Of a stretch of DNA of 42,611 nucleotides, positions 1-42,611 are shown piece by piece; within the stretch, counting starts at the first letter, position 1; each line of letters starts with the position of its first letter. Source of the stretch: Pseudomonadota bacterium (lineage in GTDB: Bacteria > Pseudomonadota > Gammaproteobacteria > Burkholderiales > SG8-39); the NCBI GenBank assembly GCA_021811085.1, contig JAJZPQ010000034.1, positions 1-42,611 of the forward strand, given 5' to 3'. The notes beneath the pieces were generated by a model that had not been told where the DNA came from, made no database searches, and saw nothing but the letters and a program-made list of their open reading frames with translations. The position numbers were made by a program, and so were the translations under genes.

Positions 1-1349
1 AGGTGGCGGCTGTAGCTGACCGCCGCGGCGAGGACTGCGATGCAGGCTGCGAGTCCGAGCGCCCAGACCGTCGCGTGTGTGCCGAACAGGCTGAACATCA
101 GCGCCACCAGCGCAGCGCCCACGGTCTGGCCGACGAGCCTTGCCGTGCCCAGCATGCCGCTCGCGCCACCGCTGCGCTCGCGCGGCGCCGAGGTCATGAT
201 GGCGCGGTTGTTGGGGGATTGGAACAGGCCGAAACCGGCGCCGCAAACCATCATGCGCCAGACGATATCGGCATCGCCCGGAGCCGTCGGCAGCAAGGCG
301 AGCAGAGCGAGGCCCGCGGCGAAAATCACCAAGCCCAGCGCGCCGAGGACGCCGGCGGAATGGCGGTCGGCGAGTCTGCCGGCGATCGGCGCCGCCACCG
401 CGGTCGCCAGCGGCCAGGGCGTCATCAACAGGCCGGTGGCGACGTCGCTGCGTCCGAGTATGTCCTGCAAATAAAACGGGATCGAGACATAGGCCAGCAT
501 TTGCGCCATGAACGAGCAGACCGAGGTCGCGATCGACAACGCGAAAATCGGAATGCGCAGCAAGTCCACCGGCAGCAGCGGCGAAGGCTGCGGCAGCTGG
601 CGCATCACCAGCGCGGCGCCGGACAGGGCGGCGCCCGCGAACGCGAGCGCGACGTAGAGCAGACGCCCGCCGTGGCTTACGCTGTCGATGGCGATGATCA
701 GCAGGCCGAAGAACAGCGCGTTCAGCAGCGCGCTGAGGAAGTCAAAGCGCCGGCCCGAGCGCGACGTGCGCGGCAAACTGCGCGCCGCAAGCAGGGTGCC
801 GATCCCAATCGGCACGTTGACCGCGAACAGCCAGGGCCAGGAGGCGAGCGACAGGATGCCGGCCGCAACGGTCGGACCGACGGCCGCCGAGAACGCCACG
901 ACCAGGGCATTGATGCCGATACCGCGGCCGAGCAGCCGCGATGGATAGATGTAGCGCACCAGCGCGCCGTTGACGCTCAGCATGCCCGCCGCGCCCACGC
1001 CCTGCAGCACCCGCGCCGCGCTCAGCGCGGCGAGCGAATGCGACAGCGTGCAGGCGAGCGAGGCCAGGGTGAACACGACCAGACCGACGCGGTAGACGCG
1101 GCGGTAGCCGACGATCTCCCCGAGCGAGGCGAGCGGCAGCATGAGGATGGTGATGACGAGCTGATAGGCGTTCACCACCCAGATGGAGTCGGCCGCGGAG
1201 GCATTCAAATCCTTGGCGATGGTAGGCAGCGCCACGTTGGCGATGGCGCTGTCGAGCACCGCCATGGTGATGCCGAGCGCGACGGTGACGATGGCCCAGT
1301 TGCGCTGCGGCGGCTGCAGGCCGTCGGCGTCCTTGCCCGCTGCGCTCAT
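1..1349 (-). CDS. DHA2-family MFS drug/solute exporter, 3' end cut by window
   Basis: Partial gene. The frame opens at an ATG at 1349 and stays open to base 1, giving about 449 residues; roughly the last few tens of a 14-helix transporter are missing. Seen in the translation: a short polar N-terminus, then TM1 with 'VALGITMAVLDSAIANVALP', followed by the MFS motif A region 'LASLGEIVGYRRVYRVG' in the first cytoplasmic loop, and a second-half loop 'GRLADRHSAGVLGALG'. Hydrophobic segments alternate throughout. This pattern fits the EmrB/QacA (DHA2) group of proton-driven inner-membrane efflux pumps; the substrate cannot be told from sequence. It starts 60 bases after the stop of the DUF1993 gene on the same strand, so the two are probably cotranscribed. 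No strong ribosome binding site is visible before the ATG, so the start is only moderately certain. No periplasmic adaptor gene is visible beside it. Confidence 0.85.
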   Translation of the reverse strand, partial: MSAAGKDADGLQPPQRNWAIVTVALGITMAVLDSAIANVALPTIAKDLNASAADSIWVVNAYQLVITILMLPLASLGEIVGYRRVYRVGLVVFTLASLACTLSHSLAALSAARVLQGVGAAGMLSVNGALVRYIYPSRLLGRGIGINALVVAFSAAVGPTVAAGILSLASWPWLFAVNVPIGIGTLLAARSLPRTSRSGRRFDFLSALLNALFFGLLIIAIDSVSHGGRLLYVALAFAGAALSGAALVMRQLPQPSPLLPVDLLRIPIFALSIATSVCSFMAQMLAYVSIPFYLQDILGRSDVATGLLMTPWPLATAVAAPIAGRLADRHSAGVLGALGLVIFAAGLALLALLPTAPGDADIVWRMMVCGAGFGLFQSPNNRAIMTSAPRERSGGASGMLGTARLVGQTVGAALVALMFSLFGTHATVWALGLAACIAVLAAAVSYSRH

Positions 1350-1409
1350 GCCGGTGCTGCTGCGCAGTGTGGGGGATGCGTCTGCATATTCCGCGCTGGC
1401 CGATGCCGG

Positions 1410-1916
1410 CTAAGGATTGCCCAGATAGTCGCGCTTTCCGAGCTCGATGCCGTTGTGGCGCAGGATGTTGTAGGTGGTGGTGACGTGAAAATAGAAATTC
1501 GGCAGCGCGTGGCCGAGCAGGAATTGCATGCCCTTATAGTGGGTTTCCTTGTCGCCGCGCTTGATCACGATGGCCTTGTCTTCGGTCCCGTCGATTTGGG
1601 CCGGTGTCATGGTCTGGATGAATGCGACGGTTTTGGCGATGCGCGCTTTCAGTTCGGCCAGCGTCTTCTCGTTGTCTTCGTAGGCGGGGATTTCGACCCC
1701 GGCTAGGCGGGCGACCACGCCCTTGGCCGTATCGCAGGCGATCTGCACCTGCTTCGTCATGGGCAGCATGTCCGGGAACAGGCGGTAGGCGGTCAGCGCG
1801 GTCGGGTCGAGCTTCTTTGCGTCGATGTGGGCCTGCGCCTTGTCGAGGATGCCCGACAGGTTGCCGAGAATATTGACGAAGCGCGGCACGCTCGCCTGAT
1901 ACATGGAAATGGTCAT
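1410..1916 (-). CDS. DUF1993 family protein (DinB-like fold)
   Basis: A 168-residue cytosolic protein without signal peptide or membrane segment. The start at 1916 is supported by an AGGAG about ten bases upstream on the minus strand. The N-terminus 'MTISMYQASVPRFVNILGNL' and the later 'MQFLLGHALPNFYFHVTTTY' match the conserved ends of DUF1993, a family of helical proteins related in fold to DinB/YfiT putative metal-dependent hydrolases; no biochemical role is established for it. Histidines in the C-terminal third (LGHALPNFYFHVTT) sit where a metal site would be expected, but I cannot show binding. It is the first gene of a probable two-gene unit with the MFS exporter and lies back to back with the adhesin-like gene at 2061. 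Confidence 0.85.
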   Translation of the reverse strand: MTISMYQASVPRFVNILGNLSGILDKAQAHIDAKKLDPTALTAYRLFPDMLPMTKQVQIACDTAKGVVARLAGVEIPAYEDNEKTLAELKARIAKTVAFIQTMTPAQIDGTEDKAIVIKRGDKETHYKGMQFLLGHALPNFYFHVTTTYNILRHNGIELGKRDYLGNP

Positions 1917-2027
1917 GGGAACTCCTGCAAATGGAAGTCGGGGCGGATTGCAGGGCGTATTCTACGCCGTGCCTTGCCGCGCAAGCTTCCGCAGCGGTTT
2001 TGCGGCTCTATAGGCGAAGCGACCCTA

Positions 2028-2033
2028 TATAAT
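2028..2033 (+). promoter_or_regulatory. candidate -10 element upstream of the adhesin-E-like gene
   Basis: A perfect TATAAT lies 28 bases before the ATG at 2061. No good -35 hexamer is found at the normal 16-18 base spacing, so this is a weak promoter call. The downstream leader is a GT-rich run (GTGTGCGTGTGTGTGG). Confidence 0.35.
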
Positions 2034-2060
2034 CGTAGTGTGCGTGTGTGTGGAGACGAT

Positions 2061-2471
2061 ATGCGTAAGGCGGTGTTTTTGCTGCTGGCGGCCGCGAGTA
2101 GCGCAGCCTTGGCGGACTGGTCGAAGTGGGAGATGGTGGACCGCACCGAGTCCTTCATCGTCTATGCCGATACGGCAACCATACGCAAATCGGGCGACAT
2201 CGCACGCATGTGGGACCTGTCCGACGCCAAGACCGGAAAGGCGTTTGCCGTGGTCAAAACATCCCGCTCGTTCAAGTCGGAACGGGAATACGACTGCGCC
2301 AAGCAGCAGCTGCGCCTGCTGTACATCTCCTGGCATTCCGGCAATATGGGAGAAGGCACGATCATCGGTAGCGACGCTAACGCGGGCAGCTGGCAGCCGG
2401 CGCTGCTGGGCACCATCGGCGAGCGCCTGTGGAAGATTGCCTGCGGCAAGGACAGCGGCAGGCGCTTTTGA
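2061..2471 (+). CDS. Exported surface-adhesin-E-like protein
   Basis: 136 residues with a clear Sec signal peptide: MRK, a hydrophobic stretch of leucine/alanine, and a likely cut after 'SSAALA' near residue 19. The mature part starts DWSKWEMVDRTESFIVYADT and has the layout of the surface-adhesin protein E family (PF16747): a tryptophan near the start, 'VYADTATIRKSGDIARMWDL', a conserved cysteine in 'REYDC', 'SWHSGNMGEG', and a C-terminal 'LWKIAC' whose cysteine probably pairs with the earlier one. In betaproteobacteria these are small periplasmic or surface beta-sandwich proteins of unclear role; the adhesin name comes from a Haemophilus protein and should not be taken as function here. A longer in-frame extension exists upstream but would destroy the signal peptide, so the start at 2061 is preferred. 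Confidence 0.8.
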   Translation: MRKAVFLLLAAASSAALADWSKWEMVDRTESFIVYADTATIRKSGDIARMWDLSDAKTGKAFAVVKTSRSFKSEREYDCAKQQLRLLYISWHSGNMGEGTIIGSDANAGSWQPALLGTIGERLWKIACGKDSGRRF

Positions 2472-2541
2472 TTTCCCCTTATTGCGCGGTTGATAGACCG
2501 CACTTAGCATGTTCGACTGCCTATCCCGAGGATGCCCAGCG

Positions 2542-3726
2542 ATGACCGACAAGAAGAAGTTACGGCCCGACACCATTACCGCGCATGCCGGGCGCGACCC
2601 GCGGCGTTTCGACGGCGCGGTGAATACGCCGGTCTATCGCGCCTCCACCGTGCTGTTTCCTGACGTCGCATCCTACGAAAGCCGCAATCCCGACGACTAC
2701 AAGGTCATGCGCTACGGCATCTACGGCACCCCCACGACGTTCGCGCTGGAGGAGGCGGTGGCGCAGCTCGAAGGCGGTCATGCCGCGGTCGCCTTGCCTT
2801 CGGGCCTGGCCGCGATCGTCGCGGCGCTGGCTGCGTTTGCGCATTCCGGGGCGCATATCCTGATCGCGGACTCGGTCTATCAGCCGACGCGCAATTTCTG
2901 CGACAAGCGCCTGCGCACCCAGGGCGTGGAAGTCGAGTACTACGACCCTGCGCTCGGTGCGGCCATCGCCGGCCTGATCCGCCCGAATACCACCGCGGTG
3001 TTCTGCGAAGCGCCGGGTTCGCTCAGCTTCGAAATGCAGGATATTCCCGCGATCGCGGCGGCGGCGCACGCGAGAGGCGTCGCGGTTCTTGCCGACACCA
3101 CCTGGGGCACGCCGTATTTTTTTCGCGCATTCGAGCACGGGGTGGACATTTCCATACACGCAGGCACCAAATATATTTCAGGGCATTCGGACGTGATGTT
3201 GGGCGTGGTCGTCACCAATGAGCGATACTGGCTCGAATTGCGCCGCGCCGTCGCCGATTACGGCTACTGCGTGAGCCCGGACGATTGCTACCTTGCGCTG
3301 CGCGGCCTGCGCACGATAGGCGTGCGCATGCGCCAGCAGCAGCAGAGTGCGCTGACGATCGCGCGCTGGCTGCAGGCGCGGCCGGAAGTGCTGCGCGTGC
3401 TCTATCCCGCGCTCGAAGGCGATCCCGGACACGCGATCTGGAAGCGCGATTTCAGCGGCGCGGCCTCGCTGTTCGGCGTGATACTCAAACCCGCGAGCGA
3501 ACGCGCAGTCGCGGCGCTAATCGATGCGCTCTCCCTGTTCGGCATCGGTTCGAGCTGGGGCGGCTTCGAGAGTCTGGCGATCCGCGCCGATCCGGGAAGA
3601 TATCGCAGCGCAACCAGCTGGAATCCGGGTGGACCGCTGCTGCGCCTGCACATCGGGCTGGAGGATCCCGCGGATCTGATGGCCGACCTGGAGCAGGGCT
3701 TCGCGCAAATGAAGTTGGCAGGCTGA
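2542..3726 (+). CDS. metC: Cystathionine beta-lyase, PLP-dependent
   Basis: 394 residues from the ATG at 2542, which has a GAGG about ten bases upstream; an in-frame ATG at 2509 would add eleven non-conserved residues. It belongs to the Cys/Met metabolism PLP enzyme family (fold type I). Visible landmarks are 'VYRASTVLFP' near residue 31, the cofactor-phosphate tyrosine region 'MRYGIYGTPTT' near 56, 'ALPSGLAAI' near 84, 'LADTTWGTPY' near 183 and the PLP-lysine motif 'SIHAGTKYISGHSD' with Lys at about 210. The sequence GTKYI-GHSDVMLG and the tryptophan-rich end (SSWGGFESLA) are typical of cystathionine beta-lyase rather than cystathionine gamma-synthase. It would cleave cystathionine to homocysteine, pyruvate and ammonia in methionine synthesis. 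It stands alone, with the cysteine-rich small gene 92 bases downstream. Confidence 0.88.
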   Translation: MTDKKKLRPDTITAHAGRDPRRFDGAVNTPVYRASTVLFPDVASYESRNPDDYKVMRYGIYGTPTTFALEEAVAQLEGGHAAVALPSGLAAIVAALAAFAHSGAHILIADSVYQPTRNFCDKRLRTQGVEVEYYDPALGAAIAGLIRPNTTAVFCEAPGSLSFEMQDIPAIAAAAHARGVAVLADTTWGTPYFFRAFEHGVDISIHAGTKYISGHSDVMLGVVVTNERYWLELRRAVADYGYCVSPDDCYLALRGLRTIGVRMRQQQQSALTIARWLQARPEVLRVLYPALEGDPGHAIWKRDFSGAASLFGVILKPASERAVAALIDALSLFGIGSSWGGFESLAIRADPGRYRSATSWNPGGPLLRLHIGLEDPADLMADLEQGFAQMKLAG

Positions 3727-3818
3727 GCAGCCTCAGGTTTGAATTGCGGATTCGATCCTGCTATGGTGAATAGGGAGAGCCCTGACCTGTATTCGCTTTT
3801 GCGTAGGAGCGTCGTCGA

Positions 3819-4061
3819 ATGGCTTATGCCATAGCCCCGGAGACCATCGCCAGGACCATCTGGTGCGAAAGGAAATTTGCCTGTCTGGAGGAAGGCGGCT
3901 GCGAGAACTGCGCCAACTGCGAAATCGTTGGCGAGAACGCGATCAACGCGCTGTATCTGCGCAATCGGAAGTCGTCCTGTCCCTATTACTTCGATTTCGG
4001 CTCCGCCTATCTGTGCACCTGTCCCACGCGTTACGCGATATACAAACAGTCGGGACGTTGA
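3819..4061 (+). CDS. Small cysteine-rich protein, unknown function
   Basis: 80 residues, preceded by AGGAG nine bases before the ATG. It has eight cysteines: Cys16, Cys22, a cluster GGCENCANCEIV (Cys28, 31, 34), Cys54 in 'SSCPYYFDFG', and a pair 'LCTC' (Cys66, 68). The spacing suggests a metal site or iron-sulfur cluster rather than disulfides, since there is no signal peptide and the protein should be cytosolic. I do not recognise a named family. The good ribosome site and the regular spacing of the cysteines support a real gene. It lies between metC and a DnaA-box cluster, so its context gives no firm hint. Confidence 0.6.
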   Translation: MAYAIAPETIARTIWCERKFACLEEGGCENCANCEIVGENAINALYLRNRKSSCPYYFDFGSAYLCTCPTRYAIYKQSGR

Positions 4062-4098
4062 CGCCAGCCTGAGTCCGCAGCGCAGATTGCGGCCATGC

Positions 4099-4133
4099 TT
4101 ATCCACAGAAATTGTGGATAATCCTGTGGACAA
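4099..4133. promoter_or_regulatory. Cluster of three DnaA boxes
   Basis: TTATCCACA at 4099-4107 (perfect consensus, plus strand), its perfect inverse TGTGGATAA at 4113-4121, and TGTGGACAA (inverse of TTGTCCACA, one change) at 4125-4133. Three boxes in 35 bases is well beyond chance. The first two form an inverted pair around GAAAT. The rest of the 4062-4303 spacer has no gene, no clear AT-rich unwinding region and no replication genes nearby, so this is more likely a DnaA-titration or regulatory site than a replication origin. Confidence 0.7.
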
Positions 4134-4303
4134 ATCCCCAAGTGCGGCCGCTTTCGCTTGGCGAATTCGCCTCAATTTCGGGTGTGCCAATTGTTTGGGC
4201 AGTCTAAAACGCCAGTGCCGCTTGAGCGGCAGCGGTTCGGCCGCCGCCGGAGCGTTTTACCTGGGCCGATTGGTTCAGGGCCGGCGTCAGGGCGTCCGCT
4301 GCC

Positions 4304-4774
4304 TTATACCGTTTCCGGCGTCTGTGCGCGGGCGTTTTGGCGCTCGCCGGGATTCCGCTGCGCGTTCTGCTGCAGGAAATCGCGGTATTTCATGTCTTCG
4401 TGCAACAGGTGGTCGACCAGCTGCTGTTTGATATATAGCCCTTTGAGCGCCCAGGTGAAGCTGACGTCGGCGCGCGCGAATTCCTTCATCACGCGCTCGA
4501 GCTGAGCGGTGAGCTGGGCGTGCTTCGCGGCATGGGCGGCCCGTTCCGGATAATTCCATCGCTGCAGGAGCTGCTGCTCATGCCAGAAATGATGCGATGC
4601 TTCCATCAGCATCAGGTCCAGCAGCCGTTCCACCACCGGCTTGGACTTGCAGCCGACTATCGCCTCGTTCAGTTCGTTGACGCGGGCGATGAATTTCCGG
4701 TGCTCCGCATCGATTTCGGGAACGCCGACGCTCAAGCTGTCGCTCCAGCTGATTTTCCATTCGAGCTGTTCCAC
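4304..4774 (-). CDS. Bacteriohemerythrin (O2-binding diiron protein)
   Basis: 156 residues from a GTG at 4774, chosen because AGGGGA sits six bases upstream and because the domain begins at once (VEQLEWKISWSDSLSVGV). A longer frame to 4861 exists but adds unrelated residues. All seven iron ligands of the hemerythrin four-helix bundle are in place: His in 'IDAEHRKF', the His and Glu of 'HFWHEQQ', the two His of 'HAAKH', and the His and Asp of 'HLLHEDMKY'. Single-domain bacteriohemerythrins bind O2 reversibly in the cytosol and are thought to deliver or sense oxygen. The alanine/proline-rich tail after residue 135 is probably disordered. An FNR-like site lies about 80 bases upstream, which would suit induction at low oxygen. 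Confidence 0.9.
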   Translation of the reverse strand: MEQLEWKISWSDSLSVGVPEIDAEHRKFIARVNELNEAIVGCKSKPVVERLLDLMLMEASHHFWHEQQLLQRWNYPERAAHAAKHAQLTAQLERVMKEFARADVSFTWALKGLYIKQQLVDHLLHEDMKYRDFLQQNAQRNPGERQNARAQTPETV

Positions 4775-4847
4775 GGTGTTTCCCCTGCAAGCTGACTGCG
4801 AACATGAGTGAGAGATGCAGATAGTGCCGGCTTTTGCGTTTGGACTT

Positions 4848-4861
4848 TTGACAAGGATCAA
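4848..4861 (-). promoter_or_regulatory. FNR/ANR-like box upstream of the hemerythrin gene
   Basis: TTGACAAGGATCAA, which is TTGAC-N4-ATCAA against the FNR consensus TTGAT-N4-ATCAA (one mismatch). Its centre is about 80 bases before the GTG of the hemerythrin gene. The -10 region expected for a class II site is weak, so the geometry is less convincing than that of the ubiU promoter at 22503-22544. Confidence 0.5.
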
Positions 4862-5002
4862 GCCTGTTTCAGAGGATGTTTGATCCAGCGCTGTCGCGGC
4901 GCATGACCTGCGGCAACTCCGGCGGCATAATGCGGGGAAACCCGCACTTGCCGGCGCGCGCCGGCGGCGGCAGCAATTACATTCAGGTGCACACGAATCC
5001 CT

Positions 5003-6007
5003 ATGCTTAACGTCGCTATCGTCGGTCTGGGCCGCTGGGGGCAGCGCCTGGTCGACTCGGCCGGCCTGCCGCCGAGCGCGAAATTGCGCTTTACCCAGGC
5101 CGTGGCGCGCACGCCGGACAAGCTGCGCGCGTACTGCGCTGTGCGCGGGCTGTGCCTAGGCGCCGATCTGGCGTCGGTGCTGGCCGACGCGGCAGTGGAC
5201 GCCGTGGTACTGGCGACCCCGCACTCCCAGCATGCAGGGCAGGTCGCCGCGGCCGCCCGGGCGGGCAAGCACGTCTTCGTGGAGAAGCCGTTCACGCTGG
5301 AGGTGGCGGACGCGCGCGCGGCCGCGCAGGCCTGCCGCGATGCGGGGGTCGTGCTCGCGCTCGGTCATAACCGGCGTTTTTTGCCTGCGTTCCGGGAAAT
5401 GCAGCGCATCGTCGCCGCGGGCGAGCTGGGCGAAATCCTGCACCTCGAAGGCAATTTCTCTGGAAACTTCGGTCTGGGCTATCGCCCGGATGCGTGGCGG
5501 GCGACGCAGGCGGAAAGCCCGGCCGGCGGCATGACGGCCATGGGCATCCATATTATCGACGCCTTCATCGCGCTCGCCGGCCCGATCGCTACGATGCGCT
5601 GCGAAAGCCAGCGCAGGGTGCTGGCGGTGGATCTGGACGATACGACCTCGGCGTTCGCGCGCTTCGCCGGGGGCGCCACCGGCTGCCTGAGCACGCTTAC
5701 CGCGACCGGGCGCAGCCTGCGCCTGCAGGTGTTCGGCACGCGCGGCTGGCTGCATCTGCTCGACCACCGCATCCTCGAAATCTGCGACATCGAAGGCAAG
5801 GTGCGGCGCATCGAATACCCGCGGCTAGACATCGAACGCGCCGAACTCGAAGCGTTTGCGGATGCGGTCGCCGGCCGTGCGGCCTATCCGGTGCCGGTGG
5901 AGGAGGCGATACACGGCGTTGCCGTGATGCAAGCCGCAATACGCTCCGCCGCCAGCGGCGGCGAGCGCGTTGCGGTGAACGGCGCCGCGCCCTCACCGCC
6001 GGGCTGA
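5003..6007 (+). CDS. Gfo/Idh/MocA-family NAD(P)-dependent oxidoreductase
   Basis: 334 residues. The N-terminal Rossmann domain starts directly with 'MLNVAIVGLGRWGQRL' (GxGxxG at 8-13), followed by 'DAVVLATPHSQHAGQVAAAA' and the family signature 'VFVEKPFTLEV' (Glu-Lys-Pro at about 94-96), which places substrate and nicotinamide. The C-terminal alpha/beta domain includes 'GGMTAMGIHIIDAFIAL' near 175-190, where family members keep catalytic residues (here His183 and Asp186). Such enzymes oxidise or reduce sugars, inositols or related polyols; biliverdin reductase is also in the family, and the substrate cannot be read from sequence. The gene is followed 101 bases later by the enoyl-CoA hydratase on the same strand, but a functional link to acyl-CoA oxidation is not evident. 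Confidence 0.82.
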   Translation: MLNVAIVGLGRWGQRLVDSAGLPPSAKLRFTQAVARTPDKLRAYCAVRGLCLGADLASVLADAAVDAVVLATPHSQHAGQVAAAARAGKHVFVEKPFTLEVADARAAAQACRDAGVVLALGHNRRFLPAFREMQRIVAAGELGEILHLEGNFSGNFGLGYRPDAWRATQAESPAGGMTAMGIHIIDAFIALAGPIATMRCESQRRVLAVDLDDTTSAFARFAGGATGCLSTLTATGRSLRLQVFGTRGWLHLLDHRILEICDIEGKVRRIEYPRLDIERAELEAFADAVAGRAAYPVPVEEAIHGVAVMQAAIRSAASGGERVAVNGAAPSPPG

Positions 6008-6108
6008 CTGAGCACATCCAAGGAATGCACCAATCTGGCACACTCCGTCCTGGTTTTCGCCAACCGCCATATGGCGCAGGGATAACACACATCGGAGGAG
6101 ATCGGTCA

Positions 6109-6918
6109 ATGCAGAATTCTAGCGGCAACGGCACCGTGCTGTGGGAACTGGATGCGCGCGGCGTCGCCAGCGTGACGCTGAATCGTCCGCAGGTGAATAA
6201 CGCGTACAACGGCGATCTCATCGCGGGCGTGCATGAAGCGATGGATGCCCTGGGTGCGGCGCGCGGCGTGCGCGCGCTCGTGCTCAGGGGCAAAGGCAGG
6301 CATTTCCAGGCCGGGGCGGACCTCGCCTGGATCAGCGCCGTGGGGAAGATGTCGCCCGAGGAAAACGAACGCGCCTCGCGCGCGACCGGCGATTTGGTGC
6401 GGCGGCTGGATACGCTGCCGCTGCCGACCGTCGCGCTGGTGCGGGGCGGCTGTTTCGGCGGCGGCACCGGCATTGTCGCCGCCTGCGATATCGTCGTCGC
6501 GAGCGAGGATGCGATGTTCGCCATCGCGGAAACGCGCTGGGGCCTGATGGCCGGCATCATCCTGCCGCAGCTGTGCCAGGCGATAGGTTTGCGCGCCGTG
6601 CGCCGCTATGCTCTGAGCGGCGAGCGTTTCGATGCGCAGGAAGCGCGGCGCATTGGGCTCGCGCATGAGGTTTGTGCCGTCGGCAAGCTGGAAGAGACCG
6701 GTGCGCGCATCGTCGACGCTGTGCTGATGAACGCGCCTGATGCGACCGCGGCGACCAAATTGCGGTCGCTCGCCGTGGCAGGTGCCGTCGTCGGCGACGC
6801 GCTGTTCGCGGACCTGGTGCGCGAGCACGCGTCCACGCGCCAGCTGCCCGAGGCCGTCGAAGGGCTGGCCTCGTTCAAGGAAAAGCGCAAGCCGAGCTGG
6901 TATCCGGCCGCGGCATGA
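6109..6918 (+). CDS. Enoyl-CoA hydratase/isomerase, LiuC-like
   Basis: 269 residues, with GGAGGAG nine bases before the ATG. This is a crotonase-fold enzyme. Oxyanion-hole segments are 'FQAGADL' (about 66-72) and 'RGGCFGGGTGIVAACD' (about 112-127). Of the two catalytic glutamates of classical hydratase, the first is Gly (GGGTG) and the second is kept as Glu141 in 'FAIAETRWGLMAG'. From family knowledge, this single-Glu arrangement together with 'RRYALSGERFDAQEA' is typical of the Pseudomonas LiuC (methylglutaconyl-CoA hydratase)-like subgroup. Branched-chain or terpenoid acyl-CoA substrates are therefore possible, but the leu/liu carboxylase genes are absent here. It is 30 bases ahead of the acyl-CoA dehydrogenase and probably cotranscribed with it. 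Confidence 0.85.
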   Translation: MQNSSGNGTVLWELDARGVASVTLNRPQVNNAYNGDLIAGVHEAMDALGAARGVRALVLRGKGRHFQAGADLAWISAVGKMSPEENERASRATGDLVRRLDTLPLPTVALVRGGCFGGGTGIVAACDIVVASEDAMFAIAETRWGLMAGIILPQLCQAIGLRAVRRYALSGERFDAQEARRIGLAHEVCAVGKLEETGARIVDAVLMNAPDATAATKLRSLAVAGAVVGDALFADLVREHASTRQLPEAVEGLASFKEKRKPSWYPAAA

Positions 6919-6948
6919 ACCCCGGTAATTTTTGACAAAGGCATAGAC

Positions 6949-8115
6949 ATGGATTTTCGACTCGACGAAGCACAGAGAATGCTGGCCGACCTGGCCGAGC
7001 GCATGGGGCGCGAGCAGTTCGCGCCCAAGGCCGCGCGCTGGGACCGCGAGCACGAATACCCGCATGAGAACGTAGAGGCGCTGCGCCGCGCCGGGCTGCT
7101 GGGCATGACCATCCCGAAGAAGTTCGGCGGCCCCGAGCGGCCGCTGATCGACGTGGTGCTGGCGATAGAGCGAATCGCGAAATATTGCGGCGTGACCGCG
7201 CGCATCGTGGTCGAAACCAACATGGGCGCGCTCGGCTGCGTCATGGCCTACGGCAGCGAGGCGCAGCAGCGCGAAATCGCGCGGCGCGTGCTCGAGGACG
7301 GCGACAAGCCGGCCATAGGCATGACCGAGCCAGGCGCCGGCACCGATCTGACCGCGCTCAAGACCACGGCGGTGGAATCCGACGGCGGCTATGTCCTGAA
7401 CGGGCGCAAGCACTGGATCACCGGCGGGGGCGTTTCGCGAACCAACCTGATATTCGCCCGCATCATCGACAGCAACGGAGTGGACCAGGGCATAGGCGGC
7501 ATCCTGGTGGATCTGGGCACGCCGGGTTTCTCCATCGGCCGGGTGGAGGATGCGATGGGCCTGCGCGGAATTCCCGAGGCCGAACTCATATTCGAGGACT
7601 GTGCGGTGCCTGCGGCTAACCTGGTGGTGCGCGACCCCAAGGACGGATTCAAGATGCTCATGAACGGCTACAACGCGCAGCGCATAGGCGCCTCCTCGGT
7701 CGCGCTCGGCCTGGCGCAAGGGGCGCACGACCTGGCGCTCGATTACATGGGGCAGCGCGAGGCTTTCGGGCAGAAGCTCAAGGATTTCCAGGGGCTGGAC
7801 TGGATCATGGCCGAAGGCGAAATCAAGCTGGAAGCCGCGCGCCTGCTCATTTACCGCGCGGCCTGCAATGCGCGCCTTATTCGCAACAACGTGATGCTGC
7901 CGCAGATGAAGGAAGCCTCGATCGCCAAGGCCTATAGCGGGCATGCGGCATTCGAGGTCGTGAGCGAGTCGCTGCAGATGTTCGGCGCCGCCGGGTATTC
8001 GCGCGATCTGCCGCTCGAGCGCATGCTGCGCGACGTGCGCATGTTCCAGATCGGCGGCGGCACCTCCCAGGCCCAGCTCAATATGATCGCGCGCAGCCTG
8101 TTCCCGCCGGGCTAA
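6949..8115 (+). CDS. Acyl-CoA dehydrogenase, 3-sulfinopropionyl-CoA-desulfinase-like clade
   Basis: 388 residues with the full acyl-CoA dehydrogenase fold: N-terminal helices, the FAD-binding middle domain ('MTEPGAGTDLTALKTT', 'YVLNGRKHWITGGGVS'), and the C-terminal helices ('QREAFGQKL', 'MFGAAGYSRDLPLERMLRD'). The catalytic base is missing at both known positions: the usual Glu of the 'YEGT' motif is Gly in 'FQIGGGTSQAQ', and the isovaleryl-type Glu position is Gln in 'GYNAQRIGASSVALG'. An Arg at about 85 (GVTARIVVETNMG) is present. From memory of the family, this combination (Gln in NAQR, Arg near 84, GGGT) marks 3-sulfinopropionyl-CoA desulfinase (Acd) and relatives, which use FAD but do not dehydrogenate their substrate. 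Whether this copy is a desulfinase or another Glu-less enzyme is open. Confidence 0.85.
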   Translation: MDFRLDEAQRMLADLAERMGREQFAPKAARWDREHEYPHENVEALRRAGLLGMTIPKKFGGPERPLIDVVLAIERIAKYCGVTARIVVETNMGALGCVMAYGSEAQQREIARRVLEDGDKPAIGMTEPGAGTDLTALKTTAVESDGGYVLNGRKHWITGGGVSRTNLIFARIIDSNGVDQGIGGILVDLGTPGFSIGRVEDAMGLRGIPEAELIFEDCAVPAANLVVRDPKDGFKMLMNGYNAQRIGASSVALGLAQGAHDLALDYMGQREAFGQKLKDFQGLDWIMAEGEIKLEAARLLIYRAACNARLIRNNVMLPQMKEASIAKAYSGHAAFEVVSESLQMFGAAGYSRDLPLERMLRDVRMFQIGGGTSQAQLNMIARSLFPPG

Positions 8116-8147
8116 AGCGCGTCTCGGTTGTTGCAACGGTTCGATTT

Positions 8148-8333
8148 GCGCGGACGAGAAACCGTCCGCGCGGATCGCCGATTGCGTACGGATGAAAAGC
8201 ACATCCGCACGCAATCGGCGATCTCATATTTAAGCCACCCCAAACTGCCCTTGCTTTTATCCATAACCGCGTTTTCCGTACGGATACGGTTTTCATCCGT
8301 ACGGAAAACGCGGTTGGCGCGCGCAGCGCGCAA
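8148..8333. repeat. Four-hairpin intergenic element, copy 1
   Basis: Four adjacent hairpins. A: nine-base arms at 8148-8156 and 8163-8171 (GCGCGGACG / CGTCCGCGC). B: 22-base arms at 8173-8194 and 8202-8223 with one mismatch and a seven-base loop. Then about 43 unpaired bases. C: 19-base perfect arms at 8267-8285 and 8295-8313. D: GCGCGC arms at 8317-8322 and 8326-8331 with a GCA loop. Reading D-C on the minus strand gives the same plan as A-B on the plus strand: TTGCGCG, short GC hairpin, then a long hairpin with GGATG at its tip. The element is therefore a facing pair of like units. The 8116-8438 spacer holds no gene apart from this. Copies recur at 11059, 24125 and 39195. Confidence 0.88.
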
Positions 8334-8438
8334 ATCCGCTCGCGGCCAGGGGAGCAGGCTGGCGCGGGAGAGGGGCGCAATGCGGCGTCCGACGTGCATT
8401 TGGATGCGCTTGCACCAAGGCGCGTTTGTGTTGTATGA

Positions 8439-8456
8439 TTCAAACAACTGTTTGAA
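8439..8456. promoter_or_regulatory. PsrA-type operator before the TetR gene
   Basis: TTCAAACAACTGTTTGAA: eight-base perfect inverted arms around AC, 18 bases before the ATG of the TetR-family gene. It contains CAAAC-N4-GTTTG, the form of site described for Pseudomonas PsrA. The position so close to the start suggests that the regulator represses its own transcription and that of the genes behind it. Confidence 0.75.
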
Positions 8457-8474
8457 ACAGGTGTATGGTCCCGT

Positions 8475-9158
8475 ATGGCTGAAATCGATACCCGCCAACG
8501 CATTCTCGATGCCGCGGAATCCTTGTTTACCGAACACGGCTTCGATGCGACGACGCTGCGCCAGATCACCGGCGCGGCCGAAGTCAATCTCGCTGCGGTC
8601 AATTATCACTTCGGCTCCAAGGAAGAGTTGATCCGCGAGGTGTTTCGCCGGCGCCTGACCTGGCTCAATCAACAGCGGCTGCAGGAACTCGATCGCCTCG
8701 AAGCCGAGGCCGGTGGCGCGCCGCTCAAGCCCAGCCGCATCCTCGAAGTGTTTTTCGGCGTCGCGCTGAAAATGGCGGCCGACAGCAAAGGCGGCGGACG
8801 CACGTTCATGCGCCTGCTCGGGCGCACCTATACCAAGCCGTCTGAATTCGTGCGCGGCTTCCTCGCGGAGGAATACGCCGCGGTGCTCGCCCGCTTCAAG
8901 GCGGCGCTGATCAAGGCGCTGCCGGGCGTGCCGCAGGAAGAGATCCTGTGGCGCTTTCATTTCATGATGGGCGCCATGTCCTATGCCATGTCCGGCACCG
9001 ATGCCCTGCACATCGTTGCCAAACACGCGCTCGACGACGGCGACGCCGAAGCGCTGTATGCGCGTCTGATGAGTTTCATGCTCGGCGGCCTGCGCGCGCC
9101 TTTGCCTATGCTGCCGGCCGGATCGGCCAAGCGGCCGCGCATCAAAAAAGCCGCCTGA
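8475..9158 (+). CDS. psrA: PsrA-like TetR regulator of fatty-acid oxidation
   Basis: 227 residues. The N-terminal TetR helix-turn-helix is seen as 'TRQRILDAAESLFTEHGFDA' (about 6-25) and 'LRQITGAAEVNLAAVNYHFG' (about 29-48). The 'NLAAVNYHFGSKEELI' recognition region, 'TFMRLLGRTYTKPSEFVRGF' and 'WRFHFMMGAMSYAMSGTDAL' in the ligand domain match what I know of PsrA, the long-chain fatty-acid-responsive repressor of beta-oxidation genes. A matching palindrome lies just upstream, and the downstream genes encode an acyl-CoA dehydrogenase, a HAD/ECH fusion and a thiolase. The likely role is to repress this oxidation operon until a fatty acid or acyl-CoA binds. The basic C-terminal tail (KRPRIKKAA) is probably disordered. 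The start has only a weak ribosome site. Confidence 0.82.
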   Translation: MAEIDTRQRILDAAESLFTEHGFDATTLRQITGAAEVNLAAVNYHFGSKEELIREVFRRRLTWLNQQRLQELDRLEAEAGGAPLKPSRILEVFFGVALKMAADSKGGGRTFMRLLGRTYTKPSEFVRGFLAEEYAAVLARFKAALIKALPGVPQEEILWRFHFMMGAMSYAMSGTDALHIVAKHALDDGDAEALYARLMSFMLGGLRAPLPMLPAGSAKRPRIKKAA

Positions 9159-9229
9159 CGCAGCACGCAACAGACATCCACCCCCGCAGCAGCCACCAGG
9201 TCAATCCCAAAGGACCAAAGGAGAAAACC

Positions 9230-11020
9230 ATGGGTCAATACATCGCCCCCCTGCGCGACATGCAATTCGTGCTGCACGAGTTGCTGCAGGTCGAAGACGA
9301 ACTGAAACAGATCCCGAAATATGCCGAAGTGGATGCCGACACCATCAATCAGGTGCTGGAGGAGGGCGCAAAGTTCACTTCGAAAGTGCTGTTCCCGCTG
9401 AATCATACGGGCGACCGCGAGGGCTGCCACCTGGATAAGGCCACCCATGAGGTGACCACGCCCAAGGGCTTCAAGGAGGCATACCAGCAGTTCGTCGAGG
9501 CGGGCTGGCCTTCGCTGACCTGCGACCCGGAGTATGGCGGCCAGGGCTTGCCGGTGATCCTGTACAACCCGTTCTCGGAAATGCTGAATTCCTGCAATCA
9601 GGCCTGGTACATGTACCCCGGCCTGTCGCACGGCGCCTACGAATGCCTGCATGAGCACGGCACGCCGGAGCAGAAAAGCTTGTACCTGCCGAAGCTGGTT
9701 TCGGGGGAATGGACCGGCACCATGTGCCTGACCGAGGCGCATTGCGGCACCGACCTGGGCCTGCTGCGCTCCAAGGCGGAACCGCAGGCCGACGGCTCCT
9801 ACAAGATCACGGGCAGCAAGATATTCATTTCCGCGGGCGAGCACGACATGGCCGCCAACATCGTGCATCTGGTGCTTGCGCGCCTGCCGGATGCGCCGGC
9901 GGGCACCCGCGGCATTTCGCTGTTCATCGTACCGAAGTTCATACCCGCGGCCGACGGCGGCATCGGCGCGCGCAATGGGATCACTTGCGGCGCGATCGAG
10001 GAGAAAATGGGCATCCACGGCAACTCCACCTGCCAGTTGAACCTGGATGCGGCCACCGGCTGGCTCGTGGGGCAGCCGAACAAGGGCCTGAACGCGATGT
10101 TCGTGATGATGAACGCCGCGCGCCTGGGCGTAGGCATGCAGTCGCTGGGCCAGACCGAGGTCGCCTACCAGAACGCGCTGGTGTATGCGAAAGAGCGCGT
10201 GCAGATGCGCAGCCTCTCCGGGGTCAAGGCGCCGAATCTGCCGGCCGATCCGATCATCGTGCATCCGGATGTGCGCCGCATGCTGCTGACCGCGAAGGCT
10301 TATGCCGAAGGCGGGCGTGCGTTCACGTCTTTCATCGCGCTGCAGATCGACCGCGAGCTGCATCACCCGGACGAAGCGGTGCGCAAGGATGCAGCCGACT
10401 TGGTGACGCTGCTCACGCCCGTGGTCAAGGCCTTCATCACCGACAACGGCTGGATCGCCACTTCGGAGGCGATGCAGGTCTACGGCGGCCACGGCTACAT
10501 CGCCGAGTGGGGCATGGAGCAATACGTGCGCGATGCGCGCATCAACATGATCTACGAAGGCACCAACACCATACAGTCGCTCGACCTGCTCGGGCGCAAG
10601 GTGCTCATGGACAACGGCGCCAAATTGAAGAAATTCGGCGCCATGGTGCAGGCTTTCGTCGAAGAGAACGGCACCGACGAGGCGATGAGCGAATTCATCA
10701 CCCCCCTGGGCGATCTCGGCGGCAAGCTGACCAAGCTCAGCATGGAAATCGGCATGAAGGCGTTCGCGAATCAGGACGAAGTCGGCGCCGCCGCCGTGCC
10801 CTACCTGCGCGTGGTCGGCCACCTGGTCTATGCCTATTTCTTCGCGCGCATGGCCAAGATCGCGCTGGCGAAGCTCGATTCCGGCGACGGCTTCTACAAG
10901 GCCAAACTCGCGACCGCCCGCTTTTATTATGCCCGGCTGCTGCCGGAAACCGCCATGCTGATCCGCCAGGCCCGTTCGGGTGCGGCGAATCTGCTCGATC
11001 TCGAAGCCGAACTGTTTTAA
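9230..11020 (+). CDS. Long-form acyl-CoA dehydrogenase with C-terminal extension
   Basis: 596 residues from an ATG preceded by AAAGGAGAAAACC. It is a member of the large acyl-CoA dehydrogenases of about 600 residues that carry an extra C-terminal helical domain (PF12806) after the catalytic domain. Visible: 'CLTEAHCGTDLGLLRSKA' (FAD and substrate loop), 'YKITGSKIFISAGEHDM', 'MQVYGGHGYIAEWGMEQYVR' and 'MIYEGTNTIQSLDLLGRK' with the catalytic Glu at about 443. The remaining ~150 residues form the added domain. It catalyses the FAD-dependent alpha,beta-dehydrogenation that starts each beta-oxidation round and passes electrons to ETF. It lies 71 bases behind the PsrA-like gene on the same strand and is separated from the HAD/ECH gene by copy 2 of the hairpin element. 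Confidence 0.92.
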   Translation: MGQYIAPLRDMQFVLHELLQVEDELKQIPKYAEVDADTINQVLEEGAKFTSKVLFPLNHTGDREGCHLDKATHEVTTPKGFKEAYQQFVEAGWPSLTCDPEYGGQGLPVILYNPFSEMLNSCNQAWYMYPGLSHGAYECLHEHGTPEQKSLYLPKLVSGEWTGTMCLTEAHCGTDLGLLRSKAEPQADGSYKITGSKIFISAGEHDMAANIVHLVLARLPDAPAGTRGISLFIVPKFIPAADGGIGARNGITCGAIEEKMGIHGNSTCQLNLDAATGWLVGQPNKGLNAMFVMMNAARLGVGMQSLGQTEVAYQNALVYAKERVQMRSLSGVKAPNLPADPIIVHPDVRRMLLTAKAYAEGGRAFTSFIALQIDRELHHPDEAVRKDAADLVTLLTPVVKAFITDNGWIATSEAMQVYGGHGYIAEWGMEQYVRDARINMIYEGTNTIQSLDLLGRKVLMDNGAKLKKFGAMVQAFVEENGTDEAMSEFITPLGDLGGKLTKLSMEIGMKAFANQDEVGAAAVPYLRVVGHLVYAYFFARMAKIALAKLDSGDGFYKAKLATARFYYARLLPETAMLIRQARSGAANLLDLEAELF

Positions 11021-11058
11021 GAGCCCATTTCCAGATGTCGCGTGGGGTTTTATCCAAA

Positions 11059-11259
11059 ATCGTCGCTTGCGCACGGACCGATTTTGGTCCGTGCGCAAGC
11101 GACGATCCGCGCGGACGGGCCGCCGTCCGCGCAAGTTCGGGCGTCACAGTTCGACGCATCTTCTTTTGGCTGTCTGCGTCGACAAGCCGCCATTGCGCGC
11201 TGCGCGCGCCAACCGTGTTTTCCGCGCGGATGAAAGGCGCATCCGCACAGAAAACACGG
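11059..11259. repeat. Four-hairpin intergenic element, copy 2 (each unit inverted)
   Basis: Contains the same four hairpins in the order B, A, D, C. B: perfect 21-base arms at 11059-11079 and 11086-11106. A: ten-base arms at 11109-11118 and 11123-11132. About 60 bases of spacer follow. D: GCGCGC arms at 11195-11200 and 11204-11209. C: 20-base arms at 11213-11232 and 11240-11259 with two mismatches. Relative to copies 1, 3 and 4 each two-hairpin unit is inverted in place, so short hairpins lie inside and long ones outside. The 11021-11350 spacer between the two beta-oxidation genes contains no gene besides this. Confidence 0.85.
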
Positions 11260-11350
11260 TTATGGTTAACACCACGCGCTGCGCGGATTAAGTTGCCATG
11301 GATAGCAATGTGTCCTCTCATAGCGTAAGCACTAACACAGAAGGAAAGGT

Positions 11351-13738
11351 ATGAGCAATTTCATCGTCAGGAAAGTCGCCGTGCTCGGCGCGGGCGTGAT
11401 GGGCGCGCAGATCGCGGCCCATTGCGTCAACGCGCGCGTGCCCGTGGTGCTGTTCGACCTGCCGGCCAAGGAAGGTTCCAAGGACGGCATCGTGCTGCGT
11501 GCCATTGAAAACCTGAAAAAGCTGAGTCCCGCGCCGCTGGGCAACAAGGACGAGGCGGCCTACATCGAGGTGGGCAACTACGACGAGCATCTCGAAATGC
11601 TCAAAGGCTGCGACCTCATCATCGAGGCCATCGCCGAGCGCATGGACTGGAAGCACGACCTGTACAAGAAAGTCGCGCCGTTCATCGCGCCGAATGCGAT
11701 ATTCGCCTCCAACACCTCCGGCCTGTCGATCACCGCCTTGTCCGAAGGCTTCGACACGGGGCTCAAAGCGCGCTTTTGCGGCGTGCATTTCTTCAACCCG
11801 CCGCGCTACATGCATCTGGTGGAGCTGATTCCGACTGCCGCGACTTCGCCTGCGATCCTGGACCAGCTCGAAGGCTTTCTCACCACCACGCTGGGCAAAG
11901 GCGTGGTGCGTGCGAAAGACACGCCCAACTTCATCGCCAACCGCGTCGGCATTTTCGGCATGCTCGCGACCATGCACGAGGCGGAAAAATTCGGCCTCTC
12001 CTGCGATGTGGTGGATGACCTCACCGGCGCCAAGCTCGGGCGCGCGAAGTCCGGCACGTTCCGCACCGCGGACGTGGTCGGCCTGGACACCATGGGCCAT
12101 GTGATCAAGACCATGCAGGACACGCTAGTCGGCGATCCGTTTTTCGCGGTGTACAAGACACCGGAAGTCCTGACCAAGCTGGTGCAGGCGGGCGCGCTGG
12201 GACAGAAGACCGGCGCCGGCTTTTACAAGAAAGTCGGCAAGGAGATCCAGCGCCTGGACTTCGCCAAGGGCGAGTACGTGGCCGGCGGCGGCAAGGCGGA
12301 CGATCTCATCGCGCGCATCCTGAAAGAAAAAGACCCGGCCAAGCGCATGAAAACCCTGAGCGAATCGAAAAACCCGCAGGCGCAATTCCTGTGGGCGATA
12401 TTCCGCGATGTGTTTCATTACATCGCGGTGCACCTCGAGTCGATTGCGGACAACGCGCGCGACGTCGATTTCGCCATGCGCTGGGGCTTCGGCCAGAGCA
12501 TCGGCCCGTTCGAAACCTGGCAGAGCGCCGGCTGGCAGCAGGTTGCGGGCTGGATCAAGGAAGACATAGACGCAGGCAAGGCTTTGTGCAGCGCGCCGCT
12601 GCCGGCCTGGGTGTTCGACGGCCGCACTGGCGTGCATGCGCCCGAGGGCTCCTGGTCCGCCGCGCGCAAGACGAATGTGCCGCGCTCGACGCTGCCGGTG
12701 TATCAGCGGCAGGTGTTCCGCGCTCCGGTGCTGGGGGATGCCGCCGTCGATGGCGCCAAGGCGGGTACGACGGTATTCGAGGACGACGCGGTGCGCATCT
12801 GGCACCAAGGCGATGATGTGCTGATCCTGTCGTCGAAGACGAAGATGCACGTGATCGGGCCGGGCATGATCACCGGTCTCACCAGGGCACTGGCCGAAGC
12901 GGAGGCGAACTACAAGGGCCTGGTGCTGTGGAACGCCGATGCCGCGGCGGGCGGTGCGTTTTCCGCCGGTGCCGACTTGCAGGCGATGCTGCCGCTGTTC
13001 ATGTCGGGCGGGGTCAAGGCGATCGAGCCGGCCGTGGCCCAGCTGCAGCAGGCGCATCTGGCACTGAAATACGCCAACGTGCCCGTGGTGGCCGCGGTTG
13101 CGGGCCTGGCGTTGGGCGGCGGCTGCGAACTGATGCTGCACGCGTCCAAGCGCGTCGCGTCGATCGAATCTTATATCGGCCTGGTCGAAGTCGGCGTCGG
13201 CCTGATTCCTGCGGGCGGCGGCTTGAAGGAAGCGGCAGTGCGCGCGGCAACCGATGCCAAGGGCAACGACCTGCTGCAGTTCCTGAAGAATTACTTCATG
13301 AACGCGGCGACGGCGAACGTCTCCAAGTCGGCGCTGGAGGCGAAGAAAATTGGTTACCTGGCCGCCGACGACCTCATCGTGTTCAATCCTTACGAGTTGC
13401 TGCATGTGGCCAAAGTCGAGGCGCGGGCGCTGTTCGATGCGGGCTACCGGCCGCCGCTGAAAGCGCTGGTGCCGGTAACCGGGCGCTACGGCATGGCGAC
13501 CATCATGGCGCAGCTGGTGAACATGCGCGACGGCGGCTTCATTTCCGCGCACGACTACAAGCTCGGTTCGATGATCGCCGAGATTGTGTGCGGCGGCGAA
13601 GTGGAAGCCAATAGCCTGGTGAACGAGCAGTGGTTGCTCGATCTGGAGCGCAAGGCCTTCATGGAGCTGCTCAACCATCCCAAGACCCAGGAACGCATCA
13701 TGGGCATGATGCAGACCGGCAAACCGGTGCGCAACTAA
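11351..13738 (+). CDS. 3-hydroxyacyl-CoA dehydrogenase / enoyl-CoA hydratase fusion
   Basis: 795 residues, with AAGGAAAGG before the ATG. The order is dehydrogenase first, hydratase second, as in FadN-type proteins and opposite to E. coli FadB/FadJ. The NAD-binding Rossmann domain begins 'KVAVLGAGVMGAQIAAHCVN' and contains 'ASNTSGLSITALSEG', 'GVHFFNPPRYMHLVELIPTA' (catalytic His) and 'DTPNFIANRVG'. The C-terminal crotonase domain has 'AGLALGGGCELMLHASKRVA' and 'YIGLVEVGVGLIPAGGGLKE', keeping both catalytic glutamates. It would hydrate 2-enoyl-CoA and oxidise the 3-hydroxy product to 3-ketoacyl-CoA, which the thiolase encoded 22 bases downstream cleaves. Transcription from the upstream acyl-CoA dehydrogenase would have to read through hairpin copy 2. 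Confidence 0.93.
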   Translation: MSNFIVRKVAVLGAGVMGAQIAAHCVNARVPVVLFDLPAKEGSKDGIVLRAIENLKKLSPAPLGNKDEAAYIEVGNYDEHLEMLKGCDLIIEAIAERMDWKHDLYKKVAPFIAPNAIFASNTSGLSITALSEGFDTGLKARFCGVHFFNPPRYMHLVELIPTAATSPAILDQLEGFLTTTLGKGVVRAKDTPNFIANRVGIFGMLATMHEAEKFGLSCDVVDDLTGAKLGRAKSGTFRTADVVGLDTMGHVIKTMQDTLVGDPFFAVYKTPEVLTKLVQAGALGQKTGAGFYKKVGKEIQRLDFAKGEYVAGGGKADDLIARILKEKDPAKRMKTLSESKNPQAQFLWAIFRDVFHYIAVHLESIADNARDVDFAMRWGFGQSIGPFETWQSAGWQQVAGWIKEDIDAGKALCSAPLPAWVFDGRTGVHAPEGSWSAARKTNVPRSTLPVYQRQVFRAPVLGDAAVDGAKAGTTVFEDDAVRIWHQGDDVLILSSKTKMHVIGPGMITGLTRALAEAEANYKGLVLWNADAAAGGAFSAGADLQAMLPLFMSGGVKAIEPAVAQLQQAHLALKYANVPVVAAVAGLALGGGCELMLHASKRVASIESYIGLVEVGVGLIPAGGGLKEAAVRAATDAKGNDLLQFLKNYFMNAATANVSKSALEAKKIGYLAADDLIVFNPYELLHVAKVEARALFDAGYRPPLKALVPVTGRYGMATIMAQLVNMRDGGFISAHDYKLGSMIAEIVCGGEVEANSLVNEQWLLDLERKAFMELLNHPKTQERIMGMMQTGKPVRN

Positions 13739-13760
13739 CGCGGCCCCCAGGAGATATCAA

Positions 13761-14957
<1,197 letters not shown>

Positions 14958-15030
14958 GGTCCCGAATCTGCTGCAGCATGAGCTTCTCCGGGCGGGCGGC
15001 GTTGCGCGCGGCCGGCGCAACTGGACAGTA

Positions 15031-15047
15031 TTAGCTAAATTAGCTAA
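15031..15047. promoter_or_regulatory. Tandem palindrome operator of the Phd-MNT/HEPN module
   Basis: Two copies of the palindrome TTAGCTAA at 15031-15038 and 15040-15047, one base apart and ten bases before the ATG of the Phd-fused antitoxin. Phd/YefM-type antitoxins repress their own genes by binding short palindromes at this place, so the site supports DNA binding by the N-terminal Phd domain. Confidence 0.7.
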
Positions 15048-15056
15048 ACTGTGACA

Positions 15057-15578
15057 ATGAAGACCTTCGACGCCACAGCGGCAAAGAACCGCTTCGGCCA
15101 GCTGCTCGAAGCCTGCGTGCACGCTCCGGTGTCTATCGAGCGGCATGGCCGCGTGGTGGCCTACCTAGTCGCACCCAAAGATTTCCCCGCGGCGCCCGAG
15201 CCGATGGAAGCCAGGCTCGCCGGCCGGCTGCGCGAAGCCGGCGCCGTCTATGCAGCGGTGTTCGGATCCGTGGCGCGCGGGCAGGCGCGTGCGGACAGCG
15301 ACATCGACGTCGCAGTCAGCTTCGGCAAGCCGATGAGTTCGGATCTGCGCATGGCGGTAATCGGCATCGTCGCCGCCGTGTCCGGGCGCAGCGTGGACTT
15401 GATCGATCTGGAGGCATCCGGCGGGTTGATCCTCGCGCGCGCGCTCGGCGGGCGCGAGATTTTCTGCGACGACGTGGCGACGCGGCAGCGCATGATTGCC
15501 AAAGTGCAGCGCTCCGAGGACGAGCGTTTGAGCGCTGCGATCGCGGCGAGTGCGGCACGGTCCGGGCTATTCGCGTGA
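15057..15578 (+). CDS. mntA: Phd-like domain fused to MNT nucleotidyltransferase (type VII antitoxin)
   Basis: 173 residues from the ATG at 15057; a GTG two codons earlier is possible. Residues 1-40 (MKTFDATAAKNRFGQLLEAC, then 'APVSIERHGRVVAYLVAP') look like a Phd/YefM antitoxin DNA-binding domain. After a short linker a minimal nucleotidyltransferase follows, with GS-x10-DxD intact: 'VFGSVARGQARADSDIDVAV' has Ser71, Asp82 and Asp84. In MntA/HepT systems the nucleotidyltransferase adds AMP to the toxin's active-site tyrosine and so silences it. The Phd part probably provides autoregulation through the palindromes just upstream. The gene overlaps the HEPN toxin start by four bases (GTGA), indicating translational coupling. 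The fusion is not the usual form of this antitoxin. Confidence 0.85.
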   Translation: MKTFDATAAKNRFGQLLEACVHAPVSIERHGRVVAYLVAPKDFPAAPEPMEARLAGRLREAGAVYAAVFGSVARGQARADSDIDVAVSFGKPMSSDLRMAVIGIVAAVSGRSVDLIDLEASGGLILARALGGREIFCDDVATRQRMIAKVQRSEDERLSAAIAASAARSGLFA

Positions 15579-16006
15579 GCGCTCCCGTGGATACCGACGT
15601 TCTCGATGCCAGGCTGCGCGAGCTGTCGCGGCGGCTGCGCCGCGTCGCCGCGAAGCAACCCGCATCGATCAAGGCGCTGGCGGCCGACGAGGACCTGCAG
15701 GACATCCTCACGCGCAATCTGGAGCTTGCCATCCAGGCCTGCATTGATATCGCCTTCCACCTCTGCGGCGCCCACGGGAAGGTGCCGACGACCGCCGCCG
15801 AGGCGTTCGCGCAGCTGGCGCAGCTCGAGCTGATCGAGCGCGGCCTCGCGCAAAGGCTGCAGCGCGCCGCGGGTTTTCGCAATGTGCTGGTGCACGAATA
15901 CACCGAGGTCGACTGGAAAATCGTCATGCGGGTGATTCGCGCCGATACGCGCGATCTATCGGCCTTCGGCAAAGCGGTGCTGAAAATGCTGGAGAAGCAA
16001 ACCTAA
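15575..16006 (+). CDS. hepT: HEPN toxin of a type VII (MntA/HepT) module
   Basis: 143 residues from a GTG that overlaps the antitoxin stop. It is an all-helical HEPN (DUF86-like) protein. The ribonuclease motif is intact in 'FRNVLVHEYTEVDW': Arg102-x4-His107-x-Tyr109, the RX4HXY form whose tyrosine is the AMPylation target of MntA. The 'LAIQACIDIAFHLC' segment is the usual second helix. HepT toxins cut RNA (tRNA in studied cases) when not modified. With both motifs intact the pair appears functional. The stop at 16006 is followed within 25 bases by the first thiolase 3'-end remnant. Confidence 0.9.
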   Translation: MSAPVDTDVLDARLRELSRRLRRVAAKQPASIKALAADEDLQDILTRNLELAIQACIDIAFHLCGAHGKVPTTAAEAFAQLAQLELIERGLAQRLQRAAGFRNVLVHEYTEVDWKIVMRVIRADTRDLSAFGKAVLKMLEKQT

Positions 16007-16028
16007 GGTGGGTCGATGGCGTCTGCGC

Positions 16029-16100
16029 ATTCGCGCGGCCACGGTCACTCACGCGATGCGGCGTAAAAATCTCAAGTACGGCGTGATGACGATCTGCTAA
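16029..16100 (+). pseudogene. Remnant of a thiolase 3' end (first)
   Basis: In one frame these bases encode IRAATVTH followed by 'AMRRKNLKYGVMTIC' and a stop, matching the intact thiolase (IRSATTIH, 'ALRRKNLKYGMVTMC', then fourteen more residues). Many codons differ synonymously from the neighbouring thiolase gene, so this is either an old duplicate or comes from a different thiolase gene. It follows the HEPN toxin stop directly and precedes the ParD start by 32 bases. It shares the 16-base GCGATGCGGCGTAAAA (16053-16068) exactly with the second remnant. Confidence 0.85.
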
Positions 16101-16132
16101 GATAAATATGCCGCTCATTTCTGGAGCCTGAC

Positions 16133-16387
16133 ATGTCCGTTGGAACTATTGCGCTGCCAACCCGGCTTTCCCGGCGCATCGAGAAGCTCGCCCGCGAAGC
16201 CGGGCGGACGCCGGATGAAATGCTGAAATTCGTGATCCGAGACGGACTCGAATACTGCGAATATGCCGTCAAGGCCACCAACGAAGGACTGGCCGATCTC
16301 GATGCCGGCAGCAGCATTACGGCCGATGAGATGCGGGCGCACTTCGAAAAACGCCGGATAGCGCGCCGTGCCCGGAAAGCGGCTTGA
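16133..16387 (+). CDS. parD: ParD/CopG-type ribbon-helix-helix antitoxin
   Basis: 84 residues. The N-terminal ribbon-helix-helix is visible as 'SVGTIALPTRLSRRIEKLAR' (strand with alternating residues, first helix) and 'AGRTPDEMLKFVIRDGLEYC' (turn and second helix); this part dimerises and binds the operator. The charged C-terminal half (ITADEMRAHFEKRRIARRAR) is the segment that usually wraps the toxin. The gene overlaps the ParE toxin gene by 20 bases, typical for coupled toxin-antitoxin pairs. A TGGAGCC ten bases before the ATG is a fair ribosome site. Confidence 0.85.
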   Translation: MSVGTIALPTRLSRRIEKLAREAGRTPDEMLKFVIRDGLEYCEYAVKATNEGLADLDAGSSITADEMRAHFEKRRIARRARKAA

Positions 16388-16667
16388 GTACGCTGTTCGC
16401 TCCAGGCGCGATCTCGAAGCCATAGAGAAGTACCACCTCGAAGTTGCCGGGGATGTCGTCGCCGATCGCGTCATCGACGCCATTCAGTCCCAGGCCGAGA
16501 AGATCGCCACGCTTGGGCTGACGTTCCGGCCCGGTATCCGCCAGGGGACGCGCGAATGCGTGATGACCCGCTATCCCTACATTCTTGTCTATCGCATAAG
16601 CGCGCGCCGCGTCGAGCTCGCCCGGGTCGTTCATCAACGGGCGGAATACTTTCAGCGCGGGCGGTAA
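16368..16667 (+). CDS. parE: ParE-type toxin
   Basis: 99 residues from a GTG inside the end of parD. The RelE/ParE fold is recognised from 'YAVRSRRDLEAIEKYHLE' at the N-terminus, a helical middle (VVADRVIDAIQSQAEKIA), and the C-terminal strands 'TRYPYILVYRISARRVELAR' ending in 'VVHQRAEYFQ'. The last segment (VHxxR) is characteristic of ParE toxins, which attack DNA gyrase rather than ribosome-bound mRNA. It appears intact. About 130 bases after the stop, containing a stretch GGAATTCCGGACGGAATTTC and no gene, lead to the second thiolase remnant. Confidence 0.87.
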   Translation: MPGKRLEYAVRSRRDLEAIEKYHLEVAGDVVADRVIDAIQSQAEKIATLGLTFRPGIRQGTRECVMTRYPYILVYRISARRVELARVVHQRAEYFQRGR

Positions 16668-16797
16668 AGTTGCAGAGAAATGCGGTGGCGTGAGCGGGTA
16701 GAGTATGGAATTCCGGACGGAATTTCGGGTCAGAGTAAGCCCTCCGAACACATCTGCAATTGCCTGAAAAGCCAGAACTGGCGCGGCGCTGCAGTCT

Positions 16798-16886
16798 GCG
16801 ATGCGGCGTAAAACCTTGAGTGCAGCATGGCTACTATGTGCGTCGGTACCGGAATGGGGGCTGCCGGGATATTCGAACGCGTGTAA
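16798..16886 (+). pseudogene. Remnant of a thiolase 3' end (second)
   Basis: It starts AMRRKTL, then loses one base, and continues in the shifted frame as 'MATMCVGTGMGAAGIFERV' with a stop, matching the intact thiolase end 'MVTMCVGAGMGAAGIFERV'. The last 16 bases plus one (TTCGAACGCGTGTAAG at 16872-16887) are identical to 14943-14958 at the end of the intact gene. It follows the ParD/ParE pair and ends 93 bases before the glutathione S-transferase gene. The frameshift shows that it is not part of a working gene. Confidence 0.85.
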
Positions 16887-16979
16887 GCTGCAGCGGCGAC
16901 ATTCGATCGCTTATCAGGGGCCGTTTCGGTAAATCTGAACTGGCCTCTTTTCAATCGAATCCTACGGAAGGGAACACGC

Positions 16980-17588
16980 ATGAAACTCTACTATTCACCG
17001 GGCGCCTGCTCGATGGCGCCGCACATCGTCCTGCGCGAGGCGGGGTACAAGTTCGAGTCCGAGAAAGTCGACATCCCGAACAAGAAGACCGCGGGCGGCG
17101 ACGACTTCTGGAAGCTCAATCCCAAGGGCTACGTGCCCGTGCTTAAGCTCGATGACGGCCAGGTGCTGACCGAAGTCGGCGTGATCTGCCAATACCTCGC
17201 CGACCGGAAGCCGGAGTCGGGCCTCGCGCCGAAGTGCGGCACGATGCAGCGCTACCGTCTCATGGAAATGCTCAACTTCTGCGCCAGCGAAATCCACAAG
17301 CAGATCGGCGCGCTGTTCAACCCGAAGATGACCGCGGAAATGAAGGAAGTCCAGCTCGGCGTGATCGAGCGCCGCTTCAACGCGCTGGAGAAGCTGCTCG
17401 AAGGCAAGCAATATGCGATGGGCGACAAATTCAGCGTGGCCGACGCCTATCTGTACACCGTGCTCAACTGGACCGGCATGCACAAGATCGATCTCGGCAA
17501 GTGGCCGAACATCAAGGCCTTCATGGCCCGGGTCGGTTCCCGGCCGGCGGTGCAGGAAACGCTGAAAGCGGAAGGCTTGGTCAAGTAA
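16980..17588 (+). CDS. gstA: Beta-class glutathione S-transferase
   Basis: 202 residues, with ACGGAAGGGAAC before the ATG. N-terminal thioredoxin-like domain: 'MKLYYSPGACSMAPHIVLRE' with the beta-class active-site Cys10, then 'NPKGYVPVLKLDDGQVLTEV' (glutathione-binding cis-proline and the acidic residue after it). C-terminal helical domain: 'CASEIHKQIGALFNP' and 'FSVADAYLYTVLNW', the N-capping box of the GST fold. Length and motifs match E. coli GstA. It is a cytosolic dimer that conjugates or exchanges glutathione. It lies inside the toxin-antitoxin region, between the second thiolase remnant and the third toxin-antitoxin pair, and has no evident partner gene. Confidence 0.92.
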   Translation: MKLYYSPGACSMAPHIVLREAGYKFESEKVDIPNKKTAGGDDFWKLNPKGYVPVLKLDDGQVLTEVGVICQYLADRKPESGLAPKCGTMQRYRLMEMLNFCASEIHKQIGALFNPKMTAEMKEVQLGVIERRFNALEKLLEGKQYAMGDKFSVADAYLYTVLNWTGMHKIDLGKWPNIKAFMARVGSRPAVQETLKAEGLVK

Positions 17589-17677
17589 GACCCGTCGTTC
17601 CACCGTACGCGGCCATCACGCGCAGGCACTCGCCGGCGCGCGATGGGCGATCCTGACGCCTCCGTTCCGACGACAGC

Positions 17678-17932
17678 CTAGGCGAGCAGCTTATCGTAGT
17701 CAGCGTGGGTGCCGATCCAGAACCAGACAAACCCCTCAGCGCTCTTCACCGCCACTGCGCGATGGCTGCCTCCGACGCGCACGGACCAGAGACGCCCGAC
17801 TTTCTTGAAATGAAGCGATGGATACTGCGGATCGTGCTTGAGATGTTCGTAGGCTTGATCCGCGAGCTTGCGAACGTCCTCCGGCAACGACCGGTAACAA
17901 ACCCAGAAGTCCGGAGACGCATGATGCATCAA
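17678..17932 (-). CDS. RelE/ParE-superfamily toxin
   Basis: 84 residues. The fold is that of small RelE/ParE/HigB-like toxins: 'FWVCYRSLPEDVRKLADQAY' (first helix), 'PSLHFKKVGRLWSVRVGGSH' (strands with basic residues) and 'RAVAVKSAEGFVWFWIGTHA' then 'DYDKLL' at the end. This HxDYDKL ending is common in chromosomal toxins of this group. The start overlaps the antitoxin stop by four bases. Whether it cuts mRNA or acts on another target cannot be read from sequence. Confidence 0.8.
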   Translation of the reverse strand: MMHHASPDFWVCYRSLPEDVRKLADQAYEHLKHDPQYPSLHFKKVGRLWSVRVGGSHRAVAVKSAEGFVWFWIGTHADYDKLLA

Positions 17933-18129
17933 AGAGGTGTGGTCTTTCCGGCCGCGTGATCCCTAAGCGCCTTTTCCGCCAATACATCGAGTTTCCCGGC
18001 TGCAACATCGCGCTCGAGCTGCCGATCCCAAAGCGTCCAGTCGAATTCAAGAAACCACGCCCGAAGCTGCGCCACCTCTTCCGCCGACAGCGCCTTGATC
18101 TGTTGTTCGATCGACTCAACTTTGCTCAT
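17929..18129 (-). CDS. Small antitoxin partner of the RelE/ParE-like toxin
   Basis: 66 residues, with a strong ribosome site (GGAGG) before the ATG on the minus strand. 'VESIEQQIKALSAEEVAQLR' followed by 'AWFLEFDWTLWDRQLERDVA' and 'AGKLDVLAEKALRDHAAG' is a pattern I know from short antitoxins that precede RelE-like toxins. No recognisable HTH or ribbon-helix-helix is visible, so self-regulation is uncertain. It is the first gene of a two-gene minus-strand unit, convergent with the GST gene. Confidence 0.78.
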   Translation of the reverse strand: MSKVESIEQQIKALSAEEVAQLRAWFLEFDWTLWDRQLERDVAAGKLDVLAEKALRDHAAGKTTPL

Positions 18130-18691
18130 GGTCCTAACCTCCGAAATGTGAGTTTAGCACCGAGCATGTTCTGCCGGCTAGACAGAATGCCTTTCCGGTA
18201 GCTGGCGGCGTGCCGCCCTAGCTCGCGCTCTTTCCACCGCGCTGGCCGAAGCCACGAGAGCGGCGCGGCGCTACGAAAATGGACGGCATCTAAACGAAGC
18301 CATCGGCCTGGAACCCAATAGTGACGCGCGTTTCCAGGCAGGTGCGCCTCGCGCTCACTCGGCCAGGCGCAGGCCGCCACGCTTTACGATGCGGCTGTTA
18401 CCGGACGGTGTGCTGGTCCCTACCTGTCTCCTTACGACCCGTTGCGGTCAGTCGGCGTTTTGAAAAGCAGACGCCCAACAACGATTGACATTAGCGGCCG
18501 ATGGAGGCGAGGACGGCTGGGGGCGCTGGGTAGCCCAGTTAGTTTGTGGATGTGGTCACGCTAGCGGGCCGAGGGAACGACCTTGGCAGCTTCCAGCTGC
18601 TTCTTCTTTTACAAGATTTTGCACAACTTAATACACTGCTCCACTTTTTAGGCGTAGGTTAACGCATTGACATACGAAACGAGTCCACATC
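18130..18691. other. Gene-poor spacer with no supported gene
   Basis: No convincing coding region is present. An open frame at 18126-18380 on the minus strand lacks any family resemblance and has arginine/tryptophan-rich composition typical of a chance frame in GC-rich DNA. The first ~40 bases hold the promoter and leader of the antitoxin gene. From about 18590 the DNA becomes visibly less GC-rich (for example CTTCTTCTTTTACAAGATTTTG), consistent with imported or decaying sequence. Confidence 0.5.
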
Positions 18692-19036
18692 GTGTATCCA
18701 GATAACATCCTCGTTTGGCCGGACGGTTTTTGGTGTTTTCGGGAAGAATTCTGCGCGGAATTCCTGCGCGATAACAATTACCGCGTAGTCGAGCACAGCA
18801 CCGACGAATGGTTACGGATACTTTCAAAGCGCCCTCAATCCCAACGCCTTAGCCCCCCCCCAAACTCGATAAAAATTTGCATTAAGGAGCCGAATAATTT
18901 TGGTTATGTGAACCGGGGGCTACTTTCCGATTGCTGCTGTCGACGCCCCGGGCCTCCGGCCGGCGTCCGCTATGGGGCGAGAGCGCGAATGGCCGGTTAT
19001 GGCCGATTGCAGCCGCCGCGTTCTTGCGCTCGGTAA
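18692..19036 (+). CDS. Small hypothetical protein, probably with a degraded 3' half
   Basis: 114 residues from a GTG. The first ~48 residues, beginning MYPDNILVWPDGFWCFREEF and continuing 'EFLRDNNYRVVEHSTDEWLR', are well composed and resemble short uncharacterised proteins seen on plasmids and in accessory regions. After a run of nine C at about 18853-18861 the translation turns into proline/arginine/cysteine-rich sequence of the kind read from non-coding GC-rich DNA. I suspect that the real gene ended earlier and that a frameshift in the C-tract or decay extended it. The local base composition is less GC-rich than that of neighbouring genes, suggesting transfer. No function is proposed. Confidence 0.4.
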   Translation: MYPDNILVWPDGFWCFREEFCAEFLRDNNYRVVEHSTDEWLRILSKRPQSQRLSPPPNSIKICIKEPNNFGYVNRGLLSDCCCRRPGPPAGVRYGARARMAGYGRLQPPRSCAR

Positions 19037-19146
19037 GAGATCATCACCCGATGAGGTACGAAGCCGGCTTGTGGCGTGTAGCCAATTAGACGAGACGGTG
19101 CACGCGCTCGATCACTCGTTGAAGGCGGCGAGCAGGGCGACTGCGG

Positions 19147-19887
19147 TCACGCCCGCGCCGCAATCGCGTGGTTGGACACGACTTCCAGCACGCGCTTGCC
19201 GCCGGTGGCGAACACCTCGGTCCTGACCACGGCGACGTTGCGGCCTTTTTGCAGCACGGTCGAGCGCGACCGCAGCGCCTTGCCCAGGCCGGGACTGATG
19301 AACCAGGCGCTGGCGGCGGTGAGCAGGGGATGATGCGGAACCGCGCCGATCGCGGTCGCGAGCGCCGCGTACAGCAGCAGGCCGCCTTGCACGTGACCGA
19401 CGCGGTTTCCCACGTGCGTGCCGACGGCAAGGCGTGAGGCCGCGCCGCGCGGCGTGTGCCGCACGGCAGGCTGCCACAGATTGCGCAGGAAACCGCCGTG
19501 GGGCGCGGCGCGCAGCGCCTGCCTGACGCGGCGCATGACGCTTTTCTCCAGTGCATCAAGTTGTGCGGGCGCAAGCGCCGGAACGATCGCGGCCTGCTTG
19601 CGCTCCCACGGCAAAGGATCGAGCGCGCGTCCTTCGGGTGCCGGCGGTGAAACCCAGATGCCCGATATGCGCGCGACCTCGGCGCCCGCGGCGCGGATGG
19701 TCCCGGCGGTTGCCGCCTGCGCCAGCGCCGTATGCGGCGAGAAGCCATCCGATTTCGCCTCGGCGCGCAACAGCCCGCGCGCCGGCGCCCCGGTGAATTC
19801 GATGCGCAAAGCCAGCGTCGCCGTGCGCGCGCTCGGATCGATCTCCATATCGTCGGCTGGGTTCATCATGGCGCGCAATTGTCTCAT
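19147..19887 (-). CDS. Hotdog-fold thioesterase-like protein (PaaI type)
   Basis: 246 residues from the ATG at 19887; ATGs at 19869 and 19866 are alternatives, and none has a strong ribosome site. The C-terminal part 'VGHVQGGLLLYAALATAIGA', then 'ASAWFISPGLGKALRSRSTV' and 'VLQKGRNVAVVRTEVF' is a PaaI-like hotdog domain (the helix after H-x-Q-GG packs on the sheet). The N-terminal ~95 residues also read as a degenerate hotdog half, so it may be a double-hotdog protein. Such proteins hydrolyse acyl-CoA esters; the substrate is unknown. It is the last gene behind ubiU-ubiV-ubiT, 68 bases after ubiT, and may be cotranscribed with them. Frames reading further upstream overlap ubiT and are rejected. 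Confidence 0.7.
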   Translation of the reverse strand: MRQLRAMMNPADDMEIDPSARTATLALRIEFTGAPARGLLRAEAKSDGFSPHTALAQAATAGTIRAAGAEVARISGIWVSPPAPEGRALDPLPWERKQAAIVPALAPAQLDALEKSVMRRVRQALRAAPHGGFLRNLWQPAVRHTPRGAASRLAVGTHVGNRVGHVQGGLLLYAALATAIGAVPHHPLLTAASAWFISPGLGKALRSRSTVLQKGRNVAVVRTEVFATGGKRVLEVVSNHAIAARA

Positions 19888-19955
19888 GAAGCCGCGGCCG
19901 CCTGACCACGGGGCGCGCGGGCCGCGCGTTGCGGGAATTCGCCGGCGAAAGGATG

Positions 19956-20453
19956 TCAGGGATTGGGCTTGTGGCGCGTGCCGCGCTTCTCGGCGAAGCT
20001 GCGCAGTCTGTCGATCGCGGCGCCGAGGGGACCGGGCATGTGGCTCCAGTCGATTGCATCCAGCGTGTTCTTGACCAGCAGCCCGAGCTCTGTATCGCCG
20101 TCGATCGTGAGCCGGCGGGAGAAGAACAGCGTATCCGGATCTTCCATGCGGCGCGCGAGGCGATAGAAATCCCAGGCGCAGGCGCTGATCGTGACCTCGG
20201 GCTCCGCGCGCAGCACCGGCAGGAACCCAATCGACGTTAGGCTGATGCGGCCATCGAGGCCGGCGTCGCTCACCTGAATGGAAACGATGCGGCCCATCAG
20301 GCGCTGTTTCGTGTCGGCATCGAGCGTAGGCAGAAACAAGAGATTCAGGCCTGCGCACAGCACGGTCGACGGCGGCCATTGCGGCAGACGGCCGATCACG
20401 CTCGCGAACAGGGACGGCAGCTGCGGCGCCGGTTGTGTGGCGTTCGCGCTCAC
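19956..20453 (-). CDS. ubiT: UbiT, SCP2-domain accessory factor of O2-independent ubiquinone synthesis
   Basis: 165 residues from a GTG at 20453 whose bases overlap the ubiV stop (GTGA). A longer frame from 20486 is possible, but this coupling and the position favour the GTG. The SCP2 lipid-binding domain covers most of the protein: 'LNLLFLPTLDADTKQRLMGR', 'SVTDAGLDGRISLTSIGFLP'-like strands and 'FFSRRLTIDGDTELGLLVKN', then 'DWSHMPGPLGAAIDRLRSFA'. UbiT binds polyprenyl intermediates and works with the hydroxylase pair UbiU/UbiV when oxygen is absent. Its place right behind ubiV and ubiU confirms the call. Confidence 0.9.
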   Translation of the reverse strand: MSANATQPAPQLPSLFASVIGRLPQWPPSTVLCAGLNLLFLPTLDADTKQRLMGRIVSIQVSDAGLDGRISLTSIGFLPVLRAEPEVTISACAWDFYRLARRMEDPDTLFFSRRLTIDGDTELGLLVKNTLDAIDWSHMPGPLGAAIDRLRSFAEKRGTRHKPNP

Positions 20454-21322
20454 GTCCGGTATTCCATGCCGGGCGCGCCGTACCAATAGCCGTTGCAGGG
20501 CGGTGCGACGCGCAGGCCGTCGAGCGGGGCGCCGGGGCGCCCGGCGCAGCGCTCGCGGAAACTCTCGATGATAGGCAGCATGTTTTTCGACTGCGGCGAC
20601 AGGCGCACTACGTCGACCTCGAGACCGCGCAGTTCTTCGAGCGACTCCGACAGGTCGTACACCAGCGCCGACTGGGTCTGGATGCCGTTCAAGGTCAGGA
20701 ATTCATCTTTGTCGCGCGTGCGCAGCGCGAGTCCGTCGGCGTCATCGAGACAGCGGAACTGGCAATCGTCCTTGGGCAGGTTGTGGTGGCGCGCGGTGAA
20801 GCAGCGCGCCGAGAACGCAAGCGGCATGCGGCCATAGGCGAATACTTCGGTCTGCATGCCGGCAGGGCGCGCCGCCTGCAGTTCGCGCAAGGTGTCGCAC
20901 GAGAGTTCCAGCGGCAGCACGAAGCGCGTCGCGCCGAGTTCGGCGAACCAGGCCAGTGTTTCGTTGTTGTAGACGTTCAGATGCGGCCCGGCGACGAAGG
21001 GCACGCGGCCGCTGAGCAGGCGCACGGCGCCCATTTCGTTGGCCTCGACGGTGAAATCGCCGTTCGCGGCGATGCGGCGCAGCGCCTTCAGGTCGGATTC
21101 CGACTCGATCAAGGCCTGCGAGGACAGCACCACCTGCTTGCCGCTGGCGCTCAAGTCGCGCGCAAGCCCGAGCCAGTCGTCCTGGCGCAAGTTGTGGCGG
21201 CGCGAACACACGACTTCGCCGAGGTAGACGATGTCGACGCCGGAGTCCGCGATGCCGGCGTAGAATTCCAGCAGCGCCTCGCGCGTCCAGTAATACAGCA
21301 CCGGGCCCAGGCTGAGTTTCAT
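20450..21322 (-). CDS. ubiV: UbiV, Fe-S U32-family protein of O2-independent ubiquinone synthesis
   Basis: 290 residues of the peptidase U32 family. The four cysteines that hold the 4Fe-4S cluster are present at the E. coli UbiV spacing: Cys39 (GEVVCSRRHN), then Cys174, Cys187 and Cys191 (SARCFTARHHNLPKDDCQFR plus C), that is C-x12-C-x3-C. UbiU and UbiV form a complex that hydroxylates the ubiquinone ring without O2, using prephenate as the oxygen donor in E. coli. The gene follows ubiU on the same strand but after a 120-base spacer occupied by a palindromic repeat, and overlaps ubiT by four bases. Confidence 0.95.
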   Translation of the reverse strand: MKLSLGPVLYYWTREALLEFYAGIADSGVDIVYLGEVVCSRRHNLRQDDWLGLARDLSASGKQVVLSSQALIESESDLKALRRIAANGDFTVEANEMGAVRLLSGRVPFVAGPHLNVYNNETLAWFAELGATRFVLPLELSCDTLRELQAARPAGMQTEVFAYGRMPLAFSARCFTARHHNLPKDDCQFRCLDDADGLALRTRDKDEFLTLNGIQTQSALVYDLSESLEELRGLEVDVVRLSPQSKNMLPIIESFRERCAGRPGAPLDGLRVAPPCNGYWYGAPGMEYRT

Positions 21323-21335
21323 TTCTTACCCAAAA

Positions 21336-21416
21336 TGTCATTCCGAGGGCTTGGCCCGAGGAATCTGCTGTTCATAAGGCTGCAAAAGCAGATCCCTCGC
21401 TGGGCTCGGGATGACA
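21336..21416. repeat. REP-like palindromic repeat between ubiU and ubiV
   Basis: An imperfect long palindrome. The left arm begins TGTCATTCCGAGGGC and reads on to AATCTGCT; the right arm is AGCAGATCCCTCGCTGGGCT followed by CGGGATGACA. Arms of about 30 bases can pair with a few mismatches around a loop near 21371-21386. The form resembles the dispersed 'GTCATTCCGAG...AATCTGC' repeats known from many proteobacterial genomes. It is unrelated in sequence to the four-hairpin elements elsewhere in the window. Confidence 0.8.
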
Positions 21417-21442
21417 GAACCAAGATAGTGCTCATGGTCTGA

Positions 21443-22447
21443 TCATTTCCATTTCCGGTGATAGGCGCCGAGCGTGTGCTGCTGGCCTTCGGCGACGCGC
21501 GCGAGGCCGCTGGCCCAGTCGGGCTGGATCGAAAAGCGCTCCGGGTTCTTCGCGTAGCTGTCGATTGCCTCGCGCCAGATGCGCGTTACTGCGGCGACAT
21601 AGGCCGGGCTGCGCTGGCGGCCTTCGATCTTGATCGCCGCGACGCCGATCTTCGCCAATTCCGGCAGCAGCGCCATCGCGTTGAGGCTGGAAGGCTCTTC
21701 GATCGCGTAATAGGTTTCGTCCTCGACGTCGAAGCGGCCTTTGCACAAGGTAGGGTAGCCGGCGTTCTCGCCCGCTGCGAAGCGGTCGATCAGGATGCCG
21801 TTCAGCCGCGCGTCCAGGGTGTCGCCGTGCTTTTCCCAACGCACCGCCTTGGCCGGAGAGCATACGCCGCGCGTATTCGGCGATTCGCCGGTGACATACG
21901 ATGAAAGCGCGCAGCGCCCCTCGACCATCACGCACAGGCTGCCGAAGCCGAACACCTCGATCGGCACCGGCGTGTTCTTGATCACGTCCGCGACCTGGGC
22001 GAGCGAGAGCACGCGCGGCAGCACCGCGCGCGAGATGCCGAAGTGCTCATGGTAGAAGTTGATCGCCTCGTAATTGGTGGCCGAGGTCTGCACCGACAGG
22101 TGCAGACGCAGTTGCGGATGGCGCTGGGCGGCGTAGCGCATGAGGCCGGCATCGGCGAGGATCACCGCATCGATGCCGAGGCTGGCGGCCTCGTCGATGG
22201 CGCGCTGCCAGCGCGGCGCGGCGTTTCCTTGCGGGAAAGTATTGATCGCGAGCAGCATTTTCGCGCCGGCGGCGTGGGCATAGCGCAGGCCTTCGCTCGC
22301 GCTCTTGGCGTCGAAATTGAGGCCCGCGAAATTGCGTGCGTTGGTTTCGTCCTTGAGGCCCATGTAAACCCAGTCCGCGCCGTTGTCCACGGCGGTCTTG
22401 AGCGAGGGCAGGTTGCCGGCGGGGCAGACCAGTTCAGGGATGGGCAT
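21443..22447 (-). CDS. ubiU: UbiU, Fe-S U32-family protein of O2-independent ubiquinone synthesis
   Basis: 334 residues from the ATG at 22447 (MPIPELVCPAGNLPSLKTAV); a frame from 22516 would add 23 unrelated basic residues. The U32 signature is seen at 'RVLSLAQVADV' to 'GESPNTRGVCSPAK'. The 4Fe-4S cysteines are at 172, 179, 196 and 235 (GSLCVMVEGRCAL, NTRGVCSP, YPTLCKGRFD), with gaps of 7, 17 and 39, exactly those of E. coli UbiU (169, 176, 193, 232). It works with UbiV as the O2-independent ring hydroxylase. It is the first gene of the minus-strand ubiU-ubiV-ubiT unit and has an FNR-type promoter in front. Confidence 0.95.
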   Translation of the reverse strand: MPIPELVCPAGNLPSLKTAVDNGADWVYMGLKDETNARNFAGLNFDAKSASEGLRYAHAAGAKMLLAINTFPQGNAAPRWQRAIDEAASLGIDAVILADAGLMRYAAQRHPQLRLHLSVQTSATNYEAINFYHEHFGISRAVLPRVLSLAQVADVIKNTPVPIEVFGFGSLCVMVEGRCALSSYVTGESPNTRGVCSPAKAVRWEKHGDTLDARLNGILIDRFAAGENAGYPTLCKGRFDVEDETYYAIEEPSSLNAMALLPELAKIGVAAIKIEGRQRSPAYVAAVTRIWREAIDSYAKNPERFSIQPDWASGLARVAEGQQHTLGAYHRKWK

Positions 22448-22502
22448 GAGCGGCTTAAATCTGGCGCGGGCGCGCAGGGTTTTTGGCTTGCATAGGGTGA
22501 GT

Positions 22503-22544
22503 ACTGTAGAGGGCATGCGCGGGGCGGGCTTTGATCTGGGTCAA
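22503..22544 (-). promoter_or_regulatory. Class II FNR/ANR-dependent promoter of ubiU
   Basis: The FNR box TTGATCTGGGTCAA lies at 22531-22544 (TTGAT-N4-GTCAA, one mismatch to consensus). On the minus strand a -10 hexamer TACAGT lies at 22508-22503, with its centre 32 bases from the box centre, the spacing expected when FNR sits at -41.5. Transcription would start about 50 bases before the ubiU ATG. Anaerobic control fits an O2-independent quinone pathway. The box is nearly symmetric and could also influence the divergent DUF1415 gene. Confidence 0.75.
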
Positions 22545-22613
22545 ATTATCCGGGGCGGATTTGCCGCATTCAGACTGGGTAAACCTGTACCCGGATGGGT
22601 GAGACAATGCGCT

Positions 22614-23195
22614 GTGAGGAAATCCCTGCGCTTGGTCCAAGAACCGCTCGTTTCCGCCCCCGACGAGGAGCTGGTCGCCGCGACGCGGACCTGGCTGGAG
22701 CGTGCCGTGATCGGCCTCAACCTGTGCCCGTTCGCCAAGGCGGTTCACCTGAAGAACCAGATTCGCTATGCGGTCAGCGCCGCGCAAACGCCCGAGGACT
22801 TGCTGGCCGATCTCATCGCCGAACTGCAGCTGCTGCAGGCGGCCGATCCGTCCACAATCGAAACCACGCTGCTGCTGCATCCGCGCGTGCTCGGCGATTT
22901 CCTCGACTATAACGATTTTCTCGAGCTGGCCGACGCTGCCGTCGCGGGCGAGGAGCTGGAGGGCGTGATCCAGGTCGCGAGCTTTCATCCGCAGTACCAG
23001 TTTGCCGGCACCCAGCCGGAAGACATCGACAACTACAGCAACCGCTCGCCCTATCCTATGCTGCACCTGCTGCGCGAGGCGAGCATAGACCGCGCCGTGG
23101 CGGCATTTCCCGATGCCGGACGGATATTCGAGCGCAACATCGAGACTCTGCGCCGCCTCGGCCACGCGGGCTGGCGCCGCCTCTGGCTGGATTAG
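22614..23195 (+). CDS. DUF1415 family protein
   Basis: 193 residues from a GTG at 22614; the exact start is uncertain because no ribosome site stands out. The family is recognised from 'WLERAVIGLNLCPFAKAVHL', 'TTLLLHPRVLGDFLDYNDFL' and 'VASFHPQYQFAGTQPEDIDN' followed by 'YSNRSPYPMLHLLREASID'. DUF1415 proteins are widespread in proteobacteria and have no established function. The conserved Cys in NLCPFA and His in SFHPQYQF may be functional. There is no signal peptide. It is divergent from ubiU and followed by a small conserved gene. Confidence 0.87.
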   Translation: MRKSLRLVQEPLVSAPDEELVAATRTWLERAVIGLNLCPFAKAVHLKNQIRYAVSAAQTPEDLLADLIAELQLLQAADPSTIETTLLLHPRVLGDFLDYNDFLELADAAVAGEELEGVIQVASFHPQYQFAGTQPEDIDNYSNRSPYPMLHLLREASIDRAVAAFPDAGRIFERNIETLRRLGHAGWRRLWLD

Positions 23196-23278
23196 GCATA
23201 GCGCGCGGCATTCATCACAGCGCAATGCCCCAGGACTGCGTAGAATGCGGCGCTTTGCTTCAATGGGGAATCGCATAC

Positions 23279-23566
23279 ATGAAGAAAACCGATCTGGAAA
23301 AGAACAAGGGACTGAAGATCAACAGCGCCGTCAGCCGCTTCGGCACGCCGGGCCGCTTCGGCAAGGATGCGGGCCTCGTCGTGGATCGGCGCGAACAGCG
23401 CAAGCTCGATCAGGCGCTCGGTTTGGTCCCGTTTGCGGTCAAGCTCAACGGCGAGCTGGTGCAGCGGGTGCAGGCGCTGGCGCAAGCGCGCCAGAGCGGA
23501 TTGAGCGAGGTGGTGGCGGAGCTGCTGGAGAAGGCTTTGATGAGCGAAGTCAGCGCGAAGAAGTAG
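23279..23566 (+). CDS. Small conserved hypothetical protein
   Basis: 95 residues with GGGGAA nine bases before the ATG at 23279; an in-frame upstream ATG at 23225 gives a non-conserved extension. The N-terminal half is basic and glycine-rich (LKINSAVSRFGTPGRFGKDA, then GLVVDRREQRKLDQ). The C-terminal half, 'VPFAVKLNGELVQRVQALAQ' then 'SGLSEVVAELLEKALMSE', looks like a ribbon-helix-helix (strand, helix, turn 'SGLSE', helix), so a DNA-binding role is possible but unproven. I know similar proteins in betaproteobacteria only as uncharacterised. Its 3' end overlaps the convergent yaeQ gene by 17 bases. Confidence 0.7.
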   Translation: MKKTDLEKNKGLKINSAVSRFGTPGRFGKDAGLVVDRREQRKLDQALGLVPFAVKLNGELVQRVQALAQARQSGLSEVVAELLEKALMSEVSAKK

Positions 23567-24101
23567 CCTTGTTCACGCTCAAGTCCACCTGCACTCGGTC
23601 TTCGCTGTCGCCCAGCCAGACCTGTTCGTCCTGGATCGTGCAATTCAGGCGCATATTGCGTTGCGCGAGCTTCGCCAGTGCCTGGCTGGCGGCCGCCGGC
23701 ACCGAAATCACCGTCAGATTTTTCATCCGCGCCAGCTCGCCGCCGACCTGATTCCACCAGACGTTGGCGGCGTAACCGCCGTAGCTGTAGACGATGACTT
23801 GGCGCGCGCGTCCGCAGGCCCGGCGTATGCGTCTTTCATCGGGCTGGCCGACTTCGATCCAGAGTTCGATCGCGCCGGTCAGGTCCTTGCGCCACAGATC
23901 GGGCTCGTCGTCTGCGCTCAAGCCCTTGCCGAACGCCAAGGCTTCGTCGGCATTCAGCGCGAAGGCGAGCACGCGCAGCATCATGCGCTCATCGGTCTCC
24001 GACGGATGGCGCGCGATCGTGAGTGCGTGATCTTGGTAATAATTGCGGTCCATGTCCGCGATTTGCAGTTCGGCTTTGAAAATGGTTGCCTTCAGGGCCA
24101 T
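23550..24101 (-). CDS. yaeQ: YaeQ family protein
   Basis: 183 residues. 'MALKATIFKAELQIADMDRN' then 'YYQDHALTIARHPSETDERM' and 'LWRKDLTGAIELWIEVGQPD' are the defining YaeQ segments, and the mixed alpha/beta fold is related to PD-(D/E)xK nucleases. The conserved acidic residues fall in 'SETDERMMLR' and 'IELWIEVG', and the basic stretch 'RACGRARQVIVYSYG' follows. Family members are conserved in proteobacteria; E. coli YaeQ was linked to suppression of RfaH loss, and no catalytic role is settled. Longer upstream frames run into hairpin element copy 3 and are rejected. Confidence 0.9.
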   Translation of the reverse strand: MALKATIFKAELQIADMDRNYYQDHALTIARHPSETDERMMLRVLAFALNADEALAFGKGLSADDEPDLWRKDLTGAIELWIEVGQPDERRIRRACGRARQVIVYSYGGYAANVWWNQVGGELARMKNLTVISVPAAASQALAKLAQRNMRLNCTIQDEQVWLGDSEDRVQVDLSVNKATSSR

Positions 24102-24124
24102 AGAGTCTTTTCGGTCGCAATTTT

Positions 24125-24303
24125 GCGCGGACGAAAACCCGTCCGCGCGGATCGTCGATTGTGCACGGATGAAAAAGACATCCGTGCACAATCGACGATC
24201 TTGTAAGAAAAACAAGTCGCCGTTGTTATTAACCGTAACCGCGTTTTCTGTACGGATGAAAAGCATCCGTACAGAAAACGCGGTTGGCGCGCGTAGCGCG
24301 CAA
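24125..24303. repeat. Four-hairpin intergenic element, copy 3
   Basis: The cleanest copy. A: GCGCGGACG at 24125-24133 pairs with 24140-24148. B: perfect 22-base arms at 24150-24171 and 24179-24200, seven-base loop. Spacer of 38 bases. C: perfect 20-base arms at 24239-24258 and 24264-24283 around AAAAG. D: GCGCGC at 24287-24292 and 24296-24301, loop GTA. Same order as copies 1 and 4. It lies directly upstream of yaeQ and downstream of the parvulin gene, both on the minus strand. The B stem differs from copy 1 at paired positions on both arms, so pairing is kept. Confidence 0.9.
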
Positions 24304-24352
24304 GTCCGCTGGCGGCATGCAACAACATTCAAGCCGCCGTATACAAAACGAC

Positions 24353-24374
24353 AACGGGGGCTTGCGCCCCCGTT
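24353..24374 (-). terminator. Intrinsic terminator of the parvulin gene
   Basis: Nine-base GC-rich stem AACGGGGGC (24353-24361) / GCCCCCGTT (24366-24374) with a four-base loop, 25 bases beyond the parvulin stop on the minus strand and followed there by GTCGTTTTG. It probably ends the msrB-yciB-bolA-parvulin unit. Confidence 0.7.
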
Positions 24375-24398
24375 ATTCCGTCTCGATCTACAGCCGGG

Positions 24399-25199
24399 TT
24401 ATTCGACTTTGGCCTTCGCGCGCAGGTCGTTCACCGCTTTTTCGAATGCCGTTTCCTGCAGGCGCTGTTCCAGCTTGGGTTTCACCTGCTCGAACTCGGG
24501 GAATTTCGCCGGACGCACGTCCTCGAGCTGGATCACATGCCAGCCGAACTGCGACTGCACCGGTGTCTCGGTGTACTGTCCTTTTTGCAATTTGACCATC
24601 GCATCCGAGAACGGCTTGACGAAACCGCCGGGGAGATTCCAGTCGAGATCGCCGCCGTGGTCTTTGGAGCCGGGATCCTTGGACAGTTTCGCGAGATCCT
24701 CGAATTTCTCGCCTTTTTTCAGCTTCGCGATGATGTCTTTTGCCTCGCTTTCGTTATCCACCAGGATGTGGCGCGCCTTGTATTCCTTGTCGCCCGCCTG
24801 CGCCTTGATTTTTTCGAACTCCGCCTTCAGCGCGTCGTCCGTGACCGGATGATGCTTGAGGAAATCGGCGCGGTAGGCCTGCACCAGGATGTTGGTGCGC
24901 GCGAGCTCGATCTGGGCCACGGTATCGCCGGCCTTGTCCAGGTGCTTGTTGCGGGCTTCCTGCGCAATGGCTTCGAGCGTGATCAGGCGATCGCGAATCG
25001 CAGCGCGCAGCTCAGGCGAGTCCTTCTGCCCCTGCGCCTCCTGGGCGTGCACGATGGCATCCACGCGGCTCTTGGGGATCGCGACGCCGTTGACGGTCGC
25101 GACCTTGGCGCTTGCGGCGCCGGCTTGCGCCAGGGCGAGGCCCGGTGCCGATAGCGCGATGGCCAAGGCCAAGGTCAGGCGGGGGAGTGTGGGCTGCAT
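24399..25199 (-). CDS. Periplasmic parvulin-type peptidyl-prolyl isomerase
   Basis: 266 residues from the ATG at 25199, which has GAGGAAC upstream. A signal peptide is clear: MQPTLPRLTLALAIALSAPG, then LALAQA with a likely cut near residue 25. The N-terminal SurA/PrsA-like helical part (about 30-130, with 'VNGVAIPKSRVDAIVHAQEA') is followed by a rotamase domain at about 140-235: 'EYKARHILVDNESEAKDIIA', 'FEDLAKLSKDPGSKDHGGDL' and 'VQSQFGWHVIQLEDVR'. It assists folding of exported proteins by cis-trans isomerisation of prolyl bonds. It is the last gene of a conserved unit with bolA, yciB and msrB, 16 bases after bolA. Confidence 0.92.
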   Translation of the reverse strand: MQPTLPRLTLALAIALSAPGLALAQAGAASAKVATVNGVAIPKSRVDAIVHAQEAQGQKDSPELRAAIRDRLITLEAIAQEARNKHLDKAGDTVAQIELARTNILVQAYRADFLKHHPVTDDALKAEFEKIKAQAGDKEYKARHILVDNESEAKDIIAKLKKGEKFEDLAKLSKDPGSKDHGGDLDWNLPGGFVKPFSDAMVKLQKGQYTETPVQSQFGWHVIQLEDVRPAKFPEFEQVKPKLEQRLQETAFEKAVNDLRAKAKVE

Positions 25200-25215
25200 G
25201 GTTGTTCCTCTGTTT

Positions 25216-25500
25216 TTACTGCGGTTGTGAAAAATCATTCGCTTCCCCCGGCGCGTAGGCGCGGATGGCGAGTGCGTGGATTTGCTGCTGCATCATGGGA
25301 CCGAGCGCGCTATAGATCAGGCGGTGGCGCGTCACCGTGTTTTGGCCTGCAAACTGCGGCGATTCTATGGTGAGCGAATAATGGCCGCCGCCGCCTTTCG
25401 CGCCTTCGTGGCCGGCATGCTTGGCGCTGTCGTCCCTGAGCACCAGCCGGCTGGGTTGCAGCGTCGCCAGTTTTTGCTCGATGGCCTGGGTCACGTTCAT
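25216..25500 (-). CDS. bolA: BolA/IbaG-family protein
   Basis: 94 residues. 'IEQKLATLQPSRLVLRDDSA' (first helix and strand), 'KHAGHEGAKGGGGHYSLTIE' (glycine/histidine-rich loop) and 'TRHRLIYSALGPMMQQQIHA' with 'LAIRAYAPGE' form the complete BolA class II KH-like fold. The conserved histidine of 'TRHRLIY' and those of the loop are the residues that share a 2Fe-2S cluster with monothiol glutaredoxins. The role is iron-sulfur trafficking or stress-linked regulation. It starts eight bases after yciB and ends 16 bases before the parvulin gene, the usual order in betaproteobacteria. Confidence 0.92.
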   Translation of the reverse strand: MNVTQAIEQKLATLQPSRLVLRDDSAKHAGHEGAKGGGGHYSLTIESPQFAGQNTVTRHRLIYSALGPMMQQQIHALAIRAYAPGEANDFSQPQ

Positions 25501-25507
25501 GCGCGCC

Positions 25508-26047
25508 TCACTTGGCTTCCTTCTGTTCCACGTATTTGGCCAGGAAAAATCCCTGCCCGATCACGAACGCCAGCATCAGTCCCATGCCGCCGAACAGCTT
25601 GAAATTGACCCAGGTGTCGGTCGGGTAGTTGAAGGCTACGTAGAGATTGAGGCAACCCATACCGGCAAAAAACCCGGCCCAGCTGAAATTGAGCTTGTTC
25701 CAGGCCGGATCCGGCATCTGAATCTGCTCTCCGAGCATGGTGCGTATCAGGTTCTTGCGGAAGAACAGTGCGCTGCCCGTGAGCACGCAGGCGAACATCC
25801 AATACAGCACCGTCGGCTTCCACTTGATGAAGGTTTCGTCGTGCAACAGCAAGGTGGCGCTGCCGAACACGACGATGATGGCCAGGCTCACCCACAGCAT
25901 GGCATCGATCTTGCGTCCGCGCAGCCACAGCCAGCCGATCTGGGCGAAACTCGCGGCAATAGCGACTCCGGTGGCAACATAGATCCCCTGCAGCTTGAAT
26001 GCAATGAAGAACAGGATGACCGGAAACATGTCGAACAAAAATTTCAT
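25508..26047 (-). CDS. yciB: YciB/IspZ septation-type inner-membrane protein
   Basis: 179 residues with about five membrane segments. The start '[20 protein letters not shown]' and later '[19 protein letters not shown]'-like region (here [20 protein letters not shown]) with '[20 protein letters not shown]' and '[20 protein letters not shown]' are diagnostic of the family. YciB interacts with cell-division and elongation proteins and affects envelope integrity in E. coli; the older name septation protein A comes from Shigella. No signal peptide is cleaved. It is the second gene in the msrB-yciB-bolA-parvulin unit, 121 bases after msrB. Confidence 0.93.
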
Positions 26048-26168
26048 GGGCGTGGATTATAACAGGCTTGGATGGCCGCACCGCCTCGGCGCGGGGGTGC
26101 GGAGTGCGGGCGCGGTGCGGAAGCTTCTGGCGCGCTGGGATGGATGTGTAAGTGATTGATGGAAATAG

Positions 26169-26561
26169 TTATTGCTCAAGCTTGAGCGAGGCGGAATTGA
26201 TGCAATAGCGCAGCCCGGTCGGCGCGGGTCCGTCATCGAACACATGGCCCAGGTGGGCATCGCAGCTCGCACACACCGCTTCGGTGCGCTGCATGAAATG
26301 GCTGTGATCCTCGACTGTCTTCACCGCTTCGGTTGAGACCGGTTGCCAATAGCTGGGCCAGCCCGAGCCGGAATCGAATTTGTGCGAGGAACTGAACAGC
26401 GGCGCGCCGCAGCAGATGCATTTATACGTGCCGCTGTCCTTGCAGTCGTTGTATTCGCCCGTGAACGGGCGCTCGGTGGCCTTGCGGCGCGTGACTTCGA
26501 ACTGCTCGTCGCTGAGCTGTTTGCGCCACTCGGCGTCGGGTTTCACTATTTTCGCAGACAT
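26169..26561 (-). CDS. msrB: Peptide-methionine (R)-S-oxide reductase
   Basis: 130 residues with a strong GGAGGAG before the ATG. The catalytic nucleophile is Cys120 in '[11 protein letters not shown]'. The structural zinc is held by two CxxC pairs, Cys48/Cys51 ([11 protein letters not shown]) and Cys97/Cys100 ([12 protein letters not shown]). Substrate-binding residues are seen in '[14 protein letters not shown]' and '[13 protein letters not shown]'. The enzyme reduces methionine-R-sulfoxide in damaged proteins and is cytosolic, since there is no signal peptide. It is the first gene of the minus-strand unit; a hairpin in its leader lies 18-37 bases before the start. Confidence 0.95.
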
Positions 26562-26579
26562 TCGCTTTTCGCTCCTCCG

Positions 26580-26598
26580 TTAGCGGCCTTGCCGCTAA
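26580..26598. promoter_or_regulatory. Inverted repeat in the msrB leader
   Basis: TTAGCGGC / GCCGCTAA arms of eight bases around a three-base loop, just upstream of the msrB ribosome site on the minus strand and about 100 bases upstream of the divergent AhpD-like gene. It is too far from any stop codon to be a terminator, so an operator or leader hairpin is more likely. Confidence 0.5.
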
Positions 26599-26701
26599 TA
26601 AAATTGGACAGCAACAATCATACATGGTTGCAGCTGCGTCAGAATTTCGTCTCCCCGGGCTTACACTACAATTGCCCGATACATTCACAAGGAGAACCGG
26701 C

Positions 26702-27103
26702 ATGCCCATGGTCAGGATGGTCGAATACGACAATGCAGGGCCCGAAGTCAAGGCGGTCTACGACGACATCATGGCAACGCGCAAGAGCAATTGGGTCAAT
26801 AATTTCTGGAAAACCCTGGCGAGCCACCCGCCTACGCTCAGGCGCATCTGGGCCGGGGTGAAGGAGGTGATGAGCCCGGGCAGGCTGGACCCGCTGACCA
26901 AGGAGATGATCTACGTCGCGGTGAGCGCCACCAACAACTGCGAATACTGCATCCACTCCCACATCGCCTCGGCGCGGGCCAAGGGCATGACCGACGAAAT
27001 GCTGGGCGAGCTGTTGGCGGTCGCCGGCATGGCCAACCAGACCAACCGGCTCGCCAACGGCTACCAGGTTCCGGTCGACGCGCAGTTTAAACCGCCGGCT
27101 TAA
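26702..27103 (+). CDS. Carboxymuconolactone-decarboxylase/AhpD-like protein
   Basis: 133 residues with AAGGAGAACCGGC before the ATG. It carries the AhpD-type active site E-x11-C-x2-C-x3-H: Glu68, Cys80, Cys83 and His87 in 'EMIYVAVSATNNCEYCIHSH'. Proteins with this motif are usually small disulfide-exchanging peroxidases or thiol reductases rather than true 4-carboxymuconolactone decarboxylases, which lack the CxxC. The likely task is defence against peroxide, in keeping with the divergent msrB. It overlaps the 3' end of the convergent selO gene by four bases. Confidence 0.87.
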   Translation: MPMVRMVEYDNAGPEVKAVYDDIMATRKSNWVNNFWKTLASHPPTLRRIWAGVKEVMSPGRLDPLTKEMIYVAVSATNNCEYCIHSHIASARAKGMTDEMLGELLAVAGMANQTNRLANGYQVPVDAQFKPPA

Positions 27104-28593
27104 GAGGAGCAGCTTACGGCAAGCGCGGACGCCCATTGTGGCGCGGGTTCGGCGTAGGCCTGCATGCCCGGCTGCTCGTCGTAGGGCCGTGACAGGACCA
27201 GCGTCAATCGCTCGATTTCGCTGTAATCGCGCTCGTCCGCCGCTTTGCGTATTGCAGTTTCGGCGAGGTAATTGCGCAGCACATACTTCGGATTGACGCG
27301 GTCCATGCGCGCCTTGCGCGCGCCGTCCGCGCTTTGTTCCAGCGCCAGGCGCGTGCGGTAGCGTGCCAGCCAGTCGGCGTAAGCCGCGCCGTCCGCGAAC
27401 AGTTCGCGCAGCGCCGCGTTGCCGGCGCCATGCGCCGAATCGAAATTGGCCAGGCGGCGGAAGCAATTGCTGTAGTCGATGCGGTCCTGGTGCAGCAGCT
27501 GCAACAGATCCTTGATCAGCGCCGCGTCCTCGCCCTGTTCGGTGGCCAGCCCGAGTTTGGCGCGCATCAGCGCCAGGTAATGCCGCTCGTACTGCGCCTC
27601 GTAGGCTTCGAGCGCGGACTGCGCTTGCTCGACTTCGAACAAAGGCAGCAATGCCTGGGCCAGGCAATACAGATTCCAGTGGGCGACGCGCGGCTGCATG
27701 TTGTAGGCGTAGCGGCCGGAATGGTCGGAGTGGTTGCAGACGTGGCCCCAGTCGAAGCCTTCGATGAAGCCGTAGGGGCCGTAGTCTATGGTGAGGCCGA
27801 GGATGGACATGTTGTCGGTGTTCATCACGCCATGGCAGAAACCCACCGCCTGCCATTGCGCGATGAGCTGTGCCGTGCGGGCGATGACCGCGCGCAGCAG
27901 TTCCAGATAAGGCTCATCCGCTTCGCGCAGCTGCGGATAATGCCGCTCGATGACGTAATCGGCCAGCGTCTGCACATGTTCGTGCTGGCGGCGCGAGGAA
28001 AACAGCTCGAACGTGCCGAAGCGCACATGGCTGCGCGCCATGCGTGTGAGCACGGCCGCAGACTCGACGTTCTCGCGGATCACCGGCTGGTCGCTGCCGA
28101 CGATCGCAAGCGCACGCGTGGTCGGGATGCCCAGAGCATGCATGGCCTCGGAGCAGAGATATTCGCGGATGGTCGAGCGCAGCACCGCGCGGCCGTCGCC
28201 CATGCGCGAGTAGGGCGTCTGGCCGGCGCCCTTCAACTGCAAATCCCAGGCGCCTTGCGCCGCGGTGGCCTCGCCCAGCAGGATCGCGCGCCCGTCGCCG
28301 AGCTCCGGCACGAACACGCCGAACTGGTGCCCCGCGTATATGGCAGCGAGCGGGTCGAAGCCGGGCAGCAGGCGGTTGCCGCAGAAGATTTCGGCGAACT
28401 CCCCGCGCTGCGCCTCTTCCGCAGCGAGCCCGATCAGCTCGGCCGCGGCCGGGTTGAACGCGACCAGATAGGGGTCGGGCAGGGGCGTAGGCGCAAGCCT
28501 GGTGTAGAACGCCGGCGGCAGGCGGCCATAGCGGTTGTCAAAGCGCAGTTCCTCCAGCCTGACCGCGCCGAGTTCAGCCCTTCCGATATTCAC
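27100..28593 (-). CDS. selO: SelO/YdiU protein adenylyltransferase (pseudokinase)
   Basis: 497 residues, full length for the family. Recognised from 'FDNRYGRLPPAFYTRLAPTP', 'IYAGHQFGVFVPELGDGRAI', 'LQLKGAGQTPYSRMGDGRAV', 'REYLCSEAMHALGIPTTRAL' and the active-site stretch 'FCHGVMNTDNMSILGLTIDY' with Asn and Asp for metal binding, plus the terminal 'SCSS'. SelO has a kinase fold with flipped ATP and transfers AMP to Ser, Thr or Tyr of target proteins, including redox proteins such as glutaredoxin in E. coli. The terminal cysteine is a selenocysteine in eukaryotic relatives; here it is Cys. It starts inside the 3' end of the enoyl-CoA hydratase gene (20-base overlap). Confidence 0.96.
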   Translation of the reverse strand: MNIGRAELGAVRLEELRFDNRYGRLPPAFYTRLAPTPLPDPYLVAFNPAAAELIGLAAEEAQRGEFAEIFCGNRLLPGFDPLAAIYAGHQFGVFVPELGDGRAILLGEATAAQGAWDLQLKGAGQTPYSRMGDGRAVLRSTIREYLCSEAMHALGIPTTRALAIVGSDQPVIRENVESAAVLTRMARSHVRFGTFELFSSRRQHEHVQTLADYVIERHYPQLREADEPYLELLRAVIARTAQLIAQWQAVGFCHGVMNTDNMSILGLTIDYGPYGFIEGFDWGHVCNHSDHSGRYAYNMQPRVAHWNLYCLAQALLPLFEVEQAQSALEAYEAQYERHYLALMRAKLGLATEQGEDAALIKDLLQLLHQDRIDYSNCFRRLANFDSAHGAGNAALRELFADGAAYADWLARYRTRLALEQSADGARKARMDRVNPKYVLRNYLAETAIRKAADERDYSEIERLTLVLSRPYDEQPGMQAYAEPAPQWASALAVSCSS

Positions 28594-29293
28594 TAATGCG
28601 TTCCTTCAAGCCTGGTTCGAGCGCGGAGCGTATCAGATCGGCCAGGTCGGCGGTCCGGGAATCCGTCACAGTGGCGGCGTAAAGTCTGGCTGCTGCCGCC
28701 GGCGACAGCTGCTCGGCCGCAGCCGCTGCGCGCTCGATCAGCGCAGGCCAGGATTGCGGGGCGGCAATCTCGTGCAAGAAGCCCAGGCGCAAGGCCTCTT
28801 CGGTGCCGAAAGTCTTGCTCGCCGCGAGCAGGCCGCGTGCCGCGTCGCCGCCGATGCGCGCAGCCAGCCGGCGCGTGCCCAGTTGCAGTCCGAATTTCAG
28901 CCCAGGCATGCGAAACTGCGCATCGGGCGCGGCGATGCGGCTGCCGCAGGCGAGGATGAGGTCTACGCCCGCGCCGAAATTCTTGCCCTGCGCCAGGGCC
29001 AGCGTGGCGAAAGGCGCATGGTATACGGCCTGCAGCAACAGCTCGATGCGCGCAAAGCGCTGCAGCAGATCCCCCTCGGACGCCTGCTCGCAGCCGCCGA
29101 AATCGAAGCCGGCGCAGAAATTGCGGCCATTGCCTTTGAGCACCAACAGGCGCGTGCCGTCGTGTTGCGCAGCCGCTACGGCCGCGGCCAGCGCGTCCAC
29201 CAGCCCGGCGTCGAGCGCATTGGCCTTATCCGGGCGGTCGAGCGTAAGCGTGGTGACCGCGGCTTTTTTTTCGATCAGTAGTTCCTGGTTCAT
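28574..29293 (-). CDS. Enoyl-CoA hydratase/isomerase family protein
   Basis: 239 residues of crotonase fold. 'VTTLTLDRPDKANALDAGLV' opens the domain. Oxyanion-hole segments are 'GRNFCAGFDFGG' (about 56-67) and 'ALAQGKNFGAGVDLILACGS'. At the positions of the two hydratase glutamates it has Val-Asp (GAGVDL) and Gly-Leu (RMPGLKFGLQL), so neither Glu is kept. The reaction is therefore probably not simple hydration; thioesterase, isomerase or decarboxylase activity, or a divergent hydratase, are all possible. It overlaps selO by 20 bases and is likely cotranscribed with it, an association I cannot explain by pathway. Confidence 0.82.
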   Translation of the reverse strand: MNQELLIEKKAAVTTLTLDRPDKANALDAGLVDALAAAVAAAQHDGTRLLVLKGNGRNFCAGFDFGGCEQASEGDLLQRFARIELLLQAVYHAPFATLALAQGKNFGAGVDLILACGSRIAAPDAQFRMPGLKFGLQLGTRRLAARIGGDAARGLLAASKTFGTEEALRLGFLHEIAAPQSWPALIERAAAAAEQLSPAAAARLYAATVTDSRTADLADLIRSALEPGLKERISEYRKG

Positions 29294-29340
29294 GCTCTTA
29301 GAATACCATCCCTCAATTATTGAACCGACGGAGTATAACC

Positions 29341-29952
29341 ATGGGCGAACTGGTCTATGTCATCGGCATGAGCGCAGTGGCGATCAGCGCGATTACCGGC
29401 GTGCTGGAGGCGGGGCGCAAGCCGATCGACCTGTTCGGCGTGGTGCTGGTGGCGTTGACTTCGGCGCTGGGCGGCGGCACCATCCGCGACTTGCTGCTGG
29501 CGCGGCCGGTGTTCTGGGTGGCCGATCAGACTTACCTGGTGGCCGCGATCGCCGCCGGCGTGGCGACGTTCGTGCTGGTGCGCCTGGCGCGCTTGCCGGT
29601 GAACCTGTTCCTGGTGCCCGATGCGCTCGGCCTGGCGCTGTTTACGATTATCGGCACCCAGGTCGCCATGGGCCACGAGGTGCCTTGGTTCGTCGCCAGT
29701 TTTCTCGGCGTGGTCACGGGTGTGTTCGGCGGCGTGCTGCGCGACATCCTGTGCAACGAAGTGCCGCTGGTATTCACCGGCGAACTGTACGCCACCGCGT
29801 CCTGGGCCGGCGCCATGGTGTTCATCGCGCTGCTGCATGCCGGCATCGCCGCATCGCTTGCAAGCGGGCTCGCGATGGCGGCGATTTTCCTCACGCGTGT
29901 CGCCGCCATCCACTGGCATCTCACGCTGCCGAGCTTCGCCGCGAAAGCGTGA
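29341..29952 (+). CDS. TRIC-type cation channel family (UPF0126) membrane protein
   Basis: 203 residues and about seven membrane segments, arranged as two similar halves. The first repeat holds 'VVLVALTSALGGGTIRDLLL' and the second 'SFLGVVTGVFGGVLRDILCN'; the paired GGGxxRD / GGxxRD motifs are the signature of UPF0126 proteins, bacterial relatives of trimeric intracellular cation channels. In bacteria the transported ion is uncertain (potassium has been shown for homologues; glycine transport has also been proposed). The ATG at 29341 is preferred over one at 29320, because it starts directly before the first helix and has CGGAGTATAACC upstream. It is convergent with boxB, 19 bases apart. Confidence 0.9.
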   Translation: MGELVYVIGMSAVAISAITGVLEAGRKPIDLFGVVLVALTSALGGGTIRDLLLARPVFWVADQTYLVAAIAAGVATFVLVRLARLPVNLFLVPDALGLALFTIIGTQVAMGHEVPWFVASFLGVVTGVFGGVLRDILCNEVPLVFTGELYATASWAGAMVFIALLHAGIAASLASGLAMAAIFLTRVAAIHWHLTLPSFAAKA

Positions 29953-29971
29953 GCGCCGGCCGCGCAGGGCT

Positions 29972-31399
29972 TCAGGACAGCCGCACGTACTCGTAATCCA
30001 GGCCGAGGTTGTTGATGCCGCGATCGGGCGGCGCCACCCAGCCCGCCATCTTGCCGGGCGCGGTCACGCGCTGCATCAGGCTGGTCACATAAGCTCTGTC
30101 GGCGTTTGAGGGCAGCCAGTCGGACAGGCTGCGCTCGTACGCCTCGCGCGCAAGTATGCGGCCCTCGGGATCGGTAGGCACGTTGGCCCAGGCGCCGATG
30201 CTGCGGCGAAAATGCGTCGAAGGCAGTTTGAGGCGGAACGCGTGACCGGCTTTCTGGATCTGCATGTTCCAGCGCTTCAGGCCAATTTCGCAGTCGCGCA
30301 CATAGGCTTCGCGCAGCACCTCGTTCATCGCATTGCGCATGCCTACCGTCTCTTTCTTCACGCCGCCGCTGCCGTCCGGCGTTTCCAATTCATACGTGGC
30401 ATCGGTGCAGACATGGTCCTGGTACTGGGTGGTTTCGTCCGGCCGACCCTTGATGCCGTTGGCGAAGGAACTCGCGGCATTGGAGGACACTTCGGAACCG
30501 AACAGGTCGAGCGAGGAGCTGAACCAGAAATTGAGATAGCGCTGCAACAGCGGTAAATCGACCACGCCTTCGCGCCGCAGCGCCTGCACGTCGTCGGTGC
30601 CGAGCTGCTTCATCACTTCGAGCGTGCGCCGGATCACGCGGGCGATGCCGGTCTCGCCGACGAACATGTGGTGCGCTTCCTCGGTGAGCATGAAGCGGCA
30701 GGTGCGCGCGAGCGGGTCGAAGCTCGATTCGGCCAGGCTTTTGAGCTGGAACTTGCCATCGCGGTCGGTGAAATAAGTGAAGCAGAAGAACGACAGCCAA
30801 TCCGAGATCGGTTCGTTGAAGGTGCCGAGAATGCGCGGCTTGTCCGCATCGCCGGAGTGGCGCGCGAGCAGTTCTTCGGCTTCCTCGCGTCCGTCGCGGC
30901 CGAAATGCGCGTGCAGCAGATATACCATGGCCCACAGGTGGCGTCCTTCCTCCACGTTCACCTGGAACAGGTTGCGCAGATCGTACAGCGAAGGGCAGGT
31001 GTGGCCGAGCAGATGCTGCTGCTCGACCGAAGCGGGTTCGGTGTCGCCCTGGGTCACGATCAGGCGGCGGAACTGGGAGCGGAATTCGCCCGGCACCTGC
31101 TGCCACGCCGGTTCGCCGTAGCTGTCGCCGAAGCCGATGCGGCGGTCGGGGATTGCGTCGGCGAGGAATATGCCCCAGCGGTAGTCGGGCATTTTGACCG
31201 CGCCGTAGCTGGCCCAGCCCTGCGCGTCCACGCCGACCGCGGTGCGCAGATACACGTCGGAGGCGGCAAAATCGTTCGGCCCCATGTCGCGCCACCAGTC
31301 CAGAAACCTCGGCTGCCAGTGCTCGAGCGCGCGCTGCAGCGTGCGGTCGCCTGCCAGATTGACGTTGTTGGGTATCTTTTCGCTGTAGTTGATTGCCAT
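29972..31399 (-). CDS. boxB: Benzoyl-CoA 2,3-epoxidase, oxygenase subunit BoxB
   Basis: 475 residues, full length for BoxB. The class I diiron oxygenase helices are visible in 'EEGRHLWAMVYLLHAHFGRD' (Glu and His pair), 'DPLARTCRFMLTEEAHHMFV' (E-x2-H) and surrounding segments. The start 'YSEKIPNNVNLAGDRTLQRA' and 'WQPRFLDWWRDMGPNDFAAS' match known BoxB proteins. It converts benzoyl-CoA and O2 to the 2,3-epoxide, with electrons from the BoxA reductase in characterised systems. It is the last gene of the boxR-boxC-boxB unit, ten bases after boxC. No boxA gene is seen in the window. Confidence 0.96.
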   Translation of the reverse strand: MAINYSEKIPNNVNLAGDRTLQRALEHWQPRFLDWWRDMGPNDFAASDVYLRTAVGVDAQGWASYGAVKMPDYRWGIFLADAIPDRRIGFGDSYGEPAWQQVPGEFRSQFRRLIVTQGDTEPASVEQQHLLGHTCPSLYDLRNLFQVNVEEGRHLWAMVYLLHAHFGRDGREEAEELLARHSGDADKPRILGTFNEPISDWLSFFCFTYFTDRDGKFQLKSLAESSFDPLARTCRFMLTEEAHHMFVGETGIARVIRRTLEVMKQLGTDDVQALRREGVVDLPLLQRYLNFWFSSSLDLFGSEVSSNAASSFANGIKGRPDETTQYQDHVCTDATYELETPDGSGGVKKETVGMRNAMNEVLREAYVRDCEIGLKRWNMQIQKAGHAFRLKLPSTHFRRSIGAWANVPTDPEGRILAREAYERSLSDWLPSNADRAYVTSLMQRVTAPGKMAGWVAPPDRGINNLGLDYEYVRLS

Positions 31400-31409
31400 G
31401 TCTGCGCTC

Positions 31410-33089
31410 CTAAATCCGTTCCCAGTTGAATTTCGCCTTCGAGCCGGTGCCGAACACTTTCAGCGCGCCGTGCTCGCCGACCGCGTTGGGGCGGTTGAAA
31501 ATCCAGTTCTGCCAGGCCGACAGTCGCGCGAATATGCGCGTCTCCATGGTTTCGGCGCCGGTGAATCTGAGGCTGGCCTCCATGCCGGTGAGCGCGTCCG
31601 GGGAGAGACTCGCGCGTTCTTCCAGCGCGATGCGCACTTCCTCATCCCAGTCTAGGTCGTCCGGGGTGAACGTGACCAGTCCGAGCTTGGACGCGTCGTG
31701 CGCGTCCAGTTTCTCGCCTATGACCTGGCGCGCTTCGGCCACCGGCTCCTGCCGCCCGCAATAGCGCGTGGCCAGGCGCGTGAGCCCGTTCACCATCGGA
31801 TAGCTGCCGAAGTTGAGTTCGGACAGGACCATGCGCGGCGCTTTTTCCGGCTCATCGGGCAGTTGCAGCATATAGCCGCGGTCGGCGGCGAGCGCGAGCT
31901 CGGCCAGCGTGCCGGCAAAACAGGAGCCCTGATCGACGATCGCGAACAGGGTGCGCGAGGTCACGTCCAGGCGCGCCAGCGTACGGCGCAACAGGCCCAG
32001 GGTTTCGCGCACGAACCAGTGTGCGCGCTGCTTGGCCAGCACTGCGTCCACGGCGAGCACGCGCTCGAGGTCGCCGCGGGTTTTCAGCTGCCAGGTGCCG
32101 ATTTCGACTTCATTGGTGCGCAGCATGAGTATCGCGTCGTCGAGCTCGCGCGCCATTTGCAGCGGCCACCAGGTGACGCCCGCTGCGAGGATCGCTTCGA
32201 TCGCCTCGGGTTGCGCCTCATTCGGCGCGGAAACGGTGAGCGTGGCGCTGCGCGCGCTGCGGTCGATGACCGCATCGACGTACTCGTAGTGGTAGCCCGC
32301 CGCGTCGTGGCTGGACTTGAGCGGTGTGAGGCTGATGCCCTTGGCATCCTGCGGCCGGTCGCTCGCCGCGGCGAGCCGTGCGGCATGCTCCTGCACGGCC
32401 TGAGCGAAGGCCTGCGGCTTGGCGCTGTGATCGACCAGGCCCCAGTCCTTGGCGCGGTCGGCGCGCACGCCCTCGGTGGTGGTGCAGAAGAAGTCGGCCA
32501 GGTCGCGCCGCACTTTGCGCTTGTCGGTGATGCGCGTGAGGCCGCCGGTGCCGGGCAGCACGCCGAGCAGCGGCACTTCGGGCAGGCTCACGGTGGAGGA
32601 GCGGTCGTCGATCATGAGGATTTCGTCGCAGGCGAGCGCGATCTCGTAGCCGCCGCCGGCGCAGGTGCCGTTGACCGCGGCGAGGAACTTGAGCCCGTCG
32701 TTGCGGCTGGAGTCCTCCATGCCGTTGCGCGTCTCGTTGGTGAATTTGCAGAAATTCACTTTCCAGCCATGGCTGGACTGGCCCAGCATGTAGATGTTGG
32801 CGCCGGAGCAGAACATGCGCGCGCGCGCCGAGGTCAGCACCACGCAGCGCACCGCGGGATGCTCGAAGCGGATGCGGTTCAGTGCGTCGTAGAGCTCGAT
32901 GTCGACGCCGAGGTCGTAGGAGTTGAGCTTGAGTTTGTAGCCGGGCTTGAGCCCTTTGTCCTCGTTCACGTTCATGGCCAGCGTGGCGGTTGCGCCGTCC
33001 ACGCTCATGCGCCAGTGCACGTAGCGCTCGGGGTGGGTGTCGAAGCTGACGATGGCCGGGTTGGCGGCTTTGCTCATGGGTGCTTGCAT
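31410..33089 (-). CDS. boxC: 2,3-epoxybenzoyl-CoA dihydrolase BoxC
   Basis: 559 residues from 33089 (an internal ATG at 33077 is also possible), with AAGGAGAAACC upstream. Two crotonase-like halves are present: the first with 'VLTSARARMFCSGANIYMLG' and 'AAVNGTCAGGGYEIALACDE', followed by 'SLPEVPLLGVLPGTGGLTRI'; the second, more degenerate, with 'FAIVDQGSCFAGTLAELALA'. This double-hydratase arrangement and length are typical of BoxC, which opens the ring of 2,3-epoxybenzoyl-CoA, releasing formate and 3,4-dehydroadipyl-CoA semialdehyde. It is located between boxR and boxB. The next enzyme, BoxD (aldehyde dehydrogenase), is not in the window. Confidence 0.96.
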   Translation of the reverse strand: MQAPMSKAANPAIVSFDTHPERYVHWRMSVDGATATLAMNVNEDKGLKPGYKLKLNSYDLGVDIELYDALNRIRFEHPAVRCVVLTSARARMFCSGANIYMLGQSSHGWKVNFCKFTNETRNGMEDSSRNDGLKFLAAVNGTCAGGGYEIALACDEILMIDDRSSTVSLPEVPLLGVLPGTGGLTRITDKRKVRRDLADFFCTTTEGVRADRAKDWGLVDHSAKPQAFAQAVQEHAARLAAASDRPQDAKGISLTPLKSSHDAAGYHYEYVDAVIDRSARSATLTVSAPNEAQPEAIEAILAAGVTWWPLQMARELDDAILMLRTNEVEIGTWQLKTRGDLERVLAVDAVLAKQRAHWFVRETLGLLRRTLARLDVTSRTLFAIVDQGSCFAGTLAELALAADRGYMLQLPDEPEKAPRMVLSELNFGSYPMVNGLTRLATRYCGRQEPVAEARQVIGEKLDAHDASKLGLVTFTPDDLDWDEEVRIALEERASLSPDALTGMEASLRFTGAETMETRIFARLSAWQNWIFNRPNAVGEHGALKVFGTGSKAKFNWERI

Positions 33090-33104
33090 GGTTTCTCCTT
33101 GGGA

Positions 33105-33992
33105 TTACGCGGCAACAGCCTTGCGTAGCTGCTGCAGGCTTTGCTCGATGCTCTTGTGTGCGGTATCGATGGTGACGTCGGCGCGGCCGTAGAGCGCGTT
33201 GCGGCCGCGCAGGATGCGATGCAGGTCCTCCATGGCTTCGCGGTTGCCGGTCATCGGCCGGGTGTCGCCCTGCGCCACCACGCGCGCCATGTGCTCTTCC
33301 GGCTGCGCCTTGAGCCACACGGTGCGGCAGGTCGAGAGCAGCAGGTCGTAGGTGCCGGGTTCGGACACGATCGAGCCGCCGGTGGCGATGATCGCGCGCT
33401 CGTTGTTCTTCACCACGTTCTCGAGGCAGCGCCGCTCGTAGCGGCGATAGCCGGCCTGGCCGTAGAGCAGGAAGATTTCCGACAGGCTGGTGCCGGCCTC
33501 GCGCTCGACTTCGCGGTCGAGTTCGATGAACGGGATTTCCAGTTCCTTCGCCAGGCGGCTGCCCAGCGTGGATTTGCCGGCGCCGCGCAGCCCGATGAGC
33601 GCAATGCGCTTCATGCGCTCGATATGGGCGGTGCCGTAATCGCGCAGCAGCTGCGAGCGCACCAGCGGCAGCTTCTGCGCCGGCAGGCGTTGCAGGAATT
33701 GCCAGATCAGCGCGAGTTCCACCGGCTGCTCTGCGCCTTGCTGCAGGAATTCGGTCACGGACATATTCAGCGCCGCGGCGACGCGCAGCAGCAGCAGCGC
33801 CGAAGCGTTGCCCTGCCCGGACTCGAGTTGGGCGAGGTAGCGCTCGGATACGCCCGAGTCGTGCGCGAGGATCTTGCGCGTCATGCCGCGGCGTGCGCGC
33901 GCGTCGCGCACGCGTTCGCCCAGCGCGCGCAGAAACGCTTCGTCTGCGGCTGCGGTCGATTTGCTTTTTTGCGGGGTTTCGCGTGCGCCCAT
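33105..33992 (-). CDS. boxR: BoxR, XRE regulator fused to a shikimate-kinase-like domain
   Basis: 295 residues. The frame is open much further upstream, but homology begins at the ATG at 33992 and the upstream part overlaps the binding-protein gene. N-terminal XRE helix-turn-helix at about 24-82: 'LGERVRDARARRGMTRKILA', 'SGVSERYLAQLESGQGNASA'. C-terminal shikimate-kinase-like domain from about 129: Walker A 'ALIGLRGAGKSTLGSRLAKE' (G-x4-GKS, 134-142), then 'FIELDREVEREAGTSLSEIF' and 'RAIIATGGSIVSEPGTYDLL'. This fusion is the BoxR/BzdR architecture, in which the kinase-like domain binds benzoyl-CoA and releases repression. It is divergent from the binding-protein gene across a region with two matching palindromes, and precedes boxC by 15 bases. 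Confidence 0.95.
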   Translation of the reverse strand: MGARETPQKSKSTAAADEAFLRALGERVRDARARRGMTRKILAHDSGVSERYLAQLESGQGNASALLLLRVAAALNMSVTEFLQQGAEQPVELALIWQFLQRLPAQKLPLVRSQLLRDYGTAHIERMKRIALIGLRGAGKSTLGSRLAKELEIPFIELDREVEREAGTSLSEIFLLYGQAGYRRYERRCLENVVKNNERAIIATGGSIVSEPGTYDLLLSTCRTVWLKAQPEEHMARVVAQGDTRPMTGNREAMEDLHRILRGRNALYGRADVTIDTAHKSIEQSLQQLRKAVAA

Positions 33993-34006
33993 TGTCGATC
34001 CTGCCG

Positions 34007-34058
34007 AATCTGCACTATAGTGCTTGCAAAACAAGACGGGCGCATTATAATGCAGATT
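34007..34058. promoter_or_regulatory. Two palindromic operators and promoter between boxR and the transporter gene
   Basis: AATCTGCACTATAGTGC at 34007-34023 is repeated inverted, with two changes, as GCATTATAATGCAGATT at 34042-34058. Each holds a perfect 12-base palindrome (GCACTATAGTGC at 34012-34023, GCATTATAATGC at 34042-34053), 30 bases centre to centre, three helical turns. The TGCA-N6-TGC spacing recalls sites described for BoxR/BzdR. The second palindrome contains TATAAT (34046-34051) with TTGCAA (34024-34029) 16 bases upstream, a good rightward promoter that a bound repressor would block. Confidence 0.75.
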
Positions 34059-34118
34059 CGCGAATTGGCAAGCCGCCCGGGGTAAAATCAAAAACCAATT
34101 GAGAGAGGAGGGTTTTTC

Positions 34119-35255
34119 ATGAATAAATCTTTGCGCAATCTGCTGGCGCTGGTCCTGGCCGGTGCGGCCACGTCGGCCTTGGCCGACATTACCGTGGGCG
34201 TGGACCTGTCCACCACCGGCCCGGCCGCATCCCTGGGCATTCCGGAAAAGAATACGGTGGCGATCCTGCCGACGGCCATCGCCGGGCAGAAAGTGAAATA
34301 TATAGTGCTCGATGACGCCACCGATCCGACCGCGGCGTCCAAGAACGCGCGCAAGCTGGTGTCCGAAGACAAGGTCGATGTCATCATCGGCGCCAGCACC
34401 ACGCCGACCTCGACCGCCGTGCTTGAAGTCGCGGCCGAAACCAAGACGCCGCAGATCTCGCTGGCGCCGTTCGCGCCCGCAGCCGACAAGGCCGCGTGGG
34501 TGTTCCAGATGCCGCAGGATTTCGGCATTATGGCCAACGCCATCGTCAGCCACATGGCGGCTCACGGCGTGAAGACCGTCGGTTTCATCGGCTACACCGA
34601 CGGCTACGGCGAACTCTGGCTGCGCGTCATGAACAGCTTTGCCGCTGCCAAGGGCATCAAGATGGTCGCGGTCGAGCGCTATAACCGCACCGATACCAGC
34701 GTGACCGGGCAGATACTCAAGATCATGAGCACGAATCCGGATGCGGTGCTGGTCGTCGGGTCGGGCACGCCGGCGGTGCTGCCGCAGGCGGCGCTGGCCG
34801 AGCGCGGCTACAAGGGTCAGATCTACCAGACTCACGGCGTGGCGAACAAGGATTTCCTGCGCGTGGGCGGAAAGGACGTCGAGGGTGCGGTGCTGCCGGT
34901 GGGGCCGATCCTGGTGGCGGAGCAGTTGCCCAACGACAACGCCAGCAAAAAAGTCGCGCTCAATTACATCAAGACCTACGAGGCGAAATACGGCGCCGAC
35001 AGCCGCAATTCCTTCGGCGCGCACGCCTGGGATGCCGGCCTGTTGCTGCAGCATGCGATTCCGGTGGCCCTGAAAAAAGCCAAGCCCGGCACGGCGGAGT
35101 TCCGCGCCGCACTGCGCGAGGCCATGGAAAACGTCAAGGAAATGCCCGCCGACCATGGCGTCTTCAGCTTTTCCGCCCAGGATCACAAGGGTCTGGACAG
35201 CCGCGCGGTGGTGCTGGTGCGCGTCGAGAAAGGCACCTGGAAGCTGATGCACTAA
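34119..35255 (+). CDS. ABC transporter solute-binding protein, probably for aromatic acids
   Basis: 378 residues with GAGGAGGG before the ATG. A Sec signal peptide is clear (MNKSLRNLLALVLAGAATSA, cut near LA/D at residue 23). The mature protein is a type I periplasmic binding protein of the branched-chain amino acid group: 'DITVGVDLSTTGPAASLGIP' at the start, 'SKNARKLVSEDKVDVIIGAS', 'GFIGYTDGYGELWLRVMNSF', and 'FGAHAWDAGLLLQHAIPVAL' near the end. Homologues next to benzoate genes bind benzoate or hydroxybenzoates, which is the expected ligand by context. It is the first gene of the rightward unit, just behind the boxR operators, and four bases ahead of the flavodoxin gene. It differs clearly from the second binding protein at 37914. 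Confidence 0.9.
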   Translation: MNKSLRNLLALVLAGAATSALADITVGVDLSTTGPAASLGIPEKNTVAILPTAIAGQKVKYIVLDDATDPTAASKNARKLVSEDKVDVIIGASTTPTSTAVLEVAAETKTPQISLAPFAPAADKAAWVFQMPQDFGIMANAIVSHMAAHGVKTVGFIGYTDGYGELWLRVMNSFAAAKGIKMVAVERYNRTDTSVTGQILKIMSTNPDAVLVVGSGTPAVLPQAALAERGYKGQIYQTHGVANKDFLRVGGKDVEGAVLPVGPILVAEQLPNDNASKKVALNYIKTYEAKYGADSRNSFGAHAWDAGLLLQHAIPVALKKAKPGTAEFRAALREAMENVKEMPADHGVFSFSAQDHKGLDSRAVVLVRVEKGTWKLMH

Positions 35256-35258
35256 GCC

Positions 35259-35735
35259 ATGGCGCTGGACCTGACCATACTGGTCGGCACCATGACCAGC
35301 ACGGCCGAGCTGGTGGCGCAGGCAGTGCAACTCGCGGCGGAAGACGACGACGTGCGCATAAGCATCAAGCCCATGGACGGGCTCGATGCGAGCGTGTTCG
35401 CCGGCGGCGGGTTGTATCTGATCTGCACCTCCACCTATGGTCAGGGCGATGTGCCCGACAACGCCAAGCCGCTGTATGCGTCGCTGCAAAGCGCGCGACC
35501 CGATCTCAGCAGTGTGGCATACGGCGTGATCGCGCTGGGCGATCGCACCTATGCGGAAACCTTCTGTTTCGGTGGCAAGCGTTTCGACGAGCTGCTCGCC
35601 GAATTGGGCGCGCGCCGTCTGGGCCAGGTGTTCCGCCACGACGCCAGCGCCGGCACCATGCCGGAGGAGCTGGCGGCGGAATGGGCGCTAAGCTGGATGG
35701 AAAGCGTCAGGGCAGGCCGCGCGCTCGCGGCCTGA
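35259..35735 (+). CDS. MioC-like flavodoxin
   Basis: 158 residues, a single flavodoxin domain. FMN-phosphate loop: 'ILVGTMTSTAELVAQAVQLA' (residues 6-25). Second FMN loop: 'LICTSTYGQGDVPDNAKPLY', the STYGxGxxPDNA motif of MioC and of the FMN domains of diflavin reductases. Third loop: 'YGVIALGDRTYAETFCFGGK'. It starts three bases after the stop of the binding-protein gene, so translation is probably coupled. An electron-transfer protein here is notable because the box oxygenase needs a reductase and boxA is not in the window; whether this flavodoxin supplies BoxB is inference. There is no signal peptide. Confidence 0.87.
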   Translation: MALDLTILVGTMTSTAELVAQAVQLAAEDDDVRISIKPMDGLDASVFAGGGLYLICTSTYGQGDVPDNAKPLYASLQSARPDLSSVAYGVIALGDRTYAETFCFGGKRFDELLAELGARRLGQVFRHDASAGTMPEELAAEWALSWMESVRAGRALAA

Positions 35736-35771
35736 GCCGCGACGGCGCAGACAGCGACAAGGATCAGCGCC

Positions 35772-36242
35772 ATGACCACGCCAATGAAGTTGCAGCAGCT
35801 GGTCGCGCCGGTCGCGCGCTTTGCGCAGGGGTGTGCGCTGGACGCGGTGCTGCAGGCCGATCTCAATTCGAACTTCCCTCCCGCGGGCGAAACCTTTCAG
35901 CAGATTCGCGCGACCTGTCACGCCGGCATCGCCGCGGGCTGGCTGTGCGGGCAGGGTGATGCCAAGCGGCGCTACGGCCGCATCTTCGAGCCGGGCGCGG
36001 CGACGCATGGATTCAGCGTGGATGTGGTCGATATCACCGACCTCGTCGGCAATCATCACCGCCACCCCACAGGTGAAATCGACATGATCATGCCGGTCAC
36101 GCCGCAGGCCAGATTCGACGACCGGGGCGCAGGCTGGCTGGTGTACGCACCGGGCTCGGGACATCGCCCCACCGTGAGCGGCGGACGCGCGCTGATCCTG
36201 TATCTGCTGCCCGAGGGCCGGATCGAATGGACCCAAACCTGA
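35772..36242 (+). CDS. DUF4863 protein (4-hydroxylaminobenzoate-lyase-like)
   Basis: 156 residues; AAGGA lies about ten bases before the ATG. The family is recognised from the cupin-like core 'VDVVDITDLVGNHHRHPTGE' followed by 'IDMIMPVTPQARFDDRGAGW' and 'LVYAPGSGHRPTVSGGRALI'. The His-rich HHRHPTGE with the following Glu resembles a metal site. The characterised relative I know of is PnbB, 4-hydroxylaminobenzoate lyase of nitrobenzoate degradation. DUF4863 genes also accompany box clusters, where the role is unknown. No signal peptide is present. It sits between flavodoxin and benzoate-CoA ligase genes in the same direction, so it probably acts on benzoate or a benzoyl-CoA intermediate, but the reaction cannot be stated. 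Confidence 0.8.
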   Translation: MTTPMKLQQLVAPVARFAQGCALDAVLQADLNSNFPPAGETFQQIRATCHAGIAAGWLCGQGDAKRRYGRIFEPGAATHGFSVDVVDITDLVGNHHRHPTGEIDMIMPVTPQARFDDRGAGWLVYAPGSGHRPTVSGGRALILYLLPEGRIEWTQT

Positions 36243-36277
36243 AACATCCCTAACGCAATACGCAAGAGGAGAGAGGC

Positions 36278-37879
36278 ATGCCTGGACTATCGTCCGCCGA
36301 CCACAGGGTCAGCCCGCCCAGAGTGACTATACCGCGCGACTACAATGCCGCGCACGACCTGATCGAACGCAACCTCAAGGCAGGGCGCGCGGGCAAGACC
36401 GCGTTCATCGACGATGCCGTCAGCATCAGCTACGGCGAGCTGGCCGAACGCGTGAACCGCGCCGCCAACGCGCTCAAGGGCCTGGGTCTGGGGCTGGAAG
36501 ATCGCATCATGGTCGCGCACCTGGACACCGTGGATTTCCCCAGCGTGTTTCTCGGCGCGATCAAGGCCGGCATCATTCCGATCGCCGGCAATACCCTGCT
36601 GACCACGGCCGATTACGAATTCATGCTCAACGACAGCCGCGCCAAAGCGCTGGTGGTGTCGGAGCCGTTGCTGCCTACATTCGCGCCCTTGTTCGGCAAG
36701 CTGCCCTTCCTCCAGCATGTGATCGTATCGGGCAAGGATGCGCACGGCCATCTGTCGCTGGCGCGGCTGATGCAGGGTGCCGGCACAGCCTGCGAACCGG
36801 CTCAGACTACCTGCGACGACGCCTGCTTCTGGCTCTACTCCTCGGGTTCGACCGGCATGCCCAAGGGCACCGTGCATATGCACTCGCACCTGATCCAGAC
36901 GGCCGAGCTCTATGCGCGGCCGGTGCTGGGAATACGCGAGGACGACGTGGTGTTCTCGGCCGCGAAGCTGTTCTTCGCCTACGGCCTGGGCAATTCGCTG
37001 ACGTTTCCGATGTCCGTCGGCGCCACCGCGATACTCATGGCGGAGCGCCCCACGCCGGCTGCCGTTTTTCAGCGCCTGCAGCAGAAGCGGCCGACTATTT
37101 TCTACGGCGTGCCGACGCTGTATGCGGCGCTGCTCGCGAGCCCCGAGCTGCCCAAGCGCGAAGCGCTGAATCTGCGCGTGTGCACTTCGGCGGGCGAAGC
37201 CTTGCCCGCCGATATCGGCGAGCGCTGGACCAAGCACTTCGGCGTGGAAATCCTCGACGGGCTGGGCTCGACCGAGATGCTGCACATCTTCGTGTCGAAC
37301 CGGCCGGGCGAGGTGCGCTACGGTTCCACCGGCAAGGCCGTGCCCGGCTACGCCCTGCGCGTGGTCGACGATGCGGGCAATCCGGTGCAGCCCGGTGAAA
37401 TCGGCGAACTGCAGATCAACGGCCCGACCAGTGCCGCCTGCTACTGGAACAACCGCGCCAAGAGCCGCGCGACGTTCATGGGCGACTGGACCCGCAGCGG
37501 CGACAAGTACACCGTGGACGAGGCCGGCTACTATACCTATTCGGGGCGCACCGACGACATGCTCAAGGTGGGCGGCATCTACGTCTCGCCGTTCGAAGTC
37601 GAGGGCGCGCTGCTGACGCATCCGGACGTGCTCGAAGTGGCGGTGATCGGACAGCCGGACGAGGACCAGCTGATCAAGCCGAAAGCCTATGTCGTGACCA
37701 AGCAGGGCGTCACCGGCAACGCCGCGCTGGCCGAACAGCTGCAGCAGCATGTGAAGTCCAAGCTCGCGCCTTACAAATACCCGCGCTGGGTCGAGTTCGC
37801 AAGCGAGCTGCCGAAAACGGCGACCGGGAAGATTCAGCGCTTTAAACTGCGCGCCAAGTCGCAGAGCGATGTAAAGTAG
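36278..37879 (+). CDS. bclA: Benzoate-CoA ligase
   Basis: 533 residues with AAGAGGAGAGAGG before the ATG. It is an ANL-superfamily adenylating enzyme. The N-terminal 'VTIPRDYNAAHDLIERNLKA' and the substrate region 'AAKLFFAYGLGNSLTFPMSV' are typical of benzoate-CoA ligases. P-loop motif: 'LYSSGSTGMPKGTVHMHSHL' (about 186-205). Later motifs: 'DGLGSTEMLHIFVSN', 'YTYSGRTDDMLKVGGIYVSP', and the C-terminal catalytic lysine in 'LPKTATGKIQRFKLR' (about Lys518). It makes benzoyl-CoA from benzoate, ATP and CoA, providing both the pathway substrate and the effector of BoxR. It is cytosolic and the fourth gene of the rightward unit. Confidence 0.95.
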   Translation: MPGLSSADHRVSPPRVTIPRDYNAAHDLIERNLKAGRAGKTAFIDDAVSISYGELAERVNRAANALKGLGLGLEDRIMVAHLDTVDFPSVFLGAIKAGIIPIAGNTLLTTADYEFMLNDSRAKALVVSEPLLPTFAPLFGKLPFLQHVIVSGKDAHGHLSLARLMQGAGTACEPAQTTCDDACFWLYSSGSTGMPKGTVHMHSHLIQTAELYARPVLGIREDDVVFSAAKLFFAYGLGNSLTFPMSVGATAILMAERPTPAAVFQRLQQKRPTIFYGVPTLYAALLASPELPKREALNLRVCTSAGEALPADIGERWTKHFGVEILDGLGSTEMLHIFVSNRPGEVRYGSTGKAVPGYALRVVDDAGNPVQPGEIGELQINGPTSAACYWNNRAKSRATFMGDWTRSGDKYTVDEAGYYTYSGRTDDMLKVGGIYVSPFEVEGALLTHPDVLEVAVIGQPDEDQLIKPKAYVVTKQGVTGNAALAEQLQQHVKSKLAPYKYPRWVEFASELPKTATGKIQRFKLRAKSQSDVK

Positions 37880-37913
37880 TCAGGTAGTTAACGTCCAACC
37901 GAGGAGGATCGAT

Positions 37914-39104
37914 ATGAGTAAGAACCAAACTTTTGGCCGGCGCGAGTTTCTCAAGACCGCTGCCGTTGCGGCGGGCGTCGCCGGCCTGCCGCGTTTCGCG
38001 TTTGCGCAGGGCGCGAAAATCAGGATCGGCCTGATGCTGCCCTATACCGGCACCTACGCCCAGCTCGGCGTGGCGATCACCAACGGCTTCAAGCTGGCGG
38101 TGGCGGAATCCGGCGGCAAGCTCGGCGGGCGCGAACTGGAATATTTCACCGTCGACGACGAATCCGATCCGTCCAAGGCGACCGACAATGCGAACAAGCT
38201 CGTGACCCGCGACAAGGTCGATGTGCTGATCGGCACGGTGCACTCCGGCGTGGAAATGGGCATCGTCAAGATCGCGCGCGAATCCGGCGTGCTGCACATC
38301 AATCCGAACGCGGGCGCGGATGCGGCCACGGGCGCGTTGTGCGCGCCGAATATTTTCCGCACTTCGTTCACCAACTGGCAGCCCGCCTATCCGATGGGCA
38401 AGGTGCTCGCGGACCGCGGCATCAAGAAGGTCGTCACGCTCACCTGGAATTACGGCGCCGGCACGGAATCCATCGGCGGCTTCAAGGAAGGTTTCACCAA
38501 GGCCGGCGGCACCGTGGTCAAGGAGTTGCTGCTGCCGTTCCCGAGCGTGGAATTCCAGCCGCTGCTGACCGAAATCGCCTCGATCAAGCCCGACGCCGTG
38601 TTTGTGTTCTTCGCCGGCGGCGGTGCGGCCAAGTTCCTCAAGGATTGGCAGGCGGCCGGCCTGAAAGGCAAGATCGGGCTGTATGCCACCGGCTTCCTCA
38701 CCGACGGCATCCTCGAATCGGTGGGCGACGCGGCCGAGGGCATAGAGACCACGCTGCATTACGGCGACGGCATCGAGACGCCGAAGAACAAGACCTTCCG
38801 CCTCAATTACGCCAAGACGTTCAAGCTGCAGCCCGATGTCTATGCGGTGCAAGGCTACGACGCCGGCTTGCTGCTGGCTGCAGGGCTGAATGCGGTCAAG
38901 GGTGACGTGAGCAAGAAGAAGGAGATGATCGCGGCGATGGAGAAGGTCAAGATCGACAGCCCGCGCGGCGCATGGACCATGTCCAAGGCGCACAACCCGA
39001 TTCAGGACATTTACCTGCGCAAGGTGGTGGGCAAGGAAAACCGGGTGATGGGCGTGGCGCACAAGGCGCTGGCCGATCCGGCGCGCGGCTGCAAGATGGC
39101 CTGA
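37914..39104 (+). CDS. ABC transporter solute-binding protein with Tat signal
   Basis: 396 residues, with GAGGAGG eight bases before the ATG. The N-terminus 'FGRREFLKTAAVAAGVAGLP' is a twin-arginine export signal (RREFLK), with a probable cut near 'FAFAQG' at about 31. The mature part is a type I periplasmic binding protein: 'KIRIGLMLPYTGTYAQLGVA', 'DNANKLVTRDKVDVLIGTVH', 'PNIFRTSFTNWQPAYPMGKV' and 'VYAVQGYDAGLLLAAGLNAV'. The aromatic-acid branch of this family is the likely home, since it lies between bclA and the livHMGF-type genes. Export by Tat, unlike the Sec-exported first binding protein, means that the two mature by different routes. A terminator-like hairpin follows at 39136. Confidence 0.92.
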   Translation: MSKNQTFGRREFLKTAAVAAGVAGLPRFAFAQGAKIRIGLMLPYTGTYAQLGVAITNGFKLAVAESGGKLGGRELEYFTVDDESDPSKATDNANKLVTRDKVDVLIGTVHSGVEMGIVKIARESGVLHINPNAGADAATGALCAPNIFRTSFTNWQPAYPMGKVLADRGIKKVVTLTWNYGAGTESIGGFKEGFTKAGGTVVKELLLPFPSVEFQPLLTEIASIKPDAVFVFFAGGGAAKFLKDWQAAGLKGKIGLYATGFLTDGILESVGDAAEGIETTLHYGDGIETPKNKTFRLNYAKTFKLQPDVYAVQGYDAGLLLAAGLNAVKGDVSKKKEMIAAMEKVKIDSPRGAWTMSKAHNPIQDIYLRKVVGKENRVMGVAHKALADPARGCKMA

Positions 39105-39135
39105 AGCAATCTCCGCACTGTCCCCATGCGTAGTT

Positions 39136-39159
39136 AAAGGCCGGCGCAAGCCGGCCTTT
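39136..39159 (+). terminator. Hairpin after the second binding-protein gene
   Basis: A perfect ten-base stem AAAGGCCGGC / GCCGGCCTTT with a GCAA tetraloop, 32 bases after the stop. The T run after the stem is short (CTTTG), so termination may be partial, which would let some transcripts continue into the permease genes. Confidence 0.65.
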
Positions 39160-39194
39160 GATTGAGGATACGTCGAGCTGTAGAGACAGAACTT

Positions 39195-39379
39195 GCGCGG
39201 ACGGCGGCCCGTCCGCGCGGATCGCCGCTTGCGTACGGACGAGAAGCCGTCAGCACGCAATCGGCGATCTTGGATAAAAGCAAGCCCAATCCGATGTTGC
39301 TTCTATCAATAGCCGTGTTTTCCGGACGGATGTGTTTTTCATCCGTCCGGAAAACATGGTTGGCGCGCGCAGCGCGCAG
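39195..39379. repeat. Four-hairpin intergenic element, copy 4 (partly decayed)
   Basis: Order A, B, spacer, C, D as in copies 1 and 3. A: ten-base arms at 39195-39204 and 39209-39218. B occupies 39220-39269, but its arms now differ at several positions: the left resembles copy 2 (CGCTTGCG), the right copy 1 (CGCAATCG). C at 39313-39359 has one mismatch in the stem. D is at 39363-39377. It fills most of the 39105-39463 gap between the binding-protein and permease genes; apart from the terminator-like hairpin nothing else is seen there. Confidence 0.85.
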
Positions 39380-39463
39380 GTCTTCTCCTTGCATGCGACG
39401 AAATCCAAGACCCCCTGTAACGTTTGACTGCCCGCGCATCACGCCTCAAACTTCAACCATCAT

Positions 39464-40360
39464 ATGGACGCAAACACTTTCCTGATCCAGGTGCTGAACG
39501 GCATCCAGTACGGCCTGCTGCTGTTCCTGGTGGCGAGCGGGCTGACGCTGATCCTGGGCATCATGGGCATCATCAACCTGGCGCACGGCAGCTTCTACAT
39601 GGTCGGCGCCTATCTGGCGTTTTCGCTCGCGCAGCATTTCGGCAGCCTGTGGCTGGCGATGGCGGGCGGCGTGGTGATCGCGGTGGCGATCGGCCTCGCG
39701 CTCGAATGGTTGCTGATCAGCCGGCTCTATCATCGCGACCACCTGTACCAGGTGCTGCTCACCTACGGGCTGATCCTGATCTTCGAGGAGCTGCGCAGCG
39801 TGGTGTTCGGCGACGACGTGCACGGCGTCGCCATACCGGAATTGCTGCGCGCCTCGATCCCGCTGACCGAGACGCTGAGTTACCCGGTGTACCGCCTGTG
39901 GATGTCGGCCGTCTGCATCGTGCTCGCCGCCGGCATGTACCTGCTGATCCAGAAGACGCGCCTCGGAATGACCATCCGCGCCGGCGCGGCCAATCGCGAG
40001 ATGGTGCAATCGCTGGGCATCAATATCAATCTGCTCTATCGCCTGGTGTTCGCGCTGGGCGTGGCGCTCGCCGCGTTCGCCGGCATGATCGCGGCGCCGG
40101 TGGCCTCGGTGTTCCCCGGCATGGGCAATCAGGTGCTGATCGTCTGTTTTGTCGTGGTAGTGATCGGCGGCATCGGCTCGGTGAAAGGCGCGATGCTGGC
40201 GGCGGTCCTGATCGGCCTGGTGGACACGTTCGGCAAAGTGCTCACGCTGCAAATCGGCGGCGTGCAGCTGCTGCCGGAGCTTTCGGGCATGATGATCTAC
40301 GTGCTCATGGCGGCGGTGCTGCTGGCGCGGCCGCAGGGCCTGTTCGGGAAACGCGCCTGA
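39464..40360 (+). CDS. livH: LivH-type ABC transporter permease
   Basis: 298 residues, about eight membrane helices. 'DANTFLIQVLNGIQYGLLLF' starts the family domain, and 'LVASGLTLILGIMGIINLAH' then 'GSFYMVGAYLAFSLAQHFGS' is the LivH signature. The EAA-like coupling loop appears in 'RLGMTIRAGAANREMVQSLG' with 'INLLYRLVFALGVALAAFAG'. It forms, with LivM, the inner-membrane channel of a branched-chain-type uptake system, here most likely for an aromatic acid. No clear ribosome site precedes the ATG, and the leader holds hairpin element copy 4, so its expression may be set differently from the binding-protein genes. Its stop overlaps the livM start (TGATG). Confidence 0.92.
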   Translation: MDANTFLIQVLNGIQYGLLLFLVASGLTLILGIMGIINLAHGSFYMVGAYLAFSLAQHFGSLWLAMAGGVVIAVAIGLALEWLLISRLYHRDHLYQVLLTYGLILIFEELRSVVFGDDVHGVAIPELLRASIPLTETLSYPVYRLWMSAVCIVLAAGMYLLIQKTRLGMTIRAGAANREMVQSLGININLLYRLVFALGVALAAFAGMIAAPVASVFPGMGNQVLIVCFVVVVIGGIGSVKGAMLAAVLIGLVDTFGKVLTLQIGGVQLLPELSGMMIYVLMAAVLLARPQGLFGKRA

Positions 40361-41353
40361 TGCCGCGCACGACCCGAGCGACCGCGGTGTTGCTGCTGTG
40401 CCTGCTCGCGCTCGCCTTGCTGCCCCTGTTCGCGGAGAAGTATTACATCCAGCTGTTCACGAAGATGATGATCATGGCGGTATTCGCCATGAGCCTGGAC
40501 CTGCTCGTCGGCTTTGCCGGGCTGGTGAGTCTGGGGCATGCCGCGTTCTTCGGCCTCGCCGGCTACGCGCTCGCGTTCGCCGCGCCGCAATACGAAGCGG
40601 CCAACCTGTGGCTGTCGCTGCCGCTGGCGATGGCGTGCTCGGGACTGCTCGCGCTCGTCATCGGCGCGCTCGTGCTGCGCACCTCGGGCATTTATTTCAT
40701 CATGGTCACGCTGGCATTCGCGCAAATGCTGTTCTTCCTGTTCCATGACACCAAGATCGGCGGCGGCGCCGACGGGATCTACGTCTACGCCAAGCCGGCG
40801 GCCGCGATCGCGGGCTGGGAGCCGTTCACGCTGGAGAATTACACCCACTTCTATTTCGTGATGCTGGTGCTGCTCGTGCTGGTATACGTCGCATTGCGCC
40901 GCTTGCTCGATTCGCCATTCGGCCGGGTGATCGTCGGCATACGCGTCAACGAGCAGCGCATGCGCTCGCTCGGCTATCGCACCTTCCGCTACAAGCTCGT
41001 CTGCTTCGTGCTGGCAGGCATGCTCGCGGGCATGGCGGGCTATTTCGCCGCGGCGCAGTTCGGTTTCGTCAGTCCGGAGACGCTCAGCTGGCATCAGTCG
41101 GGCGGCGTGTTGATGATGGTCATCCTCGGCGGCATGGGCACGCTCACCGGGGCGGTGGTCGGCGCCTTCGCCATGATTCTGCTCGAGCTCGGCCTGCAGG
41201 GGCTGCCCGAGATCGGCGGGATGGACATCGCCAAGCACTGGCAATTGTTCATGGGCGCGTTCATCGTCGGCGCCGTGCTGCTGCTGCCGCATGGCCTGCT
41301 GAGCCTGTTCCGACTCGGGTCGCGTTTGCGGCGCAAGCCGGCTGGGGCGCACG

Positions 41354-41361
<8 letters not shown>
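40360..41361 (+). CDS. livM: LivM-type ABC transporter permease
   Basis: 333 residues from the ATG that overlaps the livH stop by one base. About nine membrane segments. Signature parts are 'FAMSLDLLVGFAGLVSLGHA' then 'AFFGLAGYALAFAAPQYEAA', 'LRTSGIYFIMVTLAFAQMLF', and the coupling loop 'FGRVIVGIRVNEQRMRSLGY' with 'KLVCFVLAGMLAGMAGYFAA'. It pairs with LivH. The C-terminal tail is basic (RLGSRLRRKPAGAHDE) and overlaps the livG start by eight bases, indicating translational coupling. Confidence 0.93.
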
Positions 41362-42108
<747 letters not shown>

Positions 42109-42112
<4 letters not shown>

Positions 42113-42611
42113 ACGATTCCGCGCTGCTCGACGCCCGCGGCATTCACACCTACTACGGCAGGAGCCACATCCTGCACGGCGTCGATTTCGCCGTGCGCCG
42201 CGGCGAAACCGTGGGCCTGATGGGCAGGAACGGCATGGGCAAGACCACGCTGCTCAGGAGCGTGCTCGGCCTCACGCGCCCGCGCGCGGGCGTGGTGCGC
42301 ATCGGCGGCGTCGACATGACGCGCGCGGCGACCCATGCGATCGTTCGCCGCGGGATCGCCTACGTGCCGGAAGGGCGCGGCATCTTTCCCAACCTGTCGG
42401 TGCGCGAGAACCTGGTGATGGCTGCGCGCGCCGGTGCCGGCGGCCGCCGCGACTGGACCTACGAACGCGTGCTGCAGACGTTTCCGCGCCTGGCGCAGCG
42501 GCTCACGCACGGCGGCGCGCAACTTTCCGGCGGCGAGCAGCAGATGCTGACCATAGGGCGCGCTCTCATGACCAATCCGGACTTGCTGATCCTGGACGAA
42601 GCGACCGAAGG
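42109..42611 (+). CDS. livF: LivF-type ABC transporter ATP-binding protein, 3' end cut by window
   Basis: Partial: 167 codons from the ATG overlapping the livG stop, cut by the window end just after Walker B. Walker A 'GLMGRNGMGKTTLLRSVLGL' (about 36-55), 'GIAYVPEGRGIFPNLSVREN' (Q-loop replacement typical of LivF), signature 'LSGGEQQMLTIGRALMTNPD', and Walker B 'LLILDEATEG'. About 70 residues are missing compared with the usual length. It is the second ATPase of the uptake system; genes beyond it may include the missing box functions. Confidence 0.94.

What the first reader, a model, noticed from the sequence alone, without database searches (positions are those of the whole stretch)
8148..39379. 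A four-copy, four-hairpin intergenic element with compensatory stem changes
Four copies (8148-8333, 11059-11259, 24125-24303, 39195-39379) share one plan: a short GC hairpin entered by TTGCGCG and next to it a 19-22 bp hairpin with GGATG at the tip, present twice per copy as two facing units. The long stems vary between copies, mostly with matching changes on both arms: in hairpin B, GCC pairs with GGC in copy 1 but GTC with GAC in copies 2 and 3, and GATT/AATC in copies 1 and 3 becomes GCTT/AAGC in copy 2; in hairpin C, CCGCG/CGCGG becomes CCGTG/CACGG. Such covariation points to selection for, or copying of, the folded form. All copies are intergenic. I know of no described family with this pair-of-pairs form; REP/BIME elements are the nearest analogy.
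Basis: partly seen in the sequence, partly recalled or inferred. Interest (0 to 1): 0.78.

Follow-up and report, generated by a model that had tools for sequence, protein, structure and literature searches.

The report
Mobile four-hairpin intergenic repeat family
Short stretches that fold into paired hairpins are scattered between genes of an unnamed bacterium and its relatives; they look like a new family of small jumping DNA, built like known bacterial repeats but with very long hairpins and, in one recent subfamily, transposon-like ends.

Summary
The four copies belong to a family with about 77 loci in a 4.48-Mb draft genome. Stem covariation is strong: 19 of 30 and 17 of 29 pairs have two-sided changes; 0 of 500 shuffles reach any measure. 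Correction: copy 2 does not share the plan; its units are swapped, short hairpins inside.

The unit is a long hairpin plus a short GC hairpin. Units form head-to-head dimers (40), tail-to-tail dimers (8), longer arrays (2) and singles. None of the 77 overlaps a predicted gene; of 68 scored, 42 lie between co-directional, 25 convergent, 1 divergent genes. The family is in 14 of 14 genomes of the genus, 10 of 84 others of the family, 0 of 24 from other families.

It is mobile: orthologous sites are empty in relatives, one copy sits inside another, and a recent subfamily (about 270 bp) has terminal inverted repeats and, at two copies, exact short duplications. A commoner subfamily has other terminal repeats. 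No mobilising enzyme was found; tyrosine transposases were beside units at 1 of 15 loci examined in the genus. A group II intron has entered hairpin C at two or more loci.

Best reading: a MITE-like, REP-dimer-like non-autonomous element tolerated at gene ends. New variant of a known kind.

The parts
8146..8333 (+). Copy 1, AB-CD (head-to-head) form: A 8148-8156/8163-8171, B 8173-8194/8202-8223, C 8265-8285/8295-8315, D 8317-8331
   Evidence: left flank resembles the type I frame by eye; orthologous site without the element in G004, G005, G010 and AB-CD-AB in G003
11057..11261 (-). Copy 2, CD-AB (tail-to-tail) form: B' 11059-11079/11086-11106, A' about 11108-11134, D' 11193-11210, C' 11211-11232/11240-11261; short hairpins inside, opposite arrangement to copies 1, 3 and 4
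   Evidence: orthologous site has only 25 bp between the aligned gene ends in G008 and G010, and an AB-CD form in G005
24123..24303 (+). Copy 3, AB-CD form: A 24125-24133/24140-24148, B 24150-24171/24179-24200, C 24237-24258/24264-24285, D 24287-24301
24304..24343 (+). Right flank of copy 3 with a possible type I right terminal repeat (24327-24343, 3 mismatches to the pattern)
   Evidence: that scan gave 13 matches against 9 control matches, so the match is weak alone; it sits at the distance seen in other copies
39193..39379 (+). Copy 4, AB-CD form: A 39195-39203/39210-39218, B 39220-39269 (imperfect), C 39311-39361, D 39363-39377

Best explanation
A family of non-autonomous mobile intergenic elements, MITE-like in how some copies are framed and REP-dimer-like in build. 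The unit (about 80-90 nt) is an AT-rich lead, a 21-23 bp near-perfect hairpin and a short GC hairpin ending mostly in CGCGCAA. Two diverged units, AB and CD, face each other. The main form is the head-to-head dimer AB-CD; tail-to-tail CD-AB and arrays also occur. Shown: multiplication, sites empty in relatives, nesting, strong stem covariation, location away from promoters. Shown for one recent subfamily: about 270 bp, terminal inverted repeats, and at one site a 5-bp direct repeat of which relatives without the element have one copy or a variant. Inferred: a DDE-type transposase supplied in trans moves copies through the terminal repeats; insertions survive where a hairpin in the transcript is harmless or stabilises the upstream mRNA, that is at 3' ends; stems stay paired because broken hairpins are lost or are corrected arm to arm.
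For: Copy number: 69 and 65 pattern places against 1 and 0 controls, 79 clusters of which 2 are chance, 74 R1 matches. Sites without the element, or differently filled, in relatives. Nested copy at C87:10444-10904. Subfamily II: six copies, four of them 95-97% identical, with GAAACGGTTGCAAAATGAG and AGTTCGTTTCAAAATGAG ends. CTAAG flanks the C130:130090 copy on both sides; at that gene end eight relatives without the element have one CTTAG (G005), CTAG (G001, G003, G010, G011, G012, G013) or CTGA (G007). TAAG flanks the nested copy on both sides. Type I ends: both recognised in 13 of 84 AB-CD copies against 1 of 84 with reversed patterns. 0 of 77 loci overlap a predicted gene; 42/25/1 co-directional/convergent/divergent. 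Covariation.
Against: No transposase with these ends was found; the one inverted pair of ends 1.5 kb apart that I followed encloses no transposase by its reading frames. Duplications are exact in only 2 of 6 subfamily II copies, 3 of 4 bases in 2, not recognisable in 2. In 12 of 39 (left) and 15 of 40 (right) AB-CD copies no frame was recognised, with templates I wrote from the same copies. The right type I end alone is hardly above control (27 against 21 of 84), and the own-genome scan for type I ends gave 13 against 9. The tail-to-tail form is not explained by simple transposition through terminal repeats. Terminal repeats also flank some tyrosine transposases (PMC3733652 section 16), so they alone do not prove a DDE enzyme.
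Confidence: 0.55

Rival explanations
1. A REP/REPIN- or TIRtron-type element moved as single-stranded DNA by a tyrosine (Y1/HUH, RAYT- or TIRYT-like) transposase that recognises the hairpins themselves; the outer repeats were picked up secondarily.
For: Inverted dimers, both dimer orientations, clusters, extragenic 3'-end location and compensatory changes are REP/REPIN traits (PMC3733652, PMC3116915 passages). Double palindromic repeats flanking tyrosine transposases are described (PMC3733652 section 16). Y1 transposase genes are in 11 of the 14 genus genomes at E <= 1e-5. The same core occurs in two different terminal frames.
Against: Of 21 Y1 matches in the genus 15 were available as loci and examined, with flanks of up to 1.5 kb; 1 has units beside it (L125, on one side only), and 1 of 33 counting other genera and families. 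Type I and II ends flank none of the 33 as a pair (single type II hits in 2). G003 (61 R1 matches, 89% complete) and G009 (47, 59% complete) show no Y1 match, though both are incomplete. No unpaired GTAG or CGTC tag. At least one copy has a direct target duplication.
Confidence: 0.25
2. Chiefly an RNA-level element kept by selection: in transcripts the hairpins protect 3' ends, are cut by RNase III or attenuate read-through; mobility is a minor part.
For: 3'-end bias. Very stable RNA folds on both strands. Read from long to short hairpin, G-T cells exceed A-C cells in both unit types (C: 34 against 15; B read on its other strand: 47 against 14), as RNA wobble pairs would predict.
Against: More than half of that excess (30 of 52 cells) comes from two column pairs: without B 44/66 and C 25/47 it is 27:14 and 24:15, and rows are related. 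No single transcript carries the favoured strand of both units. In copy 3 no terminator-like site is found at the long hairpins. Sites are empty in relatives, one between genes only 25 bp apart there, so at the sites compared the copies are not fixed regulators. The 3' bias also follows from purifying selection against insertion in promoters.
Confidence: 0.15
3. Near-perfect stems reflect DNA-level arm-to-arm correction (template switching or gene conversion within the palindrome), with no selection on the fold. This concerns how stems are kept and is compatible with any of the mobility readings.
For: B and C stems are 95.5% and 98.3% paired while flanks and spacers diverge; such correction would also give two-sided changes.
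Against: One-sided states exist and are uneven by strand, which plain correction does not predict. Not separable with these data.
Confidence: 0.2

Closest known systems
REP / BIME / REPIN elements (GTAG and CGTC super-families)
   Same: Short palindromic extragenic units, mostly inverted dimers in head-head and tail-tail forms, clusters, location between co-directional and convergent genes (PMC3733652 abstract, passages); compensatory changes (PMC3116915 passages). Some REP dimers lie inside longer palindromic frames (PMC3733652 section 7).
   Different: Two hairpins per unit, long stems of 21-23 bp against 5-13 bp, no unpaired GTAG/CGTC tag, no units beside the Y1 gene in 14 of 15 genus loci examined, terminal repeats with a target duplication in a recent subfamily.
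TIR repeats of TIRtrons (TIR-associated tyrosine transposases), including double palindromic TIRs
   Same: Double palindromes as repeat unit; TIR families occur as single, dimeric or grouped copies; hundreds of double structures in P. putida and P. fluorescens (PMC3733652 section 16).
   Different: Those flank tyrosine transposase genes; here 1 of 15 genus Y1 loci examined has units, on one side. I had no sequences of those TIRs to compare.
Bacterial MITEs such as Correia elements (CREE/NEMIS) and RU-1 (ERIC; this synonym is recalled)
   Same: Small, intergenic, MITE-like, many copies; Correia elements have inverted repeats and can bind RNase III (PMC2649163 and PMC2759123, abstracts as shown in the listings).
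   Different: Modular two-hairpin units in two dimer orientations and arrays; the same core inside two different terminal frames; no autonomous partner identified. Sequence relation was not tested beyond Rfam.
REP sequences as landing pads for IS elements
   Same: Here another mobile element, a group II intron, has inserted in hairpin C at two or more loci; ISs with REP targets are described (PMC1525189 abstract and passages).
   Different: The invader is a group II intron (RF02005 match in L101), not an IS.

Membership tests
REP/REPIN (GTAG or CGTC tagged) | Unpaired GTAG or CGTC (TGTC, CCTC) tag at one end of a 5-13 bp or 8-9 bp stem | tested here: not met
   63 AB and 61 CD units: stems of 9 (A), 21 (B), 21-23 (C) and 6 (D) pairs; CGTC occurs only inside the paired A stem; read from the alignments. 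Feature taken from PMC3733652.
REP/REPIN (GTAG or CGTC tagged) | RAYT gene flanked by units (GTAG REPs; CGTC REPs are reported to lack a dedicated transposase) | tested here: not met
   1 of 15 Y1 loci examined in the genus (15 of its 21 matches), 1 of 33 in all (33 of 52 matches listed) has units nearby (L125).
REP/REPIN (GTAG or CGTC tagged) | Inverted dimers, extragenic, mainly at gene 3' ends | tested here: met
   40 AB-CD, 8 CD-AB, 2 longer arrays; 42 co-directional, 25 convergent, 1 divergent of 68 scored, 9 of 77 at contig edges, 2 chance clusters dropped first
MITE | Short, no transposase gene, terminal inverted repeats | tested here: met
   Subfamily II: ends aligned in six copies, about 270 bp at C130:134230. 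Type I: both ends in 13 of 84 copies at up to 3 mismatches, control 1 of 84; some of the 13 look spurious by eye.
MITE | Direct target-site duplication | tested here: inconclusive
   CTAAG at C130:130090 with element-free sites in eight relatives and TAAG at the nested copy are exact; two others match 3 of 4 bases; two not recognisable; the second C130 site was not resolved in relatives; type I compatible with TA only.
MITE | Autonomous partner with the same ends | tested here: inconclusive
   None found in the own genome by terminal-repeat scans; of 81 type II-like matches (control 29) 30 became loci and one pair was followed to its genes. The draft assembly breaks at repeats.
TIRtron double palindromic TIRs | Units flank a tyrosine transposase gene | tested here: not met
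   Same test as for RAYT: 1 of 15 genus loci, units on one side only.
Any Rfam RNA family | Score at or above the gathering threshold | tested here: not met
   0 matches in the window; in 24050-24400 16 matches, all below their thresholds, best mir-4520 with 43 bits against a threshold of 90

The most novel reading that the evidence does not exclude
The two-hairpin unit is itself the mobile or replicating entity: an unknown nuclease acts on it, possibly through a circular form whose junction is the nearly fixed-length D-A spacer and which can open in the other spacer, giving the circularly permuted CD-AB copies flanked by half-spacers. The same core has then been taken up by two unrelated transposon-end frames and serves as a homing site for a group II intron.
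Probability: 0.2. Interest if true: 0.72.

Novelty: new variant of a known kind. Interest (0 to 1): 0.42.

Why it matters
It is a high-copy, genus-centred palindrome family that combines REP-like dimers with MITE-like ends and recent movement. It bears on a question left open in PMC3733652: how palindromic repeats without a dedicated tyrosine transposase are moved. The permuted CD-AB form and the two terminal frames around one core are directly testable in complete genomes.

Tried and rejected
RAYT partner: Y1 family searched in the own genome and 35 others, 33 loci scanned with both models; one neighbour; their flanks were also scanned for the terminal repeats. An enzyme beside copies: all-against-all comparison of 263 predicted flanking proteins; the 15 largest shared clusters, judged by eye from one sequence each and from the Pfam names of window genes, look metabolic, with no transposase. 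Autonomous transposon: terminal-repeat scans; one inverted pair 1.5 kb apart followed, its best frame reads like a solute-binding protein by eye. Phage or plasmid origin: no match. Intrinsic terminators: in copy 3 one weak 5-pair site inside the element, none at the long hairpins. Structure prediction was not used: nothing protein-coding is known to belong to the element.

Weak points: gene calls come from my own codon-usage gene finder trained on 21 window ORFs. The shuffle counts are not probabilities, because copies are related. Searches scored at most 78 and 47 candidates per genome, so high counts are lower bounds. Classes use templates taken from the same copies. Some relatives (G001, G006, G012) lay on the other strand and were not resolved by that script; one search suggests that some of them have an element at the copy 2 site. 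AB-CD copies between co-directional genes point against transcription in 17 and with it in 7, not pursued. On checking, the section on TIRtrons made me lower the main reading from 0.6 to 0.55, raise the tyrosine-transposase rival from 0.2 to 0.25 and lower interest from 0.45 to 0.42.
Full report
What is there. The window is contig C23 of an unnamed 4.48-Mb draft genome in 148 contigs. The four copies described are present, and seven of their eight long stems are the seven top-ranked inverted repeats of the window. Copy 3 folds to -114.6 kcal/mol as RNA (shuffles -54.8, z -13.9) and -80.1 as DNA (z -15.4).

Genome family. Two patterns from the A-B and C-D junctions, up to 3 mismatches, give 69 and 65 places against 1 and 0 for reversed controls. 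Grouped with some BLAST hits they make 79 clusters; two (L071, L103) lack the hairpins and are taken as chance, leaving 77. At up to 3 mismatches there are 40 AB-CD dimers, 8 CD-AB dimers, one AB-CD-AB, one AB-CD-AB-CD and 31 singles. The singles include the two chance matches, copies cut by contig ends or by an intron, and dimers whose second unit the pattern misses. A covariance model of AB finds 74 matches at E <= 1e-6 in the own genome. The CD model matches six AB units on the opposite strand over its full length with 60-68 bits, so the two units are likely diverged versions of one unit in opposite orientation.

Covariation. Of 68 AB units extracted, 63 were aligned (dropped: L037, L071, L103, the first unit of L079, L091); of 64 CD units, 61 (dropped: L079 first, L099, L101); two more were cut by contig ends. 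In AB, 19 of 30 pairs have at least one two-sided change (118 cells, 95.8% of cells paired); in CD, 17 of 29 (109 cells, 98.7% paired). None of 500 shuffles reached any of the five measures, and sliding the partner columns removes most of the signal: at best 9 and 7 pairs with two-sided changes. B has 16 such pairs, C 17, A 3, D none. One-sided states are uneven by strand: B has 47 A-C against 14 G-T cells, C has 34 G-T against 15 A-C. Read from long to short hairpin, both units therefore favour G-T. One column pair in each stem gives 30 of the 52 excess cells (without them 27:14 and 24:15) and rows are related, so this is a hint only.

Anatomy beyond the hairpins. In CD-AB junctions the C-D to A-B pattern distance is nearly constant (98-100 in 9 of 10, 89 in one), and these copies are flanked by what look like the two halves of the AB-CD spacer (TTGCTTTTATCCATAAC on the left, TCTTGTATAAAACCCC on the right). 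They look like circular permutations of the same module, as expected from arrays or from a circular form. Outside AB-CD copies I see terminal frames. Type I has a left end like TATACGCGGCGACTCAAATCGCG and a right end that reads, reverse complemented, TATACGGCGTCTCAAAT. With 11-base cores at up to 3 mismatches, 84 deduplicated copies from own and related loci show the left end in 30 (reversed control 5), the right in 27 (control 21) and both in 13 (control 1); about six of the 13 are convincing by eye. Type II has ends GAAACGGTTGCAAAATGAG and AGTTCGTTTCAAAATGAG. By my templates the left flank of 40 AB-CD copies was type I in 18, II in 6, S (array type) in 3, none in 12 and cut in 1; the right flank was I in 7, I/S in 10, II in 7, S in 1 and none in 15.

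Mobility. Subfamily II has six aligned copies (a seventh, shortened one lies at C111); four are 95-97% identical, the other two 82-88%, and the C130:134230 copy is 270 bp between its ends. One copy lies inside the spacer of another element at C87. At C130:130090 the copy is flanked by CTAAG on both sides. In eight relatives (G001, G003, G005, G007, G010, G011, G012, G013) the same gene end is followed by no element; it carries a single CTAG in six, CTTAG in G005 and CTGA in G007. The nested copy has TAAG on both sides. Two other copies match 3 of 4 bases and two cannot be read; the other C130 site was not resolved in relatives. At the copy 1 site the element is absent in G004, G005 and G010, and G003 has AB-CD-AB. 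At the copy 2 site G008 and G010 have 25 bp between the aligned gene ends, G004 93 bp without the element, G005 an AB-CD form (G001, G006 and G012 were not resolved by that script). So copies come and go, also between co-directional genes that are 25 bp apart in relatives.

Distribution. R1 matches in all 14 genomes of the genus searched: 11 with 47-78 matches (at most 78 candidates scored) and 3 with 2-4. In the family, 24 of 98 genomes match, that is 10 of 84 outside the genus, in 5 other genera, one with 47 matches at the scoring limit. None of 24 genomes from 24 other families of the order match. An exact pattern scan of the one-genome-per-species collection gave 34 stretches in 8 assemblies, labelled Betaproteobacteria (4), Burkholderiales (3) or Proteobacteria (1) and mostly MAG; one name says groundwater. 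The own genome may be left out there, so that the window is betaproteobacterial is inference. No match in viral contigs (exact pattern), plasmids or phages. The models and patterns come from one genome, so distant versions could be missed.

Location. With a simple codon-usage gene finder, none of 77 loci overlaps a predicted gene by more than 60 bases. Of 68 with genes on both sides, 42 lie between co-directional, 25 between convergent and 1 between divergent genes; 9 are at contig edges. In the window, convergent and divergent neighbours are about equally common (6 and 7 of 43 pairs), so 25 against 1 is a strong bias away from promoters (my arithmetic: about 4e-7 if both were equally likely). 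CD-AB copies lie between convergent genes in 6 of 8, AB-CD copies in 12 of 37.

Mobilising enzyme. Y1 transposases occur in the own genome (4 matches) and in 11 of the 14 genus genomes (21 matches). Fifteen of the 21 could be examined, with flanks of up to 1.5 kb cut by contig ends in some; one (L125) has a CD and an AB unit on one side. G003 and G009, rich in copies, show no Y1 match, but both are incomplete; G013, 99% complete, has 2 copies and no Y1, while G004 and G007 have 2 and 4 copies and Y1 genes. So no correlation is seen. No transposase-like protein recurs beside copies, as far as judged by eye. Terminal-repeat scans revealed no autonomous partner. A second, smaller palindromic family in this genome has ends resembling type II, which suggests that one transposase moves both; that is inference.

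Comparison with known kinds. Build, dimer types and location fit REP/BIME/REPIN elements; the tag, the stem length and the RAYT association do not (PMC3733652 abstract, passages, sections 7 and 16; PMC3116915 passages). The two-hairpin unit recalls the double palindromic TIRs of tyrosine transposases in Pseudomonas (PMC3733652 section 16), whose sequences I did not have. Terminal repeats, size and duplication fit MITEs, such as Correia elements, for which RNase III binding is reported (PMC2649163, abstract in listing). A 4-bp YTAR-like target is recalled for the IS5 and IS701 families, from memory and no call. Paper searches gave no described version; most subscription papers are not in that library. 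I file it as a new variant of a known kind.

Noticed in passing
L101:1-124 and L099 (C124 start, C115 end), L065 and L068 ends (C76, C86 ends): A group II intron (RF02005 match in L101) interrupts the C hairpin near its tip. Two contigs show the same intron 5' sequence and two show another shared sequence at the matching point, taken by eye as the 3' end; so at least two loci. Contigs break there.
   Followed up: partly
L284, L285, L294-L298, L267, L275 (own genome); also the G004 copy-2 site in L154: A second small palindromic repeat with ends like CCGTTGCAAAATGAA...CATATTGCAACAG and GGGGAGTATGAGGGGATATCCCCTCAT cores; its ends resemble the subfamily II ends.
   Followed up: partly
L087, L094, L117, L118: A variant in which the D hairpin carries an insert of about 24-50 nt (CCCCCAGGAGGACTTGCTTCGCGG or longer); similar GGGGACTTCCTTCGGGGCGC stretches sit in hairpin tips of the second repeat family, as if a tiny palindrome inserts into palindromes.
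   Followed up: no
L125 about 1022-1188 (G011:C409): The only Y1-transposase locus examined that has element units nearby: an IS200-like open frame of 167 codons with a CD and an AB unit, tails facing and a short palindromic spacer, about 250 bp before it.
   Followed up: partly
L121 (G027:C39) and G083: High-scoring copies in other genera of the family, patchy between species (3-4 matches in G027, at least 47 in G083), which could mean horizontal spread.
   Followed up: no
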